From contig NZ_JAUYUS010000071.1 in the NCBI RefSeq assembly GCF_030694575.1, forward strand, positions 1-53,429: a stretch of 53,429 nt of DNA, read 5' to 3'. Position 1 is the stretch's first letter. Each line of letters begins with the position of its first letter. This document shows positions 1 through 53,429 of the stretch, piece by piece. Under the pieces are notes generated by a model that saw only the letters and a program-made list of their open reading frames with translations, ran no database searches and was not told the origin of the DNA. The position numbers and the translations under genes were made by a program. The DNA comes from Parvibaculum sp. Lineage in GTDB: Bacteria > Pseudomonadota > Alphaproteobacteria > Parvibaculales > Parvibaculaceae.

Positions 1-5
1 ATACG

Positions 6-47
6 TTTGCCCCGCAAACCGGGCTTTTGACCGAATTGCGGGGCAAA
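6..47. repeat. 12-bp inverted repeat, possible terminator
   Basis: TTTGCCCCGCAA (6-17) is matched exactly by its complement TTGCGGGGCAAA (36-47) across an 18-nt loop. It lies just beyond the stop of the minus-strand SNF2-type gene, so it could end that operon. No T-run follows on the minus strand, so a classical intrinsic terminator is not shown. Confidence 0.5.
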
Positions 48-83
48 GCTTCTTGTATCAAGGCGTTAGCTCGAAAAACCGGC

Positions 84-1172
84 CTAGCCGATTGATTTGA
101 CGTTCGAATTGTCAGTATCAACATTTACCGTAGTGGCTGGCTCCTGCCCGACGTCTTTCTTTGTCCGGCGCAGGAATGCGTATTGCTCGCGGAGGAACAT
201 CCCAAGCGCGTCGGGGTTCTTCACCACACGCCCCGCCAGCCACTCGACCGTGAATTCAAACCACGTCCCGAGCAGCCCCGGCCGCAGGAATTCAACGATA
301 TGCCAGATTTCGTTGCCGTAATTGTAGATCGGCGTCGCGGTCAGCCCGAGCTTGAAGTCGGCGTATTCGCACAGCGCCCAAGCCGCAGCGCCCTTGGCCG
401 TCGACCGGCCGGTTCGCAACTCCTGAATCTCATCGAACGCGACCAGCTTGAATTGCATCTCCCGGTATGTATCGACCCAACCGGCAATCTGGCTGTACCG
501 GAAGATGTAGACGTCGGCCGGCGGCAGTTTGTAGGGCCGCGTGCCCCTGATTTCGTGGACGCGCAACGTCGTGAATTCGGTCAGAACATCAAACCACTGC
601 CGTTGGAGATGCGTCTTGCAGACGATTGCCGCCGGCAGCGTGCCTGGCGCCAGACAGGCGGCCGCCGTGATGAACGTCTTGCCAAGGCCGACCTCATCGC
701 CGACAAGAAGCCCCTTCGCGCGCATGAGCACTTCGACGGCTTGCGCCTGATAGTGCCGCACCGCCTTACCGGGACGAAGCCCGACATAGGCCGGCATCTC
801 ATGCGACGGCTGCAGGATGCGCTCCATTTCCGCCTGATTGCCCTCAAACGCGAGGCGGCCGCCGTGCAGCGCCTCCCGATCGGCATCGGAGACGGCCAGC
901 GGATAGCGCGCCGTAAACCATTCAATGTCGGCCGCGTGCGCGAGATCGTTCGGCAGGAGAAACGCGCCCGATTGATGCTTCGGGATCCGCGCGAAGATTT
1001 GCTTCAGCCGAATTGCCACGTGGGATTCGAGGTTCGAGACCTCCCATTGGTTTTCAGCCGTCAGACGAAGAGAGCCGTAGGTGCGGGTCACTCGTAAGCC
1101 CACGCATGCCAGAGCTTGATCGGCCCCAAAGAGGCACATGTCCCCCATTTGTTGGACAGATGAAGACGCCAA
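84..1172 (-). CDS. SNF2-type helicase, N-terminal ATPase lobe only
   Basis: The protein (362 aa) matches the first RecA-like lobe of SNF2-type superfamily 2 ATPases, enzymes that translocate on or remodel DNA. Visible motifs are GDEVGLGKT (residues 158-166, Walker A), DEIQ (248-251, the DEAH-box position) and LTATP (278-282, motif III). The chain stops soon after the end of lobe 1, so the second helicase lobe with motifs IV-VI is missing. Two in-frame stops follow in the 20 bases after the coding end, while another minus-strand frame stays open to the window edge, so a frameshift or a separate lobe-2 gene is possible. It is the last visible gene of the leftward operon. Confidence 0.8.
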   Translation of the reverse strand: MASSSVQQMGDMCLFGADQALACVGLRVTRTYGSLRLTAENQWEVSNLESHVAIRLKQIFARIPKHQSGAFLLPNDLAHAADIEWFTARYPLAVSDADREALHGGRLAFEGNQAEMERILQPSHEMPAYVGLRPGKAVRHYQAQAVEVLMRAKGLLVGDEVGLGKTFITAAACLAPGTLPAAIVCKTHLQRQWFDVLTEFTTLRVHEIRGTRPYKLPPADVYIFRYSQIAGWVDTYREMQFKLVAFDEIQELRTGRSTAKGAAAWALCEYADFKLGLTATPIYNYGNEIWHIVEFLRPGLLGTWFEFTVEWLAGRVVKNPDALGMFLREQYAFLRRTKKDVGQEPATTVNVDTDNSNVKSIG

Positions 1173-1245
1173 TAGAGGACATTGATCCGGACCTTCAATT
1201 CGATTCCGACGATCCTCTTCCCGTTATGTCGCCCCCGCGGCCACC

Positions 1246-1665
1246 TCACAGCCACGCCCTCCCGAGCGAAACGTAATAGGCCGGCTTCCCGGCAATCTCG
1301 GCAGGCATCCCCATACTCAGGTTCGTCACAAGCACAATCGCCTGCACAGCGTCGTGTTCCGCGTACCGCTTGAGTTGCCTGAAGATCGACCGCTTGGCCG
1401 CGCCCTTCAGCTTCACCTCGACGGCGATCGCCCCATAGGCGAGGAAGTCGACAATATCGCCGGCGGCCAGCCTGAATTCGCGCTCGAATGGAATTCCAGC
1501 GGCCGTCAGCGCCTCGGCAATGTCCGCCTGCGTCCGCTTCTCATCGGACAGGTCGCAGCGGGCGGCGCGGATAGCGGTCACAACGGCAGTGGAGTCGGCA
1601 CGCTCTTTCGCGCGCTCAGCCATCACGGAGGCCTTCTGTGCCAGCAATTCCATCATGCGACTCAT
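1246..1665 (-). CDS. PD-(D/E)XK nuclease-fold protein
   Basis: A 139-aa protein with a C-terminal half resembling PD-(D/E)XK nucleases: a GDIVDF strand carries the acidic residue and is followed by the AVEVKLKG strand with the E-x-K pair, then a helix with QLKRYAEH. This resembles the VRR-NUC/Holliday-resolvase-like core. The N-terminal 60 residues are helical and charged. It starts 3 bp after the upstream gene stops and sits in the replication operon, so a DNA-processing role is inferred. Whether it is an active endonuclease or a structural relative cannot be judged here. Confidence 0.65.
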   Translation of the reverse strand: MSRMMELLAQKASVMAERAKERADSTAVVTAIRAARCDLSDEKRTQADIAEALTAAGIPFEREFRLAAGDIVDFLAYGAIAVEVKLKGAAKRSIFRQLKRYAEHDAVQAIVLVTNLSMGMPAEIAGKPAYYVSLGRAWL

Positions 1666-1668
1666 CGA

Positions 1669-2010
1669 TCAAGTGCTCCGCTGCTCGTAAGCCAGCTTCA
1701 GGAGCGCCGTGAGACCCGCCATTTCGGCGCTCATCTCCACAATCTCTTCCAGCGCGGCGGCGCGGACGGTCACCAGCGGCCACAACGAAACGCCTTCGGC
1801 ATCCAGATATGTCAGCGCCTCGGTCCCGGTGAATGTGCCGGCCTCGCCCAATTTCCGCGTGTAGCCGTGCGCGCCAGGCCGAAACCAGCCGCCATGCCGC
1901 TTGATAAGGTAGAGGCCATCCGGCCTCACCTTCCGGCGCGCCTTCTGAAGGGACTCGAGTCGCTTCTTGCCCTTCATCTTGTCGGATGCGGCTATCGGTT
2001 TCTGTGTCAT
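1669..2010 (-). CDS. Hypothetical phage protein
   Basis: A 113-aa protein with no function I recognise. It has a basic N-terminus, a central stretch reading YLIKRHGGWFRPGAHGYT followed by an alternating polar/hydrophobic region, and a leucine-rich C-terminal helix. Proteins with a similar W-x-RP-x-x-x-GYT segment are, to my knowledge, common and uncharacterised in phages of Gram-negative bacteria. Its start overlaps the upstream nucleotidase stop by an ATGA, so translation is probably coupled. Confidence 0.6.
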   Translation of the reverse strand: MTQKPIAASDKMKGKKRLESLQKARRKVRPDGLYLIKRHGGWFRPGAHGYTRKLGEAGTFTGTEALTYLDAEGVSLWPLVTVRAAALEEIVEMSAEMAGLTALLKLAYEQRST

Positions 2011-2597
2011 GCGGCGGTGTCCCCATAAGCAACCGCCTTCTCGCCGTGGAGCAGAAATTTGAGCACCCTCAGGCTCGACACGGCAGACAGATGCAGAATC
2101 CCCGTACCGCCAGCGGCAATCCAGTCCGTCACGTTCGACGCGCGGTCATCGACCAGGACTTGCTTCGAACCCGGCAGGTGCCCGACGTAATTCCGCTTCT
2201 TCGACGAATTCGTGCAGATGAAGCGCTCATCCGGAATTGGCCCGAAGTGCTCTTCGATCCACTCCCGCTTCTCGCGCGCGGCCTTCTCGAAACCCGACTC
2301 CCGGCTTGGCGCCGCCGTCAGAATGACCGGCTCGAACGGCGCGCAGAAATCCCAGAGCACTTGGGCATCGTGCATGAGCGGCAGGGTGTTGAAGAACGGT
2401 TGCGCCAGAATGGCGTCGTAAACCTTGTCCTTCAGGACGATTTCATCCGGCGTCATATGCGAGCGGGATTTATTCGTCGTCTGGTTCGGCTCGATGCCGA
2501 GCGCCCGGAGGCCGGCGTCGAAATCGGCGAGAACGCCGTCCATGTCGAGATAGATACGGGGCAAATTACTTCGTCCTTCCGATGCATGGTCATTCAC
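2007..2597 (-). CDS. HAD-family 5'(3')-deoxyribonucleotidase-like phosphatase
   Basis: The 196-aa protein opens with the HAD catalytic motif DMDGVLADFD (residues 18-27), in which D18 would be the phosphorylated nucleophile and D20 the general acid. An ILTAAPS segment fits motif II (the Thr), and a late VLVDDRASN fits the acidic motif IV. The length and the ADFD continuation resemble the NT5C deoxyribonucleotidase-like group that trims deoxynucleotide pools. In a phage replication operon a role in nucleotide balance is likely, but the substrate is not shown by sequence. Confidence 0.75.
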   Translation of the reverse strand: MNDHASEGRSNLPRIYLDMDGVLADFDAGLRALGIEPNQTTNKSRSHMTPDEIVLKDKVYDAILAQPFFNTLPLMHDAQVLWDFCAPFEPVILTAAPSRESGFEKAAREKREWIEEHFGPIPDERFICTNSSKKRNYVGHLPGSKQVLVDDRASNVTDWIAAGGTGILHLSAVSSLRVLKFLLHGEKAVAYGDTAA

Positions 2598-2642
2598 AAT
2601 GACTGGCCGTGAGCGGCACGAAGCCGCAGAAACCTTTGCTTT

Positions 2643-2909
2643 CTATTCGTCGACGTCCGCCGTGCTGGCGGTACTGCCAGCGGTTTCAGGCGCCGGAGAC
2701 CACGTGCGGACAGCCTTGATGTGCCGCTGCAGGTCCACATGAAGTCCAACGGTAGCGTCACGAAATTCCTCGGCCGCTATCGAAAGCGCCTTGAACGGGA
2801 GCCCCACATAGAGGAGATGCAGACACAGAACGGCGAGACGGCGCTTGCCGACCGTCCCGAGACGGCTGGCGGCAGACCGCAGGATCCAACTCGTGAATCT
2901 CCCGATCAT
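2643..2909 (-). CDS. Hypothetical small protein
   Basis: An 88-aa protein of unknown function. It is basic at the N-terminus, has a hydrophobic middle (AVLCLHLLYVGLPF) that may be one buried or membrane-associated helix, and a Ser/Thr/Ala-rich acidic end. The start codon overlaps the stop of the upstream J-domain gene (ATGA), which is the main reason to accept it as real. Confidence 0.5.
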   Translation of the reverse strand: MIGRFTSWILRSAASRLGTVGKRRLAVLCLHLLYVGLPFKALSIAAEEFRDATVGLHVDLQRHIKAVRTWSPAPETAGSTASTADVDE

Positions 2910-3484
2910 GAGGTTTCACCAAGCGCGACCACGTGAGCGGCGTTCAGTTCCGCCATCGACGCTTCCGATCCACCAGGCTTGTCGGGGTGACGCTCTTTCG
3001 CAAGGCGTCGATAAGCGGCGTCGATATCGGCCCGCGTAACCCGACCATCCTGCCCGACGCCGAGAACCTCTTTCCATGTCCGCTTCGCCGGCGCGGGCAG
3101 TGCCACGAACCCCTGAAACGTCGCGCGCACGAGCGCCAACGTCCCGTGACGCAATTCCGTCCGGCGCGCCTCGATAATGTGGTGGATCGCCTGCAGGTTC
3201 GCCTCGACCTTGGAATAGCGGTCGACCGCAAAGCACACAGACATCCCGTCCCACGTAAACCAGACCGCGACGCCGGGGTCATCCGGCCGCTGGGCGCCGA
3301 GCGTCACGTTCGAGGAAATCACCATGCCCTCGATCTTTTTGCCGCTATCGGCCGCGAAGAGCCGGATGCTGCGTTGGACGTTTTCGAGCGCCGACGCCAG
3401 CGAGGTTTTGAACTGCCCCGCCTCGCGAACCGGGCGCCGCGGGAACGTCTCCGGCCATTGGAGCGGATAGGCTTGAGCGATCAT
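2906..3484 (-). CDS. J-domain (DnaJ-like) phage protein
   Basis: The 192-aa protein ends with a J-domain: helix I (TWKEVLGV), helix II (DIDAAYRRLAKE), the HPD loop followed by KPGG, then helix III (MAELNAAHVVAL). J-domains stimulate the ATPase of DnaK. The first 130 residues form a separate domain I do not recognise and lack the Gly/Phe and zinc regions of chromosomal DnaJ. The start at 3484 is chosen because its ATG overlaps the upstream helicase stop (ATGA); a longer reading to 3544 would run into that gene. Position between helicase and nuclease genes suggests recruitment of host DnaK to a phage replication complex. Confidence 0.8.
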   Translation of the reverse strand: MIAQAYPLQWPETFPRRPVREAGQFKTSLASALENVQRSIRLFAADSGKKIEGMVISSNVTLGAQRPDDPGVAVWFTWDGMSVCFAVDRYSKVEANLQAIHHIIEARRTELRHGTLALVRATFQGFVALPAPAKRTWKEVLGVGQDGRVTRADIDAAYRRLAKERHPDKPGGSEASMAELNAAHVVALGETS

Positions 3485-4617
3485 GCTGACCTCTTGAGAA
3501 AAACGAGACGCTTGCTCGCGCGGGTGAGGCCGGTGTACGACCACTTGTGGCGATCCTCGCGAAACGCGCCGCTATCGTCGATCAGGGTGACGTCGTCATA
3601 TTCCGAACCCTGCGCGGAATGGCACGTGAGCACGTTGCCCCAATCGAATTCATTGCAGCCCTTCAGATACGGCGGCTTCTCCGCAGGGCCCTTGAAATGC
3701 TCCTCGAACCGATACGGGTTGGTCCAAAGCTTCAGAGATTTATGCTTGAGATGGTCCATTTGGACGGACAGGTTTACGAACCCGTCAGGCGTTTCAGAGA
3801 CAGGTTCGATCAATTCGCACATGCCGCCATTGAAGATCGCGTGCGCCTTGTTGTTGCGCCGGCAAATCAGGCGCTCGCCAACTTGCGGAAGCGGATCATC
3901 GAACCCGCGAATTCGGCGAATGCGTTGCGTGTAACCCCATCGGACACGGTGAATGCCGCAGATCGCCTGCGTCTCCTCCCGGTAAATCGCCACCTGGGAA
4001 TCGGGATTCAGTATTTCGACGCGGACACCATCGCCATAGTCGCCGACCGGAATAGGCTTCCCCTCGCGCGCCAGCGTGGCGAGATGGATGATCGGGCTAT
4101 CCTCAGCTTGCCGCCAGATTTCCGTCAGAAACACATCCGGCGTCCGGTTGGTGAACGCACCCTGCCCATTGACGGGCGGGAGCTGGCCTGGATCCCCCAT
4201 GACGAGAATCTTCTTGCCGAAGAGGCGCAAATCGTTCGCGTCGGCTTCCGAGATGAACGACACCTCATCGAGCACGATCAGATCGGCGGACGCGGCCGGC
4301 CCGCCCCATGCCAGCGTGTACTTCACCCCGCCGTTCCCGTCTTCTGACGGAATGTAGGTGGCAGAGTGGAACGTCATCGCGTCATCAATGCCCTTGTCGC
4401 GCATGACCTGGGCGGCCTTGCCGGTATAGGCGGCCGAGCAGATCGTCTTGACCTTGCATTTCTCCTGCAGCTCCTCGATCGCCATGCGCGCGACCTCGGA
4501 TTTGCCGACGCCGGCGTAGCCCGCCAGATAGAACACCTGCGAAGTCGACTTGCCGCCCTTGTACCAAGCGACGATTTGGCGAATTGCGGCGGCCTGGGTA
4601 TCTGTGGGCTTCTTCAT
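3481..4617 (-). CDS. RecD/Dda-like superfamily 1B DNA helicase
   Basis: A 378-aa ATPase with Walker A GYAGVGKS (residues 33-40), Walker B VLDEVS (115-120), the MGDPGQLPP motif III (140-148) and a C-terminal HSAQGSEYDDV plus TGLTRA pair (motifs V and VI). This order is that of RecD2 and T4 Dda, 5'-3' helicases that act in phage replication start-up and recombination. It lacks the long N-terminal domains of RecD2, so it is Dda-sized. The ATG at 4617 overlaps the upstream ParB-fold gene stop (ATGA) and fixes the start. Confidence 0.85.
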   Translation of the reverse strand: MKKPTDTQAAAIRQIVAWYKGGKSTSQVFYLAGYAGVGKSEVARMAIEELQEKCKVKTICSAAYTGKAAQVMRDKGIDDAMTFHSATYIPSEDGNGGVKYTLAWGGPAASADLIVLDEVSFISEADANDLRLFGKKILVMGDPGQLPPVNGQGAFTNRTPDVFLTEIWRQAEDSPIIHLATLAREGKPIPVGDYGDGVRVEILNPDSQVAIYREETQAICGIHRVRWGYTQRIRRIRGFDDPLPQVGERLICRRNNKAHAIFNGGMCELIEPVSETPDGFVNLSVQMDHLKHKSLKLWTNPYRFEEHFKGPAEKPPYLKGCNEFDWGNVLTCHSAQGSEYDDVTLIDDSGAFREDRHKWSYTGLTRASKRLVFLKRSA

Positions 4618-5789
4618 GCGGCGGCCTCTTCCGAGACCAAGCACCGCGCCCGCGTGGCAAGCCCCTCAATGCGCGCATCGAATTTGTCGTCCTCGCGCCA
4701 GCGCTCTACGGATTTGACAGCATGGGCGATCGACGTCCGGTCCATCCGGAACAGGACGCCAATGCTCGAAAGACTGCGGCCAATGGCAGTGTGCAGCAGA
4801 TAGAACGCCTGAAACCGCTTGTGGGAAATCAGCGGCTTTCGCGTCTCCGCAGTCAGCTCTTCGGTCGAAAGGTCGACCAAAGCGGCAAGTCCGGAGATCA
4901 GCGCCAATTCCGCCGGCGTATGAGCTTCGACAACCGCCGCGACCTTCGCCGGCGCTATCCGCCTTACCATCTCCGCCTTGAGGAGATCGCGATAGATCAA
5001 GGTTTGCGGTCGACGGTCGACCAGCCGTTCGGCTTCCGCCTGCATGATCAGGGAGTCGTGCCGGATCGAGCCGAGAGCGTCGATGAATGGCCCCTCCTCC
5101 CGAGAAAGGCTGGGGTTTGACACCGCGACTTCGACCGCCCCACGAATGACGGGGGCCGTAATGAGCCCGCCGAAGTCCGCCTTTTTCAATCCGGTCAATG
5201 CGAGCCGCACGGCGCGCGCGCCATGCAATCCGATAAGGCGCCCGATCAGGGCGGCGCACATCGTTTCGCCAGGCTTCCGGTCATTTTGTTGTTTCGGATA
5301 TTTGAGAATCGTAATGCCGGCGGCCGTCACCACTTGGTCAATCTTGAGCGCGTCAGGGTCTCGCGCCGAGATGCCGGCATGGTAAATCTGCATCGGCGTA
5401 ACCTTAGTCACCGATCCGTTGATATGGATAAAGGCGCGAGCCTGCATCGCGCAGTCCGCATCGACCTCTATGCAGGGAACTTCAGGGATACCGCCATGTG
5501 TCAGCACGCCGGTCGACCGATGCTGGCCGTCGATGATCGCGTAATACCATCCGTCGATCGGCGCGACGACTACCGGGGTAAAGCGGCCCCAATCGAAATT
5601 TTCCACGATGTTGCGGATGTTCTTTCGGCCGCGGTCTCCGATTTCGCGCTGATACCGCATATCCACAAGCAGGCGCGCCGGCGGCAACCACAAGAACTTC
5701 GGCGGCGTGCCGAGATTGCTCGAAGGCTCCTCGTCTGGCAAAAGTGGCACGGGCACAAGCGGACGGTAGATCGACGCGTCAAAGCTCAT
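4614..5789 (-). CDS. ParB-fold protein fused to DnaA domain IV-like HTH
   Basis: The 391-aa protein joins two recognisable parts. Residues about 32-130 resemble the ParB/sulfiredoxin-like fold: a WLPPARLLVD strand, YQREI, then IIDGQHR, the ParB signature. Residues about 318-372 resemble the C-terminal DNA-binding domain of DnaA: GRSLSSIGVLFRMDRTSIAH followed by AVKSVERW, matching the helix-turn-helix and signature helix that read DnaA boxes. The middle is helical and unassigned. No AAA+ ATPase domain of DnaA is present. The family role is unknown to me; origin recognition or replication control is inferred from the HTH and the helicase downstream. The start at 5789 overlaps the upstream gene by 11 bp; an in-frame start further upstream (5822) exists. 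Confidence 0.8.
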   Translation of the reverse strand: MSFDASIYRPLVPVPLLPDEEPSSNLGTPPKFLWLPPARLLVDMRYQREIGDRGRKNIRNIVENFDWGRFTPVVVAPIDGWYYAIIDGQHRSTGVLTHGGIPEVPCIEVDADCAMQARAFIHINGSVTKVTPMQIYHAGISARDPDALKIDQVVTAAGITILKYPKQQNDRKPGETMCAALIGRLIGLHGARAVRLALTGLKKADFGGLITAPVIRGAVEVAVSNPSLSREEGPFIDALGSIRHDSLIMQAEAERLVDRRPQTLIYRDLLKAEMVRRIAPAKVAAVVEAHTPAELALISGLAALVDLSTEELTAETRKPLISHKRFQAFYLLHTAIGRSLSSIGVLFRMDRTSIAHAVKSVERWREDDKFDARIEGLATRARCLVSEEAAA

Positions 5790-6192
5790 ATCGCGGCCCC
5801 GACGTCCGCAGGCGCGGGCCATCGCCAGTCCAGTATGTGGCGCCCGCGCGGAATTCCGTCACCACCTCATTCTCCGGATTGAAATCGGAAAGACTGAGCG
5901 CTTCAACGAACGTCACCCCCTCGATATGCGCGCCGGCGCCCCACACAATATCGACGGCTTCGCGATGGAACCCCATGATCGTCCGAAGATCAGCATCGGA
6001 GATGCGACCAGGTTCGACCTCAAACCGAACCGTGCGGTCACGTTCGATAATCGCCGCGTCGGCCGCCGCGAGAAGGGCGGCCCGCAATGTCACGGTGCAG
6101 TCATGGAAGCCGGGCCAGACTTCGCGTTCATTACCGCTCCACAACGCGCTCCCGATCGCTTCAGCAACTCGAACTCGAAGATCATCGTCCAT
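5779..6192 (-). CDS. Hypothetical protein
   Basis: A 137-aa acidic protein of unknown function. It begins with a helical segment rich in Ala and Asp/Glu and ends with a mixed beta-rich region (EVVTEFRAGATYW). The ATG at 6192 is preceded by a GGGGA about 12 nt upstream and is preferred over an earlier in-frame ATG at 6252. It overlaps the ParB-fold gene start by 11 bp, so it belongs to the same transcript. Confidence 0.55.
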   Translation of the reverse strand: MDDDLRVRVAEAIGSALWSGNEREVWPGFHDCTVTLRAALLAAADAAIIERDRTVRFEVEPGRISDADLRTIMGFHREAVDIVWGAGAHIEGVTFVEALSLSDFNPENEVVTEFRAGATYWTGDGPRLRTSGPRYEL

Positions 6193-6280
6193 TTTGTTCC
6201 GTCCCCTTCGTCCACTGACAAGCTTCACTGACAACCTATGGTCACGACCCATTCACATGTCAGTGAATGGCCGTTTACCG

Positions 6281-6487
6281 TCAAAAATCGGCGGAAATGC
6301 TGGAGTTTTCCGCACTGACACTGACTGTCACCGCTGGCGGAAAACTGACGTGCTTGTAGGTCACGCCGCGCTTGATTATGTGTATCGCCACCTTGGACAC
6401 ACCGAATTCATGCGCAATTGCCTTGAGCGACCGTGTATCATTCCTGATACGGATGATTTGATCGTCTCTGAAAAGTCTCTTCGCCAT
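6281..6487 (-). CDS. Small helix-turn-helix protein
   Basis: A 68-aa protein with one helix-turn-helix: DDQIIRIRND is followed by SLKAIAHEFGVSKVAIHII, the usual spacing of a recognition helix, then KRGVTYKHV. Small proteins of this type occur in phages, and similar repeats are found beside HNH endonucleases, but no nuclease is fused here. The start at 6487 has a good AGGAG ribosome site 5 nt upstream. It overlaps the end of the upstream metallopeptidase gene by 50 bp. A regulatory role in the leftward operon is possible but unshown. Confidence 0.65.
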   Translation of the reverse strand: MAKRLFRDDQIIRIRNDTRSLKAIAHEFGVSKVAIHIIKRGVTYKHVSFPPAVTVSVSAENSSISADF

Positions 6488-7094
6488 ACGGCTCTCCTGT
6501 GGGCGCTGGAGCACGCTCGCGTGTCCGGGCCTCTATGTGAGGGAAATTTTCTCCATGCCCCTCCAGCAACGCGCTGTGAGGCTTCTGCGAGGGATTCACC
6601 GCGTCGAGGAAACTCTGCACATCGCCCTTCCATGCGCCGTAGCGCGAGACGACTGCGTTGAACTCCTCCAGATCGTGCGGAACGATGCATGTGATCGGGC
6701 GCCCGGTCTCACGATGGAAGCGGGGCGAGCCGAATTGATCCTTGGCATGGCCGGCATGCTTGGCCTCGTGGAATAGCAATGCCTCGCGCGTGATAGGGTT
6801 TGCCTCTTCCCAGAAATCCGCATTGAGGGTGATCAGGAAATCCGGGAAATAGCCGATCCAGTCCTCAAGCATGTGCTCGAACAGCGGGCGGAGTTTTCCG
6901 CTTACGGTTGGGATGCTGCAGGTGCCGAGAATTCCGCGCCCGCCCTCGTTCCATTCACCGGTGCGGATGAGGATTGCGAGGGTGACGTCGGAATCGAGCA
7001 ATTCCTTCAGCTCGACCATCTCCGGGTATGCGAGAATTCGCCGAAGGATTTCCCAGGGCCCGGCATCGTCTTCGATTTCAGCAATGGTGAACAT
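6438..7094 (-). CDS. Putative phage metallopeptidase
   Basis: The 218-aa protein has a zincin motif HEAKH (H109, E110, H113) within LLFHEAKHAGHAKDQFG, followed about 30 residues later by HDLEEFNAVVSRYG, which could supply the third ligand. This arrangement resembles the family described as putative phage metallopeptidases. Its natural substrate is not known. The C-terminal 50 residues are polar and probably disordered. The start overlaps the stop of the upstream zinc-ribbon gene by one base (TGATG), so translation is likely coupled. Confidence 0.7.
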   Translation of the reverse strand: MFTIAEIEDDAGPWEILRRILAYPEMVELKELLDSDVTLAILIRTGEWNEGGRGILGTCSIPTVSGKLRPLFEHMLEDWIGYFPDFLITLNADFWEEANPITREALLFHEAKHAGHAKDQFGSPRFHRETGRPITCIVPHDLEEFNAVVSRYGAWKGDVQSFLDAVNPSQKPHSALLEGHGENFPHIEARTRERAPAPTGEPYGEETFQRRSNHPYQE

Positions 7095-7399
7095 CAGTCG
7101 ACCTCGCGCGCGATGATTTGGGCGGGCACTTCTGGCGTTGGGTTGGGGTTAACCACGCATCGGATTCCCGCATCGCGGAAGTCGTGCCGTCCCATGCCTG
7201 GAACCTGTAGTCCGCAGCAGCAGATGGACCGAACGATTCGCATTCCACTGATGCCGCAATTCGAGCAGACGAATTCACGTTGTCCGTCGACGCTGCTCAT
7301 GAGGACGCGGCCGAGACAAACCCTGCAGACGTGATCGGTAATTGCGAATTGACCGGTATCTCGGGCGGGGGTGCTGGGTTTGGCTTGCGTATCGGTCAA
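7094..7399 (-). CDS. Small zinc-ribbon protein, TTG start
   Basis: A 101-aa protein with a four-cysteine ribbon: C25-x2-C28 in HVCRVCLGR and C45-x2-C48 in FVCSNCG, plus a second Cys cluster (ICCCG). The first methionine-free open stretch runs into the upstream gene, so the likely start is the TTG at 7399, which overlaps the upstream TGA (TTGA) and has AAGGA about 10 nt before it. Zinc ribbons of this kind bind nucleic acid or protein partners; no more specific function is visible. Its stop overlaps the metallopeptidase start. Confidence 0.65.
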   Translation of the reverse strand: MTDTQAKPSTPARDTGQFAITDHVCRVCLGRVLMSSVDGQREFVCSNCGISGMRIVRSICCCGLQVPGMGRHDFRDAGIRCVVNPNPTPEVPAQIIAREVD

Positions 7400-7962
7400 A
7401 ACAGCCGTCCTTGCCGAAGCTGATACGAGCCGAGGAACGCGAAGGCGATGTTGCCGCGGGTGGCGCGAAGGATGGAGACCATCGGTTCCATGAGATCGCG
7501 CGCAAGATTTGTGCTGTAGCGTTGGGCTCTTCCATCGATCATGTAGCTGACGCTGATGGGATAGAGCGGGCCGAGTTTGACGGGAGCTGTGCCCTTGGCA
7601 TTCTTGCCGGCCATGAATTCGCGCTCCCGATTGTAGCAGGAGACGCATCGCGTTCCGTTGATCATGCGGGTGGTGCCGCGCCGGCAACGAGGGCAGATCA
7701 TTGATCCGAAGAGGCGGGAGGTTGCGGTTACGACCTCGCCTGCGTGAGCGGCTCCGATCGGGCAGAGGCGGCAGACTTCCAGCCGTTCGGCTTTCAATCC
7801 TTCGGCAGTCTGCGCTTCGCGCCACATATGGGCGCATGCTGGAGAGGAGATGGTTGCCTTCCGGACGGAGCACCTGAAATAGGGCTTGTCGCTTCCCGGC
7901 ATGTCGAAGTAGTCGACGCCTATGGCAGTGGGCTGGGCTTGTACTGAGTCTGGATTATTCAT
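7396..7962 (-). CDS. Cysteine-rich zinc-binding phage protein
   Basis: The 188-aa protein carries two sets of four cysteines: C31, C43, C64, C67 and C90, C93, C106, C109, the second reading ICPRCRRG and RCVSCYNRE like a zinc ribbon. The C-terminal 80 residues have no Cys and include YMIDGRAQRYSTN. It is the first gene of the leftward operon, next to the large regulatory gap, which is where phages often place regulators; that is the only hint of function. Related zinc-finger proteins in alphaproteobacterial prophages are uncharacterised as far as I know. Confidence 0.65.
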   Translation of the reverse strand: MNNPDSVQAQPTAIGVDYFDMPGSDKPYFRCSVRKATISSPACAHMWREAQTAEGLKAERLEVCRLCPIGAAHAGEVVTATSRLFGSMICPRCRRGTTRMINGTRCVSCYNREREFMAGKNAKGTAPVKLGPLYPISVSYMIDGRAQRYSTNLARDLMEPMVSILRATRGNIAFAFLGSYQLRQGRLF

Positions 7963-8093
7963 TTCGCCCCGCCTTCGTCCCTTGGGAAAAACTCGCGGCA
8001 GGCCAGCGGGACGAACGCCAGGCTTTTCGGGTGCCCCCTAGCCGCGAGCCCACATAAGGACACAACCAGTAATCGCAAAGCAATACGACAACG

Positions 8094-8170
8094 CGGGAAC
8101 TTCCGGGAACATGCGGGAACTTAAATGATTTAACGAATACTTGCGGGACTGTTGATGAACAATCGGGATA
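8094..8170 (+). promoter_or_regulatory. Phased CGGGAAC direct-repeat array, copy 1
   Basis: CGGGAAC occurs exactly at 8094, 8104 and 8114, so the repeats are 10 bp apart. Degenerate copies CGGGACT (8144) and CGGGATA (8164) stay in the same 10-bp register. The array is upstream of the leftward operon. The same motif with the same period recurs at 21683 and 28023. In-phase direct repeats suggest a protein that binds cooperatively along one DNA face; an excisionase/Cox-like protein is the inferred ligand. Confidence 0.7.
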
Positions 8171-8362
8171 GTAAGTATTTTCAGGAGGTGGCGATGAAAT
8201 CCCGACCGTTACCGCGCGGGCCGTTGAAATCATTGGGGAATTTGGAAGGAGTGACGGTCACAAAAAAAGCGTTACCCCGACCGTTACCGCCTAAGTCATT
8301 GATTTTGTTGTCTTATATAATATAAGTAACGGAGTAACGGTAATATATATATAGACGTTACA

Positions 8363-8403
8363 CATGCGCGCGCTCATGTGCGCGCTCATGCGCATGCGCA
8401 CGC
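8363..8403. repeat. Alternating purine-pyrimidine tract with 12-bp repeat
   Basis: GCGCGCTCATG is repeated at 8368 and 8380, and the tract around it (CATGCGCGCG... GCGCATGCGCACGC) is almost wholly alternating purine/pyrimidine. It follows directly on the AT-rich stretch inside the CGTTACC cluster. Such DNA melts or adopts left-handed form under superhelical stress, which would fit an origin; this role is inferred. Confidence 0.5.
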
Positions 8404-8528
8404 AATAGGGTGGTGTGTTCCGGAAAACCGTTACTTCCGTTACCAATTACGAATAGCTTAATAGTTTGAATGACTTACGCAGTAACGGACCCCGTTACCG
8501 AGGCCGTTACCGCGTAACTCTTCCGAAA

Positions 8529-8541
8529 TGTACCAAGTACA
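8529..8541. promoter_or_regulatory. TGTAC-N3-GTACA palindrome, site 1
   Basis: TGTAC-CAA-GTACA, with flanking A/T extending the dyad by one base on each side. The same 13-bp pattern occurs at 8803, 21639 and 22419. It is probably an operator for a phage HTH repressor. Confidence 0.55.
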
Positions 8542-8802
8542 TCATGGGCTTGCGATATTCAGTCAACGGATTAACAGTCGATTGTTACCGTTGATTTTCT
8601 TCGCCGTTACCGTTTTTGCTCCAAATCTGAAGCACTTCATGGTTCGCGCCTGCCCGCGGGAAGCGCCGCCTGGCCGCGCGCGAGGTGGAACGGGGCGGGG
8701 CTTGGGTTGGACGCCGTACAAGCCGGCGGTGTGGCGGCAGAGACACTAAATGCCAATATATCGAGAAAGTATCGCTTCGGAGACGTTTTCCGATTGCGGA
8801 CT

Positions 8803-8815
8803 TGTACCGAGTACA
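8803..8815. promoter_or_regulatory. TGTAC-N3-GTACA palindrome, site 2
   Basis: TGTAC-CGA-GTACA, extended to TTGTAC...GTACAA. It lies about 110 bp upstream of the first gene of the rightward operon (8927) and is well placed to control its promoter. Confidence 0.6.
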
Positions 8816-8856
8816 ATACAGTTTGATTCAAGGGCGGACGAACGGTAGCCCCCAGA

Positions 8857-8903
8857 TGCCCGGCGGGGACGCTCCCCCACCCATCCCAGAGCCCCGCCGG
8901 GCA
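8857..8903 (+). promoter_or_regulatory. Leader hairpin before the rightward operon
   Basis: TGCCCGGCGGGG (8857-8868) pairs perfectly with CCCCGCCGGGCA (8892-8903) across a 23-nt loop. The stem ends 12 nt before the GGAGGAGG ribosome site of the 8927 gene. It is not followed by a T-run, so RNA stability or translation control is more likely than termination. Confidence 0.45.
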
Positions 8904-8926
8904 CATTCCTTGGAGGAGGAATTCAA

Positions 8927-9370
8927 ATGAAAATCTGCCACATCATCATCGAACGGCACACGCTGGTTAAGGGAGCCAAGGTTCCCAACACCCTGATCGG
9001 AGCCATACCCGAAAACGAGGTCGACGCCGAGATCAAGGCGTTCATCAAGAATGCCTGCTGCGAGACCGTCCCCTTCAAGCGGGCGCGGGTTTTCGACACA
9101 GCGGCTTTTGAGGCCGATCACAACACCGAGCCCTTTCTGATCGTCACGCCTGAGACAATCAAGCAGGTGGCGAAGATCAGGGCCGAAGTCGAAGCCGGCA
9201 AGGCGCTCGCCAAGAAGGGTTTCGAAACGAACCACGGTGAAGGCTCTTGGGACCGGTTGACGGAATACCGGAAGGCCAACAACGCCAAGGCGCTGGACAG
9301 CATCTGCGTCGCGCTCGCCGCCGACGCCGCGAAGGCCGCCACACAACTGGTTCTGGAGGGCATCGAATGA
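8927..9370 (+). CDS. Hypothetical protein, first gene of rightward operon
   Basis: A 147-aa protein I do not recognise. It has a beta-rich N-terminal half (KICHIIIERHTLV) and an Ala/Glu-rich helical C-terminal half. The ribosome site GGAGGAGGAATTC is among the strongest in the prophage, and a long leader with a stable hairpin precedes it, so high or regulated expression is expected. Its stop overlaps the next start (ATGA). Confidence 0.6.
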   Translation: MKICHIIIERHTLVKGAKVPNTLIGAIPENEVDAEIKAFIKNACCETVPFKRARVFDTAAFEADHNTEPFLIVTPETIKQVAKIRAEVEAGKALAKKGFETNHGEGSWDRLTEYRKANNAKALDSICVALAADAAKAATQLVLEGIE

Positions 9371-9819
9371 GCGCCCTCAGCGAGGCCGTCGCACCTCTCT
9401 TGAAGAGGATGCCCGAAGACACGAGGCGCAAACTCATTGGTGCCGCCTATTCCGAAATTGTCGGCTACGACCCCCTCGCGGACGACGTCACCATGTCCCT
9501 TGAAGAAGGCGAAGAAAGCCTTCTGGGGATAATCGAGGAATACGTTGCCCAAGGGGCGAAAGACGAGGTTTTCCGTGGGGTCGCCAGAGCTGTGACGGTG
9601 GTCGACGAAAGCCCCAACCGCAACATTGCCGGCATGGCGCTCGCTTCCGCCCTCGTCAATCGGGAACTCGCAGACGTCAAGACGAGCGTCTACCAGAGGA
9701 TCATGCGCGACCTCGTGAGGGCCGGCATCGACATCACCAAGATCACCGTCATGAAAATCGCCAATGACGACACCATCGAATACAGCCTCTCCGACCTGGT
9801 CGACGTTATGACCGACTAA
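9367..9819 (+). CDS. Hypothetical protein
   Basis: A 150-aa acidic protein of unknown function, mainly helical by composition, with a segment GMALASALVNRELADVKTSVY in the middle. The start at 9367 is fixed by the ATGA overlap with the upstream gene; an in-frame extension further upstream lies wholly inside that gene and has unlikely composition. It is probably co-produced with the 8927 product. Two hairpins follow its stop. Confidence 0.6.
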   Translation: MSALSEAVAPLLKRMPEDTRRKLIGAAYSEIVGYDPLADDVTMSLEEGEESLLGIIEEYVAQGAKDEVFRGVARAVTVVDESPNRNIAGMALASALVNRELADVKTSVYQRIMRDLVRAGIDITKITVMKIANDDTIEYSLSDLVDVMTD

Positions 9820-9863
9820 CCCCGAATTCCGGGAGGGTTCCTCCTCCCCCTTCCCGGATGCCT

Positions 9864-9905
9864 GCCCCGGCGACACACCCCCCTCCTCCCCCGTGTCGCC
9901 GGGGC
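9864..9905 (+). terminator. Stable hairpin between 9819 and 9930 genes
   Basis: GCCCCGGCGACAC (9864-9876) pairs perfectly with GTGTCGCCGGGGC (9893-9905), loop 16 nt, followed only by TCATTT. A weaker 7-bp stem (9828-9834 with 9852-9858) precedes it. It may be an attenuator or partial terminator separating the first two genes from the rest of the operon; the T-run is too short for a confident call. Confidence 0.45.
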
Positions 9906-9929
9906 TCATTTAACCGAAGGATGCAAGCC

Positions 9930-10253
9930 GTGTTTGACAGCAATCCGCTCGACAGACCTCAGATGACGGAGACCCAGGCGCGGACCAAGCGTTTCGCGGC
10001 GCTCCGGTCACGAGCGAAGGCATGCTTCATGGTCGACCACCGTTCCAAGGCACATCCCGAGAGTCACACGCAATTCAGCTCATATGGCGACTTCCGAGAC
10101 AGTTACGTCGCCGAACTTATGGAGGCCCGCCGCGTGCTCTATCCGACGCGCCGCGAGGAACTTCAGAACCAGAAGCGGATCATGGAGATGTCGGACGCGC
10201 CGATCATGAACAACCCGCAGTATGCCAGAATCCTGAAGGAGCTTGGTGAATGA
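9930..10253 (+). CDS. Hypothetical protein
   Basis: A 107-aa basic, mostly helical protein of unknown function with a conserved-looking end (MNNPQYARILKELGE). Two starts are possible: ATG at 9921, where the GAAGG lies too close, and GTG at 9930, where GAAGG is 9 nt away; the second is preferred. Its stop overlaps the next gene (ATGA). Confidence 0.5.
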   Translation: MFDSNPLDRPQMTETQARTKRFAALRSRAKACFMVDHRSKAHPESHTQFSSYGDFRDSYVAELMEARRVLYPTRREELQNQKRIMEMSDAPIMNNPQYARILKELGE

Positions 10254-10621
10254 GCCGTCTCACAGAACACAATCAGATGCCAGAGCCGGAGAAATTCGGC
10301 GTCCGCCGCGCGCGCATCGCCGCCGCAAGGACAGCAGCCGAGCTGCGCGTTCTCGCCAGGGAATTTGGCTACGATGAATCGTGGATTCGCAATCTGATGC
10401 TCGCCCGCGAGAGGAAGAAGCGCAGCAGCGGAAAGAACCCGACCCCGCGATCCTTTCGCCTGGGGCCAGGCGACGTGAACCAGATCATCCGCAGTCACTT
10501 CCGGATCAAGCATCGGCTCCCGATGAAGGACTTCCACGTTCACGTCCAGCGGACGGGGATCGGAAATGCCTATGTCGAGATCAAGCGCCGTCCGATGAAG
10601 AAGAACGGGATAGTCAAATGA
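10250..10621 (+). CDS. Hypothetical basic protein
   Basis: A 123-aa, strongly basic protein. Residues 20-55 (RIAAARTAAELRVLAREFGYDESWIRNLM, split by a turn) could form a simple helix-turn-helix, so DNA binding is conceivable. The rest alternates basic and hydrophobic residues. It is linked by ATGA overlaps to both neighbours. No family recognised. Confidence 0.5.
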   Translation: MSRLTEHNQMPEPEKFGVRRARIAAARTAAELRVLAREFGYDESWIRNLMLARERKKRSSGKNPTPRSFRLGPGDVNQIIRSHFRIKHRLPMKDFHVHVQRTGIGNAYVEIKRRPMKKNGIVK

Positions 10622-11121
10622 GCATGTCCGAAACGAGAGACGGTGTTGGTGGGCAGGAAGTGATGGAATATCGCATCCCCCTCACCGAGAGGGAATCCAT
10701 CTTCGAGGTGGACACATTCCGCTGGGCAATCGGTCGAGACCAGCATAATTGGCTGACACCGACACAGCCGCGCCAGCGCCCGCGCCGCCGCTTCATAGAC
10801 GTCGTCGGCGCCTTCGAGCAGAGGATATTCCGCCTGGTGCTCGCGCCTCTCCTTTTCGCCGGCGCGCTCGCCGTTCGATGGTTCGGCCGCAGCGCTCGCC
10901 AGAAGCGCCGCGTCGAGCGCGAGCGCACGCACATCTTCTACAATTCCATCGCGCTTCAGGCTTCGTTCGGCGGGTATACGACCCAGCCGGAGCCGCCGAC
11001 GACGAAGGGGGGATATGCGGCCGTGACACAGGCGCATGACGCGGCTCTCCTGTGCAAGACTCTTCGGTCCACGATGGCGATTGGGGACAAGCCGACGAAA
11101 AAGAGCTGGTGGAGAAACTGA
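10618..11121 (+). CDS. Small putative membrane protein
   Basis: A 167-aa protein with one clear hydrophobic helix (FRLVLAPLLFAGALAVRWFG, about residues 75-94) between basic segments, so a single-pass inner-membrane protein is likely. The remainder is polar and ends in a Lys-rich tail (GDKPTKKSWWRN). The ATG at 10618 overlaps the previous stop (ATGA), which fixes the start; the same frame extends further upstream but inside another gene. Function unknown. Confidence 0.5.
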   Translation: MSMSETRDGVGGQEVMEYRIPLTERESIFEVDTFRWAIGRDQHNWLTPTQPRQRPRRRFIDVVGAFEQRIFRLVLAPLLFAGALAVRWFGRSARQKRRVERERTHIFYNSIALQASFGGYTTQPEPPTTKGGYAAVTQAHDAALLCKTLRSTMAIGDKPTKKSWWRN

Positions 11122-11303
11122 TGCCGGACATCACCCTTTGCACCAACTTCATGTGCCTGAAGCGTCACGATTGCCTGAGGTTCCGCGCCAAAGCAGCGGA
11201 GCACCAGTCCTATCAGACCTTCTATCCGGAAGACGACGGCACGTGCGAGTCGTTCCTCTCCATTCCGGAAGGCGCCAACCTTGCGTTGGAGACCACATCA
11301 TGA
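11121..11303 (+). CDS. Small cysteine-containing protein
   Basis: A 60-aa protein with four cysteines arranged as C7, C12, C18 and C39 (LCTNFMCLKRHDCLRFRA, then DGTCESF). This spacing suggests a small metal-binding or disulfide fold, seen in many short phage proteins of unknown role. The start at 11121 forms a TGATG with the upstream stop and has GGTGGAG upstream. Confidence 0.5.
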   Translation: MPDITLCTNFMCLKRHDCLRFRAKAAEHQSYQTFYPEDDGTCESFLSIPEGANLALETTS

Positions 11304-11581
11304 CCCGCCGTATGACGCCGGCGGAGCGTGGGGAATACCAGCAGGTCAGGGGCGCCGCCACCGAGCGCGCGAAGAAAGCGTTGAAGCCTGGCGACCGCAT
11401 CTCGCGCCGCATGTGCGGAGGTGCGAGTGGCACGTTCAGGTTTACCCATTGGGAGGGTGGTTGGGCTTGCGGAAAGACAGTCTCCGACTGCAGCGCCATG
11501 AACATCTACCGCGTGAACGGCAAGGACGTCGATTTCTCAAACGGCGGCGTCGACCACATCATCAAGGCGGTTAACGCATGA
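11300..11581 (+). CDS. Hypothetical protein
   Basis: A 93-aa protein of unknown function. The first half is basic and helical (ERGEYQQVRGAATERAKKAL); the second has two Gly- and Trp-rich strands (GTFRFTHWEGGWACGKT) and ends close to DHIIKAVN. ATGA overlaps link it to the genes on both sides. Confidence 0.5.
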   Translation: MTRRMTPAERGEYQQVRGAATERAKKALKPGDRISRRMCGGASGTFRFTHWEGGWACGKTVSDCSAMNIYRVNGKDVDFSNGGVDHIIKAVNA

Positions 11582-11997
11582 CCCTGACGACGCACGCCCT
11601 CTCTATCCGCCAGCCTTGGGCATGGGCGATCATCCACGCCGGCAAGGACGTCGAGAACCGCGACTGGCGGCCGTCGAATCCCGGATTGAAGTTCCGCGGG
11701 CCGGTGATGATCCACGCGTCGAAGGGCATGACGCGAGATGAATATGAAGGCTGCCTTCACGCATGCCACCAAATTAGCTACACGCACCCATTCCCGCCCG
11801 GACTCGCCATGCCGGCTTTCGACGATCTTCTCCGGGGCGGCATCGTCGGCACGGCAAAAATCGTCGACGTGGTGACGAAATCAGACTCGCCTTGGTTCTT
11901 TGGCCCCTGCGGTCTCATCCTCGAAGACGTCCGTCCCATCCCCTTCATCCCCTGCAAAGGAGCCTTGGGCTTCTTCAAACCGGAACTCCCCGCATGA
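11578..11997 (+). CDS. ASCH-domain protein
   Basis: The 139-aa protein starts with SIRQPWAWAIIHAGKDVENR, the signature of ASCH domains (PUA-like beta barrels that bind RNA or modified nucleotides), and keeps GPVMIHASKG, GGIVGTAKIVDVV and a final GALGFFK. Members include RNA-binding regulators and, in phages, proteins near nucleotide-modification genes. The exact ligand cannot be read from sequence. It is part of the tightly coupled rightward operon, just before a DNA adenine methylase. Confidence 0.75.
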   Translation: MTLTTHALSIRQPWAWAIIHAGKDVENRDWRPSNPGLKFRGPVMIHASKGMTRDEYEGCLHACHQISYTHPFPPGLAMPAFDDLLRGGIVGTAKIVDVVTKSDSPWFFGPCGLILEDVRPIPFIPCKGALGFFKPELPA

Positions 11998-12209
11998 CCG
12001 ATGCCCCACATCCCGAAGCCATAAAGGCGGCCGCGTCGATCATGGCGCGGCTACGCACCCGGCTCGAACTGCACAAGATCCTCGGGCCTGAGAAGCTGGA
12101 GGATGGAACACCGTGGATTGCGCCGGACGTTCAGGTGGTCATCGAGCACGACATGGCGATCACGATCGACGCCGCTATGAGGGAGGCAGAACATGAATCC
12201 GCCCCTTAA
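11994..12209 (+). CDS. Hypothetical small protein
   Basis: A 71-aa acidic helical protein (IKAAASIMARLRTRLELHKI) of unknown function. The start at 11994 is set by ATGA overlap with the ASCH gene, and its end overlaps the next start by 17 bp. Composition and coupling support it as real; no family recognised. Confidence 0.5.
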   Translation: MTDAPHPEAIKAAASIMARLRTRLELHKILGPEKLEDGTPWIAPDVQVVIEHDMAITIDAAMREAEHESAP

Positions 12210-12378
12210 GCTGAACACTCACGGGGGATCGTCCGTTATCGCGCACGGAACCGACGTCGTTTTCGAGTTCTGGATTGAGGGGCGAGAGCCGGCTGGAGAC
12301 ACGATCAGAATCTCCATGACGCCGGGCGCCGCACTCGGCATCATCGCGCTCGCAGCCCGCGCGACGGTGGCAGCTTGA
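12193..12378 (+). CDS. Hypothetical small protein
   Basis: A 61-aa protein, mainly beta by composition (DVVFEFWIEGREP, TIRISMT) with an Ala-rich C-terminal helix. A GGGAGG ribosome site lies just upstream of its ATG. Function unknown. Confidence 0.45.
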   Translation: MNPPLKLNTHGGSSVIAHGTDVVFEFWIEGREPAGDTIRISMTPGAALGIIALAARATVAA

Positions 12379-12394
12379 AACAGGCAGTTCAGCC

Positions 12395-13123
12395 ATGACC
12401 GGCGACCTCGGCATGGGCGGCCACCAGTCAGCCAACGCCTACACCGACGAATGGCTTACGCCACCCGAGATCGTCACGGCGCTGGGCCACTTCGACCTTG
12501 ACCCATGCTCGCCGATCGTCCGGCCCTGGCCGACCGTCGGCCGGCATTACACGGTCGAGGACAACGGCCTGATGCTTCCGTGGTTCGGCCGCGTCTGGTT
12601 GAACCCGCCCTATGGCAGCCAGACCGGCCGCTGGCTCGCGCGGCTCGTCACGCATGGCACTGGCACGGCGATGATCTTCGCGCGCACCGATACGGCGTTC
12701 TTCTTCAAGCACGTCTTCGAGGAAGCCTCAGCCCTCCTGTTCCTTCGCGGCCGCGTCCATTTCCACCATGTCGACGGACGGCTAGCGAAGGACAATTGCG
12801 GCGCCCCCTCCGTCCTAGTGGCCTATGGCGCCGGCGACGCTGAACGCCTGGCCTGCAGTGGCATGGACGGCAAATTCGTTCCCCTCCGCCTACCCCGTTT
12901 CTTCGCCATCACGGCCGCCGCCGCGGACCAGTCATGGTGCCAGGCGATCCTTGAAGTGCTCAACGGCCGCCCCGGCCCGGTGGCACTCGACGAACTGTAC
13001 AGCGCCATGTCCACCCACCCGAAGTCGGCCAAAAATCGTCACTGGCGCGAGAAGATACGCCAGACCCTTCAGCAGGGCCCCTTCCGTCGCGTCCGTAACG
13101 GAGTCTGGGAGGCAGCCGCGTAA
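12395..13123 (+). CDS. Phage DNA N6-adenine methyltransferase (Dam-type)
   Basis: The 242-aa protein has the hallmarks of the phage DNA N-6-adenine methyltransferase family: YTDEWLTPPEIVTALG near the start, FDLDPC, and the catalytic VWLNPPYG (NPPY). It would transfer a methyl group from S-adenosylmethionine to adenine in DNA, protecting phage DNA from host restriction or tuning gene control. Residues after 170 form an extra helical domain ending in a wing-like RRVRNGVWEA, perhaps a DNA-binding winged helix. It is the last gene of the coupled small-gene operon. Confidence 0.85.
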   Translation: MTGDLGMGGHQSANAYTDEWLTPPEIVTALGHFDLDPCSPIVRPWPTVGRHYTVEDNGLMLPWFGRVWLNPPYGSQTGRWLARLVTHGTGTAMIFARTDTAFFFKHVFEEASALLFLRGRVHFHHVDGRLAKDNCGAPSVLVAYGAGDAERLACSGMDGKFVPLRLPRFFAITAAAADQSWCQAILEVLNGRPGPVALDELYSAMSTHPKSAKNRHWREKIRQTLQQGPFRRVRNGVWEAAA

Positions 13124-13130
13124 ATTGTCT

Positions 13131-13220
13131 GGACGCTGAGCGTAGGACTTTGCTAGGACTGTGCCGCTGTTGCTGGGATGCAGCCACTAGAGGGGCCGAA
13201 ATGTTGAAATATCAGCGTCC
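13131..13220. promoter_or_regulatory. Separated inverted repeat upstream of XRE gene
   Basis: GGACGCTGA (13131-13139) and TCAGCGTCC (13212-13220) are exact complements 72 bp apart, and TAGGACT is directly repeated at 13143 and 13154. The pair sits in the 133-bp gap before the XRE gene and could be operator half-sites for autoregulation; this is inference. Confidence 0.35.
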
Positions 13221-13256
13221 GGATTCGTCTCAGTATTGTTGCATAGCGAGTAATTA

Positions 13257-13547
13257 ATGTCAGATGCCAAGAAGTTGCGCCGGTTTCGGGAACACCTGGG
13301 CCTGAAGCAGGATCAGGCCGCCGAGTTTCTGGGCGTTTCCGTCTATACCATCTCCTCCATAGAGGCCGACCGACGGCCTCTATCACCACCACAAGACGCC
13401 TATATTGACGCCATCCTCAACGATGAACTGTCAACCCACGACACGCCCTACATCATGCTCGGGAAGGCGATCACCGCCCTTGAGCTGGGAGACAGGGAAA
13501 CTGCCATAAAAATGTGCCAGTGCGCGCTCATCGTTCTCAACAGATAG
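13257..13547 (+). CDS. XRE-family HTH regulator
   Basis: A 96-aa protein whose first 60 residues are a Cro/CI-type helix-turn-helix: KLRRFREHLGLKQDQAAEFL then GVSVYTISSIEADRRPLS. The remainder is a helical tail that could serve for dimerisation. It stands alone between the rightward operon and the convergent primase-helicase gene, with its own 133-bp upstream gap. It may be a lysogeny repressor or an antirepressor-type regulator; its operator is not certain. Confidence 0.75.
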   Translation: MSDAKKLRRFREHLGLKQDQAAEFLGVSVYTISSIEADRRPLSPPQDAYIDAILNDELSTHDTPYIMLGKAITALELGDRETAIKMCQCALIVLNR

Positions 13548-16385
13548 TCAGAACGGAAGATCCTCGTCATCCTCGCCCGGCTGGCGCTCTTCGACACCGT
13601 CGAGTATCAGCGGAAGCGGAATCGCGAGCGCGCGAGACTTCGTGCCGTTGAAGCTTTGCGGCTCGACCTTGTACGCGCCATCGACGCGAGCGAGCTGGCC
13701 GAGGATGTCCGAGGCGTAAGACGTCCCCTCCAGAAGCTTCGGAAGCTCCGTCGACGTGTTGGCGAGGAGGAGCGCGGCATTCTGCACACCCTTCCCGAAG
13801 AACTTCACCTGCATACCGTGCCGGCGAAGGACCGCGTCGGCATTCCTCATCGACACGTCGCACGTCTCCACAGCATGGCCGGCGGCAGCGGCGATCAGCT
13901 CGAATGTCGAGACCTGTATCCCGTTCTGCATCCGGATCAGCGAATTCAGGAGAGCGGCAAGCGCCTTCGTCGACTCCTCAGTCTTCGAATTCTCGATATA
14001 ATCCGACCAGTCATACCGGCCGATCATCGCCGTCGCGTCTTCGAGCGTCGCAACGCGAGTCGAGACCAGCGACCACGCGCCTGCGAGCATCGTGCCGAAC
14101 TGGTCGCCATCGCGCTGCGAACCGAACTTCTGCGCCGCCGCCATCGTAAACACTTCGATGTTCTGGAGCGTGATCGGCAGCAGGTTCAGAGATCGCCGCA
14201 TGAGACGCGCCGGCATGTCGGTATCAGCCTTCAGCTTGAAGAGCGGCCCCTTGATGGACTCCCATGCAGCCGAGGCGTCCTCGTCATCGCGTTTCGGCCG
14301 CAGCGCCAGGATGCACAACCGCTCATAGTCCGCCTGATGCTTCATGCCGACCATGATGGACGAGAGGCAGAACATCGAGCGAATGATGAATTCCATCGAA
14401 TTGCCGAAGGTGGTGCCCTTCATCGTGCGGGCATCGGACTCGGTGCTCGACTGGCGGATCAGCGCGATTACCGCCTGGATGCGGTTTCGTTCACGCTCGT
14501 CATTCTGCTCGCTTTCATCGAACAGAACCGGTAGCGCGTCCGCCTTCAGCGTTTGCCGGATGCCGGCCTCGGTCGAGTTGCCTTGCGCGTAGATCGAGGC
14601 GCCATTCATCAGGAATTGCACGAACTCTGTCAGGATGGTGCTCTTGCCGGACCCGGCACCGCCGGTGATCCAGACATGCGGCCGCCATTTGAGCGAGCCA
14701 CAAAGCGTCGCCAGTGCGACCCAGCCGCAGAGAAGAATGGCGGATGCCGGCCGGTTCCAGCGAAACAGCTTCGCGACCTCGACGATGCGACGCCCGTCTT
14801 CATCCGTCATCGCCGTCTCTGAAGGACGCCGGAGGCGGCGCGCCTGCTCATAGACGTAGGCCGAGTCGACCTTGGAGACGTCCATCTCCTTTCCGTCGAC
14901 CATGAGGCAATCGCCAAAGTGGTAGACAATGCGGCCGTCATCCCGCCAGGCGCCACGCCCGCGGCGCGTGGACGGATCGAAGAACCCGCGCGAGAACGCC
15001 GTGCGCTGGAGCCAGTTCACGGCCATCTTCTTGTTCATGCCCTTCTCGCCGGAGAAATTCATCTCCCACCATTGCAGTGGCGCGATCGCGGTCAGTGCGG
15101 AATCGCTCCAGTCCGCCATGCCGCGCTCCATCACCATCTTGGTTTCGTGCTGGTAGATGAAAATCTTTTCGCGATCGTGGCCGAGTATCGTGAAGAAGCC
15201 ACCCGTGTCCTTTTTTTCAACCGGCACGTCGGGTGGCATCTCCTCATAGGGCTTTGCCGCCTCAGACGTGTCGGCATGGTCCGGAACGGCCTCATGCGCC
15301 GGCGGCTCCTCATCGGGAGCGGCGGCGGATGGCTCAGGCGGCGGCGGGCAGATCACATTCATGATTTGCCGCTTCACTTCATCCGCGCCCTCAGCAAGAT
15401 GCAGATCGTTGAAGTCGGTAGGCTTGCCGTCGAGTGAGCGGAATACCGGGAACGCAACCATCCCGCCAACCGCTTCGGCCGTGTCGCGCGCCTTCGTCAG
15501 TCCGGGATTTTCGACCGGCTTCAAGGTGAACTGGTCATTGTCGGCGGTTATGACAATGCGCACATCCGGCATGAGGCGCCGGACGGTTTGCGCGACCGGC
15601 ATGAGATTGCCCATATCGAATGCCACCACCACCGCCATACCGGTAGCGACATGAACGGACGCGCCGGTGGCGTATCCTTCGCATATGCAGACTGTGATCT
15701 TGCCGTCGACCTCAGTCGGGCGGCCGATCGTGAACCATGCGCCGCGCTTGCGGCCGCCATAGACGAAGTCGCGCGTGCGCTGCTCGCCGCCGACCTTGCT
15801 TTCCTTCGCGAAAATGCCCTGAAGCGAGACGATGTTCTTCATCTCGTCACGCAGCGGCACGAGGAGAGTGTCCTTCACCGTGTAGGTGCGGACTTCTCTG
15901 GTCACGGCGTCGGGCGGCGATTCCTTAACCCAATCGCCGACGCGCAGTCCGAACCCAGGCACGCCCTTACGTTTCAGGTAGGGATGGTCATTCCCCGCAT
16001 CTTTTGCGGCGTTCCACATGCTATTCGCCGCGATGGCCGCGCTCGCGTTACGCTGAGCCTCCTCCCGCAGCTTTTTCTCTCGCTCCTCCCGCATCTTCTC
16101 GGCAAATGCCCGGCGTTCCTCTTTCGTCAGAGGCTTCGAGCCCTTCGCCGACCACTTTCTGACCTCTTCCCCATACAGGCTCAGAGAGCCATAAGCACCC
16201 GCCGGGCGCCCGTCGAGATACAGCACATACCATGTGTTGCGCCTCCCCTTCTTGTCGGCATCGCCATGAACGCGATGGAACTTCCCGTCGGCTATCAGCG
16301 TGCCGGCGAACGTGATTCCGTCCTTCTGCATCGCATCGCGAAACGCAGTCACATGATCGTCGGCAGTGGGCTCGGTACTCGACAT
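13548..16385 (-). CDS. Toprim primase-helicase
   Basis: The 945-aa protein combines an N-terminal region with charged helices (residues 90-135), a Toprim-like domain at about 230-290 (VCICEGYATGASVHVATG, then VRIVITADND) and a C-terminal ATPase with Walker A ITGGAGSGKST (about 575-585) and acidic LFDES (about 620). This layout is that of phage and plasmid primase-helicases that lay primers and unwind the fork. A catalytic zinc motif is not seen at the N-terminus, so primer synthesis by this chain alone is uncertain. It is the last gene of the leftward block that starts at 21613. Confidence 0.85.
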   Translation of the reverse strand: MSSTEPTADDHVTAFRDAMQKDGITFAGTLIADGKFHRVHGDADKKGRRNTWYVLYLDGRPAGAYGSLSLYGEEVRKWSAKGSKPLTKEERRAFAEKMREEREKKLREEAQRNASAAIAANSMWNAAKDAGNDHPYLKRKGVPGFGLRVGDWVKESPPDAVTREVRTYTVKDTLLVPLRDEMKNIVSLQGIFAKESKVGGEQRTRDFVYGGRKRGAWFTIGRPTEVDGKITVCICEGYATGASVHVATGMAVVVAFDMGNLMPVAQTVRRLMPDVRIVITADNDQFTLKPVENPGLTKARDTAEAVGGMVAFPVFRSLDGKPTDFNDLHLAEGADEVKRQIMNVICPPPPEPSAAAPDEEPPAHEAVPDHADTSEAAKPYEEMPPDVPVEKKDTGGFFTILGHDREKIFIYQHETKMVMERGMADWSDSALTAIAPLQWWEMNFSGEKGMNKKMAVNWLQRTAFSRGFFDPSTRRGRGAWRDDGRIVYHFGDCLMVDGKEMDVSKVDSAYVYEQARRLRRPSETAMTDEDGRRIVEVAKLFRWNRPASAILLCGWVALATLCGSLKWRPHVWITGGAGSGKSTILTEFVQFLMNGASIYAQGNSTEAGIRQTLKADALPVLFDESEQNDERERNRIQAVIALIRQSSTESDARTMKGTTFGNSMEFIIRSMFCLSSIMVGMKHQADYERLCILALRPKRDDEDASAAWESIKGPLFKLKADTDMPARLMRRSLNLLPITLQNIEVFTMAAAQKFGSQRDGDQFGTMLAGAWSLVSTRVATLEDATAMIGRYDWSDYIENSKTEESTKALAALLNSLIRMQNGIQVSTFELIAAAAGHAVETCDVSMRNADAVLRRHGMQVKFFGKGVQNAALLLANTSTELPKLLEGTSYASDILGQLARVDGAYKVEPQSFNGTKSRALAIPLPLILDGVEERQPGEDDEDLPF

Positions 16386-16419
16386 TTATCCCCTTCCGGC
16401 CGAAGCCAGAAATCTCGCC

Positions 16420-16833
16420 TTACGGCTTGTATTTTTCCAGAAGCGCGAGGGCTTCCGCATCACTCCGGGCCACGCCGGCGATGCCGCCGGCCTGGATCAC
16501 CTGTTCAGAGAAATTATTCTGCTCTTCACTGGTCGATCCAGTTTCGGACTTCACTTCAATCGAGCTGAATACGGGGAGCGTCATCCCGACATGCTCAGCG
16601 AGAATAACGACAGGCGTCCATCCGATCAGATCACCGGAACCCTCGCAGAGACCAGCATGGAGGGGCCGAGCCTGCCGAATGACGACATCGCCGGGCTTGA
16701 CCAGTATCTGCGTCGGCTCCGAAAAGCGCTTCGACTTCCCGACCCACCCCATGCCGACATTGTTGCGGAAGAAGCGAGCCCCCCCCTTCGAGACGGCGAT
16801 CATGATTCCGCGCATGATGTTGTGCTCGCTCAT
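16420..16833 (-). CDS. VRR-NUC domain nuclease
   Basis: A 137-aa stand-alone VRR-NUC protein. Visible core: ARFFRNNVG, GSGDLIGW carrying the catalytic Asp, SIEVKSETG with the E-x-K pair, then EEQNNFSEQVIQAGGIAGVA. Members are PD-(D/E)XK structure-specific endonucleases, in phages linked to replication and recombination junctions. It starts inside an ATGA with the upstream D12-type methylase stop and precedes the primase-helicase by 34 bp. Confidence 0.85.
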   Translation of the reverse strand: MSEHNIMRGIMIAVSKGGARFFRNNVGMGWVGKSKRFSEPTQILVKPGDVVIRQARPLHAGLCEGSGDLIGWTPVVILAEHVGMTLPVFSSIEVKSETGSTSEEQNNFSEQVIQAGGIAGVARSDAEALALLEKYKP

Positions 16834-17720
16834 GCCGCGCTTCCTGAAAAGAGGTCGCGGTTCAAGAAAGCTGCGGCGGCGGGATTAATCCAGAGAACTT
16901 CCACCCGCTTTCGCGCGCCGTCAGCCAGGGCAGCGCGCTCGACGCGCACCCATCCTTCGAGCATTGATTCATACATATCGTTCGGATACCCAGAGAGAAC
17001 GACCATGCCATCGACGCCGCCGAGAAATTCGAGAAGCGCCACATGATCGGCAGACGTCATTTCATGCCGGTAGGCATGGTATTTTTCGCCAGTCCGTCGT
17101 GATTTTTCCGAGCGCGTCTCCGGCATATATGGAGGATCGACATAGTGGAGAGTTGTTGGACAGTCATGCGCCCTCATCACTTCGATCGCGTCCTTGTTCT
17201 CGACCACGACACCGCGTAAGCGCTTCACGACTTCGAGGAGAGATTCCGGATAGTTGCACCAGTCGTGCGCCGGCGTCGTCCCGGAGCGATTGCTTTGAGC
17301 CCTGAAGCCAGTTCTGACATCTCTATTGAATCCGTCACTTCCAAACCCCATGAAGCTCCGAATGCAAAGTTGTCGTGCCGACTCGACTGGATCGTCTACC
17401 ACCTCATAGGCATTTTCGAATTCAAGGCGCGCGAACGGCGTCAACCTGAGGCCGGCAATCAGCCGTGCGGACAAATCAGGGTTGCGCAGCACCTGAAACA
17501 GGCCGACGACGTCGCTATCGAGATCGTTGTAAATCTCGGCATACGAGCGCGGCTTACGCATTAGGACGCTCGCAGCGCCGCCGAAGGGCTCTACATAAAT
17601 CCGGTGAGGCGGGAAATGCGCAATAATCCAAGGCGCAAGTATCCACTTCCCACCATGCCAGCGCAGAACCGGGCGAGGGGGGGGTATCTCGCTGGCGGTT
17701 GAATTAGTCGCGGCCCTCAC
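16830..17720 (-). CDS. D12-class DNA N6-adenine methyltransferase
   Basis: The protein has the D12/Dam-like methylase motifs: LRWHGGKWILAPWI near the start (motif X), EPFGGAASV (motif I, S-adenosylmethionine site), YNDLD, and the catalytic VDPPY. It would methylate adenine in duplex DNA. A GTG at 17720 overlaps the upstream TGA (GTGA), has GAGAGG upstream, and is preferred over an ATG at 17756 inside the neighbouring gene; the product is then 296 aa. It is the second adenine methylase of this prophage and of a different class from that at 12395. Confidence 0.85.
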   Translation of the reverse strand: MRAATNSTASEIPPPRPVLRWHGGKWILAPWIIAHFPPHRIYVEPFGGAASVLMRKPRSYAEIYNDLDSDVVGLFQVLRNPDLSARLIAGLRLTPFARLEFENAYEVVDDPVESARQLCIRSFMGFGSDGFNRDVRTGFRAQSNRSGTTPAHDWCNYPESLLEVVKRLRGVVVENKDAIEVMRAHDCPTTLHYVDPPYMPETRSEKSRRTGEKYHAYRHEMTSADHVALLEFLGGVDGMVVLSGYPNDMYESMLEGWVRVERAALADGARKRVEVLWINPAAAAFLNRDLFSGSAA

Positions 17721-17989
17721 GATGTCGCCTCTCTTTGCTTCTTCCGCCAGTCCCACTCTGCCGTCACGGCGCCGGACAGCGCGTCGAAAACAATCTTCTG
17801 CTCCTCATCCGTCCTTCCGCGCCGCCGTGCGATCGACTGCATGAACTCCGGCCGCTCCTCCCGTGGCTTCTCCAGAATGACGCGCGCCTCGCAGGCAGCG
17901 CGGTACTCCTCGCTCCAGGCAGGCACCATCCGGCCGTAGAGTGCGACCACCTCGCAGAATTCGTGACCGCTCCTGGTGCGCCGGATCAT
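17717..17989 (-). CDS. Hypothetical protein
   Basis: A 90-aa polar, charged helical protein of unknown function (SGHEFCEVVALYGRMVPAWS, then an Arg/Glu-rich segment). The start at 17989 overlaps the stop of the SF2 helicase (ATGA). An earlier in-frame ATG would lie inside that gene. It may assist either neighbour, but nothing in the sequence shows it. Confidence 0.5.
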   Translation of the reverse strand: MIRRTRSGHEFCEVVALYGRMVPAWSEEYRAACEARVILEKPREERPEFMQSIARRRGRTDEEQKIVFDALSGAVTAEWDWRKKQREATS

Positions 17990-19497
17990 GGCAGCCTCAG
18001 GAATGATTGGGCCTGATTGTCGATGCGCTTCTGTGCCGCGCGCTCGCGGGCATTGAAAACGTGCTCCGCCCAAGTCGGCGAGTACCCCTTGTTCTCCGCA
18101 TAGTTCTGAAGTTCGGTCAGTGTGCGCGCCGCGTTAACCTGGCGCCGCTCTTTTTTCTTCTGGAGCGCGATCGCCGCCGCCTCTTCAGGCGTGATTTTCC
18201 GCAGCTTTCCCTCAACCTGCTCAACCTTGCGGGAGGCGACGGACTGTTCATGTCCGCAGATCGAGCAAATCGGGCCTGCCGGGTAGACCGCGTAGCATTT
18301 TTCGCACTGCTTGATCGGCAGTGCGGACTCTTCGGCCTTCCTCTGCTTTCGGGTTATCCCGGCGAGGGACCATTCCCGCGGCGTCTCCGGCAGGCCGTGG
18401 ACGAGCGAATTCCCGACATGATCGAGGATGAAGGCGTTGGTCTTGCCGGCGGCGGCAAGGGCGCCAAACCGGCCTTCCATCGTTTCGACATCGAAGCCGT
18501 CCGCATATATCGGCCGCAGAGGGCGGCCCATTTGCTGGACATGCAGGCCGGTCGAGTGCGTCGGCCGAAGCATGATCGCGCAACCGATCGCCGGTATGTC
18601 CACCCCTTCGCCGATCAAGTCGCAGGAAACGAGACCGTCAATGCCCTTGCCCAGACCGGCGATCAAGTCCTTGCGCCGGTCCTTGTCCATATCCCCGTCG
18701 ATCACCTCGAAACGGTGGCCGGCGGAGCGGAATTCCTCGGATATGTGCTGGCAGTGTTCAATCGACACCCCGAAGGCGACGGAGGTCAGCCCGCGGCAAA
18801 TCTCCTGATAATGGTCAACGGCGTGACCCGTGATGCGTGGCTTGTCGACACGATCCGCCAGTTCCGACTTTTCATAGTCGCCGCCGCGCGACCTTATGCC
18901 GGTGAGGTCGAGGCGTTCGGCCGGCGCATAGACGATCGGCTTGGCGAGATACCCCTGATCGATCAATTCGCCGGTCGAGATCACTTCGATGATGTCGTCG
19001 AAAATCCCGCCGCACTCGACGCCGAGGCCCTTGCCATCGCTCCGGATGGGCGACGCCGTGACGCCGAGCGTGGGCGGCGCGCCGAGGGCGGCATAGATGC
19101 GGCCCCAGGAATTCGATTGCTGGACGTGGTGCGCCTCATCGACGATCAACAAATCAGTCGGAATCGTGAAGCTGGACCTCTTCAGGCGGCTGGCAAGCGC
19201 CTGCACGCTGGCAACCTGCACGAGCGCGCGCGGATCCGGCGTGATGCCGGGCGCGATTATCCCGTGATGAATGCCGAACCTGCCAAGGGCAAGGCTGATT
19301 TGAGCCAGCAGCTCGAAACGATGCGCGACGATCGTGACGCGATTGCCCTTGGCGGAGGCCGCCGCCGCGATATAGCTGAAAAGCACGGTCTTTCCGGCGC
19401 CGGTAGGAGCGACGAACAGCGGCGCCTGATGCGTCTGGAGAGACGCCCGGATGCGCGTGACGCCGTGTTCCTGATAGTCGCGGAGGATCACCGGCAT
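17986..19497 (-). CDS. DEAD/DEAH-box (SF2) helicase with C-terminal zinc ribbon
   Basis: The 503-aa protein is a complete SF2 helicase: Walker A APTGAGKT (residues 30-37), DEAH (120-123), VTASP (motif III), then a second lobe with DLIGEGVDIP (motif V) and QQMGRPLRP (motif VI). Near residues 410-428 four cysteines (QCEKCYAVYP, PICSICGH) make a zinc ribbon that may contact DNA or a partner. The final 60 residues are basic and helical. Similar phage proteins unwind branched DNA during replication or recombination. It forms a TAATG with the deaminase gene upstream. Confidence 0.85.
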   Translation of the reverse strand: MPVILRDYQEHGVTRIRASLQTHQAPLFVAPTGAGKTVLFSYIAAAASAKGNRVTIVAHRFELLAQISLALGRFGIHHGIIAPGITPDPRALVQVASVQALASRLKRSSFTIPTDLLIVDEAHHVQQSNSWGRIYAALGAPPTLGVTASPIRSDGKGLGVECGGIFDDIIEVISTGELIDQGYLAKPIVYAPAERLDLTGIRSRGGDYEKSELADRVDKPRITGHAVDHYQEICRGLTSVAFGVSIEHCQHISEEFRSAGHRFEVIDGDMDKDRRKDLIAGLGKGIDGLVSCDLIGEGVDIPAIGCAIMLRPTHSTGLHVQQMGRPLRPIYADGFDVETMEGRFGALAAAGKTNAFILDHVGNSLVHGLPETPREWSLAGITRKQRKAEESALPIKQCEKCYAVYPAGPICSICGHEQSVASRKVEQVEGKLRKITPEEAAAIALQKKKERRQVNAARTLTELQNYAENKGYSPTWAEHVFNARERAAQKRIDNQAQSFLRLP

Positions 19498-19808
19498 TAT
19501 TCAGGCGCCCCGACGGAGACGGATTTGACGCCGGCGCCGAACAACGCATGCTGGCAATTCATGCAGGCGTAGGTATGCCCCTCGATATAGGCGCGCGATC
19601 CACGGGCCCTCTCCCCCGCCCGCATGACAGCGACCACTTCGGCATGGCCAAGTTGCCGGCAGATTGATTGACACTTCTCATAGCCTTCGCCCGGCGCGCG
19701 CGGACATGCCGCTTGTGGATTGGCGCACTCATTGGTGCCGACGATGCGCTCGCCTGAAGGTGTGACCAGAGTGCAACGCACGGTGGTCTTGGCACAGGGC
19801 CCGTTCAT
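19497..19808 (-). CDS. Cytidine/dCMP deaminase-like protein
   Basis: A short 103-aa protein with the deaminase zinc site: GHAEVVAV (H55, A56, E57) and YACMNCQ (C82, C85), equivalent to the (H/C)AE and PCxxC motifs, although the usual Pro is replaced by Ala. Several extra cysteines (C5, C12, C28, C35, C46, C50) precede the active site, unusual for the family and possibly a second metal site. It may act on dCMP or on a modified nucleotide; the substrate is not shown. It sits between a cytosine methylase and a helicase with overlapping start and stop codons. Confidence 0.75.
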   Translation of the reverse strand: MNGPCAKTTVRCTLVTPSGERIVGTNECANPQAACPRAPGEGYEKCQSICRQLGHAEVVAVMRAGERARGSRAYIEGHTYACMNCQHALFGAGVKSVSVGAPE

Positions 19809-21388
19809 GACAGGGCCTCGACCATCTCAATTCGGCGGCCGAGCCAGCGCATCGTGTTGATGCTCATGCTGTTGCCGATGGCCTTGTACCTAGGGCCGTC
19901 CGCAGCAACGCGAATCCATTTTCCATCCGGATTCTGGTCATAGAGATCGGGATACCGCATGGCATGGAGACCGAACGGCTTGCCCTTAAGCAGCTTCATC
20001 GGTATCCGCGTGTACCCGTCCGGGAAGCCCTGAAGGCGCTCGCATTCGAGAGGGGTAGGGCGGCGGACGGCCCAAGACGTCGCCACCGCGACCTGCCCGC
20101 CGCCGTTTGCGTGTGAGTCCGAATGGTTCATCGCGCGCAGCGTCGGCGAGACCCCTTCGGAGGCGTCAGCACCGGAATCCTTGGACGAAAACGCTATTGC
20201 CGCGTGCCCGCCGCCGTGACCATCGCCCCGCAGCGCTCCGGGGACATCGCCAATGGCGAATCCGGTTTCCCCTCCTGCCTTGCAGTCGAAGGCGATGGCT
20301 GGAACGTGCGATGTACTCAAACTAGGCGACGGGTCTCCGGGCTCGCCAATGCCAGTACCTGGTGCGCCGCCAGATGAACCGGCTTGACGGTTGTTGGTCA
20401 TTGTCGCCCCACGCGAGGCTTGGCGCATATCAATTGGGGTAACAACCGGCACAATCGGTGTGCCCCTGCCCATGCCGTCCTCACTCGCGTCGAATCCCTC
20501 CCCGCGAAGCGCGTGCGCGACGTAGGTGTCCATATCGGCCGCGAGACTGTCATTCCGCTTGCCGAGCAGCGTATGCGCGACAATTGGCGCTTCATGATTG
20601 CAGGTGAGCGTCGGCCCGTAGCCCTCGGCTATCTCGGCGCCGGCCTGGCCGTGGGCCATCACAATGGGCTCGACCTCGACGGAGGATTGAATCAATCCTC
20701 CGTCGAGGTCGAAGTCGGTCCCAAGCCCGCCGCCGCCCTTAGTGCGAGCGCTAATTGTCGGGGCAACGCCTTTCCCCGCTTCGCGGCGCGGCGGAGAATT
20801 CCCAAGCAGGCTTTCGCGGTCAAATAGAACCGCGGCGGCACGGCGCCAGTCTCCAATATATCCGACAACGATGACACGCCGTCGTCTCTGAGGGACAGCC
20901 CGGCCAAACCCGTCCACTCGCACGTATTGAGAGTCAATGACACGGTAGGCCCACCCGTACCCGAGTTCCGCCATCGCCCCGATGATGGAACCAAAATCCC
21001 GTCCTCTGTTGCTTGACAGGACGCCGGGGACGTTCTCCCAAACCAGCCACCGGGGCCGTGCTCGGTCAGCAAGTCCAAGAAACGAGAGGGCCAGGTTGCC
21101 ACGAGGGTCATCCAGCCCCCCTCGGAGTCCTGCAATGCTGAATGACTGGCAGGGGGTTCCGCCGACAAGAAGGTCAATTGGTTCATGTTGCCACTCGCGA
21201 TATTTCGTCAGGTCGCCGAGATTCGGCACGGACGGGTAATGGTGAGCGAGCACGGCGGATGGGAAATCCGGCCCGTTCTTGTATTTGTGGTCAGGATCGT
21301 GTTGCGCGAAGAACGCAGGCTTCCAGCCGAGCGGGTGCCACGCAACCGTAGCCGCCTCTATTCCGCTGCACACGCTCCCGTAAATCAT
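19805..21388 (-). CDS. DNA cytosine-5 methyltransferase
   Basis: The 527-aa protein has the ordered motifs of cytosine-5 methylases: SVCSGIEAA (motif I), GGTPCQSFS with catalytic C80 (IV), ENVPG at 118-122 (VI), PQRRRRVIVVG at 166-176 (VIII), and GNSMS near the C-terminus (X). Between VIII and IX lies a long variable target-recognition region rich in Gly and repeated PT(L/I) phrases (APTISART, GPTLTCNH, SPTLRAMN). It would methylate cytosine to shield phage DNA from restriction. A 43-bp near-perfect palindrome interrupts the recognition region at residues about 225-240. No cognate endonuclease gene is adjacent. Confidence 0.9.
   Translation of the reverse strand: MIYGSVCSGIEAATVAWHPLGWKPAFFAQHDPDHKYKNGPDFPSAVLAHHYPSVPNLGDLTKYREWQHEPIDLLVGGTPCQSFSIAGLRGGLDDPRGNLALSFLGLADRARPRWLVWENVPGVLSSNRGRDFGSIIGAMAELGYGWAYRVIDSQYVRVDGFGRAVPQRRRRVIVVGYIGDWRRAAAVLFDRESLLGNSPPRREAGKGVAPTISARTKGGGGLGTDFDLDGGLIQSSVEVEPIVMAHGQAGAEIAEGYGPTLTCNHEAPIVAHTLLGKRNDSLAADMDTYVAHALRGEGFDASEDGMGRGTPIVPVVTPIDMRQASRGATMTNNRQAGSSGGAPGTGIGEPGDPSPSLSTSHVPAIAFDCKAGGETGFAIGDVPGALRGDGHGGGHAAIAFSSKDSGADASEGVSPTLRAMNHSDSHANGGGQVAVATSWAVRRPTPLECERLQGFPDGYTRIPMKLLKGKPFGLHAMRYPDLYDQNPDGKWIRVAADGPRYKAIGNSMSINTMRWLGRRIEMVEALS
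20670..20712. repeat. Perfect palindrome (21-bp arms) inside methylase gene
   Basis: Arms 20670-20690 and 20692-20712 are exact reverse complements around a single A. The dyad includes ACCTCGACGG on one side. It encodes DLDGGLI/QSSVEVE-type sequence in the target-recognition region. Such a hairpin in a coding region is unusual and suggests a small inverted duplication. Confidence 0.9.
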
Positions 21389-21397
21389 CGGCGCGGC

Positions 21398-21613
21398 CTA
21401 TTCGGCCGGCGCGCGATGCTTGTCGACTGCCGCCTGAAGGCGCTCGACGGTATCGACCGTGGTCGGCCTGACCTTCAGGTATCGGTGCGGCGTCGCCCGA
21501 GAAACCCCGGCCTCCTCGCATATCTGGCTTATGGAAACGCCGAGCGCCTTGGCATCCGCGTGCAGTGCAGCAATGGCATCATCGAAGGCGATGCCGAAAC
21601 TCTTACTCGTCAT
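21398..21613 (-). CDS. Small HTH regulator
   Basis: A 71-aa protein with a helix-turn-helix (LGVSISQICEEAGVSRATPH) followed by RYLKVRPTTVDTVERLQAAV, the layout of short phage repressors with a C-terminal dimer helix. The start at 21613 is chosen because an in-frame ATG at 21667 would place the TGTAC-N3-GTACA palindrome (21639-21651) inside the gene. With this start the palindrome is 26 bp upstream, where an autoregulatory operator is expected. It heads the leftward block that includes the cytosine methylase and primase-helicase. Confidence 0.7.
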   Translation of the reverse strand: MTSKSFGIAFDDAIAALHADAKALGVSISQICEEAGVSRATPHRYLKVRPTTVDTVERLQAAVDKHRAPAE

Positions 21614-21638
21614 TTTTGATTGGTCCCGTTTCGTGACT

Positions 21639-21651
21639 TGTACACTGTACA
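21639..21651. promoter_or_regulatory. TGTAC-N3-GTACA palindrome, site 3
   Basis: TGTAC-ACT-GTACA with a longer imperfect dyad around it (GTGAC ... GTCAC, 21634-21656). It is immediately upstream of the HTH regulator gene and is the best operator candidate for autoregulation. Confidence 0.65.
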
Positions 21652-21682
21652 TGTCACGTCTCAGCAATGTCTCAAGGAGACG

Positions 21683-21709
21683 CGGGAATATCCGGGAACT
21701 TCAGTGAAC
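21683..21709 (+). promoter_or_regulatory. Phased CGGGAAC direct-repeat array, copy 2
   Basis: CGGGAAT (21683) and CGGGAAC (21693) are 10 bp apart, with a degenerate AGTGAAC in register at 21703. The array lies between the divergent HTH regulator and RecE-like genes, so it could control both promoters. Confidence 0.6.
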
Positions 21710-21850
21710 AAGAATGATCGTCTCAATCTCAAAAAGCATTGGCGTTAAAACGACGGATTAAAGAATCATTTCGATTTCCAATGGATCAAATTGAGCGCAT
21801 CTTTAATGCACGCGACACGCCAAAACCATCTGACACCTGCGCGAGTACAA

Positions 21851-22696
21851 ATGGACCATCAGAGCATCGCCCCCGGCTTCTATCCGGAAATGACGAATGA
21901 CGAGTACCATGCAGCGCCGGGCATTTCGAAATCCCACCTCGACCAGATCGACATCACACCGGCCCACTACTTCGCGCGCTACCTCGATCCGAGCCGCGAG
22001 GAAGAGGAGAAGACGCCAGCCCTTATTCTTGGGGATGCAATCCACAAGGCGGTTCTCGAACCAGACCTCTTCGAATCGCGTTTCGTCGCTCGCCCGAAGG
22101 GAATTGATGGTCGAACAAACGCCGGAAAAGCCCAATTGGCAGCACTCTTTGCCGACGCCGGCGACCGCACAGTGCTCGGCACTGACGATTATAAAACGGC
22201 CATTGCAGTCAGGGATTCCGTCCATCGGCATCCACTCGCATCGGGCCTGTTTCGGGATGGACTTGCCGAAGCGACGTTCTTTGCGAAGGACGCCAGGACG
22301 GGCGCACTGGTGAAATGCAAGCCGGATTTCTACCGGTCTCAGTTCTCGATGATCGTCGATTTGAAGACGACGGAGAGCGCGTCACTGGAAAACTTCGCGC
22401 GATCCGCAGGTAGGTACTTGTACGACGTACAAGCCGCGTGGTATCCTGACGTCATCGAGTCGCTTTACGGCGAAGTCATCGAAACCTTCGTTTTTGTGGC
22501 CGTCGAGAAATCCCCGCCCTACGCCGTCGGCGTCTACTATCTGGAACCCGAAGACGTGCAGATCGGAAGAGAAATCGCGCACCGCAACCTCGACAAGATT
22601 CTCAAGTGCCGTGAGGCAAACGTCTGGCCGGACTATGCCGGCATGGCAGGTGCGCAACCGCTTCGAATTCCTGGCTACATGAGACGCACTACGTAA
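21851..22696 (+). CDS. RecE-like exonuclease (PD-(D/E)XK)
   Basis: The 281-aa protein resembles the exonuclease VIII/RecE C-terminal domain used by phages for single-strand annealing recombination. Visible elements: YHAAPGISKSHLDQI, the helix GDAIHKAVLEP, CKPDFYR with the first acidic residue, IVDLKTTESA with the D-x-K pair, and YDVQAAWYPD. It would degrade one strand of duplex DNA ends to expose 3' tails. The start is uncertain: ATG at 21851 best fits family length, but ATG 21806 and TTG 21791 are in frame. The ATPase and candidate annealing protein follow. Confidence 0.8.
   Translation: MDHQSIAPGFYPEMTNDEYHAAPGISKSHLDQIDITPAHYFARYLDPSREEEEKTPALILGDAIHKAVLEPDLFESRFVARPKGIDGRTNAGKAQLAALFADAGDRTVLGTDDYKTAIAVRDSVHRHPLASGLFRDGLAEATFFAKDARTGALVKCKPDFYRSQFSMIVDLKTTESASLENFARSAGRYLYDVQAAWYPDVIESLYGEVIETFVFVAVEKSPPYAVGVYYLEPEDVQIGREIAHRNLDKILKCREANVWPDYAGMAGAQPLRIPGYMRRTT
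22419..22431. promoter_or_regulatory. TGTAC-N3-GTACA palindrome, site 4 (intragenic)
   Basis: TGTAC-GAC-GTACA within CTTGTAC...GTACAAG, inside the RecE-like gene. It may be a chance match or a secondary operator; the other three copies are intergenic. Confidence 0.35.
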
Positions 22697-22729
22697 CCGG
22701 GCGGCGAAGCCCGAACAGGACGACTGAGA

Positions 22730-24097
22730 ATGCATATCAACAAGATCAGGGTTTCCCAGATACTCGGAATCGAACACCTCGAATTCGACGCTGGCAAATT
22801 CAACGAGATTTCTGGCGAGAACGGAGTCGGCAAGACATCGTTTCTGGAGGCGATCAAGAGCGCCGTTCGCGGCGGCGACGATGCGACATTGCTGCGCCGC
22901 GGTGCCGAGCGCGGCGAAATCGTTCTGGTACTCGACGACAACACCGAGATACGCCGCCGCATCACGCAGAAGGCGACCACCACCACGGTCGAGCGAAATG
23001 GTGTGAAGGTCCAACGGCCGGCGGAGGTCATAAAGGGCCTCACCGACATGTTGAGCGTCAATCCCGTCGACTTCCTTCGCGCGCCCAAGAAGCTTCGGGT
23101 GAATGCGTTGCTCGAAAGCCTGCCAATGACCGCCGATGCCGAGCGCATCGCCAAGATCGTCGGCTATGAAGTGAAACTTGAAGACGGCGTACACGCGCTC
23201 GAACAGATTTCCGCACTGCACAAATCCATCTTCGATGATCGAACCGGCACAAACCGGGCGGTTCGCGAGAAGGAATCGACGATCAACCAGCTCTCCGCCA
23301 CCCTTCCAGACGGCGAGACCGTTGACACACCCGCTGACAAAAGCGGGCTCCTCGCCGCGCTCAATGTGATCGACGGGAAAAAGGACGCCGAACTGGAGCG
23401 TATCGCGACCAAGCTTGACACGTTCAGGAAGGGCCGCGACGACGGTATCGCCGCGCTCAAGGCCGTTTCCGACAAGAAGGTCGACGACTGGCAGGCGGAG
23501 ATAGCCGCCCTTCAGCAGAAAATCGCGGACGAGAAGATCGCCCATGCCGCCGCCGTCGCGGCCGAGAACGAAAAATTCGCCGATATAGAGCGCAAGGCCG
23601 GCCAGCAGCGGGAAATAACGCTGAAGGACCATGCCGAGGAGCGCGAGGACACGGCCGCCAAGATCAAGTCGATCGAAGAGCAGGCGGCGCAGGCAACCAA
23701 ACATCAACAGACACGCGATACCATCAAGTCCATGCGCGCGGCCTCGGATTTGCTTCGAGAAGATGCGGAGCGCCAGACGGCGGCCCTCGAATCCTTGGAG
23801 GCGTACAAGTCCGAGTTGCTTTCCGCCCTGCCGATCGACGGCCTTTCCGTTGTGGATGGTGAGATTTTCCGCCACGAAATCCCGTTCGACCGCCTCAATT
23901 CGGGTCAGCAGGTGGAGATAGCGGTGGAGATCGCAAAGCTTCGCGCCGGCCCGCTCGGGATTATCTGCGTCGACGGCATCGAACTTCTCGATGCGAAACA
24001 CTTCGAGAGCTTCAAGGAACAAGCCCTCGCATCCGACCTCCAGCTTTTCGTGGCGCGGGTTGGCGATAGCGATATGGAACTCATCGCGGAGGCCTGA
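22730..24097 (+). CDS. SbcC/RecF-like ABC ATPase
   Basis: The 455-aa protein has an SMC/Rad50-type split ATPase: Walker A GENGVGKTS (29-37) at the N-terminus, a charged helical middle (about 170-335) that is probably coiled coil, and a C-terminal half with signature LNSGQQVEIAVEIA and Walker B GIICVDGIELLD. It is half the length of SbcC, so a short-armed DNA end-processing ATPase is likely. The gene lies 33 bp after the RecE-like exonuclease, and a joint role in end resection or recombination is inferred. Confidence 0.8.
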   Translation: MHINKIRVSQILGIEHLEFDAGKFNEISGENGVGKTSFLEAIKSAVRGGDDATLLRRGAERGEIVLVLDDNTEIRRRITQKATTTTVERNGVKVQRPAEVIKGLTDMLSVNPVDFLRAPKKLRVNALLESLPMTADAERIAKIVGYEVKLEDGVHALEQISALHKSIFDDRTGTNRAVREKESTINQLSATLPDGETVDTPADKSGLLAALNVIDGKKDAELERIATKLDTFRKGRDDGIAALKAVSDKKVDDWQAEIAALQQKIADEKIAHAAAVAAENEKFADIERKAGQQREITLKDHAEEREDTAAKIKSIEEQAAQATKHQQTRDTIKSMRAASDLLREDAERQTAALESLEAYKSELLSALPIDGLSVVDGEIFRHEIPFDRLNSGQQVEIAVEIAKLRAGPLGIICVDGIELLDAKHFESFKEQALASDLQLFVARVGDSDMELIAEA

Positions 24098-24123
24098 GCC
24101 GCCGCCAATCACGGGATAGGGAA

Positions 24124-25233
24124 ATGTCCGAAGAAACAGCAGTTGCCATCCGCGCCAGCACGGCGATGGCGAACACGGTGCCGGCAGACCAGTACGGCGG
24201 AGCACCCATGTTCTCCCGCATGCCGTCCGGCGATATGACCGCCGTGAACCAGGGCGCGGTCCAGATCGAGATGGAACGCGCCATCGCCGAGGCACAGGGG
24301 AAGTTGATCCTGGCAAAGAAATTCCCGCGCAATATGCACCAGTGCCGGGCTGAATTTCTCGAAGCCTGTGCCAATCTGGAATTCGCGGAAGAGGCCTTCT
24401 ACACGGTGCCAAATCGCGGCAGCGGGCCCTCGATCCGTTTTGCGGAAGAGGTGGCCCGCTGTTACGGGAACTTCGAGTACGGCCATCGCGAGCTTTCGCG
24501 AAGCGCAGGCAAGTCCGAGGTCGAGGTGTTTGCCTGGGACATGGAAAACAACAACCACAGCAAACGCCAGATCACCGTGCTCCACGTTCTGGACACGAAG
24601 AACGGCCCGAGAAAGCTGGTCGATCAGGCGGACATCGACAACCGCATCGCCAACGTCGCCTCGAAGCAGATGCGCGGTCGCATTCTGGCGCTGGTGCCAA
24701 AGGCCCTCGTTGCCGAAGGAAAGGCGATCGCCAAGAAGACGCTCGCCAATGGCGGCGCGGAAAAGACCATCGGCCAGCGGGTTGCGCTGATGGTCACCGC
24801 CTTCGGCAAGTTCGGCGTCACCGTCGATCACATCGAGGCGTATTTCAAAGGGACGCCGCTCGACCAAATGACGGCGGACGATTTGGCGGAGATGACCGGC
24901 GTCCATGCGGCCTTGAAGGAGGGCGCCAAGGTCAAAGACTATTTCGGCGATGACGCCGTCGAGGAGAAGAAGGATCCCGTCGCCGCAGCGATCGAAAAGT
25001 CGGCCGAGGGCGCGCCGACGGAGAACGCGGCAACCGCGAAGCCGGCTGCCAAGGCAGAAACGAAGCCCGCTGCGAAACCTGCCGCAAAACCAGCAGCGAA
25101 GCCCGAGCCGAAGCCTGCAACGGCTGCGCCCGCCGCGGCTCCCGAGGAGCCTGAAGCCGAGGAGAACCTTGAGCCCGAGCCCGCCGCGCCGGTCAATGCG
25201 GAAGCCGCTCCCGCCAAAGAAGCCATATTCTGA
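24124..25233 (+). CDS. Candidate recombination or annealing protein, unknown family
   Basis: A 369-aa protein I do not assign to a known family by motif. Residues 1-270 look globular (RFAEEVARCYGNFEYGHREL, VFAWDMENNN). The last 80 residues are a low-complexity KPAAK/KPE-rich then acidic tail, similar in character to disordered tails of single-strand DNA binding proteins. Position directly after a RecE-like exonuclease and an SbcC-like ATPase suggests the single-strand annealing partner (RecT-equivalent); this is inference from context. Its stop and the next start form TGATG. Confidence 0.5.
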   Translation: MSEETAVAIRASTAMANTVPADQYGGAPMFSRMPSGDMTAVNQGAVQIEMERAIAEAQGKLILAKKFPRNMHQCRAEFLEACANLEFAEEAFYTVPNRGSGPSIRFAEEVARCYGNFEYGHRELSRSAGKSEVEVFAWDMENNNHSKRQITVLHVLDTKNGPRKLVDQADIDNRIANVASKQMRGRILALVPKALVAEGKAIAKKTLANGGAEKTIGQRVALMVTAFGKFGVTVDHIEAYFKGTPLDQMTADDLAEMTGVHAALKEGAKVKDYFGDDAVEEKKDPVAAAIEKSAEGAPTENAATAKPAAKAETKPAAKPAAKPAAKPEPKPATAAPAAAPEEPEAEENLEPEPAAPVNAEAAPAKEAIF

Positions 25234-25490
25234 TGGCAGTCATTTCTGTGTCGGACACCACGTCCGAGGGGGAGCATCGGAATGACGAGAGGCTAACGCC
25301 TGACGAATTGGTCGCGAGATGGAAGCATCGCGTGAACACGAAAACGCTCGCGAACTGGCGCTCCTTGGGGTCGGGGCCACGGTTCACGCGCATCGGAAAC
25401 CGTATCCTTTATTCGCTTTCGGCCGTGATGGACTACGAGGAGCGGCGCGATTACGGCTCGACAAAGGACTACGGGAAAGAGAAGAATTAG
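25233..25490 (+). CDS. Excisionase/AlpA-like winged-helix protein
   Basis: An 85-aa protein with a MerR-like winged helix: LTPDELVARWKH, then VNTKTLANWRSLGSGPRF, then RIGNRILYSLSAVMDYEE. This is the usual form of phage excisionases, AlpA regulators and Cox-like proteins, which bind short direct repeats and direct integrase toward excision. No basic N-terminal tail is seen. The phased CGGGAAC arrays, one of them next to the integrase, make a Cox-like double role (excision and promoter control) plausible. Confidence 0.7.
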   Translation: MAVISVSDTTSEGEHRNDERLTPDELVARWKHRVNTKTLANWRSLGSGPRFTRIGNRILYSLSAVMDYEERRDYGSTKDYGKEKN

Positions 25491-25516
25491 AGGGTATTGT
25501 TCATCGGAGGACGGAG

Positions 25517-25762
25517 ATGACCTTTTCCACCATAGCCGATCTAGAATCCGTCGTCGTCGGCGCGGTTTGCGTCGAGTTGCCGACGGCGACGGTCCACATT
25601 GTCCTCCCGTGTCGGGATAACGACTCCTACCGCGCGGCTTGCGCCGACGTTGAATATGGGCGGCCAGTTGGGATTCTCGTCAAGACGTTTCCGGGCCACC
25701 GAGAGATTGTCGCGGACTTGGACAAGCGTATCGCCGACGCTCGGGCGAGGCTCGCAGCATGA
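25517..25762 (+). CDS. Hypothetical protein
   Basis: An 81-aa protein of mixed alpha/beta composition (VGAVCVELPTATVHIVL, then a helical KRIADARARLA end). A GGAGGACGGAG ribosome site precedes the ATG at 25517, which is therefore preferred to longer in-frame readings. Function unknown; ATGA overlap with the next gene. Confidence 0.5.
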   Translation: MTFSTIADLESVVVGAVCVELPTATVHIVLPCRDNDSYRAACADVEYGRPVGILVKTFPGHREIVADLDKRIADARARLAA

Positions 25763-26115
25763 GATTTCCCAAGACACCAGTAATCGTCGACGTCGACGTA
25801 GCCCCCAGGCTGCCTCCGGTAACGGACGCACAGTTCGCCGAGGCGCTCAAGTTCCTGACCGACGGCTTTGTCGGAATGATGTACACCGATGACACAATGC
25901 GCCTCATCGAGCGAAGAATTGATGCGCTCGTCTCATCTTTCGACCGCTCAAGGGAATCTGATATGGCCTTCGCCACCAGGCAGAGCCTTGATGATGAATT
26001 TGGTCTCGACATATGGGTTGGCAGACGCGACGATCCGGAAATGCCGCATTGGGCGAATGCTAAGATCACCCCGCCGCCGGATGGACCCATCACCATACGA
26101 GGTGATCAGGAATGA
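25759..26115 (+). CDS. Hypothetical protein
   Basis: A 118-aa acidic protein of unknown function. The first 20 residues are hydrophobic and Pro-rich (TPVIVDVDVAPRLPPV), followed by helices (AQFAEALKFL, MRLIERRIDALVSSF) and a Pro-rich end. ATGA overlaps bind it to both neighbours. Confidence 0.45.
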   Translation: MRFPKTPVIVDVDVAPRLPPVTDAQFAEALKFLTDGFVGMMYTDDTMRLIERRIDALVSSFDRSRESDMAFATRQSLDDEFGLDIWVGRRDDPEMPHWANAKITPPPDGPITIRGDQE

Positions 26116-26366
26116 GCCGTCGCAGAATCATAAAACGCGCGAAGATCAGGCGCAGCCGAAGGCTGAGATTATGGGCGTTGTTTCGTAAGTTCGAAGGCCT
26201 GCATTCGTATCAGCAGATGGAGATTCGGTGGGCGATTTATCCGTCCACCATCTCGTTCGAGGCGAGCGGTCCAATGACGCCGGAATTGACCGCCTTTGTG
26301 ACAAAAATGCAGCTCGGTCACCAGGGGAGGATCGACACCCTCACCCAGCCGCCGCCGGCAGCTTGA
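26112..26366 (+). CDS. Hypothetical small basic protein
   Basis: An 84-aa protein with a strongly basic N-terminus (RRRIIKRAKIRRSRRLRL) and a beta-like middle. It overlaps the convergent integrase by 26 bp, so one of the two ends may be read differently in the cell. Function unknown. Confidence 0.4.
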   Translation: MSRRRIIKRAKIRRSRRLRLWALFRKFEGLHSYQQMEIRWAIYPSTISFEASGPMTPELTAFVTKMQLGHQGRIDTLTQPPPAA

Positions 26367-27636
26367 CGACGTCGGTATCAATCTCGCCGGCGATGATCTT
26401 GTCCATATAGGCAGCCCACACGTCCATCGCGGCGCGCTTCTCCGGCAGGTAGTCGTACCGGTCATAGTGCCGGCTTGAAATGTCGCCCTTGGCGGCATGG
26501 TTCTGCAGCCGATCGCGCATGTCCTTCGGAATACCAGCCTGCCCGGCCAGTGTCTTCCATGTGCGGCGGATGTCGCGCGGCGTGAACTTCTCAGCCCCCG
26601 TCGCCTCGACATATGCCTTGGTGCGCTGGTGCAACAGCGTCGCGGGAGCCGCTTCCGATAGTCTTTCGACCGCGGGAAAGTACAGCCCCTTCTTGTTTGG
26701 CGTCATCGAGTCGAGGAGGTTGAACGCCAGGTCGGTAAGCGGAACGGCGTGCGGCGCTCCGTTTTTGGTTTCGGTCCAGAACAACATCCGTTGCCGGCGA
26801 TCGAACACGTCCGCCGAGATGCGCAGAATCTCCTCGCCTCGCTGACCGAGCGCGAGCTGGAGCATCAAAGGCTCGTTAGCCCGGCTATTCGCCCTCGTGT
26901 GATTCAGCCATTCCCAGAAATCACGGAACTGGCGAGGGCTCAGGAACCGGTTGCTGGTCCGTTTCGCGGCCGGGTCCGATGCGATAGGCAAAACCGGGTT
27001 CGCCTTGATGCCCCAGCGCGTCCCCACATGCTCGCCGGTGTAGCTGTGCTCGGATTTCATTCCCCACGCGAAGGCGGCCGAGACCCATGAGCGGATGATC
27101 GACGCCATGACCACGCTCCCTCGGCCGTGAACCTCGGCGAGATGACCAACGATGTCCTGAGGCCCGATTTCGGACGCCGGCCGCTGCCTTCCGATGGTAT
27201 CTGCCACCGGCGTTGCTTTGGGCGACGTCAGCAATATCCGATCGGCGATCCCCGCCGAACGCTTTCCTTCCGAGCGCAGGCTGGCGACGTAAGCCGTGAA
27301 CAGATCCTCAACGGTTCCATAGGCGTGCTTGTGGCTTGCCCGTGAGAGCCGTCCATCCGGCGACGCGCCAATGGATATGGCCGGCGCGAAATCCTCCCTG
27401 AAGGCCTTTCTGGCCTCGGCCAGACCCATCGTCGGGTAAGAGCCGATCTTTGTCATGCGGCGCTTGCCGATCCGGTAGTAGACGGCATACCACTCGGCAA
27501 CGACCTTGTTCTTGAGCGCCCGAACCTGGAGCGAGAGTCGGCCCGAGCCGCGGTCTCCATCGTCCTTCAGTTCTATCGTCTTGCCGGTGTGTGGCGCCGA
27601 CCGAACTGCCGCCTTGATTTGGGATTCAGTAATCAT
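26341..27636 (-). CDS. Tyrosine-type phage integrase
   Basis: The 431-aa protein is a tyrosine recombinase of the P4/DUF4102 style, with an N-terminal arm-binding region (residues 1-90; KDDGDRGSGRLSLQVRALKN and SYPTMGLAEARKAF) and a catalytic domain. Catalytic positions: Arg in LGQRGEEIL, the box II region TPRDIRRTW where the usual His is Arg, NHAAKGD with the second His, and the nucleophile Tyr in HYDRYDY. It would integrate and excise the prophage. It is transcribed away from the right junction, behind a short upstream gene, about 390 bp from the junction. Confidence 0.9.
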   Translation of the reverse strand: MITESQIKAAVRSAPHTGKTIELKDDGDRGSGRLSLQVRALKNKVVAEWYAVYYRIGKRRMTKIGSYPTMGLAEARKAFREDFAPAISIGASPDGRLSRASHKHAYGTVEDLFTAYVASLRSEGKRSAGIADRILLTSPKATPVADTIGRQRPASEIGPQDIVGHLAEVHGRGSVVMASIIRSWVSAAFAWGMKSEHSYTGEHVGTRWGIKANPVLPIASDPAAKRTSNRFLSPRQFRDFWEWLNHTRANSRANEPLMLQLALGQRGEEILRISADVFDRRQRMLFWTETKNGAPHAVPLTDLAFNLLDSMTPNKKGLYFPAVERLSEAAPATLLHQRTKAYVEATGAEKFTPRDIRRTWKTLAGQAGIPKDMRDRLQNHAAKGDISSRHYDRYDYLPEKRAAMDVWAAYMDKIIAGEIDTDVVKLPAAAG

Positions 27637-27896
27637 TGGGCATGCCCCACCGGAAGAACGACCTGCACCGAACCTGAGAACTCAGTGCCAGCGCGCCCGA
27701 GACCAATCAACCTCCCCCGCATTGAGATGACTTGGACGGGGTCCGATTCCGACACCCACATTCCAAGAAGGCGATGAATTTCGGCCTCGTCTTCTTTTAT
27801 TTTTTCCTCGGTGGCGGCGTCGAGCCCACTGAGAAGAATTCCGGTGTCGCACAAAACTTTTGTTGGAAGCCGTTTGAATCGACCGTAAACCTGCAT
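27633..27896 (-). CDS. Hypothetical small protein upstream of integrase
   Basis: An 87-aa protein of unknown function: RLPTKVLCDTGILLSGLDAA, a charged helix (ATEEKIKEDEAEIHRLLGMW) and a beta-rich end. Its stop overlaps the integrase start (ATGA), so both are translated from one message. A link to integrase control is suggested only by position. Confidence 0.5.
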   Translation of the reverse strand: MQVYGRFKRLPTKVLCDTGILLSGLDAATEEKIKEDEAEIHRLLGMWVSESDPVQVISMRGRLIGLGRAGTEFSGSVQVVLPVGHAQ

Positions 27897-27929
27897 CGTT
27901 TCGTCCTCGTGCTGGCGGTAACGCTGGTG

Positions 27930-27945
27930 GTTTCCGCGTGGAAAC
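27930..27945. promoter_or_regulatory. Palindrome upstream of integrase operon
   Basis: GTTTCC-GCGT-GGAAAC is a 6-bp perfect dyad 34 bp upstream of the first integrase-operon start. An inverted CGTTACCG copy lies beside it at 27916-27923. It may be an operator for integrase expression. Confidence 0.35.
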
Positions 27946-28022
27946 GTCAGCCGTTTGTTCTCCCGATAATACCAAGACGCCTCAGAAAAGATGCATATAA
28001 CGCAAGCACTTAACTGATTTTC

Positions 28023-28049
28023 CGGGAACTATCGGGAACAAGCGGGAAC
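28023..28049 (+). promoter_or_regulatory. Phased CGGGAAC direct-repeat array, copy 3
   Basis: CGGGAAC occurs exactly at 28023, 28033 and 28043, again on a 10-bp period, ending 12 bp before the presumed right prophage junction and in the space between integrase operon and junction. This is where arm-type or excisionase binding sites lie in temperate phages. Confidence 0.7.
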
Positions 28050-28064
28050 AACGTACAGATCATG
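28050..28064. other. Probable right prophage junction (attR)
   Basis: The thioesterase reading frame starts at 28062 without its usual N-terminal strand and without a ribosome site, directly after the phage-type repeat array. The exact crossover cannot be fixed because the left junction and core duplicate lie outside the window; the core may extend into the first codons of the gene. Confidence 0.5.
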
Positions 28065-28466
28065 GCCTATTACCATGTGCTGTTCGATGAATCGCTGGAT
28101 GTGGCGTTCACCGGGCTCGGCATCGGCTGGGACTATACGAAGCAGGGCGAAGGCTCATGCTTCACGGCGGAGGTGCATGTCTGCTACCTGGACGAGCTGA
28201 AGGAAGGCGATCCCGTTCGCGTCACCTATCAACTGCTCGACGCGGACGCAAAACGCATCCATGTCTTCGGCCATATGTATCACGCGGAGAAGGGCTATCT
28301 CGCCGCGACGAGCGAGCAGATGTGCATTCACGTCGACATGAAGTCGCGCCGCGCTTCGCCCTTTCCCGACATGCAGATGGGAAGGATTGCGGACCTGATG
28401 AAGGCGCATGAGGGAATGCCGCGGCCGGAACAGGCAGGGCGGGTTATCGGGATCAAGCGGAAGTAG
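28062..28466 (+). CDS. Thioesterase (hotdog fold), N-terminally truncated
   Basis: A 134-aa protein similar to 4HBT-type acyl-CoA thioesterases: AYYHVLFDESLD corresponds to the helix after the active-site strand, followed by VHVCYLDELKEGD, DADAKRIHVFGHMYHAEKGY and LHVDM-like IHVDMKSRR, then a PRPEQAGR tail. The family normally begins 20-25 residues earlier with a strand ending in a D-x-N-GHMN type active site; here it is absent and the frame is closed by a stop 51 bp upstream. No ribosome site precedes the ATG. The gene was probably split by prophage insertion and is likely inactive. Confidence 0.75.
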   Translation: MAYYHVLFDESLDVAFTGLGIGWDYTKQGEGSCFTAEVHVCYLDELKEGDPVRVTYQLLDADAKRIHVFGHMYHAEKGYLAATSEQMCIHVDMKSRRASPFPDMQMGRIADLMKAHEGMPRPEQAGRVIGIKRK

Positions 28467-28865
28467 GAATTTCGCGCGACCGCTAAATATAAATGTCATC
28501 CCGGCGAAAGCCGGGATCCATGTGCTTTCAATTGCAGATGCGCCCTCGCCGTAAGGCCCATGGGCCCCGGCTTTCGCCGGGGTGACGCTGTTGGTTTGGG
28601 CTTTTGCAGAAGCTCTCTCTTCTACCCGATCTACCCCTCACCCGATCTGCGTTTCGATGAGGGCATCCGCGATTTGCGGTTTGCCGATCACGCCGAGGAC
28701 GCCGGCTTCTTTTCCTTGATATTCCAACACGTTAGGTATTATGACCAGCGTAGCGCACGAGGCCCTCCGGCGCCGGGGCCGCATGGCAAAGCCCGGCCCC
28801 GCTCCCCATGTTATGCTGGCAGCGGGGATTCGCCACGGGCTCCCCGATTTCACACCGGATTTGTA
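28467..28865. other. Intergenic region before uvrD-type gene
   Basis: A gap of 399 bp. It contains the first host repeat (28494-28587). In 28588-28865 I see no gene, RNA or clear promoter; an open frame continues in phase with the helicase but its composition (Pro/Arg-rich) is not protein-like and the helicase family starts later. Confidence 0.6.
28494..28587. repeat. Intergenic repeat family A, copy 1
   Basis: TGTCATCCCGGCGAAAGCCG opens the element and a near-complementary half (CCCCGGCTTTCGCCGGGGTG) closes it, so the whole can fold into a long hairpin with a variable loop. A second copy is at 31243-31333. Repeats of this type are common in GC-rich alphaproteobacterial genomes. Confidence 0.85.
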
Positions 28866-31196
28866 ATGACGAGTGACCCCTTCGATCTGGGGAATATCCC
28901 CGAGGAAACGACAGCCCGCTCCACCAGCCAGCAGGCCGTGGCCGGCATGCGCGCGCCCTATCTGGAGGGCTTGAACGCGGAGCAGCGCGAGGCCGTGGAG
29001 GCGCTGGATGGCCCTGTGCTGGTGCTCGCAGGCGCCGGCACCGGCAAGACGCGCGTGCTGACGACGCGGCTGGCGCATCTGCTGGCGACGCGAAAGGCCT
29101 GGCCCGGGCAGATCCTTGCCGTCACCTTCACCAACAAGGCGGCGCGCGAAATGCGCGACCGGATCGGCGCGCTGATCGGCGGCGTGGTGGAGGGCATGCA
29201 GTGGCTCGGCACCTTCCATGCGCTGGGCGCGAAGATATTGCGGCGGCACGCGGAACTGGCGGGGCTGCGCTCGGACTTCACCATTCTCGATGCCGACGAC
29301 CAGATGCGGCTGATGAAGCAGATCATCGTGGCGGAAGGCATCGACGAGAAACGCTGGCCCGCGCGCCAGCTCGCCGCCCATATCGACGGCTGGAAGAACC
29401 GTGGCCTGACGCCGGACAAGGTGCCGGCGGGCGAAGCCCATGCCTTCGCGAACGGCAAGGGCGGCGAACTCTACGCGGCCTATCAGGCGCGATTGAAGGT
29501 GCTGAACGCGGCCGACTTCGGTGACCTGCTGCTGGAGGTGTTGCGCCTCTTCCAGGAGCACCCGGAAGTGCTGGCCGAGTATCAGGACCGCTTCAAATAC
29601 ATGCTGGTGGACGAGTATCAGGACACCAACGTGGCGCAATATCTGTGGCTCCGCCTGCTGGCGCAGAAGCACAGGAACATCTGCTGCGTCGGCGACGACG
29701 ATCAGTCGATCTATGGCTGGCGCGGCGCGGAGGTGGACAACATTCTCCGTTTCGAAAAGGATTTTCCGGGTGCGAAGGTGATCCGCCTCGAACGCAACTA
29801 CCGCTCGACCTCGAATATTCTGGGCGCGGCTTCCGGCCTCATCGCGGCGAACGAACAGCGGCTCGGCAAGACGCTCTGGACCGAAGCCAACGACAATGAG
29901 GGCGACCCGATCAAGATCGCTTCCTATTGGGACGGCGAGGAGGAAGCCCGCGCCATTGCCGAGGAAGTGGAACAGTTGCAGCGCAACGGGCACCTGCTGC
30001 GCGACATGGCGATCCTTGTGCGCGCCTCGTTCCAGATGCGCGAATTCGAAGACCGCTTCATCAATCTCGGTATCCCCTACCGCGTCGTCGGCGGCCCGCG
30101 CTTCTATGAGCGCGCCGAAATCCGCGATGCCAACGCCTATCTGCGCCTGATCGCTCAGGGCGACGACGACCTTGCCTTCGAGCGGATCGTGAACAAGCCG
30201 CGCCGGGGCCTCGGCGACGTGGCGCTGCAGACGATCCACCGGCTGGCGCGGGCGGAGGGCATATCGCTGTTCCGCGCCTCGAAGATGCTGATCGGCAGCG
30301 AGGAACTGAAGCCCGCCGCGCGGCGGGCGCTGGTCTCCTTCATCGAGCAGGTGGACCGCTGGCGCGCGCTGGTGCCCGGCATGCCGCATACGGAACTCGC
30401 GGAAATCGTTCTCGACGAGTCCGGCTATACCGAGATGTGGCAGAACGACAAATCGGCGGACGCGCCCGGCAAACTCGAAAACCTGAAGGAACTGATCCGC
30501 TCGATGGAGCATCACGAGACGCTGGCCGGCTATCTCGAACATATCTCGCTGGTAATGGAGATCGAGCAGAACGACACCGCCGACAAGATCAATCTGATGA
30601 CGCTGCACAGCGCCAAGGGGCTTGAGTTCGAGACCGTGTTCCTGCCCGGCTGGGAAGAAGGGTTGTTCCCGCATCAGCGCTCGCTGGACGAGAACGGCCT
30701 TGCGGGACTCGAGGAGGAACGCCGCCTCGCCTATGTCGGCATCACGCGGGCGAAGCAACGCGCCTATATTTCCTTCGCCGCCAACCGGCGCATCCATGCG
30801 CTGTGGCAAAGTTCGATCCCGTCGCGCTTCGTGGACGAACTGCCGAAACATCATGTGCAGGTGACGGAAAGCGCGATGGCGGGCGCGAGCTACCAGAATT
30901 ACGGCCAGAGCCGCTTCGCGCAGGACTTCGCGCAGAACAGCAATTATTCGAGCCCCGGCTGGCGGCGCGCGCAGGCGAATGCCGACATCCGCACCAAGCC
31001 GCCCGCCTATGAGGTCCATGCCGATCTCGTGGCGACGAGCGACCCCGCCGCCGAAAGCTACGGCAAGGGCGAGCGCGTCTTCCACGTGAAGTTCGGCTAT
31101 GGCCATGTCACGGAAATCGACGGCAACAAGCTGACGGTGGACTTCGACAAGGCGGGGCGGAAGAAGGTGATCGACAGTTTTCTGGAGCGGGCGTGA
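28866..31196 (+). CDS. uvrD: UvrD/PcrA-type ATP-dependent DNA helicase
   Basis: The 776-aa protein is a superfamily 1A helicase: Walker A AGAGTGKT (55-62), VDEYQDTN (motif II), DDDQSIYGWRG (motif III), and late LMTLHSAKGLEFETVF (motif V) and YVGITRAKQR (motif VI). A C-terminal FHVKFGYGHVTEIDGNKL region is the Tudor-like domain that binds RNA polymerase in PcrA/UvrD. It unwinds DNA in nucleotide-excision and mismatch repair. ATG at 28866 matches the usual family N-terminus. UvrD and PcrA naming is not separable from sequence alone. Confidence 0.92.
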   Translation: MTSDPFDLGNIPEETTARSTSQQAVAGMRAPYLEGLNAEQREAVEALDGPVLVLAGAGTGKTRVLTTRLAHLLATRKAWPGQILAVTFTNKAAREMRDRIGALIGGVVEGMQWLGTFHALGAKILRRHAELAGLRSDFTILDADDQMRLMKQIIVAEGIDEKRWPARQLAAHIDGWKNRGLTPDKVPAGEAHAFANGKGGELYAAYQARLKVLNAADFGDLLLEVLRLFQEHPEVLAEYQDRFKYMLVDEYQDTNVAQYLWLRLLAQKHRNICCVGDDDQSIYGWRGAEVDNILRFEKDFPGAKVIRLERNYRSTSNILGAASGLIAANEQRLGKTLWTEANDNEGDPIKIASYWDGEEEARAIAEEVEQLQRNGHLLRDMAILVRASFQMREFEDRFINLGIPYRVVGGPRFYERAEIRDANAYLRLIAQGDDDLAFERIVNKPRRGLGDVALQTIHRLARAEGISLFRASKMLIGSEELKPAARRALVSFIEQVDRWRALVPGMPHTELAEIVLDESGYTEMWQNDKSADAPGKLENLKELIRSMEHHETLAGYLEHISLVMEIEQNDTADKINLMTLHSAKGLEFETVFLPGWEEGLFPHQRSLDENGLAGLEEERRLAYVGITRAKQRAYISFAANRRIHALWQSSIPSRFVDELPKHHVQVTESAMAGASYQNYGQSRFAQDFAQNSNYSSPGWRRAQANADIRTKPPAYEVHADLVATSDPAAESYGKGERVFHVKFGYGHVTEIDGNKLTVDFDKAGRKKVIDSFLERA

Positions 31197-31242
31197 GCGT
31201 GAGTGCCGCAAGCATGGCCTTCTCGCCAACCCAACCAGAAAT

Positions 31243-31333
31243 TGTCATCCCGGCGAAAGCCGGGATCCATGAGCGGTTCGGCATACTCCCGTTGGTGGAG
31301 AGGCCCATGGACCCCGGCTTCCGCCGGGGTGAC
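31243..31333. repeat. Intergenic repeat family A, copy 2
   Basis: Second copy of the element seen at 28494-28587: left half TGTCATCCCGGCGAAAGCCG, right half GACCCCGGCTTCCGCCGGGG in shortened form, with a different loop. It separates the uvrD-type gene from prmA. Confidence 0.85.
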
Positions 31334-31359
31334 ACATGTGTTTTGAGGGGCGCAAGAAA

Positions 31360-32292
31360 TTGACCCCCCTCTGGAAAGCCGCCTTCATCGTGCCCTACGA
31401 AGCGGCGGAGACGTTCTCCGATGCGCTGGAAGCCGCAATCTGGCCCGAGGCGCTGGCCGTTTCGACGACCGAGGCCGAGCCCGGTTCCTCGCCGCTGGTG
31501 AAGACGGCGTCGGACTGGAACGAGGTCGAGGCGCACGGACTCTGGCGGGTCGAAGCTCTTTATGCGGAGGAACCGGAGAAGGAAACGCTGCGCGCGGCGA
31601 TTGCCCATGCGGCGGAGGAAACCGGCATCGCCGTGCCGGATATCGCGATCGAGCCCATGCCGGAAGTGGACTGGGTGACGCGCTCGCTCGAAGGGCTGGA
31701 CCCGGTGCGCGCCGGGCGCTTCTTCATCCATGGCAGCCACGACGCGGATAAAATTCCGGCAGGCGCGATCCCGATCCTTGTCGATGCGGCGCAGGCCTTC
31801 GGCACCGGCCATCACGAGACGACGGCGGGCTGCCTCGAATTCATTTCCGAACTGGTGCGGCCGGGCCGCCCGGTCAACGCGCTCGACATCGGCACCGGAA
31901 CCGGCGTGCTCGCCATCGCCATCGCCAAGCTCGCCCGGGTGAACGTGCTCGCCTCCGACATCGATCCCGTTTCGGTGAAGGTCGCGCGAGAGAACGCGCG
32001 CAAGAACGGCGTCGGTCCCTTCGTCACGGCGGTGACGGCAAAAGGCTTCGGCCACCCTGCCCTCCACGCCCGCGCGCCTTACGGCCTCATCGTCGCGAAC
32101 ATCCTGGCGCGCCCCCTCGTCTCGCTGGCGCCCGCCTTCGCCGCGCATCTGAAGCCCGGCGGCACGCTGATCCTGTCGGGCCTTCTCGCCACGCAGGAGG
32201 CGATGGTGACGAGCGCGATGCGGATGCAGGGCCTGCGGCTGGTGGCACGCAAGCCGAAGGGCGATTGGGTGACGCTGCGAATGGCGCGGTAG
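31360..32292 (+). CDS. prmA: Ribosomal protein L11 methyltransferase PrmA
   Basis: A 310-aa methylase of the PrmA family, which trimethylates ribosomal protein L11 in the cytosol. It has the N-terminal L11-binding domain, then QAFGTGHHETTAGC, the S-adenosylmethionine site NALDIGTGTGVLAIA, SDIDPVSV, and the catalytic LIVANILARPL. A TTG at 31360 follows GAGGGG at a good distance and is preferred; the ATG at 31336 is immediately after the repeat element and remains possible. Confidence 0.92.
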   Translation: MTPLWKAAFIVPYEAAETFSDALEAAIWPEALAVSTTEAEPGSSPLVKTASDWNEVEAHGLWRVEALYAEEPEKETLRAAIAHAAEETGIAVPDIAIEPMPEVDWVTRSLEGLDPVRAGRFFIHGSHDADKIPAGAIPILVDAAQAFGTGHHETTAGCLEFISELVRPGRPVNALDIGTGTGVLAIAIAKLARVNVLASDIDPVSVKVARENARKNGVGPFVTAVTAKGFGHPALHARAPYGLIVANILARPLVSLAPAFAAHLKPGGTLILSGLLATQEAMVTSAMRMQGLRLVARKPKGDWVTLRMAR

Positions 32293-32300
32293 TCGCACTT

Positions 32301-32470
32301 CCACCCTCCCCCTGTGGGAGGGTCAAAATTTGTGAGCGCAGCGAAGCAAATTTTGGGGAGGGGTCGCGGCGGAAATCGCAACTCCAATCAAAGACCATCT
32401 TCCGGGACAGCGCTGCATCCCCTCCCCAAACCGCTTGCAGCGGTTTGACCCTCCCACAGGGGGAGGGTGG
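32301..32470. repeat. Intergenic repeat family B, copy 1
   Basis: A 170-bp element bounded by CCACCCTCCCCCTGTGGGAG and its complement. Two inner hairpins (GGTCAAAATTTG with CAAATTTTGG; CAAACCGCTTGCAGCGGTTTG) flank a variable centre. It recurs at 34360-34530. Its function is unknown; it lies between prmA and the aminopeptidase. Confidence 0.85.
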
Positions 32471-32531
32471 CAGAGGTGTTCCCCTCTCTCACCCCATTGC
32501 CGCCTTCCCTGCCTGCCCTTACATTCAAGCC

Positions 32532-34346
32532 ATGTTCCAGACTTTTGAAGACAAGGCCAATCCGGCTCTCGGGATCGAACGTGCGGCGAAGCTCCGCGAG
32601 GAGCTGAAGCGGCGCGGGCTCGACGGTTTCCTCATTCCCCGTGCCGACGAGCATCAGGGCGAATATGTGCCGCCCCATGCGGAACGGCTTCTCTGGCTGA
32701 CCGGCTTCAACGGCTCGGCCGGCATGGCGATCGTGCTGATGGACCATGCCGCGATCTTCGTCGACGGGCGTTACACGCTGCAGGTGCGCAGCCAGGTGGA
32801 CATGGACACCTTCGAGCCGAAGCACCTGATCGAGGAACCGCCCGCGCGCTGGATCGAGGAAAACCTGCCGAAAGGCGCAAAGCTCGCTTATGACCCGTGG
32901 CTGCACACCATCGATGCGGCGGCGCGCTACAGGAAGGCGGCGGAGAAGGCGGGCGGCCAATTGGTGGCAGTGGACACGAACCCGCTCGACGCCGTCTGGG
33001 CCGACCAGCCCGAGCCGCCGGTGGCGAAAGTCGTGCCCCACCCGCTCGACGTCGCGGGCGAGGCGGCGAGCGACAAGATCAAACGCATCGCGACGGCGCT
33101 GATGAGCGAGGACGCCGACGCCGTGGTGCTGACCATGCCGGATTCGATTGCATGGCTTTTCAACATTCGCGGCGCCGACGTGCCGCATACGCCGCTGCCG
33201 CTCTCCTTCGCGCTGCTGCATGAGGACGGCCATGCCGACCTCTTCATCGACGAGCGCAAGCTCGATGGCGAGGCGCGCGCGCATCTCGCCGGCATCGCGA
33301 CGCTGCGCGGGCGGGACGAACTCGGCGACGCGCTCAACGCGCTCGGCCACGCGAAGAAGACTGTGCTGGTGGACCCTGCAACCTGCGCCGCATGGATCGA
33401 CGCGCGGCTGAAGGCGGCGGGCGCCGAGGTGAAGCGGGGCACCGACCCGTGCGAATTGCCGAAAGCCTGCAAGAACGAAGCGGAAGTGAACGGCACCCGC
33501 GCCGCGCATCTGCGCGACGGACGCGCGCTGACGAAGTTCCTCGCCTGGCTTGGGCGCGAGGCGCCGAAGGGCGGCGTCGACGAGATCGCGGCGGCGAAGA
33601 AGCTCGAAGCCTTCCGCGCGGAGACGAACGAACTCCGCGACCTGAGCTTCGACACGATTTCCGGCGCTGGCGCGAACGGCGCCATCGTCCATTACCGCGT
33701 CACCGAGGGCACCAACATGCCCCTGAAGCCGGGCGAACTCTTCCTCGTCGATTCCGGCGCGCAATACCGGGACGGCACCACGGATGTGACGCGCACGGTC
33801 GCCATCGGCGCGGCGGGCGCGGAAGAGCGCGACCGCTTCACCCGCGTGCTGAAAGGCCATATCGGCATCGCCACCGCGCGCTTCCCCGAAGGCACGTCCG
33901 GCGCGCAGCTCGACGCCTTCGCGCGCATGGCGCTGTGGAAGTCGGGGCTCGACTACGACCACGGCACGGGCCATGGCGTCGGCTCCTATCTCTCGGTGCA
34001 TGAGGGCCCGCAACGCATCTCCAGGATGGGCCACCAGCCGCTGAAGGCCGGCATGATCGTTTCCAACGAACCCGGCTACTACAAACCCGGCGGCTACGGC
34101 ATCCGCATCGAAAACCTCTGCGTCGTGACGCCCCCCGCGCCCGTCGAGGGCGGCGAGCGCATGATGATGGGCTTCGAAACGCTGACGCTGGCGCCCATCG
34201 ATCTCGCGCTGGTGGAGAAAGACCTGCTGACGGCGGAGGAAGTCGCCTGGCTCAACGCCTACCACGCCCGCGTCCGCGCGGCGCTGTCGCCGGGGCTGGA
34301 TGCAGAGACGAAAGCCTGGCTGGAGACGGCGACGCGGGCGATTTGA
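32532..34346 (+). CDS. M24B family aminopeptidase P (Xaa-Pro aminopeptidase)
   Basis: The 604-aa protein has the creatinase N-terminal domain (LREELKRRGLDGFLIPRADEH), a middle inactive creatinase-like domain and a C-terminal pita-bread fold. Metal ligands are visible: VDSGAQYRDGTTDVTRT (two Asp), HGTGHGVGSYLSVHEGP (His) and SNEPGYY plus FETLTL (two Glu). It removes N-terminal residues preceding proline and uses two metal ions. The 600-aa three-domain form resembles eukaryote-like aminopeptidase P, so the short E. coli symbol is not applied. Confidence 0.88.
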   Translation: MFQTFEDKANPALGIERAAKLREELKRRGLDGFLIPRADEHQGEYVPPHAERLLWLTGFNGSAGMAIVLMDHAAIFVDGRYTLQVRSQVDMDTFEPKHLIEEPPARWIEENLPKGAKLAYDPWLHTIDAAARYRKAAEKAGGQLVAVDTNPLDAVWADQPEPPVAKVVPHPLDVAGEAASDKIKRIATALMSEDADAVVLTMPDSIAWLFNIRGADVPHTPLPLSFALLHEDGHADLFIDERKLDGEARAHLAGIATLRGRDELGDALNALGHAKKTVLVDPATCAAWIDARLKAAGAEVKRGTDPCELPKACKNEAEVNGTRAAHLRDGRALTKFLAWLGREAPKGGVDEIAAAKKLEAFRAETNELRDLSFDTISGAGANGAIVHYRVTEGTNMPLKPGELFLVDSGAQYRDGTTDVTRTVAIGAAGAEERDRFTRVLKGHIGIATARFPEGTSGAQLDAFARMALWKSGLDYDHGTGHGVGSYLSVHEGPQRISRMGHQPLKAGMIVSNEPGYYKPGGYGIRIENLCVVTPPAPVEGGERMMMGFETLTLAPIDLALVEKDLLTAEEVAWLNAYHARVRAALSPGLDAETKAWLETATRAI

Positions 34347-34359
34347 TTTTCTCTCTTCT

Positions 34360-34530
34360 CCACCCTCCCCCTGTGGGAGGGTCAAAATTTGCGAGCGTCA
34401 GCGAACAAATTTTGGGGAGGGGTTGCGGTAGAAATTGTTACTACAATCGGGGAACACTCTTCCGCAGCGACGCTGCATCCCCTCCCCAAACCGCTTGCAG
34501 CGGTTTGACCCTCCCACAGGGGGAGGGTGG
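34360..34530. repeat. Intergenic repeat family B, copy 2
   Basis: Second copy of the element at 32301-32470 with the same outer arms and inner hairpins but a diverged centre. It lies between the convergent aminopeptidase and acetyltransferase genes and may incidentally serve as a terminator for both. Confidence 0.85.
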
Positions 34531-34544
34531 AAAGATGAATGCGC

Positions 34545-35765
34545 TTATTTAACGCTGGAAAGCCGCAAGCCCTGCCTCACCTTCAGCGGCAGGCGCGCAT
34601 AGATCGCCTTGGCGGCGGGGCGCGCCAGGGCGAAGGCGCAGGCCGTGTAGCCCCTCCATGACAACACCACGCCGTAGTCGCGCACCGCGACGCGGCGGTT
34701 CGACCAGGCGAGCTTGTAGTCGTCGGCGGGCGGCAGCGGATCGTATTCGCCGAGGCCGTCCTCGATGCAGGCGCGGATGGTGAGTTCCGTCGCAACGAAG
34801 CCGGGGCTCTGCTTCGCGAAGGCGGGCGAGAAGGCGCCCATATAGGCGTAGTGGCAGCCGCGCTGGCGGAAACCGACCTCGATGGCCGCCGTTTCGCCGC
34901 CGACCGAAAGATGCGTGACGACGAGGCCGGAGCCACCGCCATCCGCGGCGAGTTCCATCAGGCAGTTCTCGACGCGCCCATCGATGAAGGCGCGGCCGTA
35001 ATGCCCGCGCCTTTCGAGCCACTGACGCTTGAAGGAGAATGCCGTCCGCATCAGCTCGACGGCACGCGGGCCGGGCTGGACGATCTCGAAGCCGACTTTG
35101 CCCTGCGCGCGGAGCTTCTTCATCCGCTTCGCATTGCGCTTCGCTTCCGGCCAGCCGGCCTCGATGAAATCGGCCGCCGTCTCATAGGCGGAATGATCGA
35201 GCGCGGGCGCTTCCGCCGCCGGGCCGAGCACGCGGCCCCGCCACGCCGCCCAGCGCGCAATGGCGCCGTCGGCGCGCACGCCGCGCAAATTCAGGAAATC
35301 GACATCGCCCCAGCCGGCGATTTCGAGAAACGCCGCCTCGATCCAGTCGTCCCGGCCGGGCGCATCCTCGGCAACCACATCGCCATATTGCCCGACGGGA
35401 TCGCCCGCCCATGAGGCGACGCGGCCGAACGGCGTCGCGGATATGGCGAGCGGCCAGAGCAACACGAGCCTGCCCTGCCGGCGCACGGTGACGAGGCGAA
35501 GCTCCGTCCGCTCGTCGCAGAAATGCCGCGCCCAGACGAGATGAAAATCGCACGCCTGAAAGGCCGTCGCCGCGCCGCAGGCACGGGCCTCGAGCGCACG
35601 CCATTCATCCGTGAGCGCCCGCACCTCGCCGAAGCGCCGATGCGTATCGACATCGACGCCTTCGGCCGCATTTTTCCTCCTGCCACGGGACAGCAGCGCG
35701 CCAGCCGCATAGAGCAACTGGTCGAGAACGAGCGTCTCCTGAAGGAAAAGCGCGGCTTCCATCAC
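34545..35765 (-). CDS. CelD/BcsL-type GNAT acetyltransferase
   Basis: A 406-aa protein with the double GNAT-like layout of the CelD/BcsL family: a first domain (TAFQACDFHLVWARHF, LRLVTVRRQGRLVLLWPLAI) and a second with GLVVTHLSVGGETAAIEVGF and YAYMGAFSPAFAKQSPGFVA, the acyl-CoA loop region. Members have been linked to exopolysaccharide or cellulose modification, though exact substrates are rarely known. It stands alone on the minus strand between repeat B and ligA with a 95-bp upstream gap. Confidence 0.75.
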   Translation of the reverse strand: MMEAALFLQETLVLDQLLYAAGALLSRGRRKNAAEGVDVDTHRRFGEVRALTDEWRALEARACGAATAFQACDFHLVWARHFCDERTELRLVTVRRQGRLVLLWPLAISATPFGRVASWAGDPVGQYGDVVAEDAPGRDDWIEAAFLEIAGWGDVDFLNLRGVRADGAIARWAAWRGRVLGPAAEAPALDHSAYETAADFIEAGWPEAKRNAKRMKKLRAQGKVGFEIVQPGPRAVELMRTAFSFKRQWLERRGHYGRAFIDGRVENCLMELAADGGGSGLVVTHLSVGGETAAIEVGFRQRGCHYAYMGAFSPAFAKQSPGFVATELTIRACIEDGLGEYDPLPPADDYKLAWSNRRVAVRDYGVVLSWRGYTACAFALARPAAKAIYARLPLKVRQGLRLSSVK

Positions 35766-35860
35766 ACCCCCGATAGACCGGCGACCCGGCGGCGCCGGCG
35801 TTAACGGGTCATTATCCCGGGGAGATCGTTAAAATCGGCTAACCGTGAGGGCGAAAAGCG

Positions 35861-38002
<2,142 letters not shown>

Positions 38003-38006
38003 TCAC

Positions 38007-39692
38007 TCACGGATGACTACCGATCAGCCGGTCCGCGGCGGCGCGCGCCTCGTCCGTCACCGTCGCGCCTGCCAGCATACGCGCGATTTCCTCGCGCCGC
38101 GCGGGGGCATCGAGCGTTTCGACGCGCGTCGCGATCTTCGCGGCCTTCGCCTCGCCGCCCTTGGAAATGCGGAAGTGATGCTGCGCCCGCGCCGCCACCT
38201 GCGGCGAATGCGTGACGACGATCACCTGCGCGGCCTTCGCCAGTTCCGCGAGCCGCAGGCCGACGGCTTCCGCCACCGCGCCGCCGACGCCGGAATCCAC
38301 TTCGTCGAAAATCAGCGTCGGCGCGCTGCCGCGCGAGGCGAGCGCCACTTTCAGCGCCAGCACGAAACGCGACAGCTCGCCGCCCGACGCGATCTTGATG
38401 AGCGGTCCGAGCGGCGCGCCCGGATTGGTCGAGATGAGGAAGGAGACGCGGTCGATGCCGTCCGGTCCGCCCTGCCCTCCGTTCTGGTTTTCCGGCAGCA
38501 CATCGATCTGGGTCTTGAAGGTCGCCTTGTCGAGCTTCAGCGGCTTCAATTCCTTCATCACTTCCCGGTCGAGCTTCGCCGCCGCCTTCGCGCGCGAGGC
38601 GGACAGCGCCTTCGCGTGGAGGAGATAGGCCGCCGCCGCGTCGTCAGCCTCCTTGCGCAGCCTCGCCTGCGTCGCCTCGCCGCCTTCGATTTCTGCAAGC
38701 TGCCCGCGCAGCTTGTCCGCAAGCTCGGCGAGACTGTCGACCGCGACATTATGCTTTCGGCCCGCGGCCCGGAGCGCGAAGAGCCGCGTCTCCGCCTGTT
38801 CCAGACGGCGCGGATCGAACTCCAGAGCCCGCATCGCCAGCGCCACCTGGTCGCGCGCTTCCGCCGCCTCGTTCAGCGTGCGGTCGAGCGCGGCAATGGC
38901 GCCGTCGAGCCGTCCCGCCGCCTGCTCCGCCACGCGGGCGAGACGGCGCAGCGCCACGGTGAGCCGCGCGTCGAGCCCGCCATCGCCGGACAATGCCTCT
39001 TCCGCCTCGGCGAGATCGGCCGCGATCTTTTCCGAATGCATCATCAGCGTGCGCTCTTCGGCGAGCGCGGTTTCCTCGCCGGGCTCCGGCGCGAGCTCGT
39101 CCAGTTCGGCGACCACGTGGGTGAGATAGTCCTGCTCCGCCTTTGCCCGCGCGAGCATCGCTTCATGCGCGGCAAGCGCCTCCCGCGCCGCCGCCGCCGC
39201 CGCCCAGAGCCGCCGCGCCTTCGCGACATCCGCCTCGAGCCCGCCAAAGGCATCGAGGATCGCGCGGTGGCCGGAGGCGTCGAGCAGCCCGCGCTCGTCG
39301 TGCTGGCCATGCACTTCCACCAGCACATCGCCCAACTGCCGCAGCAGGCCGATGCTCACGGGCTGGTCGTTGACGAAGGCGCGCGAGCGGCCGTCGCGCG
39401 TCTGCACGCGGCGGAGAATGAGGTCGCCCTCGGCTTCGAGTTCGTTTTCGGTGAGAAGCGCCCGGGCCGGGTGCGCGGACGCAATGTCGAAGACGGCCGT
39501 GACGCTGCCCTGCTCCGCGCCCTGCCGCACAAGCCCGGCATCGGCGCGCGCGCCAAGCGCGAGGCCGAGCGCGTCGAGAAGGATCGACTTGCCCGCGCCC
39601 GTTTCGCCCGTGAGGGTGCACAGCCCCCTGTCGAGCGCCAGTTCAAGCCTGTCAATGAGAACGATATCGCGGATCGACAGCGCGGCGAGCAT
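38007..39692 (-). CDS. recN: DNA repair protein RecN
   Basis: The 561-aa SMC-like ATPase has LTGETGAGKSILLDAL (Walker A, 29-37), an extended coiled-coil middle, the signature LSRFVLALKVAL and Walker B PTLIFDEVDSGVGG, followed by VVTHSPQVAA. RecN tethers double-strand breaks for RecA-dependent repair. The family length (550-570 aa) fits. It lies between bamD and ligA, an order found in many Hyphomicrobiales and other alphaproteobacteria. Confidence 0.95.
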   Translation of the reverse strand: MLAALSIRDIVLIDRLELALDRGLCTLTGETGAGKSILLDALGLALGARADAGLVRQGAEQGSVTAVFDIASAHPARALLTENELEAEGDLILRRVQTRDGRSRAFVNDQPVSIGLLRQLGDVLVEVHGQHDERGLLDASGHRAILDAFGGLEADVAKARRLWAAAAAAREALAAHEAMLARAKAEQDYLTHVVAELDELAPEPGEETALAEERTLMMHSEKIAADLAEAEEALSGDGGLDARLTVALRRLARVAEQAAGRLDGAIAALDRTLNEAAEARDQVALAMRALEFDPRRLEQAETRLFALRAAGRKHNVAVDSLAELADKLRGQLAEIEGGEATQARLRKEADDAAAAYLLHAKALSASRAKAAAKLDREVMKELKPLKLDKATFKTQIDVLPENQNGGQGGPDGIDRVSFLISTNPGAPLGPLIKIASGGELSRFVLALKVALASRGSAPTLIFDEVDSGVGGAVAEAVGLRLAELAKAAQVIVVTHSPQVAARAQHHFRISKGGEAKAAKIATRVETLDAPARREEIARMLAGATVTDEARAAADRLIGSHP

Positions 39693-39724
39693 GAAACACG
39701 CCTTCTATGAAGAAGACCGAACGA

Positions 39725-40615
39725 TCAGAAAACGGAATTCCATGCCTTGCTGATCCAGGAATCCTTGCTCTCCACCGGCTCCAGGCCCTGGCCGGCCAGC
39801 AACGCATAGCTGTCCTCGTACCAGTCGCTGCCGGGGAAATTGTAACCGAGGATCGCCGCCGCCGTCTGCGCTTCCGTCTTGATGCCGAGCGCGAGATAGG
39901 CTTCGGTCAGCCGCTCCAGCGCTTCCGGCGTATGCGTCGTCGTCTGATACTTTTCGATGACGATGCGGAAGCGGTTGATCGCGGCGATGTAGTCGTGGCG
40001 GTTGAGGTAGTAGCGGCCGATTTCCATTTCCTTGCCCGCAAGATGATCGAGCGTGAGATCGATCTTCAGGCGCGCATCGCGCGAATATTCGCTGGCGGGG
40101 AAACGCCGCGTCAGCTCATAGAACGAGTTGAGCGCATTCTCCGTCATCTTCTGGTCGCGGCCGACGTCGGAAATCCGCTCGTAGTAGCTGAGCCCGATCA
40201 GGTAATAGGCGTAAGGCACATCCTTGTTGCTCGGATGCAGCGAAATGAAGCGCTGCGCACCGAGGATCGCCTCGTCGTACTCGTTGATCTTGTAATGGGC
40301 ATAGGCGCCCATCAGCATCGACCGCCGCGCCCATTCCGAATAGGGATGCTGGCGCTCCACCTCGTCGAACTCTTTCGCGGCAGGGTTGTATTTCCCCTCC
40401 TGCATGTAGTCCATGGCTCTGTTGTAGATCTGCTCGACCGGCCGTTCTTCGTAAGGCAGTTCGTCGTCCGACGAACAGCCCGCAAGCCCCGTAACGGCAA
40501 GCGCCAGCGCGCCCGCAAGGGCAGCGCGAATGAACGAAAACGAAGAAGCGTGACCACGTGAAGCGTGACGACGTCTTGTAGGCAGCCTGGCCTCACTCAT
40601 GCGGGCAAAGTCCAT
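39725..40615 (-). CDS. bamD: Outer membrane assembly lipoprotein BamD
   Basis: A 296-aa lipoprotein with a signal peptide ending in LAVTGLAGC (lipobox, C47) followed by TPR-like repeats (YNRAMDYMQEGKYNPAAKEF, then AYYLIGLSYYERI) typical of BamD, the essential partner of BamA in outer-membrane protein insertion. ATG at 40615 or 40600 gives a sensible basic n-region; a longer reading lacks one. Its gap to lpxC (219 bp) contains the lpxC terminator and probably its own promoter. Confidence 0.9.
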   Translation of the reverse strand: MDFARMSEARLPTRRRHASRGHASSFSFIRAALAGALALAVTGLAGCSSDDELPYEERPVEQIYNRAMDYMQEGKYNPAAKEFDEVERQHPYSEWARRSMLMGAYAHYKINEYDEAILGAQRFISLHPSNKDVPYAYYLIGLSYYERISDVGRDQKMTENALNSFYELTRRFPASEYSRDARLKIDLTLDHLAGKEMEIGRYYLNRHDYIAAINRFRIVIEKYQTTTHTPEALERLTEAYLALGIKTEAQTAAAILGYNFPGSDWYEDSYALLAGQGLEPVESKDSWISKAWNSVF

Positions 40616-40780
40616 TTCATGCGATGACCCGGCGGATTCCCGACCGAAAACGGTCCGAAACGTCGCCGACTCGCCGGCAAAGGGCCGACGGGAGCCTTTT
40701 TCTATCTCAATAAGCGGCGCGAAACCATAGCGGCCACGCCCCTCGCGCCGCAAGGCTCCACGGGAGCCCCGGACATGAAA

Positions 40781-40808
40781 AAGGCGCGGGCCCGAAAGCA
40801 CGCGCCTT
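40781..40808 (-). terminator. Intrinsic terminator after lpxC
   Basis: On the minus strand AAGGCGCG (40808-40801) pairs with CGCGCCTT (40788-40781) over a 12-nt loop and runs into TTTTT. It lies 27 bp after the lpxC stop. Confidence 0.75.
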
Positions 40809-40834
40809 CCCCGGTGGGTAAGGACAGTAAACCC

Positions 40835-41839
40835 TTAATCGGCCGGAATGGCCACGAGTTCGGGACCGGAAGAAGCCGCCTCGGGCGCTTCCATGAAATC
40901 GACGACTTCCCAGGCCGAACGGTCGGCCATGAGCGCCCGCAGCACGCGGTTGTTCATGGCGTGCCCGGCGCGCGAGCCTTCGTAGCGGCCGATCAGCGGC
41001 CGGCCGGACAGGGCCAGGTCGCCCACGGCGTCCAGCACCTTGTGGCGCACGAATTCATCCTCGTAGCGCAGGCCCTCCTCGTTGAGGATACGGTCCTGGT
41101 CCACGACCACGGCATTTTCGAGCGAGCCGCCCTTGGCAAGCCCCGCCGCCCACATCGCCTCGATGTCGCGGCGCAGGCAGAAGGTGCGGGCATGCATGAT
41201 GTCTTCGATGAAGAAGTCGTCATGCAGGTCGGCTTCGATCGCCTGGCGGCCGATCAGCGGATTGTCGAAATCGATCTCGAAGGAAACGCGGAAACCGTCG
41301 CCCGGCAGCAGCGCCGCGCGCTTCGCGCCGTCCTCGACGATGATGGGCTTCAGGATGCGGATCGCCTTGCGGGGCGCGTCCAGCTTCTCGATGCCCACGG
41401 CTTCGATCGCGTCGATGAAGACTTCTGAGCTGCCGTCCAGCACCGGCACTTCCGGGCCGTCGATCTCCACCAGCGCATTGTCGATGCCGAGCGCGGAGAA
41501 GGCGGACATGAGGTGTTCGACGGTGCTGACGGTGGTGCCCGCCGCGTTGCCGATGGCGGTGGAGAGCGTGGTGTCGACGACATGGTCGAAACGCGCCGGG
41601 ATGTCGGAAACGTCCCGGCCCTGCGTCACGAGATCGGTGCGCCGGAAGATGATGCCCCGGTCCGCTTCGGCCGGATGCAGAACCATGTGGATCGCCGCGC
41701 CGCTGTGCAGGCCGACACCGTCGATCACGACGGGGCGCACGAGCGTCTTCTGCGGAAAGGCGATCGCGCGGATACGCCGTTCCCGCCGGACATTCTCCAG
41801 CATGATGGTTTCAAATTCTGATTTCTGCACTCTGAACAC
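40835..41839 (-). CDS. lpxC: UDP-3-O-acyl-N-acetylglucosamine deacetylase LpxC
   Basis: The 334-aa protein carries out the committed step of lipid A synthesis, removing the acetyl group from the sugar nucleotide with a zinc ion. Seen: VVIDGVGLHSGA, STVEHLMSAFSALGIDN (zinc His in EHLM), DGSSEVFIDAIE, and late DEFVRHKVLDAVGDLAL with HKVLD (second zinc His and Asp). GTG at 41839 has GGGGG upstream and is used; ATG at 41803 also fits the family. A terminator separates it from ftsZ. Confidence 0.94.
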   Translation of the reverse strand: MFRVQKSEFETIMLENVRRERRIRAIAFPQKTLVRPVVIDGVGLHSGAAIHMVLHPAEADRGIIFRRTDLVTQGRDVSDIPARFDHVVDTTLSTAIGNAAGTTVSTVEHLMSAFSALGIDNALVEIDGPEVPVLDGSSEVFIDAIEAVGIEKLDAPRKAIRILKPIIVEDGAKRAALLPGDGFRVSFEIDFDNPLIGRQAIEADLHDDFFIEDIMHARTFCLRRDIEAMWAAGLAKGGSLENAVVVDQDRILNEEGLRYEDEFVRHKVLDAVGDLALSGRPLIGRYEGSRAGHAMNNRVLRALMADRSAWEVVDFMEAPEAASSGPELVAIPAD

Positions 41840-41974
41840 CCACGTACCCCCGAAACGAGACCGCCCCCTCTGGTCCGCCTCTTATGTAGCAGTGCCGTGA
41901 ATCGGTCACAAATAACAGATTTTTACTGAATGTTACCGTTGGAAACAAATCGCAAGCTATTGATTTAAAAGAGA

Positions 41975-42014
41975 AACCCGCCCTTTCCGGATTGCTGTCC
42001 GGCAAGGGCGGGTT
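41975..42014 (-). terminator. Intrinsic terminator after ftsZ
   Basis: AACCCGCCCTT and its complement AAGGGCGGGTT (41975-41985 and 42004-42014) form an 11-bp stem with an inner CCGG pair; on the minus strand TCTCTTTTAAA follows. It lies about 30 bp after the ftsZ stop. Confidence 0.85.
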
Positions 42015-42043
42015 AATCGTGTTTTCAGGCCCCGGAAGGGGTC

Positions 42044-43714
42044 TCAGTTGGCCTGGCGGCGCAGGAAAGTCGGAATCTCGAGCTGCTCTTCCTCATAGGA
42101 GGGCTGCACGAGGCGGCTCTCGGTCGAGGAGGACAGGCTTTCCGGCGTCCGGGCCTCGGACTGGATCCGCGGCTCCGGCTTCGCGACACGCGTGGCGACC
42201 GTCGGTTCGCGGCGCTGCGGCTGCGGCGCGGGCGCCGGCTCCTCGTTCTCCTTGCGGCGGTTGCCGGTCAGGCGTTCGAAGAAGGTCGGACCCTTTTTCG
42301 GTGCGCGGGACTGCTGGACCGTCGCGGCCTTCTGACCGAGAAAGCCGGGGATGTCGGCCTTCTGCACCCGGTCGAGATCGCCCGGAATGCGCGGTGCCCT
42401 CGGCTCGGCGCGAACCGCATCGGCCCGCACCACCGGCGCTTCCACTTCCGCCCGCGCTGGCTGACGCCGGGGCTCGGGCTTGTGGATGATGACTTCAGCC
42501 TCATAGTCGTTCGGGTCGAACTGGCCGTTCGAGCGGGCCGCCGGAGCGGCCTCTGCCGTCTCGATGCCGAGTTCTGCCTGCTCCGTCGCCGGGGCAAGGC
42601 GTTCCTCGATCCGTTCCACCTGCGCCTGCACCGGATTGAGGGTGCGAACCGCCGGGAAGGTTGCCGCCGCGCTGCGGGCGGCGGGCGCACGGTCCTGCAC
42701 CGCCCGTACCTGGGCGGGCTGGGTTTCGGGCCGCTGCATCTGGCCGGCTTCCGCTTCGATACCCGTCGCCACGACCGAGACGCGCATGCGGCCGTCGAGC
42801 GAGTTGTCGAAGGTGGAACCGACGATGATGTTGGCGTCCGGATCGACTTCGGAGCGGATACGGTTCGCCGCCTCGTCCACCTCATAAAGAGTGAGGTCCA
42901 TGCCGCCCGTGATGTTGATGAGTACGCCCTTGGCGCCCTTCATCGACACTTCGTCGAGCAGCGGGTTGGAGATCGCGGCCTCGGCGGCCTCGATGGCGCG
43001 GTTTTCGCCGCTCGCCTCGCCCGTGCCCATCATGGCCTTGCCCATCTCGTTCATCACGGTACGAACGTCCGCGAAGTCGAGATTGATGAGGCCGGGCTTC
43101 ATCATGAGGTCGGTGATGCCCGCCACGCCCGAATGCAGCACCTGATCGGCCATACCGAAAGCATCGGCGAAGGTCGTGTTCTCGTTCGCGACCCGGAACA
43201 GGTTTTGATTCGGGATGATGATGAGCGTGTCGACATATTGCTGCAGGTCGCGGATGCCCTCTTCCGCCAGCCGCATCCGGCGCGAGCCTTCGAACTGGAA
43301 CGGCTTCGTCACCACGCCGACGGTGAGGATGCCGTTTTCGCGGGCCGCGCGGGCGATGACGGGCGCAGCGCCCGTGCCCGTGCCGCCGCCCATGCCGGCG
43401 GTGATGAAGACCATGTGAGCGCCCTGCAGGTGCTCCGCGATCTCATGCAGCGCCTCTTCGGCCGCCGCGCAACCGACTTCGGGGCGCGAACCGGCGCCGA
43501 GCCCCTCGGTGATCGACGCGCCGAGCTGGATGCGCCGGTCGGCGGAGGAAAGCGCGAGCGCCTGCGCGTCGGTATTCGCCACCACGAACTCGACGCCTTC
43601 GAGGCCCGCTTCGATCATGTTGTTGACCGCATTGCCGCCGGCGCCGCCAACGCCGAACACCGTGATGCGGGGCTTGAGTTCCTGTGCCTGCGGAACCGAA
43701 AGTTTGATGCTCAT
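42044..43714 (-). CDS. ftsZ: Cell division protein FtsZ
   Basis: The 556-aa tubulin homologue polymerises into the Z ring at mid-cell. Seen: [31 protein letters not shown] (GTP loop, 108-115), NQNLFR and NLDFADV. A long Pro/Ala/Gln/Arg-rich linker (about residues 325-540) and the conserved C-terminal peptide [10 protein letters not shown] follow; such long linkers are usual in alphaproteobacteria. AGGAGG 7 nt before the ATG at 43714 fixes the start. The 170-bp gap after ftsA suggests its own promoter. Confidence 0.96.
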
Positions 43715-43884
43715 GTCTGCCTCCTGGGAGCGAATTGGAATAACGGGGTCGGTGTTGCCGCTTTTCGCGGCGGGGGTTCGGTGCCCCGTCTGCCGGGGGG
43801 GGCCTGCGAGCCGGCCTGATTTCCACCGGCTTCGTGCCCGTTCCGGCTGACCGCCCCTGCGTCTGCCTCGGATTGCGCGTTGCA

Positions 43885-45195
43885 TCAGAAGTTCTCCTTC
43901 AGCCAGCGGCCGAACCGGCGGATCTGTCCGCGCGGCATGGCCGCCTCGTCGCCGTCGTCGCTGCCGGCGGCGTCGAGGGGAGAGATTTGCGAATAGGCGA
44001 GAAGTCCGGCGCAGGTCGAGAAGGCGGGCCCGCCCGTTGCTTCGGCAAGGCCCGTCAGGCGGACCGGCTGGCCCACCCTCACCTGCTTGTCGAGCATGCG
44101 GGCCGCGAGTTCGCGCGCACCGTTGAGCTGCGCCGCGCCGCCCGTCAGCACCACGCGCCGGCCGGCGAGCCGGCCATAGCCGCTCGCCTCCATCCTGTCC
44201 CGCACGAGTTCGAACGTTTCCTCCAGCCGCGGCTGGATGATGCCGGTCAGCATCGACCTCGGAATATGGTTGGCCGAATCGGCATCGCTTTCGCCCACCT
44301 GAGGCACGTCGATCATCTCTCTCTCATCCGAGGGGCTCGCAAGTGCGCTCCCGTATAGCGTCTTCATCCGCTCTGCATGTGAGAGCGGTGTGGAGAGCCC
44401 CCGCGCAATATCATTAGTAATGTGATTCCCGCCAATTGACACGGAATCGCAGTAAACCATCGCCCCTTCGAAGAAGATGGACAGTGAAGTGGTGCCGCCG
44501 CCCATGTCGATCATTGCGACGCCGAGGTCCATCTCGTCCTCGACCAGGCAGGCAAGCCCGCTCGCGTAAGGCGACACGGCGATCCCCGCCACGCTCAGAT
44601 GGCAGCGCTCGATGCAAAGCTCGAGGTTCCGGAGCGGCCCGCGCAGCACGCTCACCATATGCACCTCGACGCCGAGCTTTTCGCCGAACATGCCGCGCGG
44701 ATCGCGCACCCCCCGGCTGCCGTCAACGCTGTAATTCGTGGGGATCGCGTGGAGAACGTCGCGCCCCTCCGGCTGAAAATTCGCCTGCGCATGATGGATG
44801 AGCCGCGACACATCCGCGTCGCCGACCTCGCCGCCCGTGATCGAGGCGCGCACGCCGACCGTCTGGCTCTTCGGCTCGGCGCCGGAAAAGCCGACCACCA
44901 CATCGCGGATCGTGACGCCCGCCATCCGCTCCGCCGCATCGACCGCGACGCGGATCGCTTCTTCCGCCGCATCCATGTCGACCACCGCGCCCGCGCGGAT
45001 ACCGCGCGACACCTGGTGCCCGATGCCGATCACGCGTATCGGCGCATGGCCATTCGCGAGCCGCCCCGGCTCGATCTTCGCGATGAAGCACGAAATCTTG
45101 CTCGACCCCACATCGAGCGCGGCGATCGTGCCGGACCGCCCCGCCGCGACGGGCCTGCCCTGAAAACTTCTCGACCCGAGACTGACCATATTCAT
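43885..45195 (-). CDS. ftsA: Cell division protein FtsA
   Basis: The 436-aa actin-like ATPase tethers FtsZ to the membrane. Seen: [14 protein letters not shown] (phosphate 1), [16 protein letters not shown] (phosphate 2), [12 protein letters not shown] (adenosine), [11 protein letters not shown], and the C-terminal amphipathic membrane helix [11 protein letters not shown]. The start overlaps the ftsQ stop (ATGA), the typical dcw arrangement. Confidence 0.96.
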
Positions 45196-46196
45196 GTATT
45201 GCCTCCACGACCGGCCTGCCCCGGCCGGACCCCGTTCTTCTTCAATGTTGCGTCGGTCGCGATACCCGTGCCGTTCGCCGCGTTCTCGGTCAGCTCCACC
45301 GAAACACGGTCGGGAAGCCGGAGATCGACGGCGACGATGTCGCGCGACAGAACCCTGTATTTCGTGTCGTAAGCCGCAAGATCGGCGAGCGCCTTCGCAA
45401 CACCCGTTTCCGGCAGCTTCACGTCGACGCCGTTCTCAAGCCGCAAGTTCCAGCGCCTGTCGCTCACCCGCACGAAGGCGCGCACGCGCTGCAGCAGTTC
45501 GGGCCGCTCCTTCTGCATCAGCGTCAGCAGTTCCGGCGCCGCGCGCGGCGCGCCGAAGCCGACGATGAAAGGCAGATGCGCGAAGTCCTGAACGCCTTCA
45601 TCCGTGATCGGACGCCCTTCCGCATCGACGATGGAAAGCTCGCCGCCGCGTTGCCACAGCGCGAAAGGCTGGCGTTCGCTCACCTCGATGCGGATCGTGT
45701 CCGGCAGAAGCCGCGTCACCGTCGCCGAGCGCACCCAGTCGAGCCGCTCGATCCGCTGCCGCGCCGCTTCCGTGTCGAAGCCGAAAATCGGATCGCCGCG
45801 CTTCGTGCCGACGGCGGCAAGGAGATCGTCTTTCCGCGTCTGCGCGCGGCCCGTCACCGTCACGTCCTGAATGCTGAAGCCGGAAAGCGCGAGCAGCCGG
45901 TTCGCCTGATGCGTAACGGCATTGACGCCGTTCTCCGCATGGCCGCCGATCACCACGCCATAGACGGCGACGCAGGCGATCAGCACCAGCGCGCCATAAG
46001 CGAAAGGCTGCATCCCGAAATTGCCCTCGCGCATCCGCTCGATCCACGCACCGATGGGCCCGGCGGGCCGCTCCGTGCGGCGGCCGAACGTCCGGTTCGC
46101 TGCGCCGTTGCGGCGCTTGCCCGGCGCGATCTTGGAGCCCTTCTTGCGCGGCGCCGCGCGGACGCCCGTGCGCGAAACTTTCTTCACCTGTCGCAT
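45192..46196 (-). CDS. ftsQ: Cell division protein FtsQ
   Basis: The 334-aa protein has a basic cytoplasmic N-terminus, one membrane helix ([19 protein letters not shown], near residues 63-81), a POTRA domain ([19 protein letters not shown], then [20 protein letters not shown]) and a beta domain ([20 protein letters not shown]). It links early and late division proteins in the periplasm. Its start overlaps the ddl stop by 13 bp. Confidence 0.94.
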
Positions 46197-47110
46197 GACG
46201 CCTCCTCCACCATCCAGCTCACCAGCTCGCCGTAGGAATAGCCGGCGAGATTGGCAAGTTCGGGCACCAGCGACGTCGGCGTCATGCCGGGCTGCGTGTT
46301 CACTTCGAGAAGAATGAGTTCGGGCTTGCCCGGCCGCGTGTCGTCGAAACGGAAATCGGCGCGGCTCACACCCCGGCAGCCGAGCGCCTTGTGCGCGGCC
46401 AGCGTCACACGCTGCACCTCGGCATAGACATCGGCATCGACCGGCGCGGGAATGATGTGCCGCGACCCGCCCGTCTGATATTTCGCCTCATAGTCGTAGA
46501 AGGTCGTGTTGGCGATGATCTCGGTCACGCCCAGCACTTCCGTGCCCATCACGGCGCAGGTGAGTTCGCGGCCCGCGATGTAGCGTTCCGCCATCACCTC
46601 GTCGCCGAGGTTCCATTCCGCCGAGGTGAGTTCGGCCGGCGGCCGGTTGTCGCCCGCGCGCACGATGAAGACGCCGACGGACGAGCCCTCGCTCACCGGC
46701 TTGATGACGTAGGGCGGCTCCATCACATGGCCATGCGCCGCCTGCTCGCGCGGCACGACGACGCTCTCGGCGACCGGAAGCCCCGCCGCGCGGAAAATGA
46801 ACTTCGCCCGCTCCTTGTGCATAGCAAGCGCGGAGGCCAGCACGCCCGAATGCGTGTAGGGCACGCGGAGAATTTCGAGCAGCCCCTGCACGCAGCCATC
46901 CTCGCCCCAGCGGCCATGCAGCGCGTTGAAGGCGACGTCCGGCTTCACTTTCAGAATCTGGTCGGCAAGATCGCGCCCCGCGTCGATCTCGGTCACGCGG
47001 TAGCCATGCTTGCGCAGCGCCTCGGCGCAGCCCTTGCCGGAGACGAGGCTCACCTCGCGCTCGGCGCTCCATCCGCCCTTCAGCACGGCGACATGCTTTG
47101 CTTCGCTCAT
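46184..47110 (-). CDS. ddl: D-alanine--D-alanine ligase
   Basis: A 308-aa ATP-grasp enzyme that forms the D-Ala-D-Ala dipeptide for peptidoglycan. Seen: [14 protein letters not shown] at the start, [33 protein letters not shown], and the metal-binding [17 protein letters not shown] end. The start overlaps the murB stop (ATGA). Length and position match the DdlB of dcw clusters. Confidence 0.95.
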
Positions 47111-48039
47111 GCGCCGCTCCTCTTTTCACGAACGCCGATGCGGCGGATTTCCCATTCCAGCGTCACGCCGCTCGTCGCCTTCACGCGCGCGCGCACTTCC
47201 TCGCCGAGGTCTTCGATGTCGCTGGCGCTTGCATCGCCCGTATTGATGAGGAAGTTGCAATGCAGTTCCGACACCTGCGCCCCGCCCTTGCGAAGCCCGC
47301 GGCAGCCCGCCGCGTCGATCAACTGCCAGGACTTGTGGCCTTCGGGGTTCTTGAAGGTCGAGCCGCCCGTGCGCGTGCGGATCGGCTGCGTCGCCTCGCG
47401 CGAGGACGTGATTTCGTTCATGCGCCGCAGGATTTCCTCGGCATTGCCCGGCGTGCCCTGGAACAGCGCCTCGACGAAAATGAGATCGTCCGGCGCGCCG
47501 CAATGGCGATAGGTGTAGTGCATGTCGGCATTGGAAAGCACATGCCGCTTGCCCACCCGGTCGATGGCGACGGCTTCCACCAGCACATCCTTCGTCTCGC
47601 GGCCATAGGCGCCGCCATTCATGCGCAGCGCGCCGCCGATGGAGCCCGGAATGCCGCGATAGAATTCGAGGCCGGCGAGCCCTGCTTCCTGCGCCGCGCG
47701 GGAAACCGCAACGTCGAGCGCCGCGGTTCCCGCGCGAACACAGGTCCCCTCGATCTCGATATTCATGAACCCCCGCCCGAGCCGGATGACGATGCCCGGT
47801 ACGCCGCCCTCGCGCACCAGCAGGTTGGAGCCGACGCCGATCACCGTGACGGGTACGTCGGCGGGCACGCCCGCGAGGAAATTGCCAAGATCTTCCGCAT
47901 CCGCCGGGCGGAACAGGACTTCCGCATTGCCGCCCGCGCGGAACCAGGTGAGCGGCGCGAGGGGTGCGTCGGCCACGATTTCACCGCGAACCTTCGGCAG
48001 CCGGTCGATGAGAGCGGCGGTGGCTTCTGCAGCCATCAT
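47107..48039 (-). CDS. murB: UDP-N-acetylenolpyruvoylglucosamine reductase MurB
   Basis: The 310-aa flavoenzyme reduces enolpyruvyl-UDP-GlcNAc to UDP-MurNAc. FAD-binding elements: [52 protein letters not shown]; active-site features include the GSTFKNPEG loop (Ser) and the late [14 protein letters not shown]. This is the type I form. ATG at 48039 overlaps the murC stop (ATGA) and follows GGGAGGGGGAG, so the longer frame reaching into murC is rejected. Confidence 0.95.
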
Positions 48040-49514
48040 CTCCCCCTCCCCTTTTTCGGCTTCGCCTTTGCCTTCGGTGCGGCTTTCGGCGCAGGCTTCT
48101 TCTTCCCGCCGAGCTTCGCCAGATCGTCCGGCAGCGCATTCGCCCAATAAGTGATGCTGCCCGCGCCGAGACAGACGACGAGATCACCCGGCTGCGCCAC
48201 TTGCGCGATCAGGCCCGGCAGCGCTTCCGGCCCCGGCAGCGGCATCACGTTGCGGTGGCCGCGCGCGCGCAGGCCTTCCACAAGTGCGTCGCGGTTCGCG
48301 CCCTCGATGGGCTTCTCGCCCGCCTCGTAGACATCGGCCACGATCACCGTGTCGGCGTCGTTGAAGCAGGAACAGAATTCGTCGAAGAGATTGTGGAGAC
48401 GCGTATAGCGGTGCGGCTGCACCACGGCGATGGTGCGCCCCTGCGTCGCCGAGCGCGCTGCCTGCAGCACCGCCGCGATCTCGACCGGATGATGGCCGTA
48501 ATCGTCGTAGATGTTGACGCCGTTCCAGTTTCCCACAAACGTGAAGCGCCGCTTCACGCCGCCGAAGCCTTCCAGTGCCGCACGGATCTTGTCGTCGGCG
48601 ATGCCCATCTGCGTCGCGACGCCGATGGCGGCGAGGCTGTTCAGCATGTTGTGCGTGCCGTGCATGGCGAGCCGCACGTCCTTCAGCTCGCGCGTGGCAC
48701 CCGTCTTGCGGTCGGTGATGGCGACGTCGAACACGTTGAAGCCGCCTTCGACGCGCGCATTCGTCGCGCGGATATCGGCCTGCGGATTGGTGCCGTAGGT
48801 GACGATGCGCCGGTCGCGCACGCGGCCGATCAGCGCCTGCACTTCCGGATGGTCGATGCACATCACGGCGGCGCCGTAGAACGGTACGTTTTCCACGAAG
48901 GCGAGGAAGGCGTCCTTCGCGGCTTCGAAACTGCCGTAATAGTCGAGATGCTCGGGGTCGATATTGGTGACGATGGCGATGGTCGCCGGCAGCTTCACGA
49001 AAGTGCCGTCGGATTCATCCGCCTCCACCACCATCCATTCGCCGCCGCCGAGCCGCGCATTGGTGCCATAGGCATTGATGATGCCGCCATTGATGACGGT
49101 CGGATCGATGCCCGCCTTGTCCAGAATGGCCGCGACGAGCGAGGTTGTCGTCGTCTTGCCATGTGTGCCGCCAATGGCGACGCAGCTCTTGAGGCGCATC
49201 AGCTCGGCCAGCATTTCCGCGCGGCGCACCACCGGCAGGAAGCGCGTCCGGGCTTCCATGAGTTCGGGATTGTCCGCCTTGATTGCCGACGAAACCACGA
49301 TCACCTGCGCGTCAGCGACGTTCTCCGCCTTCTGGCCGATGAACACCTTGATGCCGAGGCCCTTGAGCCGCTTCACATTGGCGCTGTCGGCAAGATCGCT
49401 GCCCTGCACCGTGTAGCCGAGATTGTGCATGACTTCGGCAATGCCGCTCATGCCGATGCCGCCGATGCCGACGAAATGGATGTTGCCGATGTCGAGAGGT
49501 GCCGGGCGCATCAT
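48036..49514 (-). CDS. murC: UDP-N-acetylmuramate--L-alanine ligase MurC
   Basis: The 492-aa Mur ligase adds L-Ala to UDP-MurNAc. Seen: [20 protein letters not shown] (N-terminal Rossmann), [10 protein letters not shown] (ATP site, 115-124), [21 protein letters not shown] and the C-terminal [11 protein letters not shown] with QPHRYTR. The last 25 residues form an unusual Lys/Ala/Pro-rich tail ([18 protein letters not shown]). Start ATG 49514 overlaps the murG stop (ATGA). Confidence 0.95.
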
Positions 49515-50704
49515 GCACCTCCAGTCGCGAATTTGAGGAGCTTGTCGTCGCCGCCATTGCCGTTGCCGCCGTTGCGGCGGCTGCGCAGCGCGCGGTATTC
49601 GCCGCGCCCCAGCGCCTCCACCAGGTCGGCGAGGTCGCGCACGGCGTTCGGCTGGCCCTGACGGCGGGCAGCAGCGGCGGCGGCTTCGAGGTCGGAAGGA
49701 TTGCCGAACAATTGTTCGAGCTGACGGCGGAGCGCGTCGGCGGTGAAATATTTCTGTTCGATCATCCAGGCCGCACCCGCCTGCGCGAGCTTCTCGGCAT
49801 TCGCCTTCTGGTCGTTGTCGAGCGAATGCGGCAGCGGCACCAGGATCGAGGGCCGGCCGATGACGGCCAGTTCGCTCACCGTCGAGGCGCCGGAGCGGCC
49901 GATCACGAGATGGCACGCCGCGATGCGCTCCGGCATGTCGTCGAAGAAGTCGCTGAGTTCGGCGTCGATCCCCGCCTCTTTGTATATGTCGCCGACGCGC
50001 TCGATGTCTTCCGCGCGGCACTGCTGCACCACGGCGAGACGCCGGCGCAGATGTTCCGGCAGTTGCGCCAGCGCCACCGGCACGATGTCGCTCATCACGC
50101 GCGCGCCCTGGCTGCCGCCGAATACGAGGAGCTTTATCCGGTCTTCTCCCCGCGGCGTTTCGTATGGCGCGCCCGCCTGCGCGATCACGGCGTCGCGCAC
50201 GGGATTACCGGTCAGGACGAGCTTGCCCGCATCGCGCGCCTTCAGGAATTTCGGTGCGTCGAAGGTGGAGGCAATCGCCTCGACATGCGGCCCGACCAGC
50301 CGGTTCACGCGGCCGAGCACCGCGTTCTGCTCATGCACGCAGGCCGGCACGCCGCGCAGGATCGCGGCAAGGACGGGCGGCAGCGTCGGGTAGCCGCCGA
50401 AGCCGATCAGCGCGGCGGGCTTCACCCGCTGCAGGATCGAGAAGGAACGCGCGACACCCGCGAGTATGGCGGGCGCCGCGCGCAGCAGGCCGACGATGCC
50501 TTTGCCTGAAGGAGTCGCCGACGGAACGGCATAGATATCCGCATCCGGGAAAAGCTTGTCGAAGCGCTGCACGCGCTCGTCCGTCATCAGCACGATGCGG
50601 CGGCCGCGGCGGCGCAGCTCCTGCGCCAGCGCCTGGCCGGGGAAGAGATGCCCGCCCGTGCCGCCTGCGGCGATGACGATGGGACCGTTCGGATAATGAG
50701 TCAT
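49511..50704 (-). CDS. murG: UDP-GlcNAc: lipid I transferase MurG
   Basis: The 397-aa GT28 glycosyltransferase converts lipid I to lipid II at the inner membrane. Seen: [44 protein letters not shown], and the donor-site [29 protein letters not shown] and [16 protein letters not shown] Gly/Asn-rich insert ([12 protein letters not shown]) near the end is non-conserved. Start overlaps the ftsW stop (ATGA). Confidence 0.95.
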
Positions 50705-51849
50705 GCGTTCGCCCTCCGTCCGCTCGGAGGCGCGACATGGCTGCCGGCGCGGCGGCGCGTCAGCGCGAGCAGCATGCCCATCGCAAAGGCAAGCGCCAGC
50801 AGCGAGGAGCCGCCATAGGAAATGAACGGCAGCGTCATGCCCTTGGCCGGCATCAGGTTCACGTTCACCGCCATGTTGATGAGCGCCTGCAATCCGAACA
50901 GCGCCACCAGGCCGCAGGTCGCGAATTGCAGGAAGAGGTCCTGTTCCTCCATCGCATGGCGAAGCGCCCGCACCACGATGAAGGCAAAGAGACCTATGAT
51001 GATGAGCCCGGCAAGCACGCCATATTCCTCCGCCGCGACGGCGAAGATGAAATCCGTATGCGCATCGGGAAGGATGCGCTTCACTTCGCCCTCGCCCGGC
51101 CCGCGCCCGAAAAATCCGCCGGTTTGGAAGGCGTCGAGCGCGCGGTCGATCTGGTAGGTATCGCCCGATTCCGGATCGAGGAAGCGGTTCACGCGGCTCG
51201 CCACATGCGGCATCAGCGTATAGGCCGTGATCGCGCCGGAAGCGGCGAGCGCGCCGAGCGATCCGATCCAGCCCCAGGACAGCCCGGCCATGAAGAACAT
51301 CGCGCCGAAGACGGCCGTGACCAGCATGAGCTGGCCGAAATCCGGCTGCAGCGCCAGCACCGAAACCACCATCGCATAAAGCCCGAGGCCGAGCGTCGTG
51401 CCCGGAATGCCCGGCGTCCGCTGCGCCTCCGCGAAGAGCCAGGCGACCAGCACGATGAAGGCGGGCTTCACGAATTCGGACGGCTGGATGGCGAGCGGCC
51501 CGATCTGCAGCCAGCGATGCGCGCCCTTCACTTCCGGCCCGATGACGAGCGTCAGCGCCATCAGCACGAAGCCGACGGCGAACACGATCGCCGCGAGGCG
51601 GCGCACCTGCCGCACATTGAGCAGCGACACGCCGATCATCACGCCGATGGCGGGCAGGAAGAAGATCATCTGGCGGTAGACGAAATGGAATGGCGGCAGG
51701 TGAATGCGCATGGCGACCGCCGGGCTCGCCGCGAGCGCCAGCACGCCGCCGAGCAGCATCAGGCAAAGGAGCCCGAGCAGCGTCCACTTGTCGACGGTCC
51801 ACCACCATTCGGCGATCACGCTGCGGTTTGTGCGGGCGAGACGGATCAT
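50701..51849 (-). CDS. ftsW: Septal peptidoglycan polymerase FtsW (SEDS)
   Basis: The 382-aa SEDS protein has about ten membrane helices and polymerises lipid II at the septum with FtsI. Seen: WLQIGPLAIQPSEFVKPAFI, LALQPDFGQLMLV, GRGPGEGEVKRILPDAHTDF, AEEYGV and the late GMTLPFISYGGSS. ATG at 51849 overlaps the murD stop (ATGA); a longer in-frame reading lies inside murD. Confidence 0.95.
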   Translation of the reverse strand: MIRLARTNRSVIAEWWWTVDKWTLLGLLCLMLLGGVLALAASPAVAMRIHLPPFHFVYRQMIFFLPAIGVMIGVSLLNVRQVRRLAAIVFAVGFVLMALTLVIGPEVKGAHRWLQIGPLAIQPSEFVKPAFIVLVAWLFAEAQRTPGIPGTTLGLGLYAMVVSVLALQPDFGQLMLVTAVFGAMFFMAGLSWGWIGSLGALAASGAITAYTLMPHVASRVNRFLDPESGDTYQIDRALDAFQTGGFFGRGPGEGEVKRILPDAHTDFIFAVAAEEYGVLAGLIIIGLFAFIVVRALRHAMEEQDLFLQFATCGLVALFGLQALINMAVNVNLMPAKGMTLPFISYGGSSLLALAFAMGMLLALTRRRAGSHVAPPSGRRANA

Positions 51850-53249
51850 GCTGCCGCGCCCCCCTTGCTTGCCAGCCGCTCCTGCACGGCCGCGCGGAAC
51901 GCATCGCCGCGTTCCTCGAAATTCGCGAACTGGTCGAACGACGCGCAGGCCGGCGACAGCAGCACCACCTTGAGGTCGCTCTCGTCGGCCGAGGCGTCGC
52001 GCGTCGCCGCTTCGACGGCCCGGTCGAGCGTGCCGCACTGAATGAATTCGACCTTGCCCTTCAGTGTCTCGGCGAAGCTCTTCGCCGCGTCGCCGATCAG
52101 ATAGGCGCGCCGGATGCGGTCGAACCAGGGCTCCAGGCTCTCGATGCCGCCCTCCTTCGCCTTGCCGCCGATGATCCAGTAGATGTTGTCGTAAGTCGCG
52201 AGCGCCTTCGACGCCGCGTCCGCATTGGTCGCCTTGCTGTCGTTGACGAAGCGCACACCGTCCACCTCGCCCACGATCTCCATCCGGTGCGCAAGACCCG
52301 GGAAACTCTCGAACGCCGCGAAAATCCGTTCGCGCTGATAGCCGAGCGCGCGGCCCACGGCATAGGCCGCCGCCGCGTTCTGCCAATTATGCGCGCCCGC
52401 CAGCGTCTTGATCACCCGGAGGTCGCCCGCCTTCACCGTCTGCGTCCCCGTACTGTCGTAAAGCACGCCGTCCAGCGCATAGACGCCGCGCGACAGCGCC
52501 TTGCCAACCGAGATCGGCACGACCTTCTGCATCCGCCTGGCGCTTTCGCGCGTGCAGATGTCGGTCGAGCGCGGCTCGTCGATGCCGATGACCGCCGTAT
52601 CCTTCTCCGTCTGCAGCGCGAAGATGCGCGCCTTCACTTCCGCGTAATGCTCCACCGTGCCGTGCCGGTCGATATGGTCCGGCGTGATGTTGAGCAGCAC
52701 CGCGATATTGGGCGCGAGCCCCGGCGCGAGATCGATCTGGTAGGAGGACACCTCCACCACGTAAATGCTCGTCGCGGAGGGCGCATCGAGTTCCAGCACC
52801 GCCTTGCCGATATTGCCGCCCACCTGCGCGTCGCCGCCGCAGCGCCGCACCATGTGCCCGATCAGCGCCGTCGTGGTCGACTTGCCGTTGGTGCCCGTGA
52901 TCGCGACGATCTTCGCACCCGTACCCTTCACCGCGCGCTGGAAAAGCTCGATGTCGCCGATCACCTCGACGCCCGCCGCCCGCGCCTTGCCGACGGCGGC
53001 ATGCGGCACGGGATGCGTCAGCGGAATGCCGGGGCTGAGAATGAGTGCCGCGAAATTCTTCCAGTCCCACCCGCTCGCATCCGTCAGCGTGAAGCCTTCC
53101 TTCGCCGCCTCCGCGCGCTTCTCCGCCGCGTCGTCCCACGCGAACACCCTGGCACCGCCGGCCTCGAGCGCGCGCACGGTCGCGAGGCCCGACTTGCCGA
53201 GCCCCAGCACCGCCACGTTACGCTTCTCGAAACCGGTTGCCGCGATCAT
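51846..53249 (-). CDS. murD: UDP-N-acetylmuramoylalanine--D-glutamate ligase MurD
   Basis: The 467-aa Mur ligase adds D-Glu. Seen: NVAVLGLGKSGLATVRAL (N-terminal Rossmann), AITGTNGKSTTTALIGHM (ATP site, about 117-134), LNITPDHIDRHG, GLAHRMEIVGEVDGVRFVND and SKATNADA (substrate loop), and LSPACASFDQFANFEERGD at the C-terminus. It lies 3 bp after the mraY stop. Confidence 0.95.
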   Translation of the reverse strand: MIAATGFEKRNVAVLGLGKSGLATVRALEAGGARVFAWDDAAEKRAEAAKEGFTLTDASGWDWKNFAALILSPGIPLTHPVPHAAVGKARAAGVEVIGDIELFQRAVKGTGAKIVAITGTNGKSTTTALIGHMVRRCGGDAQVGGNIGKAVLELDAPSATSIYVVEVSSYQIDLAPGLAPNIAVLLNITPDHIDRHGTVEHYAEVKARIFALQTEKDTAVIGIDEPRSTDICTRESARRMQKVVPISVGKALSRGVYALDGVLYDSTGTQTVKAGDLRVIKTLAGAHNWQNAAAAYAVGRALGYQRERIFAAFESFPGLAHRMEIVGEVDGVRFVNDSKATNADAASKALATYDNIYWIIGGKAKEGGIESLEPWFDRIRRAYLIGDAAKSFAETLKGKVEFIQCGTLDRAVEAATRDASADESDLKVVLLSPACASFDQFANFEERGDAFRAAVQERLASKGGAAA

Positions 53250-53252
53250 TCC

Positions 53253-53429
53253 CTATCTCAGTTTCAGCGTTGCAAGTCCCGCCATGGCGAGCACGACGGA
53301 TATGATCCAGAAGCGCACGACGACGGTCGGCTCCGCCCAGCCCTTCTGTTCGAAATGATGATGCAGCGGCGCCATCCGGAAGACGCGCTTGCCCGTGAGC
53401 TTGAACGACGCCACCTGCACGATGACCGA
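53253..53429 (-). CDS. mraY: MraY (partial, 3' end only)
   Basis: The last 58 residues of phospho-N-acetylmuramoyl-pentapeptide transferase are readable up to the window edge: [19 protein letters not shown] is the conserved MraY His-rich loop, followed by the final membrane helix [18 protein letters not shown]. The enzyme makes lipid I. The 5' part is outside the window. Confidence 0.93.

Follow-up and report, generated by a model that had tools for sequence, protein, structure and literature searches.

Three arrays of direct repeats in a Parvibaculum prophage are very probably operators of a single small phage protein, an RdfS/BldC-like winged-helix excisionase-regulator that would coat them head to tail and work in the manner of Apl and Cox. 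The protein is encoded at 25233..25490 (the 25233 protein), and the arrays, named A, B and C, lie in a 53,429-nucleotide stretch of DNA, the whole of which we call the window (Table 1). By sequence comparison we found, besides the arrays, an attachment anatomy around array C, conservation of the step, unit and places of the arrays, an association with relatives of the protein, and covariation between one base of the unit and one residue of the protein. We infer binding, oligomerization, a role in excision and either repression or activation by the 25233 protein.

Table 1 Features of the window around the phased arrays
Feature	Coordinates	Strand	Remarks
ParB-like protein (phrog_1033), C-terminal DnaA-type HTH	4614..5822	-	in run behind array A
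First ORF of leftward run behind array A	7396..7962	-	
Array A	8092..8171	+	units 8092, 8102, 8112, 8122, then 8142, 8152, 8162
71-aa HTH regulator	21398..21613	-	divergent from exonuclease operon
Palindrome CGTGACTTGTACA-C-TGTACATGTCACG	21632..21658	.	92% complementary over 13
Array B	21681..21720	+	units 21681 CGGGAAT, 21691 CGGGAAC, 21701 AGTGAAC, 21711 AATGATC
PD-(D/E)XK exonuclease-like gene (DUF3799)	21791..22696	+	first gene of operon behind array B
SbcC-like AAA ATPase	22730..24097	+	operon member
Operon gene, phrog_3657	24124..25233	+	PHROG match
85-aa winged-helix protein, proposed ligand	25233..25490	+	excisionase-regulator candidate
Tyrosine integrase, N-terminal arm-binding domain	26341..27636	-	PF13356, PF00589, phrog_1
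87-aa ORF between array C and integrase	27633..27896	-	without family match
Putative integrase arm-type pair GCTGGCGGTAAC / GCTGGTGGTTT	27910..27935	+	12-bp step
Array C	28021..28050	+	three exact CGGGAAC units, 10-bp step, oriented toward attachment core
Likely attachment core CATGGCCTAT	28061..28070	+	identical 10 bp at opposite prophage end

Phased arrays at three places in the prophage

The heptamer CGGGAAC stands exactly where it had been reported at 8094/8104/8114 and 28023/28033/28043, and the degenerate copies reported at 8144 and 8164 are likewise present. At the middle site, where two exact copies followed by a degenerate one had been claimed, 21693 is exact, 21683 reads CGGGAAT, with one mismatch, and 21703 reads AGTGAAC, with two. 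A motif model trained on other loci (below) places further units in register, at 8122 and 8152 in array A and at 21711 in array B; position 8132 of array A is a register slot without a fitting unit.

The heptamer count alone is ordinary and shows no significant excess (the window has 16 where 11.0 are expected, and 11 of 100 shuffles gave at least as many), whereas the phasing is not ordinary. Loose 10-bp triples, with at most 5 mismatches to CGGGAAC summed over three copies, occur in the window only at arrays A, B and C, all on the + strand, with none on the - strand. The pair CGGGAACN3CGGGAAC is found four times in the whole 3.8-Mb genome, always at arrays A and C, and its reversed control pattern is absent from the genome; among 40 genomes of the order, this one included, two others have one match each. 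Spacers between units vary within arrays A–C. The three arrays are real. Elsewhere, the triple pattern was found in 12 viral-contig stretches and 82 genome contigs, many of them plain tandem repeats or other GGGAAC clusters; tblastn with 23 window proteins gave no match in the 12 viral loci, and window proteins gave only three weak matches in 84 genome loci. Counts of heptamer pairs per phage were rejected as too blunt a measure.

Array A precedes a leftward same-strand gene run (7962-3481), 130 bp upstream of its first ORF and 2.3 kb from its ParB-like gene. Array B is located in the interval that separates the HTH gene from the exonuclease operon, as had been described. Scans of three stretches, at arrays A, B and C, brought up no sigma-70 consensus promoter, so 'promoter' is used there on the strength of the gene arrangement.

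Attachment site and arms

The likely attachment core marks the right end of the prophage, within a 4HBT thioesterase gene, and its second copy, on contig C62 (locus L148, 13968-13977), marks the other end. Array C stops 10 bp short of the core, and its description as att-proximal is thus correct. It sits between the core and the putative arm-type pair, which is a different repeat; a near copy of this pair lies on the left arm (L148 13858-13883) and is identical at 21 of 26 positions, against a maximum of 18 in 60 shuffles. The left arm carries a fourth array (motif-model score 22.6), and the arrays on both arms are oriented toward the core. On sequence evidence, direct repeats one helix turn apart stand on the attachment arms as elements distinct from the putative arm-type sites.

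Conservation of the arrays in other phages

The motif model was trained solely on integrase-upstream DNA from 48 other loci with 25233 relatives, the window being excluded, and found a GTGA/GGGA array at a 10-bp step. The family core of the unit is GTGA, with GGGAAC a local variant in this prophage. The three top model sites in the window were arrays A (23.4), B (22.3) and C (20.4), followed by a continuation of array A. With the window excluded, 10-bp triples with at most 3 mismatches occurred upstream of the exonuclease in 16 of 53 regions and upstream of the integrase in 20 of 48 (means of 8 shuffles, 1.1 and 2.1), and none of nine other steps exceeded 4/53 and 9/48, respectively. When unsupervised EM was run on the integrase-upstream set, step 10 yielded 262 log units and six other steps 57–118; in this comparison the promoter-side set of 56 took in one window region and the integrase-side set none. 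The final model reached 282 log units, against 38.5–42.3 in six shuffled sets.

Among exonuclease-upstream regions, which lay outside training, 24 of 53 reached a score of 12 in the forward and 16 of 53 in the reverse direction (shuffles, 0.2), arrays occurring there in both orientations. In leave-one-out runs, each started from the full-set motif, 40 of the 48 integrase-upstream regions reached 12 and 8 fell below. In the training regions themselves, a site of at least 12 read away from the integrase in 44/48. Across 78 nonredundant loci other than the window, sites of at least 16 had a density of 1.11 per kb upstream of the integrase (the training zone), 0.48 upstream of the exonuclease, 0.40 upstream of the helicase and 0.019 elsewhere, and steps of 8, 9, 11 and 12 gave no sites upstream of the exonuclease or helicase in the same loci. 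One of the 12 exonuclease queries behind these densities, that of the window, began one base out of frame, and the remaining queries made up for it. ParB-like genes were present in 22/97 loci, 6 of which (5 distinct) have a model site of at least 14 within 1.5 kb upstream. The original prediction had named conservation in related prophages as its check, and it withstood this: both the 10-bp period and the integrase/attachment and recombination-operon locations are kept in tens of other loci with a 25233 relative.

Thirteen of 16 integrase-anchored loci with a 25233 relative reached 12, but 10 share contigs with loci already used. Of seven test loci with no more than a quarter of their 8-mers in common with any training region, three passed (L270, L281 and Mica), this overlap having been computed for five, with Alexa and ZX1 counted without it. 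The other four, L266 (one sequence with L267), L269, Alexa and ZX1, carry a 25233 relative with no array reaching 12, the ZX1 stretch being only 288 bases long. Locus L260 has 0.95 of its 8-mers in common with training locus L186, and half of those of HeidiAbel and PT1 recur in MQ-4. In the closest relative, L178, whose integrase-upstream DNA is cut off, the divergent-region site scores only 9.9, yet it contains an exact CGGGAAC. Two of 24 loci with weaker relatives in family and class genomes reached 12 (L157, with TLRNWR, 16.5; L158, 12.6); these relatives mostly have TLERWR or TLSQWR instead of TLANWR.

The arrays go with the protein. Beside related integrases with no 25233 relative nearby, 0 of 16 regions reached 12: 0/11 on viral contigs, where a relative may lie outside some contigs because they are cut near the integrase, and 0/5 in named phages, two of which, PG1 and pAN, nearly duplicate each other (0.85). 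Two of 29 loci were left out, the start of the integrase being off the contig. Phages with no detected integrase, or a remnant only, retain a 25233 relative and the exonuclease-upstream array.

The 25233 protein and its recognition helix

Single-protein scans of viral contigs with the 25233 protein and with the integrase gave no relatives, and these were retrieved with alignments instead. The search pattern for 25233 relatives, [TV][GRK]TLANWR, yielded 80 viral loci, in which the invariance of TLANWR and the restriction to Gly, Arg or Lys before it are therefore partly made by the pattern. A profile search of solved structures returned, at E<=1, only RdfS (PDB 8dgl, the best solved relative, E 8.7e-7) and terminase small subunits, with no Cox. 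RdfS also came first by fold (rmsd 1.6 across 53 columns), and the modelled fold matches the BldC winged helix at ranks 3, 6 and 8; the model is of moderate confidence (pLDDT 77), and its best Foldseek E-value, that of RdfS, is weak (9e-3). Matches to PHROG 66 (weak, E 0.0016) and phrog_2528 (of unknown function, E 0.0009) were also obtained, and the relatives in KA2-1 and HeidiAbel_Bas97 bear the PHROG 66 name, excisionase and transcriptional regulator.

The proposed parallel with the Cox boxes of P2-like phages holds as a functional analogy with Apl and Cox; by sequence profile and fold, the nearest solved relatives are of RdfS/BldC type and not P2 Cox. Since no Cox was among the profile matches and Apl was outside the comparison, we describe the 25233 protein as working like Cox and Apl and do not file it as a member of their family.

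Lys37 of the 25233 protein, immediately before TLANWR of the recognition helix, corresponds to Lys26 of BldC. The residue at this place covaries with position 4 of the array unit, Lys going with G (0.86; a class of 5 nonredundant loci), Arg with T (0.72) and Gly with T (0.96). The permutation p value was 5e-5, the floor of 20,000 permutations, and 3e-4 without the window, and among 52 columns this one ranked highest (z 16.5; the runner-up had 5.1). Three Lys loci, L178, L214 and L235, were outside the count because neither tested region reached 12; their best sites are GGGA-like but weak (9.9, 10.1 and 13.2). In a tree built on few columns Lys changed 7 times, compared with 7.7 times in shuffles, and only one change is demanded by the well-supported branches, a single origin of Lys being compatible with the tree. 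The covariation points to the 25233 protein as the best candidate ligand, as originally predicted. In BldC, Lys26 lies near guanines whose replacement by thymine had little effect on binding (available part of PMC5859096), so a residue at this place need not dictate the base.

Alternative explanations

Array C lies at the attachment site of an integrase with an arm-binding domain, and arm-type-like pairs of relatives are likewise short direct repeats, but it is highly improbable that the arrays are arm-type sites of the integrase: the different repeat pair, at a 12-bp step and on both arms, fits that role, arrays A (8092) and B (21681) are 20 and 6 kb away, the 16 related integrases without a 25233 relative nearby have no arrays, and phages with no detected integrase or a remnant keep the exonuclease-upstream ones. 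Operators of the divergent HTH regulator, whose gene adjoins array B, or of the ParB/DnaA_C protein, in the run downstream of array A, are also improbable, although both proteins have HTH domains. The HTH gene has its own palindrome, which is perhaps the operator of that regulator rather than of the 25233 protein; relatives of the regulator were found in 6 phage records against 56 for the 25233 protein; ParB-like genes are present in only a minority of loci; and the base at array position 4 varies with a residue of the 25233 relatives, the family for which the covariation was computed.

That the decamers arose by plain tandem duplication or chance, with no regulatory role, is scarcely credible. 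The ordinary heptamer count and the 82 genome contigs with the triple pattern, many with identical spacers, speak for it, but spacers differ inside arrays A–C, the phased copies in this genome all fall at arrays A and C, and other phages have kept both the step and the places. A less remote, though still unlikely, reading is that the 25233 protein binds the arrays as a transcription regulator only and is not the excisionase of this prophage, as relatives that keep the protein and exonuclease-upstream site with no detected integrase might suggest; against this, sites in most integrase-upstream training regions read away from the integrase, the array on each of the two attachment arms is directed at the core, and RdfS is an excisionase (available part of PMC11963761).

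Discussion

In the excisionase-regulator mechanism that we favour, every 10-bp unit, with its core G[G/T]GA (CGGGAAC in this prophage), would be occupied by one 25233 monomer. The monomers would all lie on the same side of the double helix and link up head to tail to form a bent nucleoprotein filament, an arrangement suggested by the fold and the 10-bp step. A filament on both attachment arms would lead to integrase-mediated excision, one on array B would control the operon that encodes the 25233 protein itself, giving feedback, and one on array A would control the leftward run with the ParB-like gene.

Beyond this prophage, we consider it slightly better than an even bet that the arrays belong to a widespread, undescribed phage regulon in which RdfS-like TLANWR proteins read phased G[G/T]GA arrays. 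These would stand on attachment arms, at the exonuclease/recombination operon and, in some phages, at a ParB-like operon, and the residue before TLANWR would act as a one-residue switch, Lys reading GGGA, Arg mostly GTGA, and Gly GTGA or GTTA. Phages that keep protein and operator with no detected integrase would, on this regulon reading, have turned an excisionase into a stand-alone early regulator. If true, the phased unit and one-residue code would make targets of the 25233 family predictable from sequence, reveal how phages link excision, recombination and partition-like genes through a single small protein, and show how relatives may retain a regulator after loss of integration.

Comparison with known systems

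PHROG 66, a weak match, is a library entry without a binding motif. BldC of Streptomyces (PDB 6ama, 6amk) has a similar fold and binds direct repeats head to tail, its recognition-helix Lys26 and Arg30 touching bases (PMC5859096); unlike the 25233 protein, it is a chromosomal developmental regulator of 9-bp repeats with an AT-rich part, and the available portion of that source mentions no role in excision. Apl of phage 186 and Cox of P2-like phages are each excisionase and regulator at once, and their direct repeats, spaced by roughly one turn of the helix, are present at att and at early promoters (PMC7498355, in part); in the prophage, too, one kind of repeat stands at att and in the control region of a phage operon. 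Apl sites, however, are 6 bp long at 10-11 bp and lie between convergent promoters, unlike those here, and the gene of the protein there opens the early lytic operon in the portion available, whereas the 25233 gene follows the exonuclease, the ATPase and a third gene.

The best match in both sequence profile and fold is RdfS of ICEMlSymR7A, an excisionase and regulator that oligomerizes and binds both at its own promoter and at the attachment site close to int; no consensus binding motif was found for RdfS, and it has an extra N-terminal helix, unlike the 25233 protein (accessible part of PMC11963761). In contrast to RdfS, the unit here is clear and strictly phased, the 25233 gene is part of a phage recombination operon, and the run with the ParB-like gene is preceded by another array.

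Results

The original prediction placed CGGGAAC at an exact 10-bp step in three arrays (A, B and C; see table). Both outer triples are present and exact in the window sequence; in array B the second copy is exact, while the first, predicted as such, reads CGGGAAT. By itself the heptamer is uninformative (16 copies in the window, 11.0 expected). The phased form is rare: CGGGAACN3CGGGAAC occurs four times in the 3.8-Mb own genome (135 contigs), every time at array A or C, and the reversed control pattern has no occurrence there. In unrelated genomes (L037, L042, L052, L066, L069 and L093), CGGGAAC decamers also occur as simple tandem repeats whose spacers are identical. The window spans the entire contig C135, so the left portion of the prophage lies on other contigs. 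The GTTACC cluster adjoining array A is iteron-like and perhaps a replication origin, and the palindrome before the HTH gene perhaps the operator of that gene itself.

Repeats and associated features in the window and comparison loci (score, step-10 model)
Feature	Position	Score	Remark
ParB-like domain (phrog_1033) gene	4614-5822		fused to DnaA-type C-terminal HTH (PF08299)
Array A (+)	8094/8104/8114	23.4	CGGGAAC
GTTACC cluster	8208-8611		8/9 + strand copies of window in this 400-bp stretch
Palindrome	21632-21658		near-perfect, directly before HTH gene
Array B (+)	21683/21693/21703	22.3	CGGGAAT/CGGGAAC/AGTGAAC
Repeat pair, 12-bp step	27910-27935
Array C (+)	28023/28033/28043	20.4	CGGGAAC
Likely attachment core	28061-28070		CATGGCCTAT
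4HBT thioesterase gene, second part	28062-28466		first part in L148 (C62)
Other-arm array	L148 13813-13842 = C62 58812-58841	22.6
Best site, Lys-type L178	6414	9.9	divergent region; contains CGGGAAC
Best site, Lys-type L235	9957	13.2	immediately upstream of the gene for the protein; contains CCGGGAAGTTCCGGGAACT
Phased sites, L157	1470 and 1796	16.5 and 12.0	GTGA-type; bacterial-genome relative, TLRNWR for TLANWR

Relatives of the proposed ligand, the 85-residue winged-helix protein encoded at 25233-25490 (the 25233 protein), were found in 56 phage records and 128 viral contig stretches, the best 80 of the 128 being kept. In 13 of the annotated phages examined (Dolphis, Touem01, PHB04, ST4, KA2-1, ECO1230-10, PPpW-3, MQ-4, Persinger, FoX1, Mano, Arya and PY223), its gene follows an exonuclease gene encoded by the same strand; Pavtok has no exonuclease gene annotated, and the stretch in PBb001 and PBb002 lacks annotation. 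Among 15 sequences collected without a motif pattern, ten residues never vary, including T38, L39, N41, W42 and R43; TLANWR is also invariant in a 46-row alignment, where the search pattern itself demanded it. Of the proteins with a solved structure, RdfS (8dgl, E 8.7e-7) is the closest by profile, and the predicted fold (pLDDT 77) matches RdfS, BldC, GIsul2 excisionase and Pukovnik Xis, as well as other winged-helix proteins.

Arrays of this type recur upstream of exonuclease and integrase genes in many loci with relatives of the 25233 protein, as the prediction required. The comparison set comprised 97 loci (the window, 16 phage loci and 80 viral contigs), giving 53 exonuclease and 48 integrase nonredundant upstream regions with the window excluded. 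Step-10 triples with at most three mismatches occurred in 16/53 exonuclease (1.1 in shuffles) and 20/48 integrase regions (2.1 in shuffles); all other steps from 7 to 16 reached at most 4/53 and 9/48. Exact pairs at 11 and at 12 bp, each in 14/48 integrase regions, fit arm-type sites. Unsupervised EM preferred step 10 in both sets, with the unit ccGTGAt in 95% of integrase-set sequences, and the motif model reached 282 log units against 38.5–42.3 in six shuffled sets. A step-10 model trained on the 48 integrase-upstream regions, window left out, ranked arrays A, B and C as its three best places in the window, followed by a continuation of array A (14.0) and a fifth site at 11.9; 20 shuffles of the window gave a single site that reached 20.

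Scores of at least 12 were found in 40/48 held-out integrase-upstream regions and, outside training, in 24/53 exonuclease-upstream regions forward and 16/53 reverse (shuffles 0.2). The 97 loci, window included, held 127 sites of at least 16: 58 upstream of integrase, 31 of exonuclease and 8 of helicase, with 30 elsewhere. Across 78 nonredundant loci without the window, such sites numbered 22 in 46 kb before exonuclease genes and 43 in 39 kb before integrase genes, the training zone, compared with 24 in 1,280 kb elsewhere; the two densities are about 25-fold and about 58-fold higher, respectively. When the units were spaced at 8, 9, 11 or 12 bp, these loci had no site upstream of exonuclease or helicase, and integrase-upstream DNA had no more than one. 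Array A lies upstream of the run of genes that includes the ParB-like one. MQ-4, KA2-1, Arya, ECOO78 and L217 likewise have a site 84–971 bp upstream of a ParB-like gene, a hint of a third shared target.

Eight same-genus loci carry a longer 4HBT thioesterase gene, of which the window has the second part only; the missing first part is on contig C62 of the own genome, at the other prophage end. With its gene split by the prophage, the host may be without this thioesterase unless the prophage excises. The likely attachment core is common to both prophage ends. The 12-bp-step pair is identical to the other arm at 21/26 bases (maximum 18 in 60 shuffles) and, by eye, resembles pairs that PPpW-3, MQ-4 and Dolphis carry around their attachment region and that we take for arm-type sites. 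Array C is flanked by this pair and the core, a position in which other phages are known to have excisionase sites. The other-arm array, scored by the integrase-trained model, is directed at the core and lies outside the putative arm-type pair.

No array of at least 12 accompanied related integrases without a 25233-type protein nearby, in 0/11 viral contigs (highest score 8.7 in the orientation tested and 9.1 in the opposite one) and 0/5 named phages (best 6.9). With the protein, 13/16 contigs pass 12, 11 of these overlapping or copying training loci, as do 3/5 named phages, two of them half-similar to MQ-4; among loci not closely related to training, 3/7 pass. A PPpW-3-related integrase was not found in FoX1, ECO1230-10 or ECOO78, and Arya has a 73-residue remnant only; all four retain the exonuclease-upstream site (15.1 to 22.4). 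The Bordetella phages PBb001 and PBb002 have no match to ten integrases across the whole record, and their sites are weaker (10.9); that of PY223 scores 12.1.

Covariation provides the strongest argument from sequence that the arrays are read by the 25233 protein rather than by a neighbour. In 47 nonredundant loci, with G and T scored equally, the base at unit position 4 (GGGA or GTGA) tracks the residue preceding TLANWR: 0.86 G with Lys (5 loci, 21 units), 0.72 T and 0.25 G with Arg (30 loci, 132 units), and 0.96 T with Gly (12 loci, 51 units). A permutation test gave p = 5e-5, the lowest value it could return (3e-4 without the window), and this residue is the best of 52 protein columns for that base (z 16.5, next 5.1). 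On a tree built with the covarying column masked, Lys requires 7 changes against a shuffled mean of 7.7, so its distribution does not suggest a single inherited block; resolution of the tree is poor, however, and only one Lys change is forced by well-supported branches. Aligned by residue numbers, this residue, Lys37 in the 25233 protein, is taken to occupy the place of BldC Lys26. In BldC, Lys26 lies near guanines, and replacing these with thymine had little effect (PMC5859096).

Discussion

The 25233 protein would most likely bind the arrays cooperatively, head to tail, bending the attachment DNA to bring about excision, and would also most likely control phage operons, its own among them. 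The working principle is already known; new here are the motif and the residue code, together with the extra target and retention of the system where an integrase is undetected. No title or abstract opening on the motif or residue code was found in the literature searched, most subscription journals being outside its scope. RdfS binds its own promoter and the attachment site and oligomerises, with no consensus motif described (PMC11963761), and the phage 186 protein Apl binds direct repeats spaced by one turn, at att as well as between early promoters (PMC7498355). The mechanism proposed for the 25233 protein is most likely the same as theirs.
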